From: Ectocarpus siliculosus
Lineage: Eukaryota; Sar; Phaeophyceae; Ectocarpales; Ectocarpaceae
Assembly (NCBI GenBank): GCA_000310025.1
Contig: FN649738.1
Location: forward strand, 1,404,742 to 1,468,741
Length of the DNA stretch: 64,000 nucleotides
Direction of reading: 5' to 3'
Shown piece after piece: positions 1 through 64,000 of the stretch; positions within the stretch are counted from its first letter, which is position 1, and each line of letters begins with the position of its first letter. The translations under genes and the position numbers were made by a program. The notes beneath the pieces were generated by a model. That model did not search any database and was not told the origin of the DNA. It saw only the letters and a program-made list of their open reading frames with translations.

Positions 1-415
1 CAAAAAACGTTCCTAACTCACGACACAGAGGAAAATACCAAAAGACGGATACAGGCGGTGTTTGGATTCCTCGCATGCATAGCTCCAAGCACGCGCCAAG
101 GTAGTTATCCATCCCCTTTTCAAATCGGATTCCCGTTCTTTCTGACTGCAGAATACCGTCTAACCAAATCTGTACTTTACCTTCTCGTCAGGAGTGTTTG
201 TGCCGCGGAGGCAATCCCGCCCAACCGCCTTTAGAAGAGTCTGGAGGTGCCTTGTCCCAAGCTTCCTCCCAGCCTGGAAAGGACGGCGGCGAAAAGAAAG
301 AGCGGTGAGGATCTCGTAGCTGGCAAAAATACGGCGTCCACGATGGCTGCTGTCGATGTGATCATTTTCTACCCGCAGGACTGGAGACGCAAAGAGTTCG
401 ACGGCAATAGAGCGC

Positions 416-2726
416 TCAGAGGCCTTCGTATACCTGTACGGCAGCAGTCGTTTTCCTTGCATCGAGTTTGTTCGGCTCGTAGTCCGCCACTTCTTCGACA
501 AACCAGTCCATGACGGCTTCCTCGGTCGCAGAGTCTGGCGAGGCGCCAATATCTTGGCTCCATCCGCACTCGCCTGAAATGCAAACAACCCACCGTACCC
601 CGTCCGAGCACAAGATCTCACCGTTGGCTTGGAACACTGATCCCACATAAAAACTCGTTGCAGTTGCGTGAGGCCGTGGCAATGCCCTTGTAATTGGGCT
701 CACGGTGGGTTCGATGGGTGTCGCGACAACACCCCAAGAAATATCTCACTCGCTGCCGCAAATACGCCAAACACATGGATGAATGGAAGGCCAGACACCT
801 AATGGGGGCTGGGTGCACCGAAAATCAAGGTGGTGGAATAACAGCTTTCTGGATCGTCTACTATCTTCAACAGGGCAAGGTGGAGCGGATGGTTTCGTGA
901 ACACCGTACTCATCGCACGAAGTTAGGCCAAACAGCAAGGCGTTAAGGGTGAACGTGTTTCTACCAATACCATCGCGGTTCCATCAATACAATTGCCCAC
1001 AAAATAATTGGGGCGTACACACACTATGTTGCAGGACGGCGGGCTCAGCCACCCAACCAACCAGCCTCAGTAAAGCGGCGTTGGCAGCCAAGGGACAAGC
1101 CGATTGCGCTGTGGATCCTCACCCTCAACACCACCCATGCCTGCTGTGGTGTGCGTGCCACGTTCTTCAGCCGTGTCAATCGTGGGGAGGGTGCCGTCCA
1201 CATACCCATCCGAGAGTTGCAACGCCAACGCCCTCGCCAGCAAACAACAGTCAGTCGAGTCGGGCGCCATGTCGCAGATCTGCCAGAGTATCCGAGACGT
1301 CGTGGGTGCGTCAGTGTCGACCATAGCACAAGCCAAGGGGCGGGCGCATCTTACGTAGAACCACCGAGGCACCGTACTCGTGAAACAAGCTCACCTTCGA
1401 CACTCGCCGAGTTTGCAGATAGCGGTCTCCCGCCTTCAAGGCTGCGGCAGCCAAGCCCGCAAGCCCACTGACCACAGGCACCGCGCTCGACAGAAACTCC
1501 AAGGTCTTCCCTGCCTGCAAGAGGAAATGGAACAACGACATCCGATTGACACTCATGCAAAGTAACAGGGCGAGTATTGCGACACAGATACGAAACACTA
1601 CAAGCCCAAATGCAGCAACTTGCGGAGGCCTAAGCGGCGGCAGCACTCACCGTACCCATGCGACCGGTCTTGCTTGTGCAAACCAAGCTACTGGAGACGA
1701 CGCTGGCTGCGAGGTAGGCGTTACACAGACCAGTTCGGATTGCCGTGTAGTATGCCTTGGGACCCGGGGGCAACGCCAGCTCCCGCCGTTGTATGTCTTC
1801 ATTTGTCACGTGTCTCGACTGCGCACCAGGACAATACATCGCAGTTTGCAGTAACGTTGGGCCAAAACATCGTTAGGGAAACAGGAGGAAGGCGACCCAT
1901 GTGCGTGTGGGAAGGGCCACCGGCACAAGGACACCTGCAAAATGGAAACTCTTCCAGGTTAGTTCAAAAGGTGTGCCATATGAAAAGTCGGCTAAAATGC
2001 GTCCGCCAGGCCCTTACCCGTTCTCGGTGTGGGCCGAGGGATCCCTAGACTGCAGTACAGCGCTCACCACCATGTCGCCTAGATCTTCGGCCATTGCCAC
2101 CAGCCTGTTCAGCTCCCCGAGCGTACCCGTCCCGTTAAGCCCCGTGCCGGGAGAAGAGCGATTGATGCCCAGCGCTTCAACAAGCTGTCCAACCTGCTCC
2201 AGGCTTGCTTGACTCCCTCCACATAGCGTGCTCAACGACGAAAAAGAAGAAATCTGAGCCTGAGTAATGTGGTCCATATCTGCCTCCCGTGATGAACCAG
2301 ATATGGGTTCAGTGGTAGCTCCATCTGGCTTCCCGGGCTTGTCGCCCTGTGTCGAGGAACTGGTGCGTACGGCGGGGTTTTCCGCTTTTGTGTCTTCGCG
2401 TACAGCTGCCTGCTCCTGCTGCCGCAGTCTTGCCCTCCACGAATCAAGACTCTCGTCTTTCGCCGGCCCTCCTGAGTCGCACGAACACCAGGCAAGAGTG
2501 AAACGATATGCGTGATGCCCTCATGAGCACACTCCACTCGTCACGACGCTGGACGAGTCATTCAATAATTCTCCACAAGAAGAGCCCGATACATACATTT
2601 CTATCAAATCAATGTTGATACAAAAGTCGTTTCTCCGCTTTACTGTATTTTCATTGATTTTCTTTTGCGCGACTTTCCCGGGCGTATCCTTGCCAGCACT
2701 ATCATACATTCGCGCTTTGCGGTTGC

Positions 2727-2764
<38 letters not shown>

Positions 2765-5700
2765 CCTGATCGAGTGTCTGCAGCAAACTCGTGGACAACA
2801 GATTGTTGGTTCGCATTCATGGTGCTCTGCCTGCAGCAAAGAAAGCGACTTTGAGACAACATTCTGAAACATTGCATCATCGTTATGTCTTTCCTGGGAC
2901 GCCACCTGTTGCACACTATTAGCCCACCAAATTTTGTCTACTTTGCAACCATCGTCTCATGAAACAGCGCATCGGCCATCATTGATAGGCAGCTTAATAC
3001 ATCCACACAAGTAGTGCGAGGTGTATGTTTCGTGGGTAGATTTACATAGGCCAGACCCTCTCCCTGCACAGGTGAGTCGTGTGTACGGGTGAAAGCTCGA
3101 GGTTGGGACAGGATGCCGGTGAGGAGTTCAAACGTCAATCAAAAGTTCAATGGTTCGGATCTTGCGCTCAAATCCATCTCCGTGGATGCTGTCCCGCCTT
3201 CACGGTCGTGTAATGGCCGGTGTTGGGCACCTTTGTTTAAAGTCAAAAGGTTGTACGGCCTCCCCTTGCTTTGTGGTTCATTTGGAGTTGCGTGCAATGT
3301 CCTCTCTTGAAAGAGAAGCGCGGCCTAAGCATTCTCACTCGTCGTTTCACCCCTATAATAGTGCAAGCTTTGTGACGGATTTCCGGACTTTCCCCGGAAC
3401 GCAGCCGCACAAGGAACATCGTACCCATACAATCACATGCTTTCGTGGGAGTGAAATGTGGCAATTGATTTTCTTGCTGCCACAGAGATACGGCTCCACA
3501 AAATCTTGAAAAATGCATGGCCTTTTCGGTGTCCAAGAGGCAATGAATGCTCATCTACGGTTCTGCGTCTACTCTCCCTCACCGGTCAGGCTGTTGCTGG
3601 CGATCTCAAGCGTCTTCAAGTTGCGCAGAGCTCCAAACTCGTGAGGGATGGAACCTGGACAAACATGCATCGCATGCTATTTAAGGCTCGCCATCGTCCC
3701 GACGGGCGTTGCGGGTAACATACGAATGACGGCGCCGGCTGTACGACAGCGGTCCGTCTACGGTGTTCAACCAACACGAGGTTTTATCACTGCCAGAGCA
3801 CTTTCGAGGATGTGAATTGCACGACGAGCACCGCCGGGTCAGACATGTCCTAGCATACGACGGTCTTAATGCACTTGTAAACCGCTCCCATTAAATGCCA
3901 TCATCAAGTCACCAAATCCTAGGGCTGCGACCGGAGGCTGCGAGATTCCGCACGGTCCTTCACGTGTTTCCGCGAGGACCCATTTCGTATTCCTTGTCTC
4001 TATGATTTACCGCTGGCTATGCTCAAGACAAGGTTGGAAACGGAATAGCGATTTATCAGTTCTAGTTCCATGTTCGCATTTTGTTTACGGTTCAAAACAC
4101 CTCCCTGAACCGAATGATTGACCTACTGCAAAGTGTGCGAAGTATAGCAATTGGTTCTTGCTCTTCACACATGATATGGCGTCAATTTACTCCCTGGGAA
4201 AAATGACGGCATTTCCGGTGTCCACTCAGCTATGCAATGCATGTCCAATGTCCGCGATACTGTATTGTATTTTAGACCCGGTTCTCCGTCGACTTCCCCT
4301 CAACGGTCAGGCAACATGTTTGGGACGGACGAAGCGGCGTATTGGGGGTACCAGTGTTCCATCTAAACAAGTTCCCTGGAAATTCAGCCCCCAAAGGAAA
4401 ATGCGTAACGTTCACCTTCTTAAGCTCGCCAGGGCTCCAGTGACCTCTTGGACAAACTTAGAAACACACAAAAAAAAAAAAAACAACAGGGGCAGCACGC
4501 CAAAACGAACCTCTTGCTCTTGATTTAACGGACATAACCTTAGCCGTGCGGCAATGAATCGACCAATACAGAGACAGGGGGGCGGCAAAAGCCACCCACC
4601 CGAGCTATGTATTTGGTTTTCACAAGAATGGATTGGCAATGGTTGGGCACTGTGACGTCGTCATCCCCTCGTGACAGTCCTCGGAACCGCCACAAAGAGA
4701 GACAAAACCCGTCGCATTCTTCCTCTTTCCTCGGACATTCAACCGGCGGTCGGTTCAGCGTATTGAGTACCACATTATGGCACAACGGAAGGGCGAAGGC
4801 AGTAGCCACTTACTGAGCTGTGCGATCGTGTGCACATCGCGTTTCCTGCAGGTTGAGGCTGTGAGGAAGATAAGGTTTCGTCGACGATGTATCGCACTGC
4901 TTTCAATTCGAACGGAAATCACACTGCTTGACGACCGCGGTGATTTCGATTTTGAGTGTTTCGGTGGTAGCTTTGGAGAAAAAGGGCGGAGTACCTTGAA
5001 AAGCCACAGCCAGATACAAACAGCATACTAAATCAAACTTATCATGAAAGGTTGTGAGATAAAACAATCCATCATCTATTGCAGCTCGATGAGAGCTCCA
5101 AGCGCCTCGGGGATGGGTCCTGCCCGAGACAAAAGCACAATGAGTCACATGTCGTGATGAAATTTCAAATGCAACGCAAGACACCATGTGTACTTTACGG
5201 AGATGCTCCACAAGCGACTCCAGAAACCGAGTAACACCAGCTATGTGTCAACGCCGTTTGCTTCCCTCAGAATTCAGCTTGCTTCGGAGCGCGACCAACA
5301 CAATCAGCATATCGCACTGACACGTAGGTCAAGCATCCACATCTCTCCAACATCCCCCGTGATGCTAAACGTTCTCGGTTCCAACCATTCTACCGGATCT
5401 TGTTGCGGGCACCAATGCCTCCCTATCCTGACGAGAGATGGCCCATCTTTCCACGGGCATCAGCTGCGGTTTTCGGAGACGAATCCGGGGGGGAAGATGC
5501 AGAGAGCTAGGGAATAAGAGTCTCGCTAGAGGTATGCCCTCGGGTGTTACTGCTAGACACAACGACTCGAGGCTGCGGGGTCGGTATCGTCGAACGTAAT
5601 GGTTGGAAACACATGGCACAAGCTGATGTCCATCCGTTAGGAGCTTCCTGTGGCCTCGAGTTCCAGTGTCTAGTCTCCGATGATAGGCGAGAGCAAAGTG

Positions 5701-8700
5701 AAATAGAAATAGCCATTCCTTCGAGGTATAAATCAGTAACTTGAGTTGCGTCTACAATGCACCGTAAGGGTGTCGACGTCACACGACAAAGTGTGACGAG
5801 ACCCCAGCACACCAACAACAAGGCCACCGACGTGCTGTCGCCGCCTTGACTGAGCAACCTCAGCTAAGACTGCGTCACCTATATCCATCCAGCTCAGCGA
5901 CTGAGGAGGAGGCAGCGAGGGTGTCGCCAAATAACGGACAAGGGGTACAACAGCGGCATACAGCGCCGAGGTCCTTTCGGTACAGACGGGTCCCAGTACA
6001 GCACGACCGCCAGATACAAACGTTAGCATGAAGGCTGTCGGATCCTAAAGCAAACCATCATCTAGGGCGTCGTAGGCGGCCTTGTTCTAACATCGCGCTG
6101 AGTTGCATTCTGTCTTACCTGAGAGATGGTTGTCGTTGAGCCAAAGCCTTTCCAATTTGCCGAGACCTCCAAGCACTCCTGGAATGGACCCTGCACAAAA
6201 CAAAAGAGCCACACGATGAACTCGTTAGCTCGCCGCTGGTGGGCGCGGCGTGGTGAAAGGTATGATGCGGCCGGCTGGTTAAACATCGGTCCGACCTACC
6301 GCGTGTGCGAGACACGAAAGCAAGCAATCTTCCCACGCCATCCCATCTCACCAGTGAGCTTGTTGTCGGACATGTCAAGGTTCTTCAGCTCGCGAAGAGC
6401 TCCGAGCGCCTCGGGGATGGGTCCTGCACGAGACAAAAGCACAATGAGTTACATGTCGTGATGCAATTTCCAATGCAGCGCAAGACGCCATGTGTCAACC
6501 ACGCCCGGTGTGTACTGTACGGAGATGCTCCACAAGCGACTCCAGAAACCGAGTAACACCAGCAACGCGGTAACGCCGTTTGCTTCCCTCACAATTCAGC
6601 TTGCTTCGGATCGCGACCAACACAATCAGCATATCGCACTGACACGTAGGTCAAGCATCCATATCTCTCCAACATCCCCCGTGATGCTAAGCGTTCTCGG
6701 TTCCAACTATTCTACCGGATCTTGTTGGGGGCACCAATGCCTCCCTACCCTGACGAGAGATGACCCGTCTTTCCACGGGCATCAGCTACGGTTTTCGGAG
6801 ACGAATCCGGGGGGGAAGATGCGGACAGCAAGGGAATAAGACTCCCGCTAGAGGTATGCCCTCCGGTGTTTCTACTAGATACAACCACTCGAGGCTGCGG
6901 GGTCGGTATCGTCGAACGCAATGGTTGGAAACACATGGCACAAGGTGATGCCAATCCGTTAGGTACTTCCTGTGGCCTCGAGTTCCAGTGTCTACTGTAG
7001 CCTCCGATGATAGGTGAGAGCAAAGTGAAATGGAAATAGCCATTCCTTCGAGGTATAATGCATAGAGCATCCTGAGTTGCGCCTACAATGCACCGTGAGG
7101 GTGTCGACGTCACACGACGAGCTGTGACGACACCCCAGCACACCAACAACAAGGCCACCGATGTGCTGTCGCCGCCTTGACTGAGCAAAGTGTCACGCAT
7201 AGTCGCCACTTAGCTATGGGCCAACAGACATACCGCGTATATACAGCCTTGCCGAGTCCCACCCGTGTATGGGGAAACATCGCTTCAAGTGAAGCAAAAA
7301 TGATAATGCTACAGCAAAACCTACACTACCGTAGGACACCTGTGAAACGATCCACGGTATGGTATCGTGCAAAACAAGGCGCCAAATACCGAACAACGGA
7401 TACATGAACGGATACAAGCTGCGGGTTGCTTGAAACGTTTTCTTTGCGACAGCAACCAAACCAATACGCAAACAACCAACACAAGACACCATCATCAATG
7501 TCGTGCGATTCTACTGCACACGACCCTCTACGGCGTCGTGAGCGGGATTGCTCCCCCTTCGCAACGTGTTCCATTCTCCCTCACCGGTCAGCTGGTTGCC
7601 GTCGAGTCGAAGAATGTGCACCTTTCCGAGGCCTCCAAGCTCTCTGGGAATGGAACCTGCACGGGCGTACAGCAGGTGGCCCACTGGTTATGCTGCTGCT
7701 GATGTACTGAGCATGATGAGGAGACATGTGTGGTGCCGCCGGCTTGTTCAACATCGGACCCGCCGACGTCATGGGCGAGACACGAAATGATGTCCCCACG
7801 CGATCCTCCCTCACCGATGAACTTGGCGACGTTCACCACATAAGTTTCTTCAGCTTGCCATGTAAGTCTCACGTGTGATCGACTTGCATGCGTTCTCCAA
7901 GATGAGAATGTCGCCACCGTTTCGTGGGTTCGGGGGACGCTATGCAAGCCAACCAGACCACCTATTGGTACCCGCTGATGGCAACCAAAAGCTCTTGCCG
8001 GTGAGCTCGCTTGCGTCCGGACTACCGCGACCAACGCATCCACCCGACACTCACGTCGAAAGTCGCAAGCTCTCAAACTGCTACATCATGCGAATCGTTT
8101 CAAATCCTGACCACCCGCGGTATCGTTGCAGGGCACCGAGGCCTCCCTACTCAGACGAAATTGGATCTGTATCTCCAAGAGCATCGTTTCCGGGTTTAGG
8201 CCACAACTCCAGGGATACAGATGCATGATGCAAGGGGGAATGTCCCCCGCCCCAGGCATGCGTTTGGTGCCTCTACGATGTACAACGGTTCGAAGGTGTG
8301 GGATTGTTTTCGATCAGAGAGCAAGGATATCAAGTACGGGCAAACACAAGTCATGCCATCGCCAGCCTCCTGTGGCCTCGCTTTCCGATGGATAGTCGAT
8401 AGGTTCCGAGCAAGAGCGAAACAATAATGAAACGACCACCTGTTAGAGGTGCATTGCATGGCACGTCCTGGTTGCAAGCATGATGTATCGTAAAGCTGCT
8501 GTGGACGGCAAAACATAGCTGTGACAACACACCAACACATGAAACGAGGAGCCACTGATAGGCTGCCTTCATATTTGGAGGAAGTGCCACGTGTAGTCCC
8601 CACGTCGCTACGGGCCATCTGGCATCCCGCGAATTTTCAATCACGTCGCGTGTCGTGCAGGCGACACCACGAGTCTCATTTCATACACCAACTACAAACC

Positions 8701-11700
8701 TGAGCTGAGACTGCGTCACCTATATCAATCTAGCTAAGCGACTGAGGAGGAGGCAGGAGAGTGTCACCAAATAACGGACAAGGGGTTCAACAGCGGCATA
8801 CAGCGCCGAGGTCCTTACGGTACAGACGGATCCCAGTACAGCACGACCGCCAGATACAAACGTTAGCATGAAGGCTGTAGGATCCGAAAGCAAACCATCA
8901 TCTAGGGCGTTGTAGGCGGCCTTGTTCTAACATCGCGCTGAGTTGCATTCTGTCTTACCTGAGAGCTGGTTGCCGTAGAGACAAAGCTCTTCCAACTTGC
9001 CGAGACCTCCAAGCTTTCTCGGGATGGACCCTGCACAAAACAAAAGAGCCACACCGTCAACTCGTTAGGAAGCCGCTGGTCGGCGCGGCGTAGTGAAAAG
9101 GTATGAAGCGGCCGACTGGCCGAACATCGGTCCGACCTACCGCGTGGGCGAGACACGAAAGGCATCAATCTTCCCACGCCATCCCATCTCACCAGTGAGC
9201 TTGTTGGCGGACATGGAAAGGTTCTTCAGCTCGCTGAGACCTCCAAGCGCCTCGGGGATAGTCCCTGCTCGAGACAAAAGCACAATGAGTCACACGTCGT
9301 GATGCAATGTCAAATGCAACGCAAGACACGATGTGTCAACCAAGCCCGGTTTGTGCTGTACGGAGATTCTCCACAAGCGACTCCAGAAACCCAGTAACAC
9401 CAGCTATGTGTCAACGCCGTTTGCTTCCCTCAGAATTCAGCTTGCTTCGGATCGCGACCAACACGACCAGCATATCGCACTGACACGAAGGTCAAGCATC
9501 CACATCTCTCCAACATCCCCCGTGATGCTAAGCGTTCTCGGTTCCAACTATTCTACCGGATTTGTTGCGGGCACCAATGCCTCCCTACCCCCACGAGAAA
9601 CGGCCCATCTTTCCACGGGCATCAGCTACGGATTTCGGAGACGAATCCAGGGGGGAAGATGCAGAGAGCTAGGTAATGAGACTCTCGCTAGAGGTATGCC
9701 CTCGGGTGTTACTGCTAGACACAACGACTCGAGGCTGCTGGGTCGGTATCGTCGAACGCAATGGTTGGAAACACATGGTGCAAGCTGATGTCAATCCGTT
9801 AGGAGCTTTCTGTGGCCTCGAGTTCCAGTGTCTAGTCTCCGATGATAGGCGAGAGCCAAGTGAAATAGAAATAGCCATCCCTTCGAGGTATAATGCATAG
9901 GGCATCCTGAGTTGCGCCTACAATGCACCGTAAGGGTGTCGACGCCACGCGACAAGCTGTGACGACACCCTAGCACACCAACAAAAAGGCCACAGCCGTG
10001 CTGTCGCCGCCTTGACTGGACAAAGTGTCACCCATAGTCGCCACTTCGCTATGGGCCAACTGACATACCGCGTATATAGAGCCTTGCAGCGTCCACGCCC
10101 GTGTATGGGGAAACATCGCTTCAAGTGAAGCAAATATGATAATGCTACAGCAAAACCTCCACTACTGTAGCACACCTATGAAAGTGCCCACTGTATAGTA
10201 TCGTGCAAAACGTGTTGCCAAATACCGAACAACGTGTAAATGAACGGATCTAAGCTGCGAGTTGCTTGAAACGTTGTCTTTGCGACCTAACCCCAACCAA
10301 TACACAAACAACCAACATCAACACCTCATCATCATTGACGTCATGCGATTCTACTGCACACTACCCTCTACGGCATCGTGAGCGGGATTGTTCCCGATTC
10401 GCAACGTGTTCCATTCTCCCTCACCGGTCAGCTGATTGCCGTCGAGTCGAAGAATGTGCACCTTTCCGAGGCCTCCAAGCTCTCCGGGGATGGAACCTGC
10501 ACGGGTGTACAGCAGGTGGCCCACTGGTTATGCTGCTGCTGATGTACTGAGCATGATGAGGAAACATGGGTGATGCTGCCGGCTTGTTCAACATCGGACC
10601 CGCCGACGTCATGGGCGAGACACGAAATGATGTCCCCACGCCATTCTCCCTCACCGATGAACTTGGCGACGTTCACCACACAAGTTTCTTCAGCTTGCGA
10701 TGTGAGTCTCACGTGTGATCGACTTGCATGCGTTCTCCAAGATGAGAAGATGAGAATGTCGCCACCGTTTCGTGGGTTCGGGGGACGCTATGCAAGCCAA
10801 CCAGACCACCTATTGGTACCCTCTAATGGCAACCAAAAGCTCTTGCCGGTGAGCTCGCTTGCGTCCGGACTACCGCGACCAACGCATCGACCTGACACTC
10901 ACGTCGAAAGTCGCAACCTCTCAAACTGCTACATCATGCGAATCGTTTCAAATCCTGACCAACCGCGGTATTGTTGCAGGGCACCGAGGCCTCCCTACTC
11001 AGACGAAATTGGATCTGTATCTCCAAGAGCATCGTTTCCGGGTGTAGGCCACAACTCCAGGGATACAGATCCATGATGCAAGGGGAAATGTCCCCCGCCC
11101 CAGGCATGCGTTTGGTGCCTCCACGATCTACAACGGTTGGAAGGTGTGAGATTGTTATCGATCAAAAAGCAAGCATATCAAGTATGGGCAAACAGAAGTC
11201 ACGCAATTTCCAGCCTCCTGTGGCCTCGCTTTCCGATGGATAGTCGATAGGTTCCGAGCAAGAGCGAAACAACAATGAAACGACCCCCTCTTAGAGGTGC
11301 ATTGCATGGCACGTCCTGGTTGCAAGCATAGTGTATCGTAAAGCTGCTGTGGACGGCAAAACATAGCTGTGACAACACACCAACACATGAAACGAGGAGC
11401 CACTGATAGGCTGCCTTCATATTTGGAGGAAGTGCCACGTGTAGTCCCCACGTCGCTACGGGCCATCTGGCATCCCGCGAATTTTCAATCACGTCGCGTG
11501 TCGTGCAGGCGACACCACGAGTCTCATTTCATACACCAACTACAAACCTGAGCTGAGACTGCGTCACCTACCGTATAAGACACAAGATAACACACCCCCT
11601 GGACCGATTTTCAAAGCTCCATTACTCCACGACGAAGAGGATGCATGAATGAAACAATACGTTTTCGAACAGCTCTCGACGAGACGGTTCCAACGCCGCC

Positions 11701-14700
11701 GTTTTCGGCGCTGTGACTCTTCCTGCTGTTGAGAAATCGAGCTTTGAAAATCGGCCAAGGGGGTGTGTTATCTTGTGTCATATACGGTATATCAATCTAG
11801 CTAAGCGACTGAGGAGGAGGCAGGAGAGTGTCGCCAAGTAACGGACAAGGGGTACAACAGCGGCATACAGCGCCGAGGTCCTTTCGGTACAGACGGGTCC
11901 CAGTACAGCACGACCGCCAGATACAAACGTAAGTATGAAGGCTGTAGGACCCTAATGCCAACCATTATCTAGGGCGTCGTAGGCGGCCTTGTTCTAACAT
12001 CGCGCTGAGTTGCATTCTGTCTTACCTGAGAGATGGTTGTCGTTGAGAAAAAGTATTTTCAACTCGCCGAGACCTCCAAGCACTCCTGGAATGGACCCTG
12101 CACAAATCAAAAGAGCCAAACGATGAACTCGTTACTTCGCCGCTGGTGGGCGCGGCATGGTGAAACATGTATGATGCGGCCGGCTGGAAAAAAACATCGG
12201 TCCGACCTACCGCGTGGGCGAGACACGAAAGGAATCAATCTTCCCACGCCATCCCATCTCACCAGTGAGCTTGTTGTCGGACATGTCAAGGTTCTTCAGC
12301 TCGCGAAGAGCTCCGAGCGCCTCGGGGATGGGTCCTGCACGAGACAAAAGCACAATGAGTTACATGTCGTGATGCAATTTCCAATGCAGCGCAAGACGCC
12401 ATGTGTCAACCACGCCCGGTGTGTACTGTACGGAGATGCTCCACAAGCGACTCCAGAAACCGAGTAACACCAGCAACGCGGTAACGCCGTTTGCTTCCCT
12501 CACAATTCAGCTTGCTTCGGATCGCGACCAACACAATCAGCATATCGCACTGACACGTAGGTCAAGCATCCACATCTCTCCAACATCCCCCGTGATGCTA
12601 AACGTTCTCGGTTCCAACTATTCTACCGGATTTGTTGCGGGCACCAATGCCTCCCTACCCTGACGAGAGATGACCCATCTTTCCACGGGCATCAGCTACG
12701 GATTTCGGAGACGAATCCGGGGGGGAAGATGCAGAGACCTAGGGAATAAGACTCCCGCTAGAGGTATGCCCTCGGGTGTTACTACTAGACACAACGACTC
12801 GAGGCTGCGGGGTCGGTATCGTCGAACGCAATGGTTGGAAACACATGGCACAAGCTCATGTCAATCCGTTAGGAGCTTCCTGTGGCCTCGAGTTCCAGTG
12901 TCTACTGTAGCCTCCGATGATAGGTGAGAGCCAAGTGAAACAGAAATAGCCATTCCTTGCAGGTATAATGCATAGAGCATCCTGAGTTGCGCCTACAATG
13001 CAACGTGAGGGTGTCGACGTTACACGACAAACTGTTACGACACCCCAGCACACCAACAACAAGGCCACCGACGTGCTGTCGCCGCCTTGACTGAGCAAAG
13101 TGTCACGAATAGTCGCCACTTCGCTATGAACCAACTGACATACCGCGTATAAACAGTCTTGCCGAGCCCACGCCCGTGTATGGGGAAAAATCGCTTAAGT
13201 GAAGCATAAATGATAATGCTACAGCAAAACATCCACTACCGTAGGACACCTGTGAAACGGTCCACGGTATGGTATCGTGCAAAACGTGTCGCCAAATACC
13301 GAACAAGGGGTACATGAACGGATACAAGCTGCGGGTTGCTTGAAACGTTGTCTTTGCGACCTAACCCAAACCAATACGTAAACAACCAACACAAGACACC
13401 ATCATCAATGTCGTGCGATTCTACTGCACACTACCCTCTACGGCGTCGTGAGTGGGATTGTTACCGCTTCGCAACGTGTTCCATTCTCCCTCACCGGAAA
13501 GCTGGTTGCCGTCGAGTCGAAGAATTTGCACCTTTCCGAGGCCTCCAAGCTCTCCGGGGATGGAACCTGCACGGGCGTACAGCAGGTGGCCCACTGGTTA
13601 TGCTGCTGCTAATGTACTGAGCATGATGAGGAAACGTGTGTGATGCCGCCGGCTTGTTCAACATCGGACCCGCCGACGTCATGGGCGAGGCACGAAATGA
13701 TGTCCCCACGCCATCCTTCCTCACCGATGAACTTGGCCACGTTGACCACACAAGTTTCTTCAGCTTGCGATGTGAGTCTCACGTGTGATCGACTTGCATG
13801 CGTATTCCACGATGAGAATGTGGCCACCATTTCGTGGGTTCGGGAGCCGCTATGCAAGCCAATCAGACCACGTATTGCTACCCTCCAATGGCAACCAAAA
13901 GCTCTTGCCGGTGAGCTCGCTTGCGTACGGACTACCGCGACCAACGCATCCACCTGACACTCACGTCGAAAGTCGCAACCTCTCAAACTGCTACATCATG
14001 CGAATCGTTTCAAATCCTGACCAACCGCGGCATTGCTGCAGGGCACCGAGGCCCCCCTACTCAGACGAAATTGGATCTGTATCTCCAAGAGCATCGTTTC
14101 CGGGTTTAGGCCACAACTCCAGGGATACAGATGCATGATGCAAGGGGAAATGTCCCCCGCCCGAGGCATGCGTTTGGTGCCTCTACGATCTACAACGGTT
14201 CGAAGGTGTGGGATTGTTATCGTTCAGAGAGGAAGGGTTTGTAGTATGGGTAAACAGAAGTCACGCCATTGCCAGCCTCCTGTGGCCTCGCTTTCCGATG
14301 GATAGTCGATAGGTTCCGAGGAAGAGCGAAACAATAATGAAACGACCACCTCTTAGAGGTGCATTGCATGGCACGTCCTGGTTGCAAGCATAGTGTATCG
14401 TAAAGCTGCTGTGGACGGCAAAACATAGCTGTGACAGCACACCAACACATGAAACGAGGAGCCACTGATGGGCTGCCTTCATATTTGGAGGAAGTGCCAC
14501 GTGTAGTCCCCACGTCGCTACGGGCCATCTGGCATCCCGCGAATTTTCAATCACGTCGCGTGTCGTGCAGGCGACACCACGAGTCTCATTTCATACACCA
14601 ACTACAAACCTGAGCTGAGACTGCGTCACCTATATCAATCTAGCTAAGCGACTGAGGAGGAGGCAGGGAGAGTGTCACCAAATAACGGACAAGGGGTTCA

Positions 14701-17700
14701 ACAGCGGCATACAGCGCCGAGGTCCTTACGGTACAGACGGATCCCAGTACAGCACGACCGCCAGATACAAACGTTAGCATGAAGGCTGTAGGATCCAGGA
14801 TCCATGCAAACCATCATCTAGGGCGTTGTAGGCGGCCTTGTTCTAACATCGCGCGGAGTTGCATTCTGTCTTACCTGAGAGCTGGTTGCCGTTGAGATAA
14901 AGCTCTTCCAACTTGCCGAGACCTCCAAGCTTTCTCGGGATGGACCCTGCACAAAACAAAAGAGCCACACCGTCAACTCGTTAGGAAGCCGCTGGTCGGC
15001 GCGGCGTAGTGAAAAGGTATGATGCGGCCGACTGGCCGAACATCGGTCCGACCTATCGCGTGGGCGAGACACGAAAGGCATCAATCTTCCCCCACGCCAT
15101 CCCATCTCACCAGTGAGCTTGTTGGCGGACATGGAAAGGTTCTTCAGCTCGCTGAGACCTCCAAGCGCCTCGGGAATAGTCCCTGCTCGAGACAAAAGCA
15201 CAATGAGTTACATGTCGTGATGCAATTGCAAATGCAACGCAAGACACGATGTGTCAACCACGCCCGGTTTGTGCTGTACGGAGATTCTCCACAAGCGACT
15301 CCAGAAACCCAGTATCACCAGCTATGTGTCAACGCCGTTTGCTTCCCTCAGAATTCAGCTTGCTTCGGATCGCGACCAACACGACCAGCATATCGCACTG
15401 ACACGAAGGTCAAGCATCCACATCTCTCCAACATCCCCCGTGATGCTAAGCGTTCTCGGTTCCAACTATTCTACCAGATTTGTTGCGGGCACCAATGCCT
15501 CCCTACCCCCACGAGAAACGGCCCATCTTTCCACGGGCACCAGCTACGGTTTTCGGAGACGAATCCGGGGGGGAAGATGCAGAGAGCTAGGTAATGAGAC
15601 TCTCGCTAGAGGTATGCCCTCGGGTGTTACTGCTAGACACAACGACTCGAGGCTGCGGGGTCGGTATCGTCGAACGCAATGGTTGGAAACACATGGTGCA
15701 AGCTGATGTCAATCCGTTAGTAGCTTCCTGTGGCCTCGAGTTCCAGTGTCTAGTCTCCGATGATAGGCGAGAGCCAAGTGAAATAGAAATAGCCATTCCA
15801 TCGAGGTATAAAGCAGTTACTTGAGTTGCGTCTACAATGCACCGTAAGGGTGTCGACGTCACACGACAAGCTGTGACGACACCCCAGCACACCAACAACA
15901 AGGGCACCGACGTGCTGTCGCCGCCTTGACTGAGCAAAGTGTCACGCATAGTCGCCACTTCGCTATGGGCCACCTGACATGCCGCGTATATACAGCCTCT
16001 AATGGCAACCAAAAGCTCTTGCCGGTGAGCTCGCTTGCGTACGGACTACCGCGACCAACGCATCCACCTGACACTCACGTCGAAAGTCGCAACCTCTCAA
16101 ACTGCTACATCATGCGAATCGTTTCAAATCCTGACCACCCGCGGTATTGTTGCAGGGCACCGAGGCCTCCCTACTCAGACGAAATTGGATCTGTATCTCC
16201 AAGAGCATCGTTTCCGGGTGTAGGCCACAACTCCAGGGATACAGATGCATGATGCAAAGGGAAATGTCCCCCGCCCCAGGCATGCGTTTGGTGCCTCTAC
16301 GACCTACAACGGTTCGAAGGTATGAGATTGTTATCGTTCAGAGAGCAAGGGTTTCAAGTACGGGCAAACAGAAGTCACGCAATTTCCAGCCTCCTGTGGC
16401 CTCGCTTTCCGATGGATAGTCGATAGGTTCCGAGGAAGAGCGAAACAATAATGAAACGACCCCCTCTTAGAGGTGCATTGCATGGCACGTCCTGGTTGCA
16501 AGCATAATGTATCGTACAGCTGCTGTGGACGGAAAAAAACAAGGACGACACATGAAACGAGGAGCCACTGATAGGCTGCCTTCATATTTGGAGGAAGTGC
16601 CACGTGTAGTCCCCGCGTCGCTACGGGCCATCTGGCATTCCGCGAATTTACAATCACGTCGCGTGTCGTGCAGGCGACACCACGAGTCTCATTTCATAGA
16701 CCAGCCGCAAACCTCAGCTAGGACTGCGTCACCTATATCAATCCAGCTGAGCGACTTGAATAGGCAGGGATATTGTCACCAAATCGGGCGTCGTAGTCGG
16801 CACTGGTCCCCCGTCACACGGGGTTTCACTTTCCCTTACCGGTAATTTCGTTGCCGTTGAGCCACAGCGTTTCCAACTTGCCGAGACGTCCAAGCTCTCT
16901 CGGGATGGACCCTGCACAAAACGAAAGAGCCAAATGGCGAATGCGTTACGGAGCCGCTGGCGGGCGCGGCGTAGTGAAACATGTGTGATGTGGCGGGCTG
17001 GTTATACATCGGTCCGACCTACCGCGTGGGCGAGACACGAAAGGAATCAATCTTCCCACGCCATCCCATCTCACCAGTGACCTTGTTGTCGTGCACAAAA
17101 AGCTTCTTTAGCTCGCTGAGAGCCCCAAGCGCCTCGGGGATGGGTCCTGCTCGAGACAAAAGCACAATGAGTCACATGTCATGCAATTTCAAATGCAACA
17201 CTAAACACGATGTGTCATCCACGCCCTGTGTGTACTGTACGGAGATGCTTCGCAACCTAGCCAAACTGTTTACCAGAAACCGAAGAACACGCTGTGAGCC
17301 AACGCCTTGTGTTTCCCCCAGAATTAAGGTTGGTTCGGATCGCGACGAGCACGATCAGCATATCGCAATCACAGTTAGGTCAAGCATCCCGAACTCTGAA
17401 AACGTCTCTCGCGATGAAACCCACCGATCTTCTCACGGTCGTTCCACTGGATAGTCGATGTTTCATGCCACAAACGCTTCCCCGCTCAGAAGAGATGAGG
17501 CCATTCTCTTCAAGGGTATCGGTTCCGGTTCTAGAGGTACAGATGAAGGGCGCTACAAAGCGGTGCCCTAAATTACGCCGTGTTTTACCTCTGTTATCTT
17601 TTCGGGAATTGTGAGGTTGGTATCGTCCCGAAAGTAATGCTTGGAAGCTCATGGACGCTCATGGCGTGCTAGCTCAACACGGGAGCTAAGGGCGTCAATT

Positions 17701-18039
17701 CACATCAATGAACATAGGTAAGATCATCCAACCACCACTCGATGCCGAAATCAACATGGTACAAATAAGAGCAAATTCACAACGCGGACTAGACATTGCA
17801 ATACCGTGGAGGTCGTTGTCCGGCAGAAACAGCCCCACCACACGGCCCGCGTGGTTAACTTTGACACCCTTCCAAGTAGCTACCCCCGCGTCCGTGTTCC
17901 AGTTGCTGTTCGTGCTCCAGTTCGCTCCATCAGTCGAACGAAACAACGCAACCAGTGCGGCACGATCCATGGAAGAGGAAGACACCTGCTCCGAGGGTCT
18001 GCTTCGGAATGCACGACGGGAAAAAGGAACACGATCCAT
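416..18039 (-). CDS. LRR-A: 20-exon leucine-rich-repeat protein, 749 aa
   Basis: Candidate recognition protein with 14 intact LRRs. Exons in coding order: N-cap 17805-18039; LRRs 17075-17146, 16840-16911, 15111-15182, 14875-14946, 13495-13566, 12263-12334, 12026-12097, 10425-10496, 9193-9264, 8959-9030, 7585-7656, 6352-6423, 6119-6190, 3583-3654; tail 2068-2471, 1651-1818, 1395-1514, 1123-1279, 416-573. They sum to 2250 nt with all phases closing; each LRR exon is 72 nt and phase 1-1, so any can be skipped or duplicated without frameshift. The N-cap carries DRAALVALFRSTDGANW and ends LPDNDLHG. LRR consensus is GPIPEALGALSELxxLxMxxNKLT. The 257-residue tail has a Gly/Ala-rich helix (VVSGLAGLAAAALKAGD) and an acidic end (MDWFVEEVADYEP); I see no P-loop GTPase, NB-ARC, kinase, signal peptide or clear membrane anchor. 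The ATG at 18039 was chosen because copy B conserves it; another ATG lies 9 nt upstream. The LRR-protein call is strong; a role in immunity is inference from the exon architecture. Confidence 0.85.
2727..2764. repeat. (AG)n microsatellite in an LRR-A intron
   Basis: About 19 AG units with one interruption, in the intron between the last LRR exon (3583) and the first tail exon (2068-2471). Confidence 0.95.
4416..4452 (-). pseudogene. fossil LRR exon (copy A)
   Basis: The minus strand reads VQEVTGALASLRR, matching the first half of an LRR (IPEALGALSELK), and runs straight into GTGAAC. The second half of the repeat is missing. The same remnant is at 33321-33358 in copy B, so it predates the duplication. 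Confidence 0.55.
5081..5119 (-). pseudogene. truncated LRR exon, acceptor half only (copy A)
   Basis: The acceptor and GPIPEALGALIELQ are present, then the sequence breaks into unrelated intron sequence. Copy B has the complete exon at 34272-34343, and the sequence left of the break matches copy B near 33,985, so copy A has lost about 0.3 kb here. Confidence 0.7.
6052..8894 (-). repeat. LRR cassette unit 1 (2,843 bp)
   Basis: First of the complete tandem units of copy A, bounded by a recurring sequence around accatcatctagggcg. In plus-strand order it holds a type I LRR exon (6119-6190), a type II exon (6352-6423), a long conserved intron, a type III exon (7585-7656) and a fossil LRR exon (7815-7859). 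Its introns are nearly identical to those of units 2 and 3, so the whole block, not just the exon, is what was copied. Confidence 0.85.
7815..7859 (-). pseudogene. fossil LRR exon, donor half, unit 1
   Basis: The minus strand reads KLKKLMW, then after a shift NVAKFIG followed by an intact GTGAGG donor. It looks like the second half of an LRR exon with a small indel and no acceptor half. It is left out of the gene model. Confidence 0.55.
10655..10699 (-). pseudogene. fossil LRR exon, donor half, unit 2
   Basis: Same remnant as at 7815 in unit 1, at the same place relative to the type III exon. Confidence 0.55.
11571..11787. mobile_element. 217-bp MITE with TA target duplication (Tc1/mariner-like)
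   Basis: Inverted repeats of about 48 bp begin CCGTATA at both ends and continue with GACACAAGATAACACACCCC. TA lies at 11569-11570 and 11788-11789. The three other units have the uninterrupted target (cacctatatcaatc), so insertion followed unit duplication. The TA duplication and size fit a Stowaway-type non-autonomous mariner relative. No transposase is encoded. Confidence 0.88.
11957..14807 (-). repeat. LRR cassette unit 3 (2,851 bp)
   Basis: Third unit, with type I (12026-12097), type II (12263-12334) and type III (13495-13566) exons and a fossil exon. Its type II exon and flanking introns are close to unit 1, while units 2 and 4 resemble each other, which suggests duplication of a two-unit block. 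Confidence 0.85.
13725..13769 (-). pseudogene. fossil LRR exon, donor half, unit 3
   Basis: Same remnant as at 7815, in the equivalent place in unit 3; absent from unit 4, where the surrounding ~0.7 kb is deleted. Confidence 0.55.
14808..16735 (-). repeat. LRR cassette unit 4, internally deleted (~1.93 kb)
   Basis: Fourth unit, with type I (14875-14946) and type II (15111-15182) exons. At about 15,997 the sequence jumps from the part matching unit 3 near 13,158 to the part matching unit 3 near 13,885. This loses roughly 0.7 kb, including the type III exon and the fossil exon. A further type I/II pair (16840, 17075) lies to the right in a more diverged context. Confidence 0.75.
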
Positions 18040-20000
18040 GGAAGACATCTGCTCCAGGGGCTGCTTCGGATCGCACGAAGACGGAAAGGAAGATACCTGC
18101 GACGAGAGGGAGACAAAGAGACAACAACAAAAGAAGCGAGTGGCTTCAATACCTATGGCCAGACTTCCGGAATGCCAAATCGTGTGGCGCTCGGTTACAT
18201 GACAGTGGCTATGTTGCGACGAGGTTCAGTGGGAAAACTCGCTAAACCTTCTGACTCTAGATCATGGGACCAAATCTGCCGGGAGTGACCAAACGTACAG
18301 CGACAAAGAAGTGAAACCGTATAGCAGTGAGTACATCAAACAAGACGGGAGGGACTGTTGAACCTTTGTCGCGTGATCATTGAAGGCAAGAAACATCGCA
18401 GGAGGAAACATACAGACATCCTCGTGTGTGAGCCCGTCGGGTCCTTGCGTGTGGGTCTTACAACCCGAGACCCATTTGTTCATGGCGTGCGGTCGACCAT
18501 CACCACAACAACCTCCCTCCCCTTAAAACTTGCAAAATATGGCGATTTTGTGCCCCACTATTATAATAGGAGGCCGAGGGGATCTTGCGCCTTTGCGTCG
18601 GTGATGGGGTTGAAACGCGGTAGCTGTCATTTGGTTGGGTGGAGTGAGCACGCTAATGTCCAACGCTCCACCCCACCCACATTCTATGCCCACTCGGCCT
18701 GTGGTGGGAGCACAACATTCTGTCACGCACGGGCTCGCGCAAAACTAGGAATGCCGGGATTGCACATCATGATCGAAAGAAATGTTTCATGATCGAAAGA
18801 GCCCTCCACCTCGTCGCGAAAGAAAGTTCTTGGCGTCATAAATGAGGTCTTATCGACTGTATCCTCTGCTGGTGATGCAGAAGCTGCACATATTCAAGCA
18901 GGGACTTACTCACCGGAGTGTTATCACAAAGTTAAGTATCATCGGCTGGGACCAAAGGTATCGTGTGGTTGTTGTGTGCTTTCCTCCGGTCTACTCTGTT
19001 GTGGCGCCAGTCTACGCCTTTCGGTACACCTGGTACATTTCACGCACAAGCCAGGGTCGCACCGGAGGCAGGTAAACAACGGATCTGTTTGTAATATTGC
19101 TCTGTATTTCCCTCCGCGGGGCTTTCCTTCAAGCGTTAACGCGAGAAGAGTTTGCTTTTACTCACGACTGCGCGGTTCAGGTTGCAATTGGGATACAGAC
19201 TTTTGAAGTCAGCCTGCAAATCATCACCCTATGAACCCTTTTGAAATTCAACAACCCTAACACTCGTACGGCGCTCTTGCAGTTCTAGCGCCACTCGCGA
19301 CAGGACGGGGTCTTCGATCCTTACAAGAACACAACCGGTCCATCGCTGTCCACAGATATTGTACAGAGTCCGGGACAATAGCTGCGCGATCCCTGCACCG
19401 GAAAAGCGTATAGCCCCGACGGTTAACGGCAAACCAGCATCCAACATTCAATATGCTACCAGTCGCCCCGGCGGTCTGAATATAAATGCGCAAAGTCACG
19501 TGCACTAGATACTAGGAACAGGTTGCGTCATGAGTTTGAATCTCTCTCGGGAGTGAAAAATAAAAAACATTTCGGGTCGGAAAGCGACTACTTCCAACCT
19601 GGTACGAGGCAAGGATTGATTGCTGTTGTGGCACCCTTTCTCTCGCGCACAAATGCGGCGGCGGGAACAGCAATCAAGGGCGCGTTATGTAACGAAAAAT
19701 GCACCCTCGTACTCCGTACCTGTCTGTGTGAACCGGGGTGGTGCGCAGTGTTTTTTATTATTGCCGTCCAATTTATTCGGGAAGGTCATCCTTCGCCTTA
19801 TCAGCCGGTCACACAGGAGGACACACGGGATTTTTTCTCCGCCCTCTGTGCTTGCCTTGGTTAACCGTTGTCGAGAGAAGGTTCAGCCGCCGTTCCTTTC
19901 TCTCGTCCACCGTAAAGTCGACTTCGTCGTACTTACGAAAGCTATCGCTCTCCACAACTCTCCTTGTTTGGGCACTGTATGCATGTATATGTACCGTAAG
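18040..20000. other. 5' flank of LRR-A with a degraded plus-strand ORF
   Basis: Upstream of the LRR-A start. A plus-strand frame around 18,800-19,080 matches the ORF at 44745-45257 of copy B, with an in-frame 3-bp length difference but a stop where copy B has Trp. At about 18,440 copy A lacks about 0.65 kb that is present in copy B. I see no promoter element I can support; the duplication with copy B continues to about 19,965. Confidence 0.45.
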
Positions 20001-20810
20001 CTACGGAGTTTCCCCCCCGGGGAGGGGATCGTTTTTTTTTTCTGAAACCAAACCCCCCGGGGGGAAATTGACGTACCGCGGGGGGTTAGTTTTTTTTTTT
20101 CCAACGATACCCCGGGGGGAAGCCCCCCCCTGGGAGGTTGTGCAAAATAATGATGGTCCACACAGAGAGTGGTGAAACTGAGACGGATGTGGTTTACGAG
20201 CAAGCGTTCGACAAGCAGGGGAAGGAGGAACGTAAGAGCAACAAAGACGAAGAGAAAACATACAGCAAGAGTTACCATTGCCTAAGCTCCTGCACAAGAA
20301 TTCGCAGTTTGTCCGCAGGAAAAAGCTATTTTTATGCTTCGGTTCTACCTTGCGTTGTGAGATGCAAAAATGAATAAATACGAATATTTTTCCCCTTTCT
20401 GCGAAGGTTTCGTCAGCATGCTATATGGTACGTTTCAACTGACTCCAGGGACGATAAATGCAAGAAATAGACAAAGAAACGAAAGCATTTCACTCATAAG
20501 ACAACGGCGAGGGCCAAGTGACAAACGGTACACCTAAAATCTCGCTCGAAGCGCAGATCTGCAAGTGGATTTTCCGTCCCATACTTCGAAATATCATGTT
20601 TTTGTGCTCCGCGATGCAACAAAATCGACTCAGAAAATAAGGGAAAAATACATCCCCCCCCCCCGGGGGGAAATTGACATACCCGGGGGCATTTTTTTTA
20701 TTGTCGAAAACGATCTACCCCGGGGCTAAATCAACGAACTCATGCTTCCAGGCCGAAGAGGTATAATGGGGGGGGTGGAACTCTAATAACCCGGGGGTGG
20801 AACTCAGTAG
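20001..20810. mobile_element. 810-bp TIR element rich in CCCCGGGG palindromes
   Basis: The left end reads CTACGGAGTTTCCCCCCC and the reverse complement of the right end reads CTACTGAGTTCCACCCCC, a terminal inverted repeat of about 20 bp. Inside lie two direct copies of a ~70-85-bp module (about 20,055-20,117 and 20,656-20,722): CCCCGGGG, TATCGTT, an A-run, then GTACGTCAATTTCCCCCC. Copy B lacks this sequence at the equivalent place. No ORF of note and no clear target duplication, so the superfamily is open. Confidence 0.55.
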
Positions 20811-20927
20811 TTTTAATCACGACAGTCGAACGGGACGCACAGACAACATTGCAAACAGCACGCGATTGCGCCAGAAATAATTCATGGGAGAACACAACCG
20901 AACCTCCAACACCCGCCGCCCCATGTA

Positions 20928-21281
20928 CTGCTGCAGACTACGGTCATTTTTATTTTTATTTGTGGCTACACTTCAAATATGCGCTCACTCACAGCACTAG
21001 TAGTGCCGTTTACTCCAACCCGTGGCCACACAGAAGAGCCCCTCTCTACCCTCTCCTCCTGCGGTACTTCGCCTTCGATTTTTAATGCGAGAAGAGTTCA
21101 TCACTCTCTTCCCTCTGTGTAAACACGAACTAGCGCTATCCACTAGGCCAGGAACGGAACCGAGAGAATAACTCATTTTGCAAGAAAAGCTCGCTTACGC
21201 CGGGATTTGAATCCCTGGCCTGACCTCTACAAGGTTTCGAGGATACCAACTACAGCAGTAGACCACCGGGGCGACGGTGGT
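20928..21281 (-). mobile_element. tRNA-derived SINE, 354 bp, with 6-bp target duplication
   Basis: CATGTA flanks the insert at 20922-20927 and 21282-21287; copy B has a single CATGTA. On the minus strand the head (about 21,281-21,196) reads GGTGGTCTACTGCTGTAGTTGG (A-box-like region) and then GGATTCAAATCCCGGC (B box). A second tRNA-like A box, TGGCCTAGTGGATAGCGC, lies near 21,150, so the element may be dimeric. The motif gcgagaagagtt near 21,090 recurs near 19,140, 35,690 and 45,320. Confidence 0.65.
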
Positions 21282-21510
21282 CATGTATTTTTTTCGGGCA
21301 CAATTTGTTGCGAATGAATGAATGCGCGGACGTGTTGGTATGTAGCACCTGTGCAGCAGAGGAATCACCGAAAATTGAGCAACAGGCTCAAGGCCGTTCA
21401 GCGGTGTCTCGAGGATTGAGCACATGCTAAGGAGCACGCAGGCTGTCCGTTTCTGACATGCAAACTTTCAAACCGTCCAAAGGGGTTGCAGCTTTTTTGG
21501 ATTCTTGACC

Positions 21511-21945
21511 TCAGACTTCGGCAGTGGAGGGTCCACTGACGCCGGCCGAATCAAAACACAGACCATCCCTGCATGACTCCGCTACCACGTCACAACCACA
21601 CGGATCGTGTTCTGTACCATCTGGTACAAGCAGCAAAGGTTGAATGACACATGCCGGACACGGGAATCCTTCCTTGTCGCACACGCCCAACGAACAGCGA
21701 CAACAAAGAGTCGCTTTGGGTGGAGTCGCGCCGCACAACACAAATTGTGATCTGCGCCGGCGTCTGTGTGTGCCTCGGCGGCAAACTCTGTGTGGCAAGC
21801 CGCGTCTTATCGGCTCCACGGCAAGCTGGGCTCCTACGAGAAATGATGATGTGCCACCGAATGGCGCAGCAATTCTTGTCAGCCCTGCTTCTACAGTTGG
21901 CGCAAGGTAAGCGTTGAGCGGGCGATGCGATGCTATTGTGCGCAT
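21511..21945 (-). CDS. hypothetical Cys-rich C-terminal exon (copy A)
   Basis: The open frame ends at a TGA near 21,511. Its last ~70 codons encode a Cys-rich stretch (CSLGVCDKEGFPCPACV, then DPCGCDVVAESCRDGLC). Copy B keeps the same frame and stop position region with scattered substitutions and no indel, while flanking sequence has gained and lost bases; that is the main evidence for coding. The upstream part, with an RRRRR stretch, is not conserved in frame in copy B and may be intron. I do not recognise the family; a secreted or EGF-like disulfide domain is only a guess. Confidence 0.35.
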   Translation of the reverse strand: MRTIASHRPLNAYLAPTVEAGLTRIAAPFGGTSSFLVGAQLAVEPIRRGLPHRVCRRGTHRRRRRSQFVLCGATPPKATLCCRCSLGVCDKEGFPCPACVIQPLLLVPDGTEHDPCGCDVVAESCRDGLCFDSAGVSGPSTAEV

Positions 21946-22185
21946 ACTGCTGTTGATGCACCCATGCGTGAGAAGTCAAAGTGCTTGGTACGTACCTGCA
22001 GCGACACGCACAAGGAGCAAGCCGACGAATCCGCGAACGACTATATTCGTGAACCCCTGAACTGCGAGCAATCAATCAAATCATTGTGGCGAGGATAGAG
22101 AGGCGAACCCGTCTAGCTTCTCTCGGTTTGTACTGCGGGAAAACCATGACCCTACTTGTGTAGGTATTTTTTCCTACCTCTCTTG

Positions 22186-22635
22186 TCACCGGCGACGGAT
22201 GAGATGTGCCAGAAGCAGGCACAGGAGGGTCAACGGGATTCGACACGGAGTATGTAGCTGCACTTGACCCAGTGCTGTAGCTCCTTCCTCAGACTCCTTC
22301 CCGAAGACACAACTGCGGGATACGACACAGCAGCAGAAGTGCAGGGTGAAGTTGTTGGCCTCCTCCCATTTGCGTCGCTGGTGCCACACTCGCGTGCGAA
22401 ACTGCGGAATGTTCCGGGAAAGAGATGAGGAACCTTTAGAACGTTCTCCCGCACAGAACGTGAAACGGTTGTAACGGTTTTCCGATGGCTCCCTCCATGC
22501 GCAAAACAAGTGGGCCTTCGTCGGATCACGACGTGTGAACGCCTTGTTTTTAGGGTCGCCCCCGAACCCTGCACGCTGAAGGTATCTTGCTGCTTGTAGA
22601 TGTCCAGGCGTGTGACGCGTTTGACAGAGTTTCAA
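22186..22635 (-). CDS. hypothetical ORF in a strongly conserved block (copy A)
   Basis: A 149-codon frame with GSSSLSRNIPQFRTRVWHQR and an overlapping 114-codon frame are both open, and both survive in copy B (61807-62256). The block differs between copies at only about seven positions by eye, clearly less than its neighbours. A good acceptor (polypyrimidine then CCGCAG) lies inside it, so the true product may be spliced. Which frame is used cannot be decided by reading. No family recognised. Confidence 0.3.
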   Translation of the reverse strand: MKLCQTRHTPGHLQAARYLQRAGFGGDPKNKAFTRRDPTKAHLFCAWREPSENRYNRFTFCAGERSKGSSSLSRNIPQFRTRVWHQRRKWEEANNFTLHFCCCVVSRSCVFGKESEEGATALGQVQLHTPCRIPLTLLCLLLAHLIRRR

Positions 22636-22673
22636 AATCAGTTGTGCATACAGGGCATTTTGCCTGACTGACC

Positions 22674-22675
<2 letters not shown>

Positions 22676-22706
<31 letters not shown>

Positions 22707-22908
22707 CTTCACATTAAAAACCGTTCCGATCTCTCTCTACCCAGTACCTTCGTATGTCCGTACTGATCCAACACTCGACGCGGTCGATTCCCGTGGCCAC
22801 AGGTTAACTTACCCTAAAAAGGTACACTCAAATAAACTGGCCCCGAGGGGTCCGCAATTCAATAGAAATCAACGACAGATATTCTGGAATCCTCCACTCC
22901 CTCTGCGC
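22676..22908 (-). mobile_element. 233-bp retroposon-like insertion with (TTG)n end
   Basis: Copy A has this insert where copy B reads straight through. ACCTG is duplicated at 22671-22675 and 22909-22913. The left end is about 11 TTG units, i.e. a (CAA)n tail on the minus strand, as in non-LTR retroposons. A B-box-like ggtcgattcccg near 22,790 points the other way, so assignment to a tRNA-derived SINE is unsure. Confidence 0.55.
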
Positions 22909-23546
22909 ACCTGAGAAGACTGTGAAAGGAATACACCATTGGAAGAGGGTTTCAGCCTTACCCCGGATTGTAGCTGCCCGATAGAGAAACATCTACATGC
23001 TGTTGTGTGTGTCAGAGGTACAATCGTTCTCACCCGCGGTGCGAGATTGGGATTAAAGATACATCTCGCACGTCATCACACTGCTGCTGTATTGGCTAAG
23101 ACCGAAAAATATTCAATGTCCGCCGTGCTTCGCACGGGGCTTACGCCTCTACATAGAAAGTGAACAATGCGACCATGTGGACCCCTCTGCGCTTGCTATT
23201 GGCAATCGGCTTCGGCTGATGATGTACAAACAACCGCAGCCCGAGGTTTAATCATGATCTAAACACAAACGTATTACGGCAATTTTCGCCTGTACGTTAC
23301 CCGTCGTTGTCGCCTTGTCGCCTGCTTCCCGGGCGGGGGCGTCCCAATGCACCCACCTATGTCTGTATCACCTTCAACCAGACGACACCGAAGGCATGAA
23401 ACTGCGACAATATACCCCTTGACGAACAAACGCCTCCACCTCCTCTGCCCTTCATTTGACACCTCTGTTACTTTCTGTTGTGCTTGGTTTCCTCGCGAAT
23501 TATGGACTGACAAGCTTACAACCCACCGTGAAAAAAATTAGTTCGT

Positions 23547-23810
23547 TTGAGCAAACTTATTCACGAGAATTACAATCTCTCTGCCTGCGATATCGTGAGA
23601 ATCAAACTGAGCACCGGAGGGCTAGATGCAACGACTGCGAGCGGGAATACCAACACACGTATCGGGACCACGGGGAGCCCAAGCATTCCTCCAAATGCAC
23701 GCAAGAGAGGTCGGAAGTCGGAAGGTCTCCCCCAAGAGGCAAACTCCGCGTTGATGCGACGACATACAAGTAGACTATTGTGCCATGTAGTCAACGAGGT
23801 GTGTGCATGA
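23547..23810 (+). CDS. hypothetical basic protein exon (copy A)
   Basis: An 80-plus-codon frame with ENYNLSACDIVRIKLSTGG and a basic ARKRGRKSEG stretch reminiscent of an AT-hook. Copy B (62930 on) keeps the frame without indels across the whole stretch, with conservative changes. The start is uncertain because the ORF opens at a non-conserved position. A further open frame at 23,865-24,060 (FKVTIQGSIVYYDALTW), kept in copy B, may be a later exon. No homologue recognised. Confidence 0.3.
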   Translation: MSKLIHENYNLSACDIVRIKLSTGGLDATTASGNTNTRIGTTGSPSIPPNARKRGRKSEGLPQEANSALMRRHTSRLLCHVVNEVCA

Positions 23811-24278
23811 CTCCGTTTTTTCGCCTCTCAAAATATCAGTTCCGTAACACGGCAGGCGCAACAGTTGAGAATCAGTTCAGTCATCACAAATATGGCATGC
23901 GCGACAAGACACAACAACCAATCTCCTTGGACATCTCAGCTCCTCGTCGCCAAGAGACCTGCACCATTCCCCCAAAAGGTCCTCGGCGCTCGATTCAAGG
24001 TGACAATTCAAGGTAGTATCGTCTACTACGATGCCTTGACGTGGGCATCTATCAATCAATCAATCCTCGTCGCGATGCCGGTCGCGAAACCACGCACAGC
24101 CGAACGGACGAAGCTCCGGTCATGACCGGCTCGATGGTTGGTAGATAGCATGCGGAGGATCATCGGCACGCTGCCGAAGAGTAGTACCGGCAGCAGAAGA
24201 CACAAAAAGGGAACCCTGCACGGCGCAGTTGTGGGAGCAGTAGCGGTGGTCGATTTTAGTGTCGTGTACGTATTATTG

Positions 24279-24430
24279 TCACACCCGTTTGCGGCATAGA
24301 GTCTGAGAGTCAAAACCATGTATGAGTCGTGAGAGTCCTGTCCTGCCATGGTGCGTAAGCAGCAATCTATGCAGTACAGGCAGAACAAGCATATCGGGCA
24401 GTCGACAACGTACGGTGCGTGAGTCTTCAA
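24279..24430 (-). other. short Cys-cluster frame conserved in both copies
   Basis: The minus-strand frame THAPYVVDCPICLFCLYCIDCC is kept in copy B at about 63,640-63,805. Spacing of cysteines (CxxCxxCxxCxxCC) could bind zinc, but two other frames are equally open here. Recorded as possible only. Confidence 0.2.
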
Positions 24431-24554
24431 CGAAGGAGGCGACGTTTTTGTTCAACCCGTTGAGCGCAAGCGATGATATGACTGAGGTAAACGCGCAGTG
24501 AGCATGCGTCAGATACGAGAAAACAATCGATCTCGCGTGCAAAAAAGCGAGCAT

Positions 24555-25335
24555 AGAACATCGGCTCCCAAGGGACCTGCGCCACGATATCTGTGCCGTT
24601 ATTCGCTGATGTGCTCGTACAGCGGGGCCGAGTCGAAACTAGGCGAATGCCACGAGAACTTTCGTTTCAACAACCCTCCAACGAGAGGTACACGGCGTTC
24701 TACCCAACGGTACAATGTGGCAGAGCGCGAGGACGTGCGTTCCTGGATATTGGTGATCAGCATCGATGGGAATGGCCATGAGGATTGCTCAATACCGATA
24801 GGAACAACACGTGTAGCACGAGCATTCATCCGCGTTGATCGAAGTGCCATTATTTTTTAATCGCACATGTAATGTAATGGGTGATGTAGCCCATACTTTC
24901 AGATACAACTCGGCGGAGGTCGATCAAAGTTGATAGCGTCCGTGCAAATGACGCTGGGTGTTCTGACGTGGAGTCCTGTGACATCCAGCACAAAAGTTCT
25001 TGTGTACACTGTGAGGGAAGAGAGTGCTGCGCTCCTCTCGCATCAAAAATCGCAAGCACCACAGGAGGGGTTGGGTCGGGGGGCTCAGGGAGAGGAACTC
25101 TTCTGTGTGGCCATCGATTGGACCTACCTAAAAGAAATGCTGTGAGCAAAGAAAAAAAGCGACAAAAAAATAAAATAAAACAACTGCCATCACAACTTCT
25201 GATAAAATTCGAGCTCACATTCTGCTGTTCGATTATCAAATTGCCAACCACAAGCATGTCGATCCAACCTCAACCAAATCCCCAAGTATGAAAACTCACA
25301 AATGTTTCGTTGTTGTGGGCGCTCATCCTCTGAAG
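24555..25335. other. intergenic, nothing supported
   Basis: I find no conserved frame, repeat or RNA gene. The first ~80 bp can be compared with copy B before the window ends. Confidence 0.4.
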
Positions 25336-28300
25336 CTATCTGTTAATAGCACTGCGTTCGCGAAGCAGCTCGTCATGGAGTGCCAATATCTCTCTCAGCT
25401 CGTTCTGGGGCACCAGGTCATTACTCACAGCCGCCACTGATGCAAGCAACGCCCCATGAAGTTCCCAACCGTACACCGGAAAACGAGACACGGCACGCAT
25501 GAACTAAAGTGGCACGAGGGTCTCAAGCGTAAATGCGAAGGAGAATGTTCAGTCGCTTAGTTGTGCAACTAAGCCAGGACAGGCGGGGTATTACGACAAG
25601 AAAACACGAAAACGGCACCAAGCGTTTGGGGACACAAGTGAACGCCAAGCTCGCCGGGATGACCAAACACCGATCAAACAAACCACAACGACACACATCA
25701 ACACTTCGACTAGTCAAGGTGACCATGGTTCACCAAACAAGTCAAACTACGACATCCGGTCGCGAACCACGTTCGAACACCATCAGAGACAATGATTCCA
25801 CGCGGCCCCGTTAGCGCGCCGATAATACGCTTGTGAGTGAGAAAATTGCGCAATGGAGAGAGGCGAGGCCCACTATGATATAAACGTAGAAAATACCGAG
25901 TTTGAAATGAACGTTTGCCTTGCCGCCAAGCCGCGACAAGAGCCAAACATATGTCCTCCGCACGCAAGAGATAGCGGAAAGCCTGTGGAACGACTTTTGC
26001 CCGTAGTCGCTCACGAGGCGAGGCCCAAATGAAAGCATGCGAACGCTGAGTTTGGTTGTTCTCAACCACTATAGAAACAGACACATATCACGTGGTCGTG
26101 AACACGATTCTGACGTACATTTGCGGGTGATCCTGTCCACTGCCCCCTGAAAACGGGTCAGCTTGGCATCATGCTCGCGATGCAGCTCATCGTTCTTGCT
26201 ATGCACTTCCTTCAGGAGTTCCACGGCCTCTGCCAGCTGCCCCAAGGTCACCACATCATTGCCCGCAGCCGGTGCTGATGTACAAACAACACCCCGTCGA
26301 GTAGGCAAACGCAACCAACGGAGCAAGCGAGAGGGCGACATCGATGACTTTGGCATGAGAGTCTCAACTTCCGAACGTGTGACGGAGAGGGCGTGTTTGG
26401 TGAGATGGGGGGCAAAGTAAATGCGAACCAGGTAAGTGGGCAAAACACTTTTTCACCGGCGAAGCGTTCGACATGAGAAGGAGCTATGCAAAACAGAGTA
26501 ATCAAACTACTCAATGCTCGTGCACAATGGTACTATCCAACATGAGGGGAGAGGGCTAGCGAAACACGGCGATGCCTGTACCGATCATTCGATGACATCA
26601 GGATTAGACGTCAGTCGCGCTGAGATGAATGAATCTTCACTCAGACACGAACGCATCGATGCACGAAATGTCCGTGCAAGTCCGACGTTTGCTCTTCCAA
26701 AGCAACGGGTCGATATGTTCCCTGTTCACTTGGTCGTGTCTGGACCCAAAACAAACGCTTCTTCGGCATCAATGCGTCGACTCAAAGTTTCCACCCACAC
26801 TGCCGGCGCAGAACAACGCGATAGGGTCGCCACCTCGAGCCCCGGCAGGAGATTGGGAATTTACCTCTCTCTTGAGCCCTCTCGAGAAAGTCATCCAGTG
26901 CTGTCTCGGTGACAGCTTGCCGCTGCTTCAAAGCTAGCCCCCCCCCTATCGATGGTCGTGGATTGCACCCGAACATGACATGACGTGCGACAGCGTTTAA
27001 TGTGGGTCAAGTGCGTATTGACTGGTGGCGTAGGATGAGGCTTCATTTTACATCACAATCGACTGCCAGCGAAACGATATTTGGTGTTTTCTCACCGGTG
27101 ACACAACATTCAGACAAAAACGAACAGGCGTACAGCCACGGGATAAATCTGCTGACACCGTGGGCCCCCCGGCCTGGGGTTGGCAGGTAAACGGCGAAGG
27201 CACACGGCACGCACAGACAACAGCCGTGCCACCTAAGTCATGGCCATATTCCTCATGCAATATATACAACAGCGAGATGTGAGCAAGGAGGGTATCATAA
27301 TAGGTTCCCGGGGTTCCATCGCATCAAGCACGGCGAAAACGTGTTGACAATGGCACTTTCCAACTCCAGATTTGCTCCGGGTGACCCACAAAAGCATAAG
27401 GACCACCATTGTAAACATTCTCCACGACGGAATATTTGCCGACCAAGTGTTTAGAATCGATGAGGACTTTGTTTCTCTTTGACCATCCAGAGAATTTCCA
27501 CAGAGCATGCCACCTCTACACGTTGATTGGTCGGTATTTCGCTGAAATTCGTGGCGGTGAGCATGTTCCCAGTGAAACAGTATCTAACCATCGCCGATGA
27601 CGTTCTCGTTGGCAACTATGGATGGTCGGGTGGTCTATCCCTGTTGAAACATCCCTACATTTACGTGTGGGTGACACGGGATTGTGGCCGAGAGTAAGGC
27701 GGCCTTGCTCAATTTGCACCAAGAAGATTCCGCACCCAAGGGGCAAACGTCACAGCGTAGCGTATTTTGCATCCAGCTGGCCATCCCACTTACCGCTGGC
27801 CACCAAGCTATCCGAGTCCGGCCCAGGCTTCATCACCTTTTTGTTCAGGATTTTCATCTGGAAAACAAACGCGGCAGCGTGCAGCATGCTGGTGTCAAAC
27901 GTCGACATCGGCCGGTGAACATCGACGTGGTTCTGACTGCCCATCACGCAGGTCTGTTCCACGACGGTGGGACTACTCAACGACCAGGTGCATGCTTGAT
28001 GGTGAGCTTCTCGACCAAAAAAGACCGGCAAAAAATGATGAGGAAAGGTTTCTGAACCTGCTGTGTTCTGTATAGCACAGTCACCGTACCTCAGATTCCA
28101 GCTTGGCGTTTTTTGCATTTGCCGCTTCCAAACCGTATTTGAGCCTAGCGTTCTCTTCTTTCGCAGCTTCTAGACCAGATTCTAGCTCGACATGTTTCGC
28201 ATGAGAAGCTTCCAGGCCGGCTTTAAGCTCTTCGTGCGTTGCTTCCGTGCGCATGCGCATGGAAGCCACGCGCTCCATCAACGCTGCCACGTCAATATCA

Positions 28301-28485
28301 CTCTTGGCAGCACCGTCAGGAACGGCTGGACGAGTAGCTGCAGCATGCGACTGCCGCGAAGCTGGTTGGGCGGAGCTAGCGTCATGATTGGTACGCTCCC
28401 GCGTAACGTGAGATGTCGAACCAACTCTCCGCTCGGCTTCTGGGAGTATAATTCCGACAAGAACTTTCACCTGGGGATCCATCAT
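25336..28485 (-). CDS. five-exon coiled-coil protein, 293 aa
   Basis: Exons 28090-28485, 27794-27953, 26865-26933, 26119-26274 and 25336-25436 sum to 882 nt, end in TAG, and all phases close (0, 1, 1, 1). ATG at 28485 (MMDPQVK). Exon 1 ends in a coiled coil of repeated LExSGLEAAKEENARLKYGL-type segments. Exon 3 is a 23-residue helix (QRQAVTETALDDFLERAQER). Exons 4 and 5 resemble each other (NDVVTLGQLAEAVELLKEVH and NDLVPQNELREILALHDELL), so they probably arose by exon duplication; both begin in phase 1. No catalytic or membrane domain is seen. It lies between the two LRR genes in the same orientation, starting about 850 bp beyond the stop of LRR-B. Function unknown; oligomerisation is likely from the helices. 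Confidence 0.65.
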
Positions 28486-29332
28486 GTTTCATCAACGTGC
28501 CCATTTCCATTAGATTTCACCGCGAGTGTGTGACGAGCTACGAGTGGGTCCAAGCATCGGCTTGAAAAACCGAGAGTACCATAGGCTAGTCGCCGAAATC
28601 CTTGTCCCTTCAGGTGGAGACATCTAGGTTGGTTCACTAGGGAATCTCTCCGAAGCAATTGCACAAGGGTGGAAGTTGCTTCATGTATCGCGAATGCGGT
28701 GAATGTAAACGGCTCCAACGACAAGAGGAGAATCAACCAACGTTTTGCTTGCTTGTTGTTGGAACCACGCTGGTTTTCGTGCTACCGGACCACTTAGGTT
28801 GACCCGGAAAAGGTGCCGAACGTCGCCAACAATTGACAACGTGTACGGATTTTACAAAAACAATTAGGAACTCAACACGGCCGACGAAAAGTCATCAGAC
28901 ACGCGTGGACGACCTGTACCAGAAACGTTCCTAACTCACGACACAGAGGAAATGCGAAAAGACGGATACAGGCGGTCTTTGGATTCCTCGCATGCATAGC
29001 GCCAAGCACGCACCAAGGTAGTTAACCATCCCCTTTTCAAATCGGATTCCCGTTCTTCCTGACAGTAGAATAGCGTCCAACCAAATTTGTACTTTACCTT
29101 CTCGTCAGGAGTGTTTGTGCCGCGGAGGCAATCCCGCCCAACCGCCTTTAGAAGAGTCTGGAGGTGCCTTTTCCCAAGCTTCCTCCCAGCCTGGAAAGGA
29201 CGGCGGCGAAAAGAAAGAGCGGTGAGGATCTCGTAGCTGGCAAATATACGGCGTCCACGATGGCTACTGTCGATGTGATCATTTTCTACCCGCAGGACTG
29301 GAGACGCAAAGAGTTCGACGGCAATAGAGCGC
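28486..29332. other. spacer between LRR-B 3' end and coiled-coil gene; copy A/B junction inside
   Basis: From about 28,920 rightwards the sequence matches the window start (acgttcctaactcacgac). The part left of that has no partner in the window. The duplication joint therefore lies at or before about 28,918. No gene is supported. Confidence 0.6.
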
Positions 29333-31634
29333 TCAGAGGCCTTCGTATACCTGTACGGCAGCAGTCGTTTTCCTTGCATCGACGTTATTCGGCTCGTAGT
29401 CCGCCACTTCTTCGACAAACCAGTCCATGACGGCTTCCTCGGTCGCAGAGTCTGGCGAGGCGCCAATATCTTGGCTCCATCCGCACCCACCTGAAATGTA
29501 ATTAACCCACCGTACCCCGTCCGAGCACAAGATCTCACCGTTGGTTTGGAATACTCATCCCACATAAAACCCGCTGCAGGTGCGTGCGGCCGTGGCAATG
29601 CCCTTGTAATCGGGTTCACGGTGGGTTTGATGGGTGTCGCGACAAACCCCCAAGAACAACCTCACTCGCTGCCACACATTCGCCAAACACATGGATAAAT
29701 GGAAGGCCAAACACCTAATGGGGGCTGGGTGCACCGAGAATCAAGGTGGTGGAATCATAGCGTTCTGGATCGTCTACTATCTTCAACAGGGCAAGGTGGA
29801 GCGGATGGTTTCGTGAACACCGTACCCATCGCACGAAGTTAAGCCAAACACCATGGCGCTAAGGGTGAACGTGTTTCAATCAACACTATCGCGGTTCCAT
29901 CAACACAATTGCCCACAAACAATTAGGGCGTACACACACTGTGTTGCAGGACGGCGGGCTCAGCCATCCAACAAACCCGCCTCAGTAAAGCGGCGTTGGC
30001 TGCCAAGGGACAAGCCGATTGCAGTGTGGATCCTCACCCTCAACACCACCCATGCCTGCTGTGGCGTGCGAGCCACGTTCTTCAGCCGTGTCAGTCGTGG
30101 GGAGGGTGCCATCCACATACCCATCCGAGAGTTGCAACGCCAACGTCCTCGCCAGCAAACAACAGTCAGTCGAGTCGGGCGCGATGTCGCAGATCTGCCA
30201 GAGTATCCGAAACGTCGTGGGTGCGTTAGTGTCGACCATAGCACAAGCCAAGGGGTGGGCGCATCTCACGTAGAACCGCCGAGGCACCGTTCACGTGAAA
30301 CAAGCTCACCTTCGACACTCGCCGAGTTTGCAGATAGCGGTCTCCCGCCTTCAAGGCTGCGGCAGCCAAGCCCGCAAGCCCACTGACCACAGGCACCGCG
30401 CTCGACAGAAACTCCAAGGTCTTTCCTGCCTGCAAGAGGAAATAGAACAACGATATCCGATTGACACTCATGCAAAGTAACAGGGCGAGTAGTGCGACAC
30501 AGATATGAAACAATACAAGCCCAAATGCAGCAACATGCGGAGGCCTACGCGGCGGCAGCACTCACCGTACCCATGCGACCGGTCTTGCTTGTGCAAACCA
30601 AGCTACTGCAGACGACGCTGGCTGCGAGGTAGGCGTTACATAGACCAGTTCGGATGGCCGTGTAGTATGCCTTGGGACCCGGGGGCAACGCCAGCTCCCG
30701 CCGTTGTATGTCTTCATTCATCACGTGTCTCGACTGCGCACCAGACAATACATCGCAGTTTGCAGTAACGTTGGGCCAAAACATCGTTAGGGAAACAGGA
30801 GGAATGCGATCCATGTGCGTGTGGGAAGGGCCACCTGCACAAGGACACCTGCAATTGGGAAGCCTTCCAGGTTAGTACAAGAGGTGTGCCATATAAAAAG
30901 TCGGCTAAAATACGTCCGCCAGGCCCTTACCCGTTCTTGGTGTGGGCCGAGGGATCCCTAGACTACAGTGCAACGCTCACCACCATGTCGCCTAGATCTT
31001 CGGCCATTGCCACTAGCCTGTTCAGCTCCCCGAGCGTACCCGTCTCGCTGAGTCCCGTGCCGGGAGAAAAGCGATTGATGTCCAGTGCTTCAACAAGCTG
31101 TCTAACCTGCTCCAGGCGTTTATGACTCCCTCCACACAGCGTGCTCAACGCCGAAAAAGAAGAAATCTGAGCCTGAGTCATGTGGTCCATATCTGCCTCC
31201 CGTGACGAACCAGATATGGGTTCAGTGGTAGCTCTATCTGTCTTCCCAGGCTTGTCGCCCTGTGTCGAGGAACTGGTGCGTGCGGCGGGGTTTTCCGCTT
31301 TTGTGTCTTCGCGTACAGCTGCCTGCTCCTGCTGCCGCAGTCTTGCCCTCCACGAATCAAGACTCTCGCCCCTCGTTGGCCCTCCTGAGTTGCACGAACA
31401 CCAGGCAAGAGTGAAACGATATGCGTGATGCCCTCATGAGCACACTCCACTCGTCACGACGCTGGACGAGTCATTCAATACTTCTCCACAAGAAGAGCCC
31501 AACTATACATTTCTATCAAATCAATGTCGATACAATATTCGTTTCCCCACTTTACTGTATTGGCATTGATTTGCTTTTGCACGACTTTCCTGGGCGTATC
31601 CTTGCCAGCACTATCATACGTTCGCGCTTTGCGG

Positions 31635-31676
<42 letters not shown>

Positions 31677-34600
31677 TGATCGAGTGTCTGCACCAAACTC
31701 GTGGACAACAGGTTATTGCTTTGCATTCATGGTACTCTGCCTGCAGCAAAGAAAGCGACTTTGAGACAACATTCTGAAACATTGCATCATCGTTATGGCT
31801 TTCCTGGGACGCCACCGGTCGCACACTATTAGCCCACCAAATTTTGTCTACTTTGCAACCATCGTCTCATGAAACAACGCATCGGCCATCACCGATAGAC
31901 AACTTGATACATCCACACCAGTGCGAGCTGTATGTTTCGTGGGTAAATGTACATAGTCCAGACCCTCTCCCTGCACAGGTGAGTCCTGGTGTAGGTGAAG
32001 ACTCGAGGTTGGGACAGGATGCCGGTGAGTGAGTTCAAACGCCAATCAAAAGTTCATTGGTTCGGATCTTGCGCTCAAGTCCATCTCCGTGGATGCTGTC
32101 CCGCCTTCACGGTCGTTCAATGGCCGGTGTTGGGCACATTTGTTAAAAGTAAAAAAGTTGTACGGCCTCCCCTTGCTTTGTGGTTCATTTGGAGTTGCGT
32201 ACAATGTCCTCTCTTGGAAGAGAAGCGCGGCCTAAGCATTCTCGCTCGTCGTTTCACCACTACAATAAAACAAGCTTCGTGACGGCTTTCCGGGTTTTCC
32301 CCGGAACGCAGCCACACAAGGAACATCGCACCCACAAATCACATGCTTCCGTGGGAGTGAAATGTGGCAATTGATTTTCTTGCTGCGACAGGGATACGGC
32401 TCCACAACATCTTGAAAAATGCATGGCCTTTTCGGTATCCAAGAGGCAATGAATGCTCAACTACGGTTCTGCGTCTACTCTCCCTCACCGGTCAGGTAGT
32501 TGCTGTCGACATGAAGCGTCTTCACGTTGCGCAGAGCTCCAAACTCGTGAGGGATGGAACCTGGACAAATATGCATCGCATGATATTTAAGGCTCGTCAT
32601 CGTCCCGCCGGACGTTGCGGGTAACATACGAATGACGGCGCCGGCTGTACGACAGCGGTCCGTCTACGGCGTTCAACCAACACAAGGTTTTATCACTGCC
32701 AGAGCACTTTCGAGGATGTGAACTGCACGACGAGCACCGCCGGGTCAGACATGTCCTAGCATACGACGGTCTTAATGCACTTGTCAACGGCTCCCATTAA
32801 ATGCCATCATCAAGTCACCAATCCTTGGGCTGCGACCGGAGGCTGCGAGATTCCGCACGGTCCTTCACGTGTTTCCGCGAGGACCCATTTCGTGTTCCTT
32901 GTCTCTATGTTTTGCCGCTGGCTATGCTCAACACAAGGCAAGGTTGGAAACGGAGTAGCGATTTGTCAGTTCTAATTCCATGTTCGCATTTTGTTTACAG
33001 CCCCCTGAACCGAATGTTTGACCTTCTGCGAAGTGTGTAAAGTATAGCAATTGGTGCTTGCTCTTCACACAGCATACGGCGTCACGTTCACACCCTGCGA
33101 AAAATCATGGCATTTTCGGTGTCCACTCAGCTATGCAATGCATGCTCCGCTCCAATGTCCGCGATACTGTACTGTATTTTAGACCCGGTTCTCCGTCGAC
33201 TTTCCCTCAACAGTCAGGCAACATGTTTGCGATGGACAATGCGGCGTATTGGGGGTACCGTTCCATCTAAACAAGTTCCCTGGAAAACATTCCCCCCAAA
33301 GGAAAATACGTAACGTTCACCTTCTTCAGCTCGCCAGGGCTCCAGTGACCTCTTGGACAAACTTAGAAACACACCAAAAGAAGGACCAACAGGGGCAGCA
33401 CGCCAAAACGAACCTCTTGCTCTTGATTTTACGGACATCACCGTAGCCGTGCGGCAATGAATTGGGCGATACAGAGACAGGGCGGCGGCAAAAGCCACCC
33501 ACCCGACCTATGTATTTGGTTTTCACAGGGATGGATTGGCAATGGTTGGGCACTGTGACATCGTCATCCCCTCGTGACAGTCCTCGGAACCGCCACAAAG
33601 AGAGATAAATCCGTCGCATTCTTCCTCTTTCCTCGGACATTCAACCGGCGGTCGGCTCAGCGTATTGAGTACCACATTATTGGCACAACGGAAGGGCGAA
33701 GGCAGTAGCCACTACCAGAGCTGTGTGATCGTGTGCACATCGCGTTTCCCGCAGGTTGAGGCTGTGAGGAAGATAAGGTTTCGTCGACGATGTATCGCAC
33801 TGCTTTCAATTCGAACGGAAATCACACCGCTTGACGACCGCGGTTATTTCGATTTTGAGTGTTTCGGTGGTAGCTTTGGAGGAAAAGGGCGGAGTAGCTT
33901 GAAAAGCCACCGCCAGATACAAACAGTATACTAATCAATTTATCATAAGAAGATTGTGAGATAAAACAACCCATCATCTATTGCATCGTAGGCTGGGCCG
34001 GCCTTGGTACGAGTGAAGCTGATACTGATTTCACGTCACCTATAGACGGTTGCCATGGAGATGAACATGTGCCAACGTGGCTAGAGCTCCACGTGTTTCG
34101 GGGTTGCGACATATACAATCACATGGTAAATGCTACACTCTTTGCCTCGTCACAGTCAGTCACGGCGTGATGAGAGATGAACGATGCCGCCGCCGTAATG
34201 AACGTCGGTCGTGCCTCCCCGCGTGGGCGAGACTTTAAATGAACCGATCTTAACACAACATCCTCTCTCACCAGTGAGCTTGTTGCCGTTGATGACAAGG
34301 ATATCCAGCTTGCTGAGAGCTCCAAGCGCCTTGGGAATGGGTCCTGCATAAGACAAATACAAAATGTGTCACACCCATGATCAAATTGAAACTGTTGCCC
34401 ATGACATGAGTGCCGCCCACGCCTTGTGCGTGCGGAAATACCTCTACAAGCTACAGCAGTCTTACCAGAAGCCGAGCAACACCGATTAATAGTCAACATC
34501 TTCTACCAGTGGGCTGTTGTTGATTGCGGCCAACGCGTTCAACAGATCGGCCTCACACTCAGGCCAAGCACCCCAAGCTCCCCAACTTGAGAATATTTGT

Positions 34601-37600
34601 CATCGTGTGCTTGCTGGCTACCGGCCCCGTTACAGCGTGGTGCGTCCCCGGTGAGGAGGGACAGGGCCTTCCGCTTCAATGACATCGGTTCTGGGTTTGG
34701 ACGACAACTCCAGGGACACAGATGCAGCGCGCAGGAGCAAAGGCAACCGCCTGAGCCATGCCTTGTTTGGCCTCCACGATGCACAAAGATTGGAAGCTCG
34801 GAGGCCATCAATCTTCTGAAAAACATGCTTGCAAGTACATGGAACAAACAGAGGTCAAGCCATTTCCTGCAGAGTGCTTAGTCGATAGGTTCCGAGGGAA
34901 AGCGAAAAGGAGATGAAAAATACATATTATCAAGCTGTGATGCATGGCGCGTCCTGAGCTGCGATGACGACGCGCCGCGGGGTTGTGACCGTCTTACAGC
35001 AACCTGCTTGAACCCCTACGAAGACCGGCCGCTGTGCTGCCGCGGCGAACATTGTAGGAAGAGCCTCGCACAGTCGCCACAATACTGTGCGTGCGGTTAG
35101 ATTGAAGCCGTTTTAAACATTGCACATTTTGTCATCAATTTTATGTTTTCAAATTTGGAAACTTTGCGCAGCGAGTTCGAAGGCAAAATCTTTGGAAGCT
35201 TTCCGAACATTTGGAAGCTACCGTCCCAAAGTTTTGGGGCCCTCATCAATTTCAAAATTTTTCGATGACTTCCAAATTTTAGCTTTTGGAATTTGGAAAT
35301 ATGGAAAAAAACGCTATGATTAAAACGGCCCTTACGCAGTGTTGTAGACTCCAACCCCGTGTGGAGGGCAGTGCCGCGAGGGCTAAAACGACCAGAACCG
35401 TAGCCCAACCTCCACCGATGTACATAGATCAAAACGCGGCCACGATATCGCAAGACGCGTTTTGTATGTTTTCGTCCTATTTATGATGGCGACACTTCCC
35501 CCACTTTTCGTGTTGACGTGCACTACATGTATGTAGAGAACTGCACTTTTCAGTGTATGATTTGTACAGCTACAACCATCCAGGGTCACACAGGAGGGGG
35601 TAAGCACCGGGGCTTATTGCTTTGTTATTTTTTCTGTTTTCGTGCCCCACCTTAATGCTGCTAAGCGTGCTGAATTTGTATTGTTATCGCGAGAAGGGTT
35701 AGCCGTCCCTTTCCCTCCTCAACGGTGCTAGTGTCGAAGCTTGGTACTCACGACGATTTCAGCCTTTCCTTTCTCTTTCACCCGCAAAGTTGTATATACA
35801 TTCAACCCATGGGGACTCGAACTCACGACGACTTTGCCACTACCGGTTTCGAGGTTACCACTAGACGACCGGGACGACCAGTGGCATAGTACCAAACAGT
35901 GGGTCTACAGGCGGGATACATCCCCGGCACCTTCGGGACGAGCCCTGATACAGTACAACCGCCAGACCCAAAGCAGACACGTTCGTCTGCATGAGGGTTG
36001 CGCTATACTGTGCGAGCCAACCAGACAACTTACTGGAACCCGAGCAAGGCCGACTGGCAGTCAAACCCTGTTGCCGGTGAGCTCGCTTGGGTCCGGACTA
36101 CCGCAACCAATATATCGACCCGATATTCAGGTCATTAGTCTCAAGCTCTCAAACGTTAATATCCTGCCAATGGTCTCACTTTTCTGACTACCAGTATTGT
36201 TGCAGAACACCAAGGCCTGCCTACTTCCAAGGGCATCGGTTCCGGGTTTTGGGCAACAACTCCACAAGTAAAAAAGCAGGATACAAGGGCGAACGTCCCC
36301 CGCCCGAACCATGCCTGCGCCTCTACGATCACCAAGTCCACACGGCTCAAATGTGTGAGAGCGTTTATCATTCAAATAGAAATGCTTTCAAGTATAGACA
36401 AACAGAGGCAACGATTTTGCCCAAGACGCCGCCATATGCATCATTCAATCTGAGGGACTTGAATAGGCAGGCAGAGTGTCGTCAAATACAACAGCGTCAT
36501 ACACGGCCGAGGTCCTTCGGGACGGAGGGGTTCCAGTAAAGAAACACCGCCAGATGCAAACAACTGATAGCAAAACGGTATCATGAAGTTTGAGCGGGTC
36601 TACAGCAAACCATCACCTGGGGCGTCGTACGCGGCATTGTTCGCACATCACGCTGAGTTTACTCTTCCTCACCAGAAAGTGCGTTGCCGCTGAGCCCAAG
36701 CCGTTCCAACTTGCCGAGACCTCCAAGTACTCCGGGGATGGACCCTGCACACACCAAAAAGAGCCAAATGGTGATCTCGTTAGGGAGCCGCTGATGGGCG
36801 AGGTGTAGTGAAACATATATGGTGCGGCGGGCTGGTTAACACAACGGTCGGACCTACCGCGTGGGCGAGACACGAAAGGAATTAATCTTCCCACACCATC
36901 CTATCTCACCAGTGAGCTTGTTGCGGTCCACGGACAATCTCGTCAGTTCGCTGAGAGCTCCAAGCGCCTCGGGGATGGGTCCTGCACGAGATAGAAGCAC
37001 AATGAGTCACATTGCCTGGTCAAATTGAAAATGTAACGCAGGACATGATGTGTCAACCACGCCCGGTGTGTACTGTACGGAGGTGCTCTACAACCTAGCC
37101 AAACACCAGAAGCCAACACCAGCTATGAGACAACGCCTACTATTGTTTCCCTCAGAATTCAGGATGATTCGGATCGCGACCAACACGATAAGCATATCGC
37201 ACTGACACGTAGCTCAAGCATCCACACCTCTCAAACATCCCCCATGATGCTAAATGTTCCAGGTTCCAACTTTTCTACCGGATTTGTTGCGGGCACCAAT
37301 GCCTCCCTACCCTGACGAGAGACGACCCACCTTTCCACGGGCATCAGATACGGTTTTCGGAGACGAATCCGGAGGGGAAGATGCAGAGAGCAAGGGAATA
37401 AGACTCTCGCTAGAGGTATGCCGGTCGAGTGCTACTACTAGATACAACGATCCGAAGCTGCGGGTTCGGTATCGTCGAACACAATGGTTGGAAATACATG
37501 GCACAGGCTGATGTCAACCCGTTAGAAGCTTCCTGTGGCCTCGAGTTCCAGTGTCTAGTCTCCGATGATAGGTGAGAGCGAGGTGAAATAGAAATAGCCA

Positions 37601-40600
37601 TTCTTTTGAGGAACAAAGCAGCAACTTGAGTTGCGTCTACAATGCACCGTAAGGGTGTCGACGTCACACGACAAGCTGTGACGACACACCAGCACACCAA
37701 CAACAAGGCCGCCGACGTGCTATGGCCGCCTTGACTGAGCAAAGTGTCGCGCATAGTCGCCACTTCGCTATGGGCCAACTGATATACCGCGTATATACAG
37801 TCTTGCCGAGTCCACGCCCGTGTATGGGGAAACATCGCTTCAGTGAAGCCAATATGATAATGCTACAGCAAAACCTCCACTACGGCTGTAGGACTCCTAT
37901 CAAAGTGGCCACGGTATGGTATCGTGCAAAACGTGTTGCCAAATACCGAACAACGTGTACATGAACGGATATAAGCTGCGAGTTGCTTGAAACGTTGTAT
38001 TTGCGACAGCGACCAAACTAATACACAAATAACGAACACAAGACATCATCATCAATGTCATGCGATTCTACTGCACACTACCCTCCACGGCATCGTGAGC
38101 GGAATTGTTCCCGCTTCGCAACGTGTTCCATTCTCCCTCACCGGTCAGCTGATTGCCGTCCAGTCGAAGAATTTGGACCTTTCTGAGGCCTCCAAGCTCT
38201 CCGGGGATGGAACCTGCACAAGGCAAAAGAGCCAAACGGTGATCTCGTTAGTTCGTCGCTGGTGGGCGCGGCGTAGTGAAAAGGTATGATGCGGCCGGCT
38301 TGCTCAACATCGGTCCGACCTACCACGTAGGCAAGACACGAAAGGCATCAATCTTCGCACGCCATCTTATCTCACCAGTGAGCTTGTTGTCGCCAATGTC
38401 AAGGTTCCTCACCTCGGTGAGAGCTCCAAGCGCCTGGGGAATACTCCCTGCTCGAGACAAAAGCACAACGAGTCACATGTCGTGATGCAATTTCAAATGC
38501 AACGCAAGACACGATGTGTCAACCACGCCCGGTGTGTACTGTACGGAGATGCTCCACAAGCGACTCCGGAAACCGAGTAACACCAGCTATGCGTTAACGC
38601 CGTTTGCTTCCCTCAGAATTCAGCTTGGTTCGGATCGCGACCAACACGATTAGCATATCGCACTGACACGTAGGTCAAGCATCCACATCTCTCAAGCATC
38701 CCCAATGACAAACGTTCTCGGTTCCAACTATTCTACGGGATTTGTTGCGGGCACCAATGCCTCCCTACCCTGACGAGAGATGACCCATCTTTTCACGGGC
38801 ATCAGATACAGGTTTCGGAGACGAATCCAGGGGGGAAGATGCAGAGAGTAAGGGAATAAGACTCCCGCTAGAGGTATGCCCTCGCGTGTTTCTATTAGAC
38901 ACAACGACTCGAGGCTGCGGGATCGGTATCGTCGAACGCAATGGTTGGAAATACATGGCACAAGCTTATGTCAATCCGTTAGGAGCTTCCTGTGGCCTCG
39001 AGTTCCAGTGTCTAGTCTCCGATGATAGGCGAGAGCCAAGTGAAATAGAAATAGCCATTCCTTTGAGGAACAAAGCAGTTACTTAAGTTGCGTCTACAAT
39101 GCACCGTAAGGATGTCGACGTCACACGACAAGCTGTGACGACACCCCAGCACACCAACAAGGCCACCGACGTGCTGTCGCCGCCTTGACTGAGCAAATTG
39201 TCACGCATACTCGCCACTTTGCTATGGGCCAACTGATATACCGGGTATATACAGTCTTGCCGAGCCCACGCCCGTGTATGTGGAAACATTGCTTCAAGTG
39301 AAGCAAACATGATAATGCTACAGCAAAACCTCCGCTACCTATGAAAGTGGCCACGGTATGGTATCGTGCAAAACGTGTTGCCAAATTCCGGACAAGGGGT
39401 ACATGAACGGATACAAGCTGCGAGCTGCTTGAAACATTGTCTTTGCGACAGCAACCAAACCATTACACAAACAACCAACATCAAGACCCCATCATCATCG
39501 ATGTCGTGCGATTCTACTGCACACTACACTTCACGGCATCGTGAGCGGGATTGTTCCCGCTTCGCAACGTGTTCCATTCTCCCTCACCGGTCAGCTGGTT
39601 GCCGTCGAGTCGAAGAGTTTGCATGTTTCCGAGGCCTCCAAGCTCTCCGGGGATGGAACCTGCACGGGCGTACAGCAGGTGGCCCCCTGGTTATGCTGCT
39701 GCTGATGTACTGAGCATGACGAGGAAACATGTGTGATGCCGCCGACTTGTTCAACATCGGACCCGCCGACGTCGTGGGCGAGACACGAAATGATGTCCCC
39801 ACGCCATCCTCCCTCACCGATGAACTTGGCGACGTTCACCACACAAGTTTCTTCAGCTTGCGATGTACGTCTCACGTGTGATCGACTTGCATGCGTTCTC
39901 CAAGATGAGAAGATTAATATGTCGCCACCGTTTCGTGGGTTCGGGGGACGCTATGCAAGCCAACCAGACCACCTATTGGTACCCTCTGATGGCAACCAAA
40001 AGCTCTTGCCGGTGAGCTCGCTTGCGTCCGGACTACCGCGACCAACGCATCGACTTGACACTCACGTCGAAAGTCGCAAGCTCTCAAACTGCTACATCAT
40101 GCGAATCGTTTCAAATCCGGACCACCCGCGGTATTGTCGCAGGGCACCGAGGCCTCTCTACTCAGACGAAATTGGATCTGTATCTCCAAGAGCATCGTTT
40201 CCGGGTTTAGGCCACAACTCCAGGGATACAGGTGCATGATGCAAGGAAAATGCCCCCCGCCCGAGGCATGCGTTTGGTGCCTCTACGATGTACAACGGTT
40301 CGAAGGTGTGAGATTGTTATCGTTCAGAGAGCAAGGGTTTGAAGTACGGGCAAACAGAAGTCACGCCATTGCCAGCCTCCTGTGGCCTCGCTTTCCGATG
40401 GATAGTCGATAGGTTCCGAGGAAGAGCGAAACAACAATGAAACGACCCCCTCTTAGAGGTGCATTGCATGGCACGTCCTGGTTGCAAGCATAATGTATCG
40501 TAAAGCTGCTGTGGACGGCAGAATAAAGCTGTGACAACACCCCAACACATCAAACGAGGAGCCACTGATAGGCTGCCTTCATATTTGGAGGAAGTGCCAC

Positions 40601-43584
40601 GTGTACTCCCCACGTCGCTATTGGCCATCTGGCATTCCGCGAATTTACAATCACGTCGCGTGTCGTGCAGGCGACACCACGAGTCTCATTCAATAGACCA
40701 ACTGCAAACCTCAGCGAAGACTGCGTCACCTATATCAATCCAGATCAGCGACTGAGGAAGAGGCAGCGAGGGTGTCGCCAAATAACGGACAAGGGGTTCA
40801 ACAGCGGCATACAGCGCCGAGGCCCTTTCGGTACAGACGGGTCCCAGTACAGCACGACCGCCAGATACAAACGTTAGTAGGAAGGCTGTAGGATCCTAAA
40901 GCAAACCATCAAGGGCATCGTAGGCGGCCTTGTTCTAACATCGCGCTGAGTTGCATTCTGTCTTGCCTGAGAGCTGGTTGCCGTGGAGCCCAAGGTGTTT
41001 CAACTTGCCGAGACCTCCAAGCACTCCGGGGATGGACCCTGCACAAAACGAAAGAGCCAAACGGTGAACTCGTTAGTTCGCCGCTGGTGGGCTCGGCGTG
41101 GTGAAACATGTATGATGCGGCCGGCTAGTTCAACATCGGTCCGACCTTCCGCGTGGGCGAGACACGAAAGGTATCAATCTTCGCACGCCATCCTATCTCA
41201 CCAGTGAGGTTGTTGTCGTTCATGGCAAGCGTCTTCAGCTCGCTGAGAGCTCCAAGCACCTCGGGGATGGGTCCTGCTCGAGACCAAAGCACAATGAGTC
41301 ACATGTCGTGATGCAATTGCAAATGCAACGCAAGACACCATGTGTCAACCACGCCCGGTGTGTACTGTACGGAGATGCTCCACAAGCGACTTCAGAAACC
41401 GAGTAACACCAGCTATGCGTTAACGCCGTTTGCTTCGGATCGCGACCAACACGATCAGCATATCGCACTGACACGTAGGTCAAGCGTCCACATCTCTCAA
41501 ACATCCCCCGTGATGCTAAGCGTTCTCGGTTCGACTGTTGTACCGGATTTGTTGCGGGCACCAATGCCTGCCTACCCCGACGAGAGATGACCCATCCTTA
41601 GACGGGCATCAGCTACGGATTTCGGAGACGAATCCGGGAGGGAAGATGCAGAGAGCAAGGGAATAAGACTCTCGCTAGAGGTACGCCCTCGCGTGCTACT
41701 ACTAGATACAACGACTCGAAGCTGCGGGTTCGGTATCGTCGAAAGCAATGGTTGGAAACACATCGCACAAGCGGATATCAATCCGTTAGGAACTTCCTGT
41801 GGCCTCGAGTTCCAGTACCCAGTCGAGAGGTTTCGATGATGGCGAGAGCGAAGTGAAATAGCCATTCCTTTGAGGTGTAAAGCATGGAGCATCCGCAGTT
41901 GCGTCTACAACGCACCGGGAGACTGTTGACGTCACACGGCGAGCTGTCATGGGACCCCAGCACCACCAAGAACAAGACCACGGATGTGCTGTCGCCGCCA
42001 TGAGTGACGAAAGTGTCACGCACAGTCGCCAAACAGCCATGGGTCAACTGACATACCGCGAATATACAGCCTTGCCGAGTCCAAGCCCCTGTGTGGGGAA
42101 ACATGGCTCAGAGTGCAGCAACCATGAAAAGCTACGACACGCCGAAGCCAAGACTTCGCCACATGCATCAATCCAGCTGAGTGACTTGAAGAGACAGGGA
42201 GAGTGTCGCCAAATAAGAAAAACAAGGGGTACAACGGCGGCATACAGCGCCGAGGTCCTTTCGGTACAGACGGGTCCCAGTACAGCACGACCGCCAGATA
42301 CAAACGTTAGCATGAAGGCTGTAGGATCCTAAAGCAAACCATCATCTAGGGCGTCGTAGGCGGCCTTGTGCTAACATCGCGCTGAGTTGCATTCTGTCTT
42401 GCCTGAGAGCTGGTTGCCGTGGAGAAAAAGCATTTCCAACTTGCCGAGAGCTCGAAGCACTCCTGGGATGGACCCTGCACAAAACAAAAGAGCCAAACGG
42501 TGAACTCGTTAGCTCGCCGCTGGTGGGCACGGCGTAGTGAAAAGGTATGATGCGGCCGGCTGGTTGAAAATCGGTCCGACCTTCCGCGTGGGCGAGACAC
42601 GAAAGGAATATTCGCACGCCATCCTATCTCACCAGTGAGCTTGTTGCGGGGCATCACAAGCGTCTTCAGCTCGCCGAGAGCTCCAAGCGCCTCGGGGATG
42701 GGTCCTGCTCGAGACAAAAGCACAATGAGTCATATGTCGTGATGCAATTTCAACTGCAACACTAAACACGATGTGTCAACCACGCCCGGTGTGCACTGTA
42801 CGAAGATGCTCCTCATCGTTTACCAGAAACCGAGTAACACGCTGTGAGCCAACGCCTTGTGTTTCCTCCAGAATTAAGGTTGGTTCGGATCGCGACCAGG
42901 ACAATCAGCATATCGCACTCACAGTTAGGTCAAGCATCCCGATTTCTGAAAACGTCTTTCGCGATGAAACCCACCGATCTTCTCACGGTCGTCCCACTGG
43001 ATAGTCTATGTTTCACGCCACAAATGCTTCCCCGCTCAGAAGAGATGAGGCCGTTTTCTTCAAGGGTATCGGTTCCGGTTCTAGGAGTAGAGATTAAGGG
43101 AGCTACGAAGCGGTGCCGTGAATAATGCCTTGTTTTAATTTTATTATCTCTTCGGAAATCATGAGGTTGGTTTCGTCCCGAAAGTAATGCTTGGAAGCTC
43201 ATGGACGCTCATGGCGTGCTATAGCTAAACACGGTAGCAAGGGGCGTCATTTCGCATCACTCAACATAGTGAGGATCATCCAACCACCACTCGATGCCGA
43301 AATCAATATGGTACAAAACGAGCAAATTCATAACGCGGACTAGACATTACAATACCGCGGAGGTTGTTGTCCGGCAGAATCAGCCCCACCACACGGCCCG
43401 CGTGGTTAACTTTGACCCCCTTCCAAGTAGCTAGCCCCGCGTCCGTGTTCCAGTTGCTGTTCGTCTTCCAGTTCGCTCCATCAGTCGAACGAAACAACGC
43501 AACCAGTGCGGCACGATCGATGGAAGACACCTGCTCCGAGGGGCTGCTTCGGAATGCACGACGGAAAAAAGGAACACGATACAT
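29333..43584 (-). CDS. LRR-B: 17-exon leucine-rich-repeat protein, 675 aa, tandem paralogue of LRR-A
   Basis: Same architecture as LRR-A with 11 LRRs. Exons in coding order: N-cap 43356-43584; LRRs 42633-42704, 42403-42474, 41202-41273, 40967-41038, 39588-39659, 38376-38447, 38142-38213, 36910-36981, 36673-36744, 34272-34343, 32489-32560; tail 30981-31384, 30566-30733, 30310-30429, 30038-30194, 29333-29490. The total of 2028 nt is divisible by three with no internal stop. The five tail exons have exactly the lengths of those in LRR-A (404, 168, 120, 157, 158 nt), so the tail is under length constraint while the LRR number is not. Two LRR exons (40967, 42403) are followed by GC rather than GT donors. 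The exon at 34272 is intact here but truncated in copy A. N-terminal residues 1-22 include part of an RRAFRSSPSEQVSS repeat, whose other unit lies upstream of the chosen ATG. No recognised effector domain follows the LRRs. Confidence 0.85.
31639..31674. repeat. (AG)n microsatellite in an LRR-B intron
   Basis: Uninterrupted AG run at the position equivalent to 2727-2764 in copy A. Confidence 0.95.
33321..33358 (-). pseudogene. fossil LRR exon (copy B)
   Basis: Counterpart of the remnant at 4416-4452, reading VQEVTGALAS on the minus strand. Confidence 0.55.
35108..35328. mobile_element. 221-bp AT-rich MITE-like insert
   Basis: The ends read CCGTTTTAAACAT and, reverse-complemented, CCGTTTTAATCAT. 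The interior is AT-rich with repeated tttggaa words, unlike the surrounding sequence. No clear target duplication. Copy A lacks it. Confidence 0.4.
35808..35879 (-). mobile_element. tRNA-derived SINE head
   Basis: 72 nt on the minus strand with an A-box-like GGTCGTCTAGTGGTAACC and a B-box GAGTTCGAGTCCC. The T stem and acceptor stem do not pair properly, so it is not a working tRNA. The element probably extends left to about 35.4 kb; its tail is not defined. Shares the gcgagaag.gtt motif (35,693) with the SINE at 20928. Confidence 0.5.
36609..42760 (-). repeat. LRR cassette array of copy B (rearranged units)
   Basis: Same unit material as in copy A, but shuffled. The unit-start sequence recurs near 36,601, 40,900 and 42,337. 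Type I/II pairs lie at 36673/36910, 40967/41202 and 42403/42633. In the middle, a type III exon (38142-38213) is joined directly to the flank of a type I exon and followed by a type II exon (38376-38447). Another type III exon (39588) and a fossil exon (39818) follow. Spacing between units is irregular (about 4.3 kb, then 1.4 kb), unlike the regular spacing in copy A. Confidence 0.75.
39818..39862 (-). pseudogene. fossil LRR exon, donor half (copy B)
   Basis: Same remnant as in the three copy A units, downstream of the type III exon at 39588. Confidence 0.55.
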
Positions 43585-43991
43585 GGAAGACACCTGCTCC
43601 GACGGGCTGCTTCGGATTGCACGAAGGCGGAAAGGAAGATACCTGCGACGAGAGGGAGACAAAGGGACAGCAACAAAAGAAGCGAGTGGCTTCAATACCT
43701 ATGGTCAGACTTCCGGAATGCCAAATCGTATGGCGCTCGGTTACATGACAGTGGCTATGTTGCGACGAGGTTCAGTGGGAAAACTCGTTAAACCTTCTGG
43801 CTCTAGATCATGGGACCAAATCTGCCGGGAGTGACCAAACGTACAGCAATACTGAAGTGAAACCGTATAGTAGTGAGTACATCAAACAAGACGGGAGGGA
43901 CTGTTGAACCTTTGTCGCGTGATCATTGAAGGAAAGAAACATGGCAGGAGGAAACATACAGACATCCTCGTGTGTGAGCCCGTCGGGTCCT
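43585..43991. other. 5' flank of LRR-B
   Basis: The LRR-B frame stays open upstream to a TAG near 43,700 that sits in a possible acceptor, but copy A has one base fewer here, so the upstream frame is not conserved. No promoter element can be supported. Confidence 0.5.
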
Positions 43992-44640
43992 CAAGCGGAT
44001 ATACCGGATGGCTTGGACTGGCGCCCAGAGCACATGGTACGAAACAAACCAACGTGAAGAACGCGGGGCATGATTCCTTCGATGACTTCGGTGGAATCCT
44101 CTCAATGAGGCCGATGCAAGGTGCCTCCACAGCGAGATTCCTCGCGCAAGACGACTTCAGTTGGGACCAGGGCGTCGGATTCTCCGGGTTTGGTGAACAT
44201 AAGTGCCACGTCAATCAACACATGGTGTCGGTCGGTTTTGCCACCATACGCCACGAATCGATTTCAGCATGCTTTCAACATCGACTCGTCACCACAATAT
44301 ATACACTCGTGGGTGTGCATTTGGAAAAACATGAACCAGGTACGTATTCTGTGCAATCACATTTGCTGCTTAAGTGCACATACATGAACTTCGACGTTGA
44401 TCGCGCACTTTCTTACGGGTGGCCAATGGGCGCCTGGCGATACGGTGGGTGTGGATCTTAGAACCTGATTATCGTTTGTTCCGTGCATTCGACTTTCACA
44501 ACAAGACGGGTGTCGCAAGCATCGTAGCAGCAGGACAGAGGGAGAGATCTACCATCACTCTACTTGATGCTTGGCGTACGTACACAAGGTTCGACGTGGA
44601 TTGTGCTTTTGTGGACGAATTTCCAACGGGGTGCCTTGCG
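43992..44640 (+). other. copy-B-only segment with an open plus-strand frame
   Basis: About 650 bp absent from copy A, bounded by short microhomology (tcc/tgcc before ttgcgtgtggg). A plus-strand frame runs through it (for example FLAQDDFSWDQGVGFSGFG). Two stretches, near 44,390 and 44,590, resemble each other (ttcgacgttgatcgcgc and ttcgacgtggattgtgc), suggesting an internal duplication. It could equally be a deletion in copy A. No family recognised. Confidence 0.35.
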
Positions 44641-44744
44641 TGTGGGTCTTACAACCTGAGGCCCATTTGTTCATGGCGTGTGGTCGACCATCACCACATC
44701 ATTCTCCCTCCCCTTGAAAACTTGCAAAATATGGCGATTGAAGT

Positions 44745-45257
44745 GTGCCCCATTCGGGGGCCGAGGGTACCTTGCCCGTTTGCGTCGGTGATGGGTTGAA
44801 ACGCGGTAGCTATCCTTTGGTGGGGTATAGTGAGCATGCCAATGTCCAACGCTCCACCCCAGCCCCATTCTGTGCCCACTCGGCCTGTGGTGGGTGCACA
44901 ATATTCTGCCACGCACGGGCTCGCGCAAAACTAGGCTTGCCGAGATTGCACATCATGAGCGAAAGAAATGTTTCATGGTCGAAAGAGCCCTCTACCTCGT
45001 CGCGAAAGAAAGTTCTTGGCGTCATAAATGAGGTATCGAGTGTATCCTCTGCTGGTGATGCAGCATCTGCACATATTCAAGCAGGGACTTACTCACCGGG
45101 GCGTGATCACAAAGTTAAGTATCATCGGCTGGGACCAAAGGTATCGTGTGGTTGTTGTGTGCTTTCCTCCCGTCTACTCTGTTGTGGCGCCAGTCTACGC
45201 CTTTCGGTACACCTGGTACATTTCACGCACAAGCCAGGGTCACACCGGAGGCAGTAA
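44745..45257 (+). CDS. hypothetical plus-strand ORF upstream of LRR-B
   Basis: A 170-codon frame with KKVLGVINEVSSVSSAGDAA and HKVKYHRLGPKVSCGCC. In copy A (about 18,600-19,080) the frame carries an in-frame 3-bp length difference but also a TGA where copy B has TGG, and its upstream third is broken. So this is either a gene decayed in copy A or a chance frame. It lies head-to-head with LRR-B. Function unknown. Confidence 0.3.
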   Translation: MPHSGAEGTLPVCVGDGLKRGSYPLVGYSEHANVQRSTPAPFCAHSACGGCTIFCHARARAKLGLPRLHIMSERNVSWSKEPSTSSRKKVLGVINEVSSVSSAGDAASAHIQAGTYSPGRDHKVKYHRLGPKVSCGCCVLSSRLLCCGASLRLSVHLVHFTHKPGSHRRQ

Positions 45258-46587
45258 AACAACGGATCTGTTTGTATTTTTGCTCTGTATTTCCCTTCGC
45301 GGTGCTTTCCTTCAGCTTTAACGCGAGAAGAGTTTGCTTTTACTCACGACTGCGCAGTTCAGGTTGCAATTGGGATACAGACTTTTGAAGTCGGCCTGCA
45401 AATCATCACCGTTTGAACCCTTTTGAAACTCAACAACCCTAACACTCGTAGGGCGCTCTTGCAGTTCTAGCGCCACTCGCTGACAGGACGGGGTCCTCGA
45501 TCCTTACAAGAACACGACGGGTCCATCGCTAAATATCTACAGAAAAACGTCGGGGACAATAGTGCGATGAGTTTTATCCGTTAGGCAAGAATCGCTGCGC
45601 GATCCCTGCCGGATGAACATATAGCCCCAACGGCCAACGGCAAACAAGCATCCAGGTCGCCCCGGTGGTGTGAAAAATGCGCAACCTCGCCTACGCTACT
45701 GTTTAGCAGCAGGTTGCGTCGTGGGTTTGCATCTCTCTTGGGAGTGAAAAATATGCAATTTCAGGCCGGAGAGCGACTACTTACTTCGTGAGGCAAGGAC
45801 TGCTGTTGCATCCTTCATCTCGCGTCAAAATGCGACGGCAGGGACCGCAATTAAGGGCGCGTTATGCAAAGAAAAAAACAGTACTTGTCTGTATAACCCC
45901 GACTGGTACGCTGTGTTGTACTGCCATCCATTTTATCCTGGACGTCGGTAACCATACGCCTTATCAGCCTCACACTGGAGAAGGCGACACAGAAGTTTTT
46001 CCTCCGCTCTCTGTGCTTGCCTTGCTTAATTGATTGATTAACCATTGTCGCGGCAACGTTCAGCCGCCGTTCCTTTCCCTCGTCAACCGTAAAGTCGAAT
46101 ATTTGAGTACACACGAAGTTATCGCTCTCGACAACTCTCCTATCGCATGTATTAGAAATAATGAAATAATGAAATAATTCCCAGTGTTCGTGTGACCGCT
46201 GTGGCGAGATTAAACCCACGTCAACGTCAGCAGTCAGCTGGTGGGTCAGAGAAGGTCAAGGTTGTGCGACCGAGAAAACAAAAAAAACATAATACGTGCG
46301 TGGTGCGTGGTGAGTCGTTGGCCTGGGACCCGAAAACCGTCTGCTTCAGTTGGACCGGTGTGGATACTACATAGATAGATAGCTAAGCAGAGGCCGGCGT
46401 TGTTTAAAGGCACAGACAATCAATATTGCGGACTTCGGAAATACAAAGCAGAAAAAACCATTTATTTGGAGATATAATCACGACAGTAGTCGAACGGGAT
46501 GCACAGACAACATTGCAGCCAAGCCAACGCGATTGCGCCAGAAAAAATCATGAGATAACACAACCGAACCTCAAATACCCGCCGCCC
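45258..46587. other. non-coding sequence left of the transposon
   Basis: Matches copy A up to about 46,145. The remainder is simple sequence (ataatgaaataatgaaat near 46,160; atagatagatag near 46,373) and a stretch matching copy A just before the SINE. No gene supported. Confidence 0.5.
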
Positions 46588-46589
46588 AT
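46588..46589. other. target-site duplication AT (left)
   Basis: AT here and at 60877-60878 (right copy), directly outside the inverted repeats. AT is the duplication reported for ISL2EU elements. Confidence 0.7.
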
Positions 46590-46885
46590 AGGCTTCTTGC
46601 AATAGCCCCGCCTTTTTTACAAAACGCCTGTGGGGGGGGGGGGCATACGCTTTTTTGGGTACTCTAAAACCAAGACGAATTGGGGAGGGCTTTTCAAAAC
46701 TTGAAGCCGCTGGCTTGACAGCTGCGGAGGCCGTGACACCACTCACCGAACAACGATAACGCCAGGATAGGACAGCAGAACACTCCTACGCCCCTTGGCA
46801 TGCTCTAGACATTCCCATCACGAAGGAGAGCTCGGCGTACTGCTTCGTTTTAGTCAGCTCATTTAGCGGCGAGATTTGGGGACTC
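46590..46885 (+). repeat. left terminal inverted repeat
   Basis: Matches the reverse complement of 60582-60876 with about a dozen differences, partly in a G-run near 46,632. The match ends just after gatttggggactccgc. Confidence 0.92.
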
Positions 46886-47053
46886 CGCGCAGAATTTTTG
46901 ATTTTTGAATTTACATCACGTGAAATTTAAATCAAACTGCAAGACCGTAGCCGCCGCCCGGCCTGCTTCGGTGGTGCATCAGCGCGCGCACACGCACAGC
47001 GCCCGGCAGAAGAGTCACGTAGGGTTAAACGGGGGTGGTCTAGGGTTAGGACC

Positions 47054-47969
47054 ATGGCCCTTCCATCGCAAGCCGGCGGTGCTGCAGGGGCGGAAGCCGA
47101 TGGGTCGGCTCGTTGCTACATCCTGGGAGGCTGTATCTGCGCAGGCCTTCCCGGTGGCCAACACCACTGCAGAACGTGTGGCCACCTCGTCCACAACCGT
47201 GCCTGCAGTATCTCCTCGGCACCGATGACAGCAGTGACGCTGGAATTTTCTGCGGGGGCCTCGCCTGCATGACGACCATGGGCGAGGAGGACAAGTCTAG
47301 GCAGATAGCTGCCGGGCAGAGAGCTCGCATTGAGAGAGATGAGCGGCAGAGAGCCGAGCGCGAGCAACGATGCGGCGCAGGGGATCGTTGCGTTGGTGGA
47401 GCTGACAAGATCTGCGCTTCGTCCTCTTGCTGTGGTTCCCGGCGCCACTTCAAATGTACGGGACTGCCGTGTCAGTCGGGCTGCTCGGCGGAAGGTGAGC
47501 TCGTGTATAGGAACATGTTTACCAGGAGGGACGCCCTCCTTGGGCTGTTACTAGAATATGACAAATTTGAATATCACCGCTCGCTAACCACAGACCACAA
47601 GGACTACGCGCTTGGATGTGGCTTCCAGTTTGAACTGCTTGTGTTTGTAGTGTCTCCACGGCAGGCTTGCTTCAGCCGGTTACACAGAACAGCGTAAGAC
47701 CGTCCCCATGCAAAATCCTCGTGCGTGATGCTCCTCCGTCGCGCTGCGATGAAACGAACCCCCTTTTTTCCCCTTCCTTTTTGCTCGTTTTTTGCCCATT
47801 GCTGTTTTTCGGGATAGCCAGCGGAGAGGACGACGTCACCGACCTCACTTCTGTACAAGGAAACGGGGACGAGGAGGAGGAGGAGGAGGGAGAGGAGGAG
47901 GAGGAGGAGGAGGAGGAGGACGGCCTGAATGCTGAGGCACAGGAAGGTGACCACAAGGCCTCTGCGTGA
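47054..47969 (+). CDS. transposon gene: zinc-finger protein with acidic tail
   Basis: ATG at 47054 in a good context (accATGG). Exon 1 (47054-47494) encodes a Cys/His cluster (QHHCRTCGHLVHNRAC, then after a one-frame shift near 47,210 FCGGLACM), a charged helix and a second cluster (CCGSRRHFKCTGLPCQSGC). GTGAGC donor at 47495, TAG acceptor before 47818; both are phase 1. Exon 2 (47818-47969) encodes a run of about 20 Glu and ends HKASA. The first cluster resembles PHD/treble-clef zinc fingers. The frame change is either a mutation or an intron I cannot place. Role in transposition or target binding is inference. Confidence 0.5.
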
Positions 47970-49039
47970 TTGTCAGATGTCTTTGCCAGCAGACGGTGTT
48001 CCTCAACTTGACGAAGAAGTACCATGACTTTTCAAAGTGGAAAGCTACCGCTGCTGTACATTACCCTCGGGCCCCGGGCACTGATGCGCTGCAATTGTTC
48101 TTGACCACCCGTTGCGGTTAATCCAGATAATTCCGGGAACAGCGGTATCGCCGCGAGGCGGCCTGCCACGGGAGCGGCCGGTTCGGTAACGGGACAGGGC
48201 GCAGGAAATACACCGGTGTCGAAGGCCTCCAGTGGTGAGCGGAGCGGAACCTTCGCATGCCACGAGGCCCAAAATATCTGTCAGCATATCTACGTCATGT
48301 CGGTCGTGCGTCCTATGCAGTTCTAAGTTAGTTGTGTGGTGGAGATCCCGCACTCATCGATGCGGAACGGACATGCAGAAATCTGATGATGAAGAATCGG
48401 AGGGCACCCCCTCCCGTCGCTTGAATCACGAAATCATGTCGGGGGTAGGCTAGCTCTCTCTTTATTTACTTACTATATCGTAGTGGTGCGAACACGTCTG
48501 CTGGCGAGGCTTAGTAAATAACGGTTTGAAAAACGTCGTGCACATCGGCACGGGCTTGTTTCCAATTTACACCCACAAACTTCGCCACACATCACGGGTG
48601 TTGGCTGTATTATCCATGTCTAACCCGTCGAGGAGAGGGCGGCATTGAGGGTTACGTCTGCTTGTTGCAGTACGATGTGCTGTTCAGACCACAGCTTGGA
48701 TTACCACCACCGAGTTGGCCTGAGAGAGGTATGCCCCCCCCCCCCTCCGCGGACTTGAGTTGAGCGGATAGGCGAGGCGTGGCGCATACCGTCATTGATG
48801 CATGCAGTACATAGGGCTGTGATAGTGTTTTGCACAGGGATACATGATGGGACGATATTTAGTTGTCCTTGGGGTAAAAATTGCGTTTTCTCGCGTGCGT
48901 AAGGATATTACGGACACCACCGTATGTGCGTAGGCGTTTGCCAAAATCCATCGGTTAGGGTTAAACCAAGATATAACGAGTTCTTCAGTATGCCTAAATA
49001 TCGTGGGTCAGCAGGCCCGACAAATACACGAGTTCAACA
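47970..49039. other. transposon interior without a supported gene
   Basis: Short open frames only (for example 48,232-48,453). No domain, splice-consistent exon or repeat seen. Confidence 0.4.
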
Positions 49040-52000
49040 ATGGGTAGGGGTGGTGTGTACGACATACACGCAACGCGTGTCAAAATCAACAACACCACGC
49101 ATGCGCCTCTTGTACGGCTGACCCCATACTGCTGCACCATTGCAGCCAAGGGACGTCGCCGCAGCAGCAGCAGGAACGACGCCGACGTGCGAGGAGCTTC
49201 GTCGGGTGATGATGCGTCTGGCGGCCGGTCGACGCCCATAGGAAACAGGCGGAAGCGTACAACCGCTAACAAGACCCCGGCGTCATCGAATACCCGCAAG
49301 ACAAGGCTAGCGAAGGAGGCAGAGGAGCAGGAGAAGTTGAAGACGTCCGTCATGCAGTTCAAGGCGGTAAAGCAGGGAATTTCGGACTGCTTCACTGCCC
49401 CGGAGTTCCTGCAAAGCTTGGTAGGTGCGCTCGCTCCGCATGCGACGGACGGGGCGGCGAAGAGGGCGATCGCGAGCGCCCTCGCGAAGGAGTCGCCCGC
49501 TTTGGTCGGATAGCGCCAAGACTAAGGGTGCCGCTGCTGAGCAAGCTATTATCACCAACCTCCTTACTCCGAAGGTCACGGCAGCATGCAAGGTGATGAC
49601 TAAGAATGACCATGCGTTGGGACTTGAGTTTTTGGGTTGTCCCTAACTCTACGGCGATAAACTTGTTGGTCGCGTAGGTACGTCCTAGACGTCGACATCA
49701 GGACGACATGAAATGTGGTGGTGGTGTTTCTACTGCAACCTGGAAGTGGATGATATTTTGACGAAGTAGGTTGTACCGGGCTACGTCAATAACGAACGCT
49801 AATCTCTCACTGACGACACCTGTGCGTCGTCATATCTTTCGTTTTTTACCGGATGTGCAGTCGTTAGATACCTCTGTGGAAGCCGCTACCAAGGTACTCC
49901 AGGAGAAGCCCGACGTTGCCCCTGCGCGAGGCTCTAGAGGGGTGAGGGAAGAAGAAGTCCCTGGAGTCGTATGCGATTTTGTGAAGCTGTGTGTAGACTG
50001 CAAGGCGGTTAAGGAGGAACAACTGCCAGCCTCATGCTGACGCTGGCAATACCGTATTTCATCCAATGTACGAAAAAAAAAAGCTTTCCTGATGCGCTAA
50101 ATAGTCGACATTGCTCACGATGTCACTGTAGGACACTATAAGGAGGCGTCGTGTGTGCTGGCACGTTCGGGTTGTTGTGAGGGCAGAATAACCGAAGGCC
50201 AATGCAGTCTCTCGAAAAAATCCAACCCGTAGTCCAAACCGGAACCAACATTTTGAGCGGCCTCTTGTACAGCCGCCCCGTGCGCGCGAGAATCAACGGG
50301 TTCCGTTTTCCCGGTGCCCTCCGTCTGGCTACTGTGTCTCGGGTGCATTTATTTTGTTCTCTTGCGTATTTTTCGAACATCAATCTACACCAAAATGGGT
50401 TGGCACGTGCTCACCAAAAATTAACGGCCTTTGGGCCCCTTTAACGGGCTTTGGGTGATAGGTCGGGTGAAATGCGCTCGCCGGTGTTGAGGTCGTTATT
50501 GGGTGGGGGGTAGATACTTGGACCTTTCTTGCCACGCAAGCTTTGCTGACGTGACTCCGCGACCGTTCGTCGAATCGCACCTCGCAGCCTTCGGTATCCG
50601 AATTGAAGGCAGCTGCCAAGTCAGGTGCGAAGGAGGGAGCCAAGGACGGTTCAACATCCGCGAAGGATGACATAGCCAAGGTGCAGACTGACGTCTCCAA
50701 GGTTCACTCGGACATGAAAAAAATGGGTCAGGTGGTTGTGGCGGGCATGGGTGGAGTGTTGAAAGCTTCGCTCGATGAGTTTGCGAAGGCCCAGGAAGAG
50801 ATGTTGAAGAAGCACGCCGAGGCCCAGGATGCAAAACTCCGGGACTTGAAGACGCACGTGACGGAGGGTTTCAGAACAGCGTGTGACTTCATCGTCCAAC
50901 AGGTGGTCTCCCAGGTACAGAGGTGAGTGTTGACGTCCTGGGGGTCAATTGTTGAAGTTTTAGTCTCCAATTTTACACTGTTGAGAGATGAGCTGAGAGG
51001 AGAGCACACCTTCTGACGTAAATGCGTGAGTGGGCGTGGGTGTGTAGGTGAAGAGATGGATATTGAAGTGACGCGACGTGGTTGTGTTGCTGGACGGTAC
51101 ATTTCGATCAGACGAGGCAATTACTGTAGATGAAATTTGGCAAGAAACTGGAAGACAGCGTTGGAGATTAGCTCAGGAAACAGAGTTCGATCTGTCTTCC
51201 TTTTTTTTTCTCCATGTCTCGATCTTGATTAGTCCGCAACGTTCGGAAAAAAAACAAATCCGATCCGGATCTGTTCGCATCTCAGTATTTTCCTAAACTT
51301 GCAATGTCGCCGGATTCGTCAAGGAAAGGGGGTTCAGCTGATGGTTTTAGGGTTGGAGTCAAGCTCGAAAATACCAGAGAAAAAAAACCGTGACGATTGT
51401 GTCGACAAACCATTTTTAGTCTCCAACCCCGCCCAGAGAGTGCATGCAAATGGATGGCAAGCAACTGAGGCTGCAACCTTGTAGATCTTAGTCCATCTGT
51501 ACCCTCCTCCGGTATCCCCCGCAACGTGCTCAGCGGCATCAGGTCTGCCTTGGACGAAGACAGAGCGGGGGAGACCCGGAAGCGAGGCCCGCAGAGGAGC
51601 CATAGGATGGGAGAGACGCCGCCTTCCGCCAGCAGGACTCCATCCAGGCGCAGTCCGCGGAACCACGAAAGCTCTCACCGAATGTGCGTAATCCCCTCAC
51701 AGCAGTTAGTTGACTTTCGCCAACTCTGGATCCGTTCACCGAAAGCTAACGTTTGTGTCGCCTCAGGTTGTGTTTCCCATGTTCTCACGGAAGCACGTTC
51801 CTTCTATGTTTTGCGATCCGATTTGTTCGTCGTACTCCGCAGTTGCAGCGACAACCAAGAAACATCGGGGTCGCGGGCAGGATTGACATCCCGCGACAAT
51901 GATATCATGCAGGTTGCGGTGGCTGCAGCCGTCGCCCAATCCCGCATGTCGCAGGGCCAGGCTCCCGGTGCTCAACAGACCCCGAACAGCAACCCCTTTG

Positions 52001-52197
52001 CCAATGGCTTTGCTGGAGCTGCCGGGTTCATGCCCGCTAACGGCATGAGCCCGAGCGGGGTTGGCGGCGGCGCGAACTACGTGGCTTCCCAGGGCATGGG
52101 TGGATCCGTCGGAGTCTTTCCGCAGGGCTTCGCGGGGCATAGCAGCAACAACCCGTTCAATGGTAACGTGTTCGGTAGAGGTCCCTATGGTAATTGA
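49040..52197 (+). CDS. transposon gene: basic/coiled-coil protein with Gly/Asn-rich tail, ~500 aa
   Basis: Exons 49040-49592, 49861-49941, 50588-50922, 51492-51683 and 51849-52197 have good splice sites and matching phases, provided one frame change near 49,505 in exon 1 is accepted (KESPALVG then SAKTKGAAAEQAIITNLL). N-terminus is basic and Ser-rich (GNRRKRTTANK, a likely nuclear signal); exon 3 is helical (KVQTDVSKVHSDMKKMGQVV, EEMLKKHAEAQDAKLRDLK); exon 4 is basic; exon 5 ends in low-complexity Gly/Asn/Met sequence (NPFANGFAGAAGFMPANGM). No enzyme motif. It sits in the same direction as the nuclease gene. Family not recognised. Confidence 0.5.
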
Positions 52198-53129
52198 CCT
52201 TGGAGTGGTGTTGACAATCTGCCGCGAAGAACTTCGTCTTTGCGGGTCATAGGTCAGAAGCGTGGCGGGACCCCTTGTGGTGTTCGGTAACAACGCGTGG
52301 ACAGCAAAAGTAGCAAGTAGGTTCGCTCTGGTGGCGGTGTTGGTCGTTGGCGGTTTGAAGGATTACGTCAATGGCGACCACCGGTATAGCACGGCCGTCG
52401 AGGAAGCTGGTTACGCGGGAACGGGAAATCTGTGTTCGTGCAGTATCGATGGAATCTCGTGGTTGACTCGTAGCAATCTTTCCGTGGAGTCGAGACACCC
52501 TATGAAGTACAGCAGCGACAATCTGAATTTTACACACTACTACGTTGCCATAGGTTCTTGTTCGTTCTGAGGAAAGCTACACAGCAGTAGCCGTGCTTTT
52601 ATCGCAAGCACTAAATGAAGTCACACCTCGGTGAGTGACATGCCAGAAATACAGAGCAAAACACCGGCCACATGCGACGGTGATCTCTGCGCATCTTCAT
52701 GCGCTCCATGAAAGTTGAAGGGTGGAGGACGATTCAGGGTGGAGGACGATTCCCTCTTTTCACACCAAACCGAAATAACAAAAAAACTGCCGTTGCAGAC
52801 ATTGCCTAAAACAGCAGTTGTCTACAACAGCAGCATCTTAGAGGAGGGCGGGGCGAAACACGTGTCAACACAGAGGTGGTTGCGCCGGAGTCGTATCAGC
52901 AGAGGCTGTATGTGGACCGGTTATACAAAGCAGCGGCAAGACCCACCTGCACACCTGCACCTGGAGAGAAACCGAGAGAGCGACGAGCGGAACGCAGGGT
53001 CGAGTGGCCCGATGGTCCATTGGTCCATTTTTCGGCCTGTTCGTTCGCACTACGGTCTGTTCAAAATCCAAAATTCAAAATAAGCGACCTCACCTTCTCT
53101 GGGAGGACACGCGGGCACTCTGCTCTGCG
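52198..53129. other. spacer upstream of the nuclease gene
   Basis: A 102-codon plus-strand frame (52,262-52,570) has no recognisable domain and I do not call it. A tandem ggtggaggacgattc repeat lies at about 52,721-52,750. The promoter of the next gene presumably lies here. Confidence 0.4.
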
Positions 53130-56100
53130 ATGGGCATCTTGTCGCTGTCAAAATATGCGAAGAGTGTGGGGTCGCTGAGCGTAAACCTGCAGCACGCGGA
53201 ACACGATGACCGTATCGTAGTGGACGGCGGCTTTCTCCTTCACCGCTGCTGTACAAGGAGGACAGCGGCACGCGATTTATTGCTGCACGACGACGTCGCC
53301 GCGCTTGTCAAAGAGTGTGCTGCCGAGGTCTCGCGGTTCGAGTCGCGTGGTTTCAAGGTCACCGTAGTCCTCGATGGAAGCACTCCGCCGGCGAAGAAGA
53401 GCACTTCCGAAGCTCGCAGAACCAAGCGGGAGGCTGCAGCCAGTGAGGCCCGCGAGCTCCAAAGAACTGGGGGCCGACTTACGGAGATCAACAAGAAGGC
53501 CAGCAGTGCGTGCGTGTTCGACTCCCGCGTTGTCGCAAGGGTTGCAACGCTCTTGCGACCCCAGATAGCAGGAGAGGTTTACATCGCTCCAAGGGAGGCC
53601 GACCCACAGATCGTGATTTTCCAGGACATCTACCTAGAGACGGGGTGTCCTGTGTATGTTTTCGCGAACGATTCGGACTTGATCGTCCTCGGTGTTCGAT
53701 CGTTGCTGTGGGACGTCACAGGGACTGATGCGGGAAATCTCACGGGGGTGTGCATCAGGTCGAGGTTGATATTCCAACCTCCGGAGTGGGCTTTCGCGAT
53801 GGACGCCGAAGGCTACGATTTTCTCCGGCAACTGCACGGGCTTCCCCGCAGGCACACGCCTAACTTACGCACTTCTCGTCTTACCGAAGCCGCCGCCCGC
53901 CGTAGGCTGAGTTTGTTCGCCACTCTCGCCGGAAACGACTTCGCCGATTTCAAGAACATCGGCCCTGTCAGGGCGGCCAAAGTAGCCTTCGAATTGATCG
54001 AACCAGATCCTCGGGGAACAGCCGCCGTTGTGCCTTTGAGGCGCTTGTGGGCAACTTGGCAAGGATCGTCGTGCAGGACTCCAAGGAGGAGGAAACACCA
54101 GCGGCCCTGGAGGAGGCGGAGGAAAAGCTCAGGAGGTCTCATAACATGTTCCACAATGCGGTGGTGTGGGACCCGTTGAAGAACACCCTCCGACATTTCT
54201 CCTGTGCTGCGTCTTCGCTGGCCATCACCAAAGACACAGGTCAGAGTCGTGGGGATCGTGTACGTGTTACCTGCTCCTCTAACTCCAAATATCCCCCACC
54301 TACGTGTAGTATCTCGGGGGTAACATGAATTCCTAGGAGTGGCATGTTGTTCGGTGTCTGTGCCTTCTCGTTCCGCATTAATGGCTAAACGTATCGTCGA
54401 CGTCGTGTCTATGTGCGTGCATGTGTAGTCTCCAGACAGAGTATTTTGGTCTTTGGTGCACATGCGGTGCAGCCTCTCCGTAAGATTATTGTTCGAATCT
54501 GGACTTTGCCCATGTCGTGGCACCGGAACGAACGCAACATTTTTTGGCCGACTCTCAAGCGCGCCCGGAATTGCCGTGGGGCACTCTACGCAATAACAAC
54601 ATACATAGTATTGAAGACGAGCTAGCTTCCGGTGTCTGTGTGTGGAACATGAAACAATACTGCTGTACCACGGTTGCTCCTGCTGTATTACCACAGGTAC
54701 CCTGGAGTTTTCCTCTGTCGCCTCTGGCATAGCATCGGGGGAAGTTTCTCCTACCACGGGCCAGGTGTGGGCCCCGCCATTACTGGAGACCCGGATAGCA
54801 CAAGAGTTTCGCCGTGCTACACGACGGGCCGGGAGCCAGACGCCGCCGCCGCCGCCGCCGGGACCGACGCCGACCCGGGACCAGAGTACGGGCCGGAACA
54901 AGCGCTCTCGCAAGGCGGTGACTCACGACACCAACAACTACCATAAACACGGGTTTAGTCGTCTCCCCGGTGCCGAAGAAGACTTCAACAAGTGGACAGT
55001 CGCACAGCTACGCGAATTCCTCAGCGTGAGTCCAGCAGTTGCTTTCATGGTTACGTTTGGTATGCACACGGGATATTTATTTCAAGGGTTGAACAATGGC
55101 GTCGCAAACTGCCGCGCGGGAATTTTAAAGTAGTTTATCGCTTGGATTATGCTTAAATATGTTGAGTTTTCGAAGGACACGCATTAATCACAGGAACGAG
55201 TGTACGACGTCCCGTTCGTGTCGCGGCACCCCCACTGTTAACCGTTTGTCATGCGTACACGCACAGCGTGTTGCGAAGAAAAAATCCCCTCACGTGGTCC
55301 CTGTCCTATACTCGTGGCAGGTTTTTAGGTGCCTCGACCACGCCGGCCACAGCGCGTACCTCAAGGGCCCCCTCGCCGAGCTGGCGGGGCAGGTAGTGGC
55401 GATGATCAAGAAGTGCGGGTTGCTCAACAGCAACCAAGCGTTCCGCCATCCTGTCCCGGATCTCAGCTCTTTCCAAGACAAGGAGCGCATGGCCATGCCC
55501 GAACTACCCGGCCCCCGTTCGCGGATAAGCGGCTTTGAACATCTACAGCGGCACCTCCCCGAAATGTCCAAGTCGGTGATTCTGCAGTTCCTCCGACAAG
55601 TCAACCCCATCTCTGGCGAGGGTTCGCGGGTTTGGTACAGGGGGATGCAGAAGGTTACGGATATGGGGAACCTGAACAGGTTGTGGGGCGTCCCGGCCAA
55701 GAACGGGTTGATGTATCTGGGAATGAGGTAAGTAGCCACTGGATGAAGCGACCGGAAGTTACCACGCGAGAGGTACTTATTATTGTTGTTGCTGTCACGT
55801 GCTGGTGGCGTCGTATCCTTTCGGCAGGCCTGTAAGCGCTTCTCCCACACCGAACGCAGTCTTACCACTACCAACTACATTCGACACGCATTTCGCGCCA
55901 TAGTCTTCAAGATCACACCACAACCGCCCCCACCCCCACCCCCTCCTGCATCCCTCATGCTCTGGTAGCTTCGTTGGTGCTCTTTTGGCGCAACCCACTA
56001 GTTCACTTCTACGGTAAGAAGCCCGCATTGTTATGCCATGCTCTTGACAAATGTATACCCACCAGTCCTCTTTAACGGTAAGAAACCCGCTTCTTTTTTT

Positions 56101-56852
56101 TTCATGCTTGTGACGCAAATACGACCTTGCCTCGACGATTGTACCTCACGCCATCTTCCCTACGTCCACGCTCGCTTCTGGTCAGCGCCGGTGCCTCCTT
56201 CTCGGATACGCAAACGTACGAGGTCCGCATACAACTGCGGGTGGAGGCGTTGGACGAGAGCGCTCACCCCTCAGCAGCGGAGGAGGAGGGGCACGGGGTA
56301 TAATCTGGGCAATGGCCGAGACAGCCCCTCGTCGCCCTTGGTGTGGTCGCCGCTCTGTGCGAGTGTCCTGCCGGCATAAGCGGGGGATGCTCCCACACTG
56401 CAATAGTCCCCTTCTTGACTCGTCTGCTGCAGATGACCGAGGACGAACTAGCCACGTTCAACCCATCTACATGTACCGGTCGAGCTTGCAGTTGGATCAT
56501 GCAGAACTGTAAGGGGGGCAGGTTGGGAGAGCAGTGTTCGTTGTATGGAGAACCTCTATCGCACGGCACGAATGTGGTCAGGAAAATGCGGGATCCTCGG
56601 CGAGGCTTTGACGACGACGTTCCGGCGAAAGTACAGGGAGTAACCGCGATCGATCGAATGCAAGACTTCAACCCGCACCCTTCTGGAGGAAAGTGGGATG
56701 AACTGAAGCTCCACTTCGATGCTGGCAAGGATTTCAGTAGGTTCAAAATGGACAAGCTGCTGGCGTTCGTGGATTGTGCCAGGGGCCCGGATAACAGAGC
56801 AGTCGCCATGGATTACCTTCCGCCGCTCGTGCGTGAAGATTGCGACCTGTAG
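53130..56852 (+). CDS. transposon gene: FEN1/XPG-like nuclease - SAP-like - SWIM zinc finger fusion, ~837 aa
   Basis: Exons 53130-54239, 54697-55025, 55321-55727 and 56186-56852; junction phases are 1, 0, 2 and each matches. The ATG at 53130 gives the MGI start typical of FEN1. Acidic residues fit the FEN1 metal ligands: D32 (VVDGG), D82 (VVLDGS), E156 and D158 (PREADPQ), D181 and D183 (ANDSDLI), D270 (LAGNDF), then a helix-hairpin IGPVRAAK. Exon 2 continues after a GEVSPTTGQ stretch into poly-Pro, a basic RNKRSRKA and DFNKWTVAQLREFLS, a SAP-like start. Exon 4 has CECPAGISGGCSH, a SWIM zinc finger (CxC...CxH), followed by STCTGRACSW as in SWIM-YqaJ proteins; no YqaJ follows. One base appears missing near 54,030 and a TAA lies at 56301-56303, so this copy is probably inactive. 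Likely role: processing transposon DNA flaps; this is inference. Confidence 0.75.
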
Positions 56853-57181
56853 CTTTGTGGTTCCTTTTCCGTTCAGAGTGTTTTCCGTGCAGAGTGTTTT
56901 GTTAGCGGCACTCCAATGTGGCCTCTCTTTGGTGACTTCTACGTAAACGTGTCTACAGGCTCGACCCTCAGAGGTTAGTGCAACATTATTTTGTGGTAGG
57001 TTCGTTTTATTGGGTGTCATGGGGGGGGGTCTACGCACGGGTGCCACGTGGGACGTCTACGCACGGTAGGGTTGAAAGTACCTTTTCGCTTTGGGCGCGG
57101 CGTCATCCGTCCGTCGCGACCATACACCCCATTAATTTGTTGCAAGATGAAGCGGGGGACAAAGAGCTACCAGCTCTTGCT

Positions 57182-57247
57182 AAATACATGGGTTTTCTTT
57201 GGCGAGTGCATGCTAAATACATGGGTTTTCTTTGGCGAGTGCATGCT
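57182..57247. repeat. 33-bp tandem duplication
   Basis: Two identical units beginning aaatacatgggttttc (57182-57214 and 57215-57247), in a frame otherwise open from about 56,978 to 57,391. The frame (KYMGFLWRVHA twice) has no recognised domain. Confidence 0.9.
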
Positions 57248-57987
57248 TTGCCTGCCGCCTTCGCTACAATAGACTATTTTTTTAGCTCGCTGCACGAGCT
57301 GCGTGTATTCGCCCCTGAACACGGCCCTCGTGCCCATTTTACCGTTCATCATGTGTCGGCAGAAGATTCGTGCGATATGATGGAGGGTTAATAGTGATAT
57401 TTTCCTGTTTTTCCCAGACACACTTGCCTTCCGTCTACGGAATCCCAACTAAAAACAGAGAATTAGAAACAGCTAGAGTAGGTATCATGCCAAACCCGAA
57501 GCAGTCACTGCTGCCGACCTGCCCTGAACTCAAATCTGGTAGGATGGGATTTAAGGCCATTGTTTCAGAACGTGATTACACAGCGAGGTTGTTGCACTGG
57601 TTCCATTAGCTCGGATGCTCTCTTGCAAAATATACACCGTTTAGGAGGTGCTCCCCGCAAGCGAACACTGACAACCCCGCACTAAGCCTGGGGTACCCCT
57701 ATATCTAGCAAGTACACCACCGTGTATGCTCACTCGCCCAGCACATCCACCCGCCGAATATCTCCGTCTACTCTTGGACGTACTTCTACTACATGTACTA
57801 CATAGAATTTTCCTCAAACCGCAAATGGCACAACACCAACAGAACACCACACAACATGCGCTTCAACAGGAACTCTACCATAACACCACACAACACGCGC
57901 AACAAGGATGGGAGAGCCAACGCCACGGGGCAGCACATCCGCGCGCATACAGCGACACACGCACACACACCGTACACCCCGGTATCC
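57248..57987. other. convergent intergenic region of the transposon
   Basis: Lies between the 3' ends of the plus-strand genes and the minus-strand transposase. Contains a CA-rich stretch (acacaacatgcg words, about 57,830-57,970). No gene supported. Confidence 0.4.
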
Positions 57988-59052
57988 CTAGCTCCGAAAC
58001 GGCTGTTGCATCAAGTTTACCAAAGCAGCCACTACATGAAAGCACATCTCCAGGTGATCGAGTTGCTTGTGATGGGACTTCGAGTCAACGATACGAGTCA
58101 ACGATACTCCACTTCTTCATTGCTCCAATTGCTCGTTCTACGTGAATGCGCAAGTTGGCTACCTCCCAATTTTGCTGCATGTCGGCTTTGGTGAACTGAG
58201 TCTCGCCGTTAACCTTGAAGGGTGGCGCGCAATAGTGAATACCTTCCCTTATCAGCAAAGGCGAGATGGAGTTGAAACCCTTGTCGGCCATCACTTTGAA
58301 ACCCATGTTAGATATACCGTTTTCCCTCATAGCGTCGACGAGACCAGACTTGCGGACAACCTCAACGTCACTCATCCTCCCTGGGTACGCGGGTCCGATG
58401 TAGCAAATGGCACCCCCGGGGGTTATCGCTACAAGAATTTTAGCCGTGTGCCTGCCCTTGTACGTGGAAAACGACAAAAAATTCATGTTTGTTTGCCACG
58501 ACTTGGGGATCTCTATCTCCGTGGCATCCAACACCAACGCGCAATTCTCATAACCTAAGTCGTCGAAGTTCTTGGGGAGGAGGTCGACGACCTCTTTTGC
58601 CGAAGGCAACCGTATGACAGGACGGAGGCTGCGATATAGGAAATTCAGCCACGTCGTGAAAGCCCTCCCCCCGGTACTCTCGTGCACACCGAATAGAGTC
58701 GACGCCACAACCAGCGGCATCGCCGTGCGCAACACCATCAACGTAAAAAATAGTCCGTTTACACCACGAAAAGTCTTGACTCGCTGGCTGTTTCCACCCG
58801 CTGAAACGCCTGCCCGTTCTCGCTGATCGAAAAACACCATGTTCTCCGCAGCGCCGTCGGCGTTCGCGAACTCGTACAGCTTCTGCAGGGTAGGTGCGGG
58901 GAGATGGGAGAAAGGGAGAAAATAGCCACGGGTTATGCCGGTGAAGATTTTGTGGGCGGCTACGCGGTCACAGCGGCGGAGCAATGCCGCTATTCGGCCG
59001 AAAGCGAAATGTTTGAGCAGAGGCGTCCACGGCTTGAGCGGAGGCGATAAAA
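57988..59052 (-). CDS. transposase catalytic exon (DDE, DDE_Tnp_4 type)
   Basis: Large 3' exon after an acceptor at 59053-59054. It has a complete DDE triad: Asp in LDATEIEIP (58526-58528), Asp in MADKGFN (58283-58285) and Glu in IHVERAIGAMKKW (58136-58138). Flanking text (YKGRHTAKILVAITPGGAI, PGRMSDVEVVRKSG) is typical of the Harbinger/ISL2EU transposases, which cut and paste the element. A 13-bp tandem duplication (58081-58106) shifts the frame so that translation now stops after VDSYR; beyond it the other frame reads LEMCFHVVAALVNL and ends at 57988, as expected for this family. The last ~30 residues are thus lost in this copy. Start is in an upstream exon. Confidence 0.85.
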
Positions 59053-59861
59053 CTAAAAGCAATGGCCGGCGGGAATGCAATCATACGTTGGTCATAATTT
59101 AGCGGTAGCCGGTCCTATTTTTCTTTAAGCGCTAACACGACTTTTCGCGGCAAAAACAATAACGGCGGTACACCCGGTGAGCGCCGGTGTTTGTGTAGGA
59201 AAATTGGCGCCAGGTTACTTACCGACACCACTTGAAAAACTGAACAAAACAATGCTTCGATTCGATCTGATAATCACCACTTGCCCTAGCCAGAAAACAC
59301 ACGAGGTTAACCGAAAATGCATGCCATTCTCGTTGGCGACAACCATCAACTTGGACTCGTGTTGCATTTCTTACTACTGCTGTCGTAGCCGATAGACGGG
59401 ATGATGACAACCACCTACCAGCCTATTGCTGTAGACCTGGACAGCAGTAAAACCAGGACAGCACTCCTCTTGTCTCGGGCAAAGCATTACACAAACACGG
59501 GCGCCCACCACTACCGTATCTTCAGCACTGCTGTAGGACGCGCAGCAGGTAATCCATTCCCGATCATACTGGTAGCCTAGTGGGGTTGTTTGCTGTAATA
59601 TGTACAACATAAACTACATGCCAGCTGTGTACTGCTGTAGTTTCGAGCGACATATCTTGAACGCACGAGCTCAGCTGCCACAACAGCAGTTAGTTGTAGA
59701 CAACGTACGAACTAAATACCAGTTTTTAGACTATGCAATGACGTGAAAAATGGGGCATGCGTTGTATCGGGGCTGCAGGTGAGGCGGGGGTGTCAATAAG
59801 AAATACCACAGACAATTTCCCGCAAACTGTACAAAACTAGCGTACAGCAGTCCTTACTTAC

Positions 59862-60450
59862 CAGGAGAGCCTCGGGGTGGGCACCCCCGCCAGGCAACGA
59901 ACTTCTGCTGGCGTCTTTCCACGGAGGATGTTGTGGTCGATCCCAACGTCCGCCGGCTGTGATGACCTGCCGTGTGCTTCATGTTTATCCACCGCCTCCT
60001 TCAGCTCCGACTCTAGCAGGGAGATCCTTAGCCCCAAATCTCTACTTTTCTCCTTGGGTCGTGCTTCCTTCTGAGCCCCAGCTAGCAGCGCTCTCCGATG
60101 TCGGTCGTTCAAAGCTTCGAGCTTGAGACTCCTTGCCAGGGCACCACGAGAAGCTTTGAGCATCTCCTCGCTCGTTTGGCTTGGCAGTGCTCCCTCCTTC
60201 ACGCTAACCCCTACCTCTTCGCCGGTTAGGGATTTGCTCTTCACATCGGCTGCTAGGCTACCAGGAGGGAAGTGAGCGGCCGAAATCCTAGGGTCGCTCT
60301 TGGGGACTGGAAGGTCGTCTCGACCAAAAAGCGCGTTGCACCAGCTCTTGAACTTGCCAGCGTCTTTGGGCATCCGTATCGTCGCGTCTCCACCATCCTC
60401 CTCACAAAATTTTGTTTGGCAGATGCATCTATGTTTCCCCGTTGTAAGCG
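59862..60450 (-). CDS. transposase N-terminal exon with THAP zinc finger
   Basis: Exon between a CTCAG acceptor (60451-60452) and a GTAAGT donor (59856-59861). It begins with a THAP-like domain: CICQTKFC, then MPKDAGKFKSWCNALFG, then ISAAHFPP. THAP domains bind DNA through C2CH zinc; here the third ligand position is Ser (ISAAHF instead of ICSxHF), so zinc binding may be impaired or use the neighbouring Cys. A coiled-coil-like stretch (LRISLLESELKEAVDKHEAH) follows. It joins the catalytic exon through at least one more exon; a candidate with a GTAAGT donor lies at about 59,223-59,390. In this group THAP and DDE are one protein that binds the inverted repeats. Domain call is good, exon linkage inferred. 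Confidence 0.7.
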
Positions 60451-60581
60451 CTGAGGATCCTTACGGCTGCTGGGCGGAGTGTGTGTTGTGTGCTCACGTG
60501 TCACCAGGCGACAACCGACAAGAGAGAGCGGGCCTGCAGGTTGCTGGTACACCGCTTGTATCGCTCTGAAAATTATAAGCG

Positions 60582-60876
60582 GAGTCCCCAAATCTCGCCG
60601 CAAAAGGAGCTGACTAAAACGAAGCAGACGCCGAGCTGTTCTTCGTGATGGGAATGTCTAGAGCATGCCAAGGGGCGTAGGAGTGTTCTGCTGTCCTATC
60701 CTGGCGTTATCGTTGCTCGGTAAGTGGTGTCACGGCCTCCGCAGCTGTCAAGCCAGCGGCTTCAAGTTTTGAAAAGCCCTCCCCAATTCGTCTTGGTTTT
60801 AGACTGCCCAAAAAAGCGTATGCCCTCCCCCCCCACAGGCGTTTTGTAAAAAAGGCGGGGCTATTGCAAGAAGCCT
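60582..60876 (-). repeat. right terminal inverted repeat
   Basis: Inverse of 46590-46885. Its inner end lies about 130 bp upstream of the THAP exon, so it may hold the transposase promoter. Confidence 0.92.
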
Positions 60877-61137
60877 ATGCCATGTAGAATACGGTATACA
60901 TACAATAAAAATTGTAATTTTTTCGGGCAAACAATTTGTTGCGAATGAATTAAAGCGCGGGCATGTTGGTCTGTAGCACCTGTGCAGCAGACGAATCATC
61001 AAAATTGAGCAATAGGCTCAAGGCCGTTCAGCGGTGTCTCGAGGACTGAGCACATGCTAAGGAGCACACAGGCTGTCCGTTTCTGACATGCAAACTTTCA
61101 AACCGTCCAAGGTTGCAGCTTTGTTGGATAATTGACG

Positions 61138-61361
61138 TTAGACTATGGCAGCGGAGGGTTCACTGACGCCGGCCGAATCAAAACACAGACCTTCCCTGCA
61201 TGACTCCGCTACCACGTCACAACCACACGGATCGTGTTCTGTACCATCTGGTACAAGCAGCAAAGGTTGAATGACACATGCCGGACACGGGAATCCTTCC
61301 TTGTCGCACACGCCCAACGAACAGCGAGGAGAAAGAGTCGCTTTTGGGTGGAAAAGTCTCG
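61138..61361 (-). CDS. hypothetical Cys-rich C-terminal exon (copy B)
   Basis: Counterpart of the last part of 21511-21945. Same frame with CSLGVCDKEGFPCPACV and CGCDVVAESCREGLC and a nearby stop (TAA here, TGA in copy A). Upstream of about 61,361 the two copies no longer share a frame. Family unknown. Confidence 0.35.
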
Positions 61362-61806
61362 CCGCACAAGAGGTGATCTGCGCCGGCGTCTGAGTGTGTG
61401 CCTCGAGGGCAAACTCTGTGAGGCAAGCCGCGTCTCATCGGCTCCACGGCAAGCTGGGCTCCTACGAGAAATGATGTGTCAGTGAATGGCGCAGCAATTC
61501 TTGTCAGCCCTGCGTCTACAGTTGGCGGCAAGGCAAGCGTCTAGCGGGCGATGCGATGCTATTGTGGGCATACTGCTGTTGATGCACCCATGTGTGAGAA
61601 GTCAAAATGTTTGATACGTACCCGCAGCGACACGAACAAGGAGCAAGCCGACGACTCCGCGAACGGCTATTCGTGAACCCCTGAACTGCGAGCAATCAAT
61701 CAAATCATTGTGGCGGGTATAGAGAGGCGAACGCGTCTAGCTTCTCGCGGTCTGTACTGCGGGAAAACCATGACCCTACTGCTTGTACTAAATCCCACCT
61801 CTCTTG

Positions 61807-62256
61807 TCACCGGCGACGGATGAGATGTGGCAGAACCAGGCACAGGGGGATCAACGGGATTCGACACGGAGTATGTAGCTGCACTTGACCCAGTGCTGTA
61901 GCTCCTTCCTCAGACTCCTTCCCGAAGACAGAACTGCGGGATACGACACAGCAGCAGAAGTGCAGGGTGAAGTTGTTGGCCTCCTCCCATTTGCCTCGCT
62001 GGTGCCACACTCGCGTGCGAAACTGCGGAATGTTCCGGGAAAGAGATGAGGAACCTTTAGAACGTTCTCCCGCACAGAACGTGAAACGGTTGTAACGGTT
62101 TTCCGATGGCTCCCTCCATGCGCAAAACAAGTGGGCCTTCGTCGGATCACGACGTGTGAACGCCTTGTTTTTAGGGTCGCCCCCGAACCCTGCACGCTGA
62201 AGGTATCTTGCTGCTTGTAGATGTCCAGGCGTGTGACGCTCTTGACAGAGTTTCAA
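61807..62256 (-). CDS. hypothetical ORF in a strongly conserved block (copy B)
   Basis: Counterpart of 22186-22635; the same two overlapping frames stay open. In copy B the first frame extends upstream to 62,418 because the (TTG)n insert is absent. Coding status unresolved. Confidence 0.3.
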   Translation of the reverse strand: MKLCQERHTPGHLQAARYLQRAGFGGDPKNKAFTRRDPTKAHLFCAWREPSENRYNRFTFCAGERSKGSSSLSRNIPQFRTRVWHQRGKWEEANNFTLHFCCCVVSRSSVFGKESEEGATALGQVQLHTPCRIPLIPLCLVLPHLIRRR

Positions 62257-62929
62257 AATCAGTTGTGCACACAGGACATTTTGCCTGACTGACCTGAGAA
62301 GACTGTGAAAGGCGTACAGCATTTTGGAAGAGGGTTTCCGCTTTACCCGGGATTGTAGCTGCCCGATAGAGAAACATCTACATGCTGTTGTGTGTGTCAG
62401 AGGTGCAATCGTTCTCACCCGCGGTGCGAGATTCGGATTAGATACATCTCGCGCGTCATCACACTGCTGCTGTATTGGCCAGACCGAAAATTATTCAATG
62501 TCCGCCGTGCTTCGCACAGAGCTCACGCCTCTACATAGAAAGTGAACAATGCGAGATGTGGACCCCTCTGCGCTTGCTATTGGCAATCGGCTTCGGCTGA
62601 TGATGAACAAACAACCGCAGCCCGAGGTTGAATCATGATATATACACAACGTATTACGGCAATTTTCGCCTGTAGGTTTTTCCCCTTCGTTGTCGCCTTG
62701 TCGCCTGCTTCCCGGGCGGGGTCGTCCCAATGCACCCACCTATGTATGTATCACCTTCAACCAGACCACCCCGCAGGCATGAAACTGCGACAATATACCC
62801 CTTGACGAACAAACAACTCCACCTCCTCTGCCCTTCATTGACCCCTTTGACACTTTCTGTTGTGCTTGGTTTATTGGCGAATTATGGACTGACAAGCTTA
62901 CAACCCACCGTGAAAAAAAATCAGTTCGT

Positions 62930-63229
62930 TTGAACAAACATATTCACGAGAATTACAATCTCTCTGCCTGCGATATCGTGAGAATCAAACTGAGCACCGG
63001 AGGGCTAGATGCAACGACTGCCAGCGGGAATCCCGACACGCGCATCGGGGCCACGGTAAGCCCAAGCATACCTCCAAATGCACGCAAAAGAGGTCGGAAG
63101 TCGGAAGGTCTCCCCCAAGAGGCAAACTCCGTGTTGATGAGACGACATACAAGTAGACTATTCTGCCATGTAGTCAACGAGGCGTGTGCACGACTCCGTT
63201 TTTTCGCCTCTCAAACATCAGTTCCGTAA
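62930..63229 (+). CDS. hypothetical basic protein exon (copy B)
   Basis: Counterpart of 23547-23810 with ENYNLSACDIVRIKLSTGG and ARKRGRKSEG preserved in frame. Coding evidence is the shared frame only. Function unknown. Confidence 0.3.
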   Translation: MNKHIHENYNLSACDIVRIKLSTGGLDATTASGNPDTRIGATVSPSIPPNARKRGRKSEGLPQEANSVLMRRHTSRLFCHVVNEACARLRFFASQTSVP

Positions 63230-64000
63230 CACGGCAGCCGCAACAGTTGAAAATCAGTTCAGTCATCACAAATGTGGCATGCGCGACAAGACACAACAAC
63301 CAATCTCCTTGGACATCTCAGCTCCTCGTCGCCAAGAGACCTGCACCATTCCCCCTAAAGGTCCTCGGCGATCGCTTCAAGGTGACAATTCAAGGTAGTA
63401 TCGTCTACTACGATGCCTTGACGTGGGCATCTATCAATCAATCCTCGTCGCGATGCCGGTCGCGAAACCACGCACAGCCGAACGGACGAAGTTCTGGTCA
63501 TGCACGGCTCGATGGTTGGTAGATAGCATGCGGAGGGTCATCGGCACGCTGCCGAAGAGTAGTGCCGGCCGCAGAAGACACAACGAGGGAACCCTGCACG
63601 GCGCAGTTGTGGGAGCAGTAGCGGTGGTCGATTTTAGTGTGTGGTGTACGTATCATTGTAACACCGGTTTGCGGCATAGAGTCTAAGAGTTAAAACAATG
63701 TATGAGTCGTGAGAGTCCTGTCCTGCCATGGTGCGTAAGCAGCAATCTATGCAGTACAGGCAGAACAAGCATATCGGGCAGTCGACAACGTACGGTGCGT
63801 GAGTCTTCAACGAAGGAGGCGACATTTTCGTTCAACCCGTTGAGCGCGAGCGATGATATTTGACTGAGGTAAATGCGCAGTGAGCATGCGTCAGGTACGA
63901 GAAAACAATCGGTCTCGCGTGCAAAAAAGCGAGCATAGAACATCGGCTCCCAAGGGACCTGCGCCACGATATCTGCGCTGTTATTCGCTGATGTGCTCGT

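Follow-up and report, generated by a model that had tools for sequence, protein, structure and literature searches.

Brown-algal LRR-ROC-COR genes were reportedly the subject of earlier work by Zambounis et al. in 2012. According to the available part of Teng et al. 2024 (PMC11378527), the LRR exons of brown-algal ROCO genes are 72 bp long, with nucleotides 3-71 encoding 23 residues; they are alternatively spliced and carry selected sites at positions 14, 16, 18 and 19. COR was detected there in just 18 of 111 ROCO genes, and the mean ROCO protein length is given as 1241 residues. The same source describes 15 non-ROCO sequences from Saccharina japonica with shuffled 72-bp LRR exons, mostly composed of LRR motifs only, and suggests that LRR-only sequences form a reservoir from which exons can be exchanged. 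Exon-built repeat receptors are likewise proposed for the NB-ARC-TPR genes of brown algae (Teng et al. 2023, as represented in parts of PMC11378527 and PMC12879055), and frame-preserving LRR exons are described for human NLRs in the available part of PMC6642158.

The two tandem genes described here, A and B, lie in a 64,000-nucleotide stretch of Ectocarpus siliculosus DNA (the window). As far as ROCO groups 1-2 are portrayed in the source available, the genes resemble them in 72-nt LRR exons, exon boundaries, the same four fast sites and tandem arrays, but ROC-COR was not found here and an uncharacterised tail stands in its place. With the Saccharina japonica set they share 72-nt LRR exons without ROC; in contrast to that set, by its description in the part of PMC11378527 available, they possess an N-cap and a multi-exon tail. 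NB-ARC-TPR genes, from what these sources state, carry TPR repeats and NB-ARC, neither of which was found here, whereas human NLRs, as the portion of PMC6642158 available has it, carry NLR domains and LRR exons such as that of NLRP3 (171 bp, two LRRs each), in contrast to 72 nt and one LRR. The N-cap itself is ordinary, since relatives of N-cap plus LRR are encoded at prokaryote loci (17 loci/69 pattern matches). The best prokaryotic relative, in a Chloroflexi MAG, likewise combines an N-cap with plant-type LRRs (47% over query residues 2-152, the segment that matches best), but is encoded in one uninterrupted frame.

Domain searches covered the gene A model, T3-T6 of gene B and 20 of the 47 minus-strand frames downstream of gene B, and found no ROC, COR, NB-ARC or kinase there. 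An uninterrupted P-loop is absent from the window's six frames except in four LRR frames read past their donors. TPR and NB-ARC are missing from the gene A model and the tail pieces, which sets the genes apart from the NB-ARC-TPR genes, and, unlike in LRR receptor kinases, no kinase was found in the gene A model, tail pieces and 20 of 47 frames, nor a clear membrane span by hydropathy; PDB matches to plant LRR kinases cover the N-cap and LRR part. DUF5612 exceeds its cut-off in the gene A LRR region (27.3 vs 25 bits); it was disregarded for its overlap with the LRRs. NCBIfam matches of the N-cap plus LRR piece to bacterial LRR proteins fall far under their cut-offs, and downstream-frame matches to ACBP4_C (0.0058), Alpha_E2_glycop (0.0032), FAM193_C (0.023) and weaker ones are attributed to chance. 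No relative of N-cap plus LRR was found in viral contigs by an exact-peptide-pattern scan, which detects close relatives only.

An earlier note on this DNA had proposed that the exon design of ROCO and NB-ARC-TPR candidate immune receptors recurs here in genes with neither GTPase nor NB-ARC, and that exon shuffling may thus extend to another receptor class. The likeness in design to ROCO genes is borne out by the boundaries (72 bp, nucleotides 3-71, the "phase 2" of the available part of PMC11378527 being the same cut). Neither a GTPase nor an NB-ARC domain was found in the sequences searched, though the window edge truncates gene A. With 72-bp LRR exons and no ROC detected in the gene A model or 20 of 47 frames, the locus corresponds to the non-ROCO class of Teng et al. 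2024; the extension beyond ROCO that the locus would represent is not new, as the 15 Saccharina japonica cases had put this main inference into print. The novelty that remains is an N-cap, a 72-nt LRR array and a conserved non-GTPase tail in two tandem paralogues, an architecture of which no description was found in the openly licensed literature searched, comprising the available parts of PMC11378527, PMC6642158, PMC12879055, PMC4421812, PMC8307928, PMC3879662 and PMC7929912.

The locus and its exon grammar

The whole design lies on the minus strand and contains 25 intact 72-nt LRR exons, of which gene A has 14 and gene B 11 (Table 1). Among 1041 AG-72 nt-GT/GC windows on both strands they take the top scores, 60.5-73.9, with the runner-up at 0.7; because the profile was built from the same 25 exons, the evidence is the gap and not the absolute score. 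With a nucleotide profile no known exon scores below 73; two decayed relics score 21 and 3, and nothing in one shuffled copy of the window exceeds -26. Exon length is invariant (25/25), while 150-nt intron-flank alignments have 145 gap columns in 1268, a count to which window ends and the recombinant exon 7 of gene B contribute unduly. Each exon has the layout 2+69+1 nt in phase 1-1, with G at the first and last position in all 25, and every junction reads glycine. Because G stands at both ends, the LRR exons could be joined in any order, including after the N-cap or before T1, with a glycine at the joint. GC donors occur in two of the 25, both in gene B. Independent assembly yields spliced models of 2250 nt (A) and 2028 nt (B), in frame and without internal stop.

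The 25 exons of the earlier note are thereby recovered by the scan, with the same length and phase in the same two genes, and its in-frame models are matched to the nucleotide. Its description of two complete genes holds for the open chains but less securely for completeness, since in each gene a plausible 93-nt exon lies past the stop, and A runs up against the end of the window.

The duplication that relates A and B covers the 5' flank (16786-18445 vs 42349-43991, 88.8%; 18439-19964 vs 44629-46141, 81.8%) as well as the part with the tail exons (5-5083 vs 28923-33985, 93.3%), and the first exons differ at 11 of 229 sites.

Table 1. Coordinates of the features of genes A and B in the window
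Gene	Feature	Position	Strand	Basis
A	LRR exon span	17146 to 3583	minus	
A	Exon 1, start codon and LRR N-cap	17805..18039	minus	gene model, A/B comparison
A	LRR exon 1 (alpha), 72 nt	17075..17146	minus	exon scan, model, typing
A	LRR exon 2 (beta)	16840..16911	minus	exon scan, model, typing
A	LRR exon 3 (alpha)	15111..15182	minus	exon scan, model, typing
A	LRR exon 4 (beta)	14875..14946	minus	exon scan, model, typing
A	LRR exon 5 (gamma)	13495..13566	minus	exon scan, model, typing
A	LRR exon 6 (alpha)	12263..12334	minus	exon scan, model, typing
A	LRR exon 7 (beta)	12026..12097	minus	exon scan, model, typing
A	LRR exon 8 (gamma)	10425..10496	minus	exon scan, model, typing
A	LRR exon 9 (alpha)	9193..9264	minus	exon scan, model, typing
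A	LRR exon 10 (beta)	8959..9030	minus	exon scan, model, typing
A	LRR exon 11 (gamma)	7585..7656	minus	exon scan, model, typing
A	LRR exon 12 (alpha)	6352..6423	minus	exon scan, model, typing
A	LRR exon 13 (beta)	6119..6190	minus	exon scan, model, typing
A	Relic alpha exon, 3' part is intron sequence common to gene B; stop, no donor	5048..5119	minus	
A	LRR exon 14 (delta)	3583..3654	minus	exon scan, model, typing
A	Tail exon T1, 404 nt	2068..2471	minus	model, A/B comparison
A	Tail exon T2, 168 nt	1651..1818	minus	model, A/B comparison
A	Tail exon T3, 120 nt, hydrophobic stretch	1395..1514	minus	model, A/B comparison, hydropathy
A	Tail exon T4, 157 nt	1123..1279	minus	model, A/B comparison
A	Tail exon T5	416..573; ends 434 if spliced on, else stop at 416	minus	model
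A	Possible exon T6, 93 nt, amphipathic	181..273	minus	model, helical moment, codon usage
B	LRR exon span	42704 to 32489	minus	
B	Exon 1, start codon and LRR N-cap	43356..43584	minus	model
B	LRR exon 1 (alpha)	42633..42704	minus	exon scan, model, typing
B	LRR exon 2 (beta), GC donor	42403..42474	minus	exon scan, model, typing
B	LRR exon 3 (alpha)	41202..41273	minus	exon scan, model, typing
B	LRR exon 4 (beta), GC donor	40967..41038	minus	exon scan, model, typing
B	LRR exon 5 (gamma)	39588..39659	minus	exon scan, model, typing
B	LRR exon 6 (alpha)	38376..38447	minus	exon scan, model, typing
B	LRR exon 7, gamma exon behind beta-type upstream intron (recombinant)	38142..38213	minus	typing, flank identity
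B	LRR exon 8 (alpha)	36910..36981	minus	exon scan, model, typing
B	LRR exon 9 (beta)	36673..36744	minus	exon scan, model, typing
B	LRR exon 10 (alpha, diverged flanks)	34272..34343	minus	exon scan, model, typing
B	Relic LRR exon, no acceptor, stop	34039..34110	minus	nucleotide profile
B	LRR exon 11 (delta)	32489..32560	minus	exon scan, model, typing
B	Tail exon T1, 404 nt	30981..31384	minus	model, A/B comparison
B	Tail exon T2, 168 nt	30566..30733	minus	model, A/B comparison
B	Tail exon T3, 120 nt	30310..30429	minus	model, A/B comparison
B	Tail exon T4, 157 nt	30038..30194	minus	model, A/B comparison
B	Tail exon T5	29333..29490; ends 29351 if spliced on, else stop at 29333	minus	model
B	Possible exon T6, 93 nt	29098..29190	minus	model, A/B comparison

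The rest of the window contains several further features. An inverted repeat of 312 bp (46587-46898 / 60569-60879, 95.8% alike) flanks 14.3 kb, possibly a large transposon. Inside it lie a transposase frame of the DDE_Tnp_4/HTH_Tnp_4 kind (58085-59080, minus, E 8.4e-29) and, at 59861-60460, another with a sub-threshold THAP match. Two stretches, 21284-24618 in the intergenic part after gene B and 60913-64000 at the right window end, are direct copies of a repeated element in two adjoining stretches, 93-94% alike. An open frame directly after gene B (28087-28488, minus) looks coiled-coil-like by eye, has a possible donor at its end and matches no family above cut-off. A plus-strand frame of 445 residues (52842-54179) matches XPG_N barely over the cut-off (22.7 vs 22 bits) and, weakly, XRN_N and XPG_I. 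Rfam returned no family at gathering score.

Module history and selection in the LRR array

By similarity of exon and flank, at a cut-off chosen by the analyst on which the grouping depends, the LRR exons sort into four types (alpha, beta, gamma and delta), in the order ab-abg-abg-abg-ab-d in gene A and ab-abg-a(g)-ab-a-d in gene B. Introns from alpha to the next exon inside modules measure 158-165 nt and those from gamma to alpha 1140-1161 nt, and repeat blocks reach 4.2 kb in length at 95% identity. This pattern of intron lengths and near-identical blocks indicates that the duplication unit is usually a two- or three-exon module and not a single exon. Exon 7 of gene B is gamma-like in the exon (90-94%) and downstream (92-95%), but its upstream 90 nt are 72-86% beta-like and 30-31% gamma-like, as would be expected from a crossover at or near the acceptor in which the beta-gamma intron was lost. 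In gene A a dead alpha exon runs into intron sequence common to gene B, and gene B contains a second relic. These traces place ends of recombination inside or next to LRR exons, at two junctions only, a number that does not demonstrate targeting there.

Diversification is concentrated at the concave face. The concave set of positions 15, 17, 19 and 20 was fixed beforehand from the published sites 14, 16, 18 and 19, as given in the available part of PMC11378527, with a presumed one-residue shift. Within types these positions have pN 0.443 vs pS 0.164, while positions outside the set have pN 0.100 and pS 0.182, with intron divergence at 0.047-0.225, and the set ranks first among 10,626 four-position sets. 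Bootstrapped pN over overall pS is 2.48 (1.93-3.29) for the concave positions and 0.55 (0.39-0.74) for the others, figures that are descriptive, given the dependence among exon pairs and the likelihood of gene conversion. Change is fast at position 14 too (pN 0.238, pS 0.021), and scaffold positions have pN 0.040 vs pS 0.218. The genes thus share with ROCO genes the N-terminal LRRs, the 72-bp exons with 23 residues from nucleotides 3-71 and diversification at the published sites, gamma exons excepted. By type, concave pN is 0.519 in alpha, 0.456 in beta, 0.310 in delta (one pair) and 0.047 in gamma, so that a module consists of two variable repeats and one nearly constant one. In all five gamma exons (Table 1) the concave residues are near constant, and the adjoining alpha and beta exons vary.

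The two relic exons, the two GC donors and a fast T1 would also suit a non-functional or donor locus, in which decaying LRR-exon genes serve at most as a reservoir for exon exchange, an idea voiced in the part of PMC11378527 available. This seems improbable, however, as length, frame and junction are kept in 25/25 main LRR exons, both chains are open throughout, the scaffold retains its low pN relative to pS, and T2-T6 are better kept than the introns.

The tail and the 3' ends

The tail comprises roughly 320 residues in each gene, with two moderately hydrophobic stretches and an amphipathic end. T3 has a hydropathy of 1.78, borderline for a membrane helix and reached by 4.8% of shuffles. A helix-bundle cell-death domain (HeLo/MLKL-like) for T3-T6 was considered, but the searches gave it no support. 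Pfam and NCBIfam gave nothing above cut-off for the tail, PDB sequences no convincing relative, and exact-peptide-pattern scans for close relatives none in viral contigs or prokaryote genomes. Two PDB matches (E 0.09 and 0.78) were taken as chance, as were Chorion_1 and TniQ (Pfam) and a RecA-intein model (NCBIfam) in tail pieces, all below curated cut-off.

Between A and B, T2-T6 show 18 differences in 678 sites and align without a gap, whereas the five neighbouring introns of the tail region show 147 differences in 2148 sites, with 10 gaps; the T5-T6 intron is the exception (2/160). T1 diverges like an intron (26/404) with its frame kept, and dN/dS over T1-T6 is 0.036/0.060; purifying selection on the tail is thus weak overall.

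The last exon of both genes ends at a possible donor, ACAG/GTATAC, and is followed in both by T6, which is open and has an acceptor and a donor. The genes may therefore run past their stops, and A beyond the end of the window. In the gene A tail the helical moment is strongest in T6; of 3000 open frames of 31 residues drawn at random from the window, 23 attain it, and codon usage, in gene A only, favours the T6 frame. The T5-T6 block (181-573 / 29098-29490) exceeds the other introns in A-B likeness, which may reflect gene conversion or unrecognised coding. One form of such coding would be a single exon from T5 to T6 in another frame, the 3' end having been misread: no stop interrupts frame 0 of 573-181 in either gene, and the supposed intron differs at just the two sites noted. 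This is very unlikely, since codon usage is no better than in the T5 frame (-0.02 vs -0.01), the peptide is Arg-, Ser- and Thr-rich, a different T4 donor is needed, and local gene conversion can explain the low divergence as well.

A continuing chain also bears on whether these are partial ROCO genes, with the tail as the spacer between LRR and GTPase and ROC-COR past the window edge in A and lost or displaced in B. The exon unit and selected sites are shared with ROCO, the chain may go on after T6, A-B similarity reaches the window edge, and the 1241-residue ROCO average in the available part of PMC11378527 leaves room for a spacer. Against it stand the searches of the gene A model and the 20 of 47 frames downstream of B, which contain no ROC or COR, though small exons can be missed there, and the lack of an uninterrupted P-loop in the window outside the four LRR frames. 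On balance this origin is possible but rather unlikely.

Proposed role of the genes

With some reserve, the explanation favoured for genes A and B is that they are tandem paralogues encoding cytosolic LRR recognition proteins, diversified by crossing-over between exon modules, in which the tail signals in place of ROC-COR. Each protein would begin with the LRR N-cap, continue as a solenoid of plant-type LRRs, 14 in A and 11 in B, each encoded by one 72-nt exon, and end in the tail. The concave face would bind variable, probably microbial, ligands, and germ-line unequal crossing-over between near-identical modules would create new binding faces. Exon skipping in RNA perhaps adds diversity, which is conceivable because the omission of any LRR exon would leave frame and junction intact. 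The tail, probably extending at least through T6, would relay the signal instead of a ROC-COR GTPase, as a presumptive output or adaptor domain whose cytosolic location is suggested by a start unlike a signal peptide. The constant gamma exons, the weak overall constraint on the tail and its want of a recognised domain, the borderline hydropathy of T3, the two GC donors and the two dead exons are evidence against this explanation.

A bolder reading, put forward only tentatively and considered unlikely, is a third brown-algal class of modular receptors, in which a sensor of shuffled 72-nt LRR exons is coupled to its own output domain (T2-T6), with recombination at exon boundaries, modules of variable alpha-beta and constant gamma repeats, and exon choice in RNA. 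The output domain would perhaps be a helix bundle with a membrane-active first helix.

Module duplications, a recombinant junction and dead exons occur together at one locus, where the question of germ-line, somatic or RNA-level diversification could be addressed directly. Should the tail prove to be a true output domain, exon-built receptors of these algae would not be bound to a single signalling partner, and the same LRR cassette design would serve several receptor classes.
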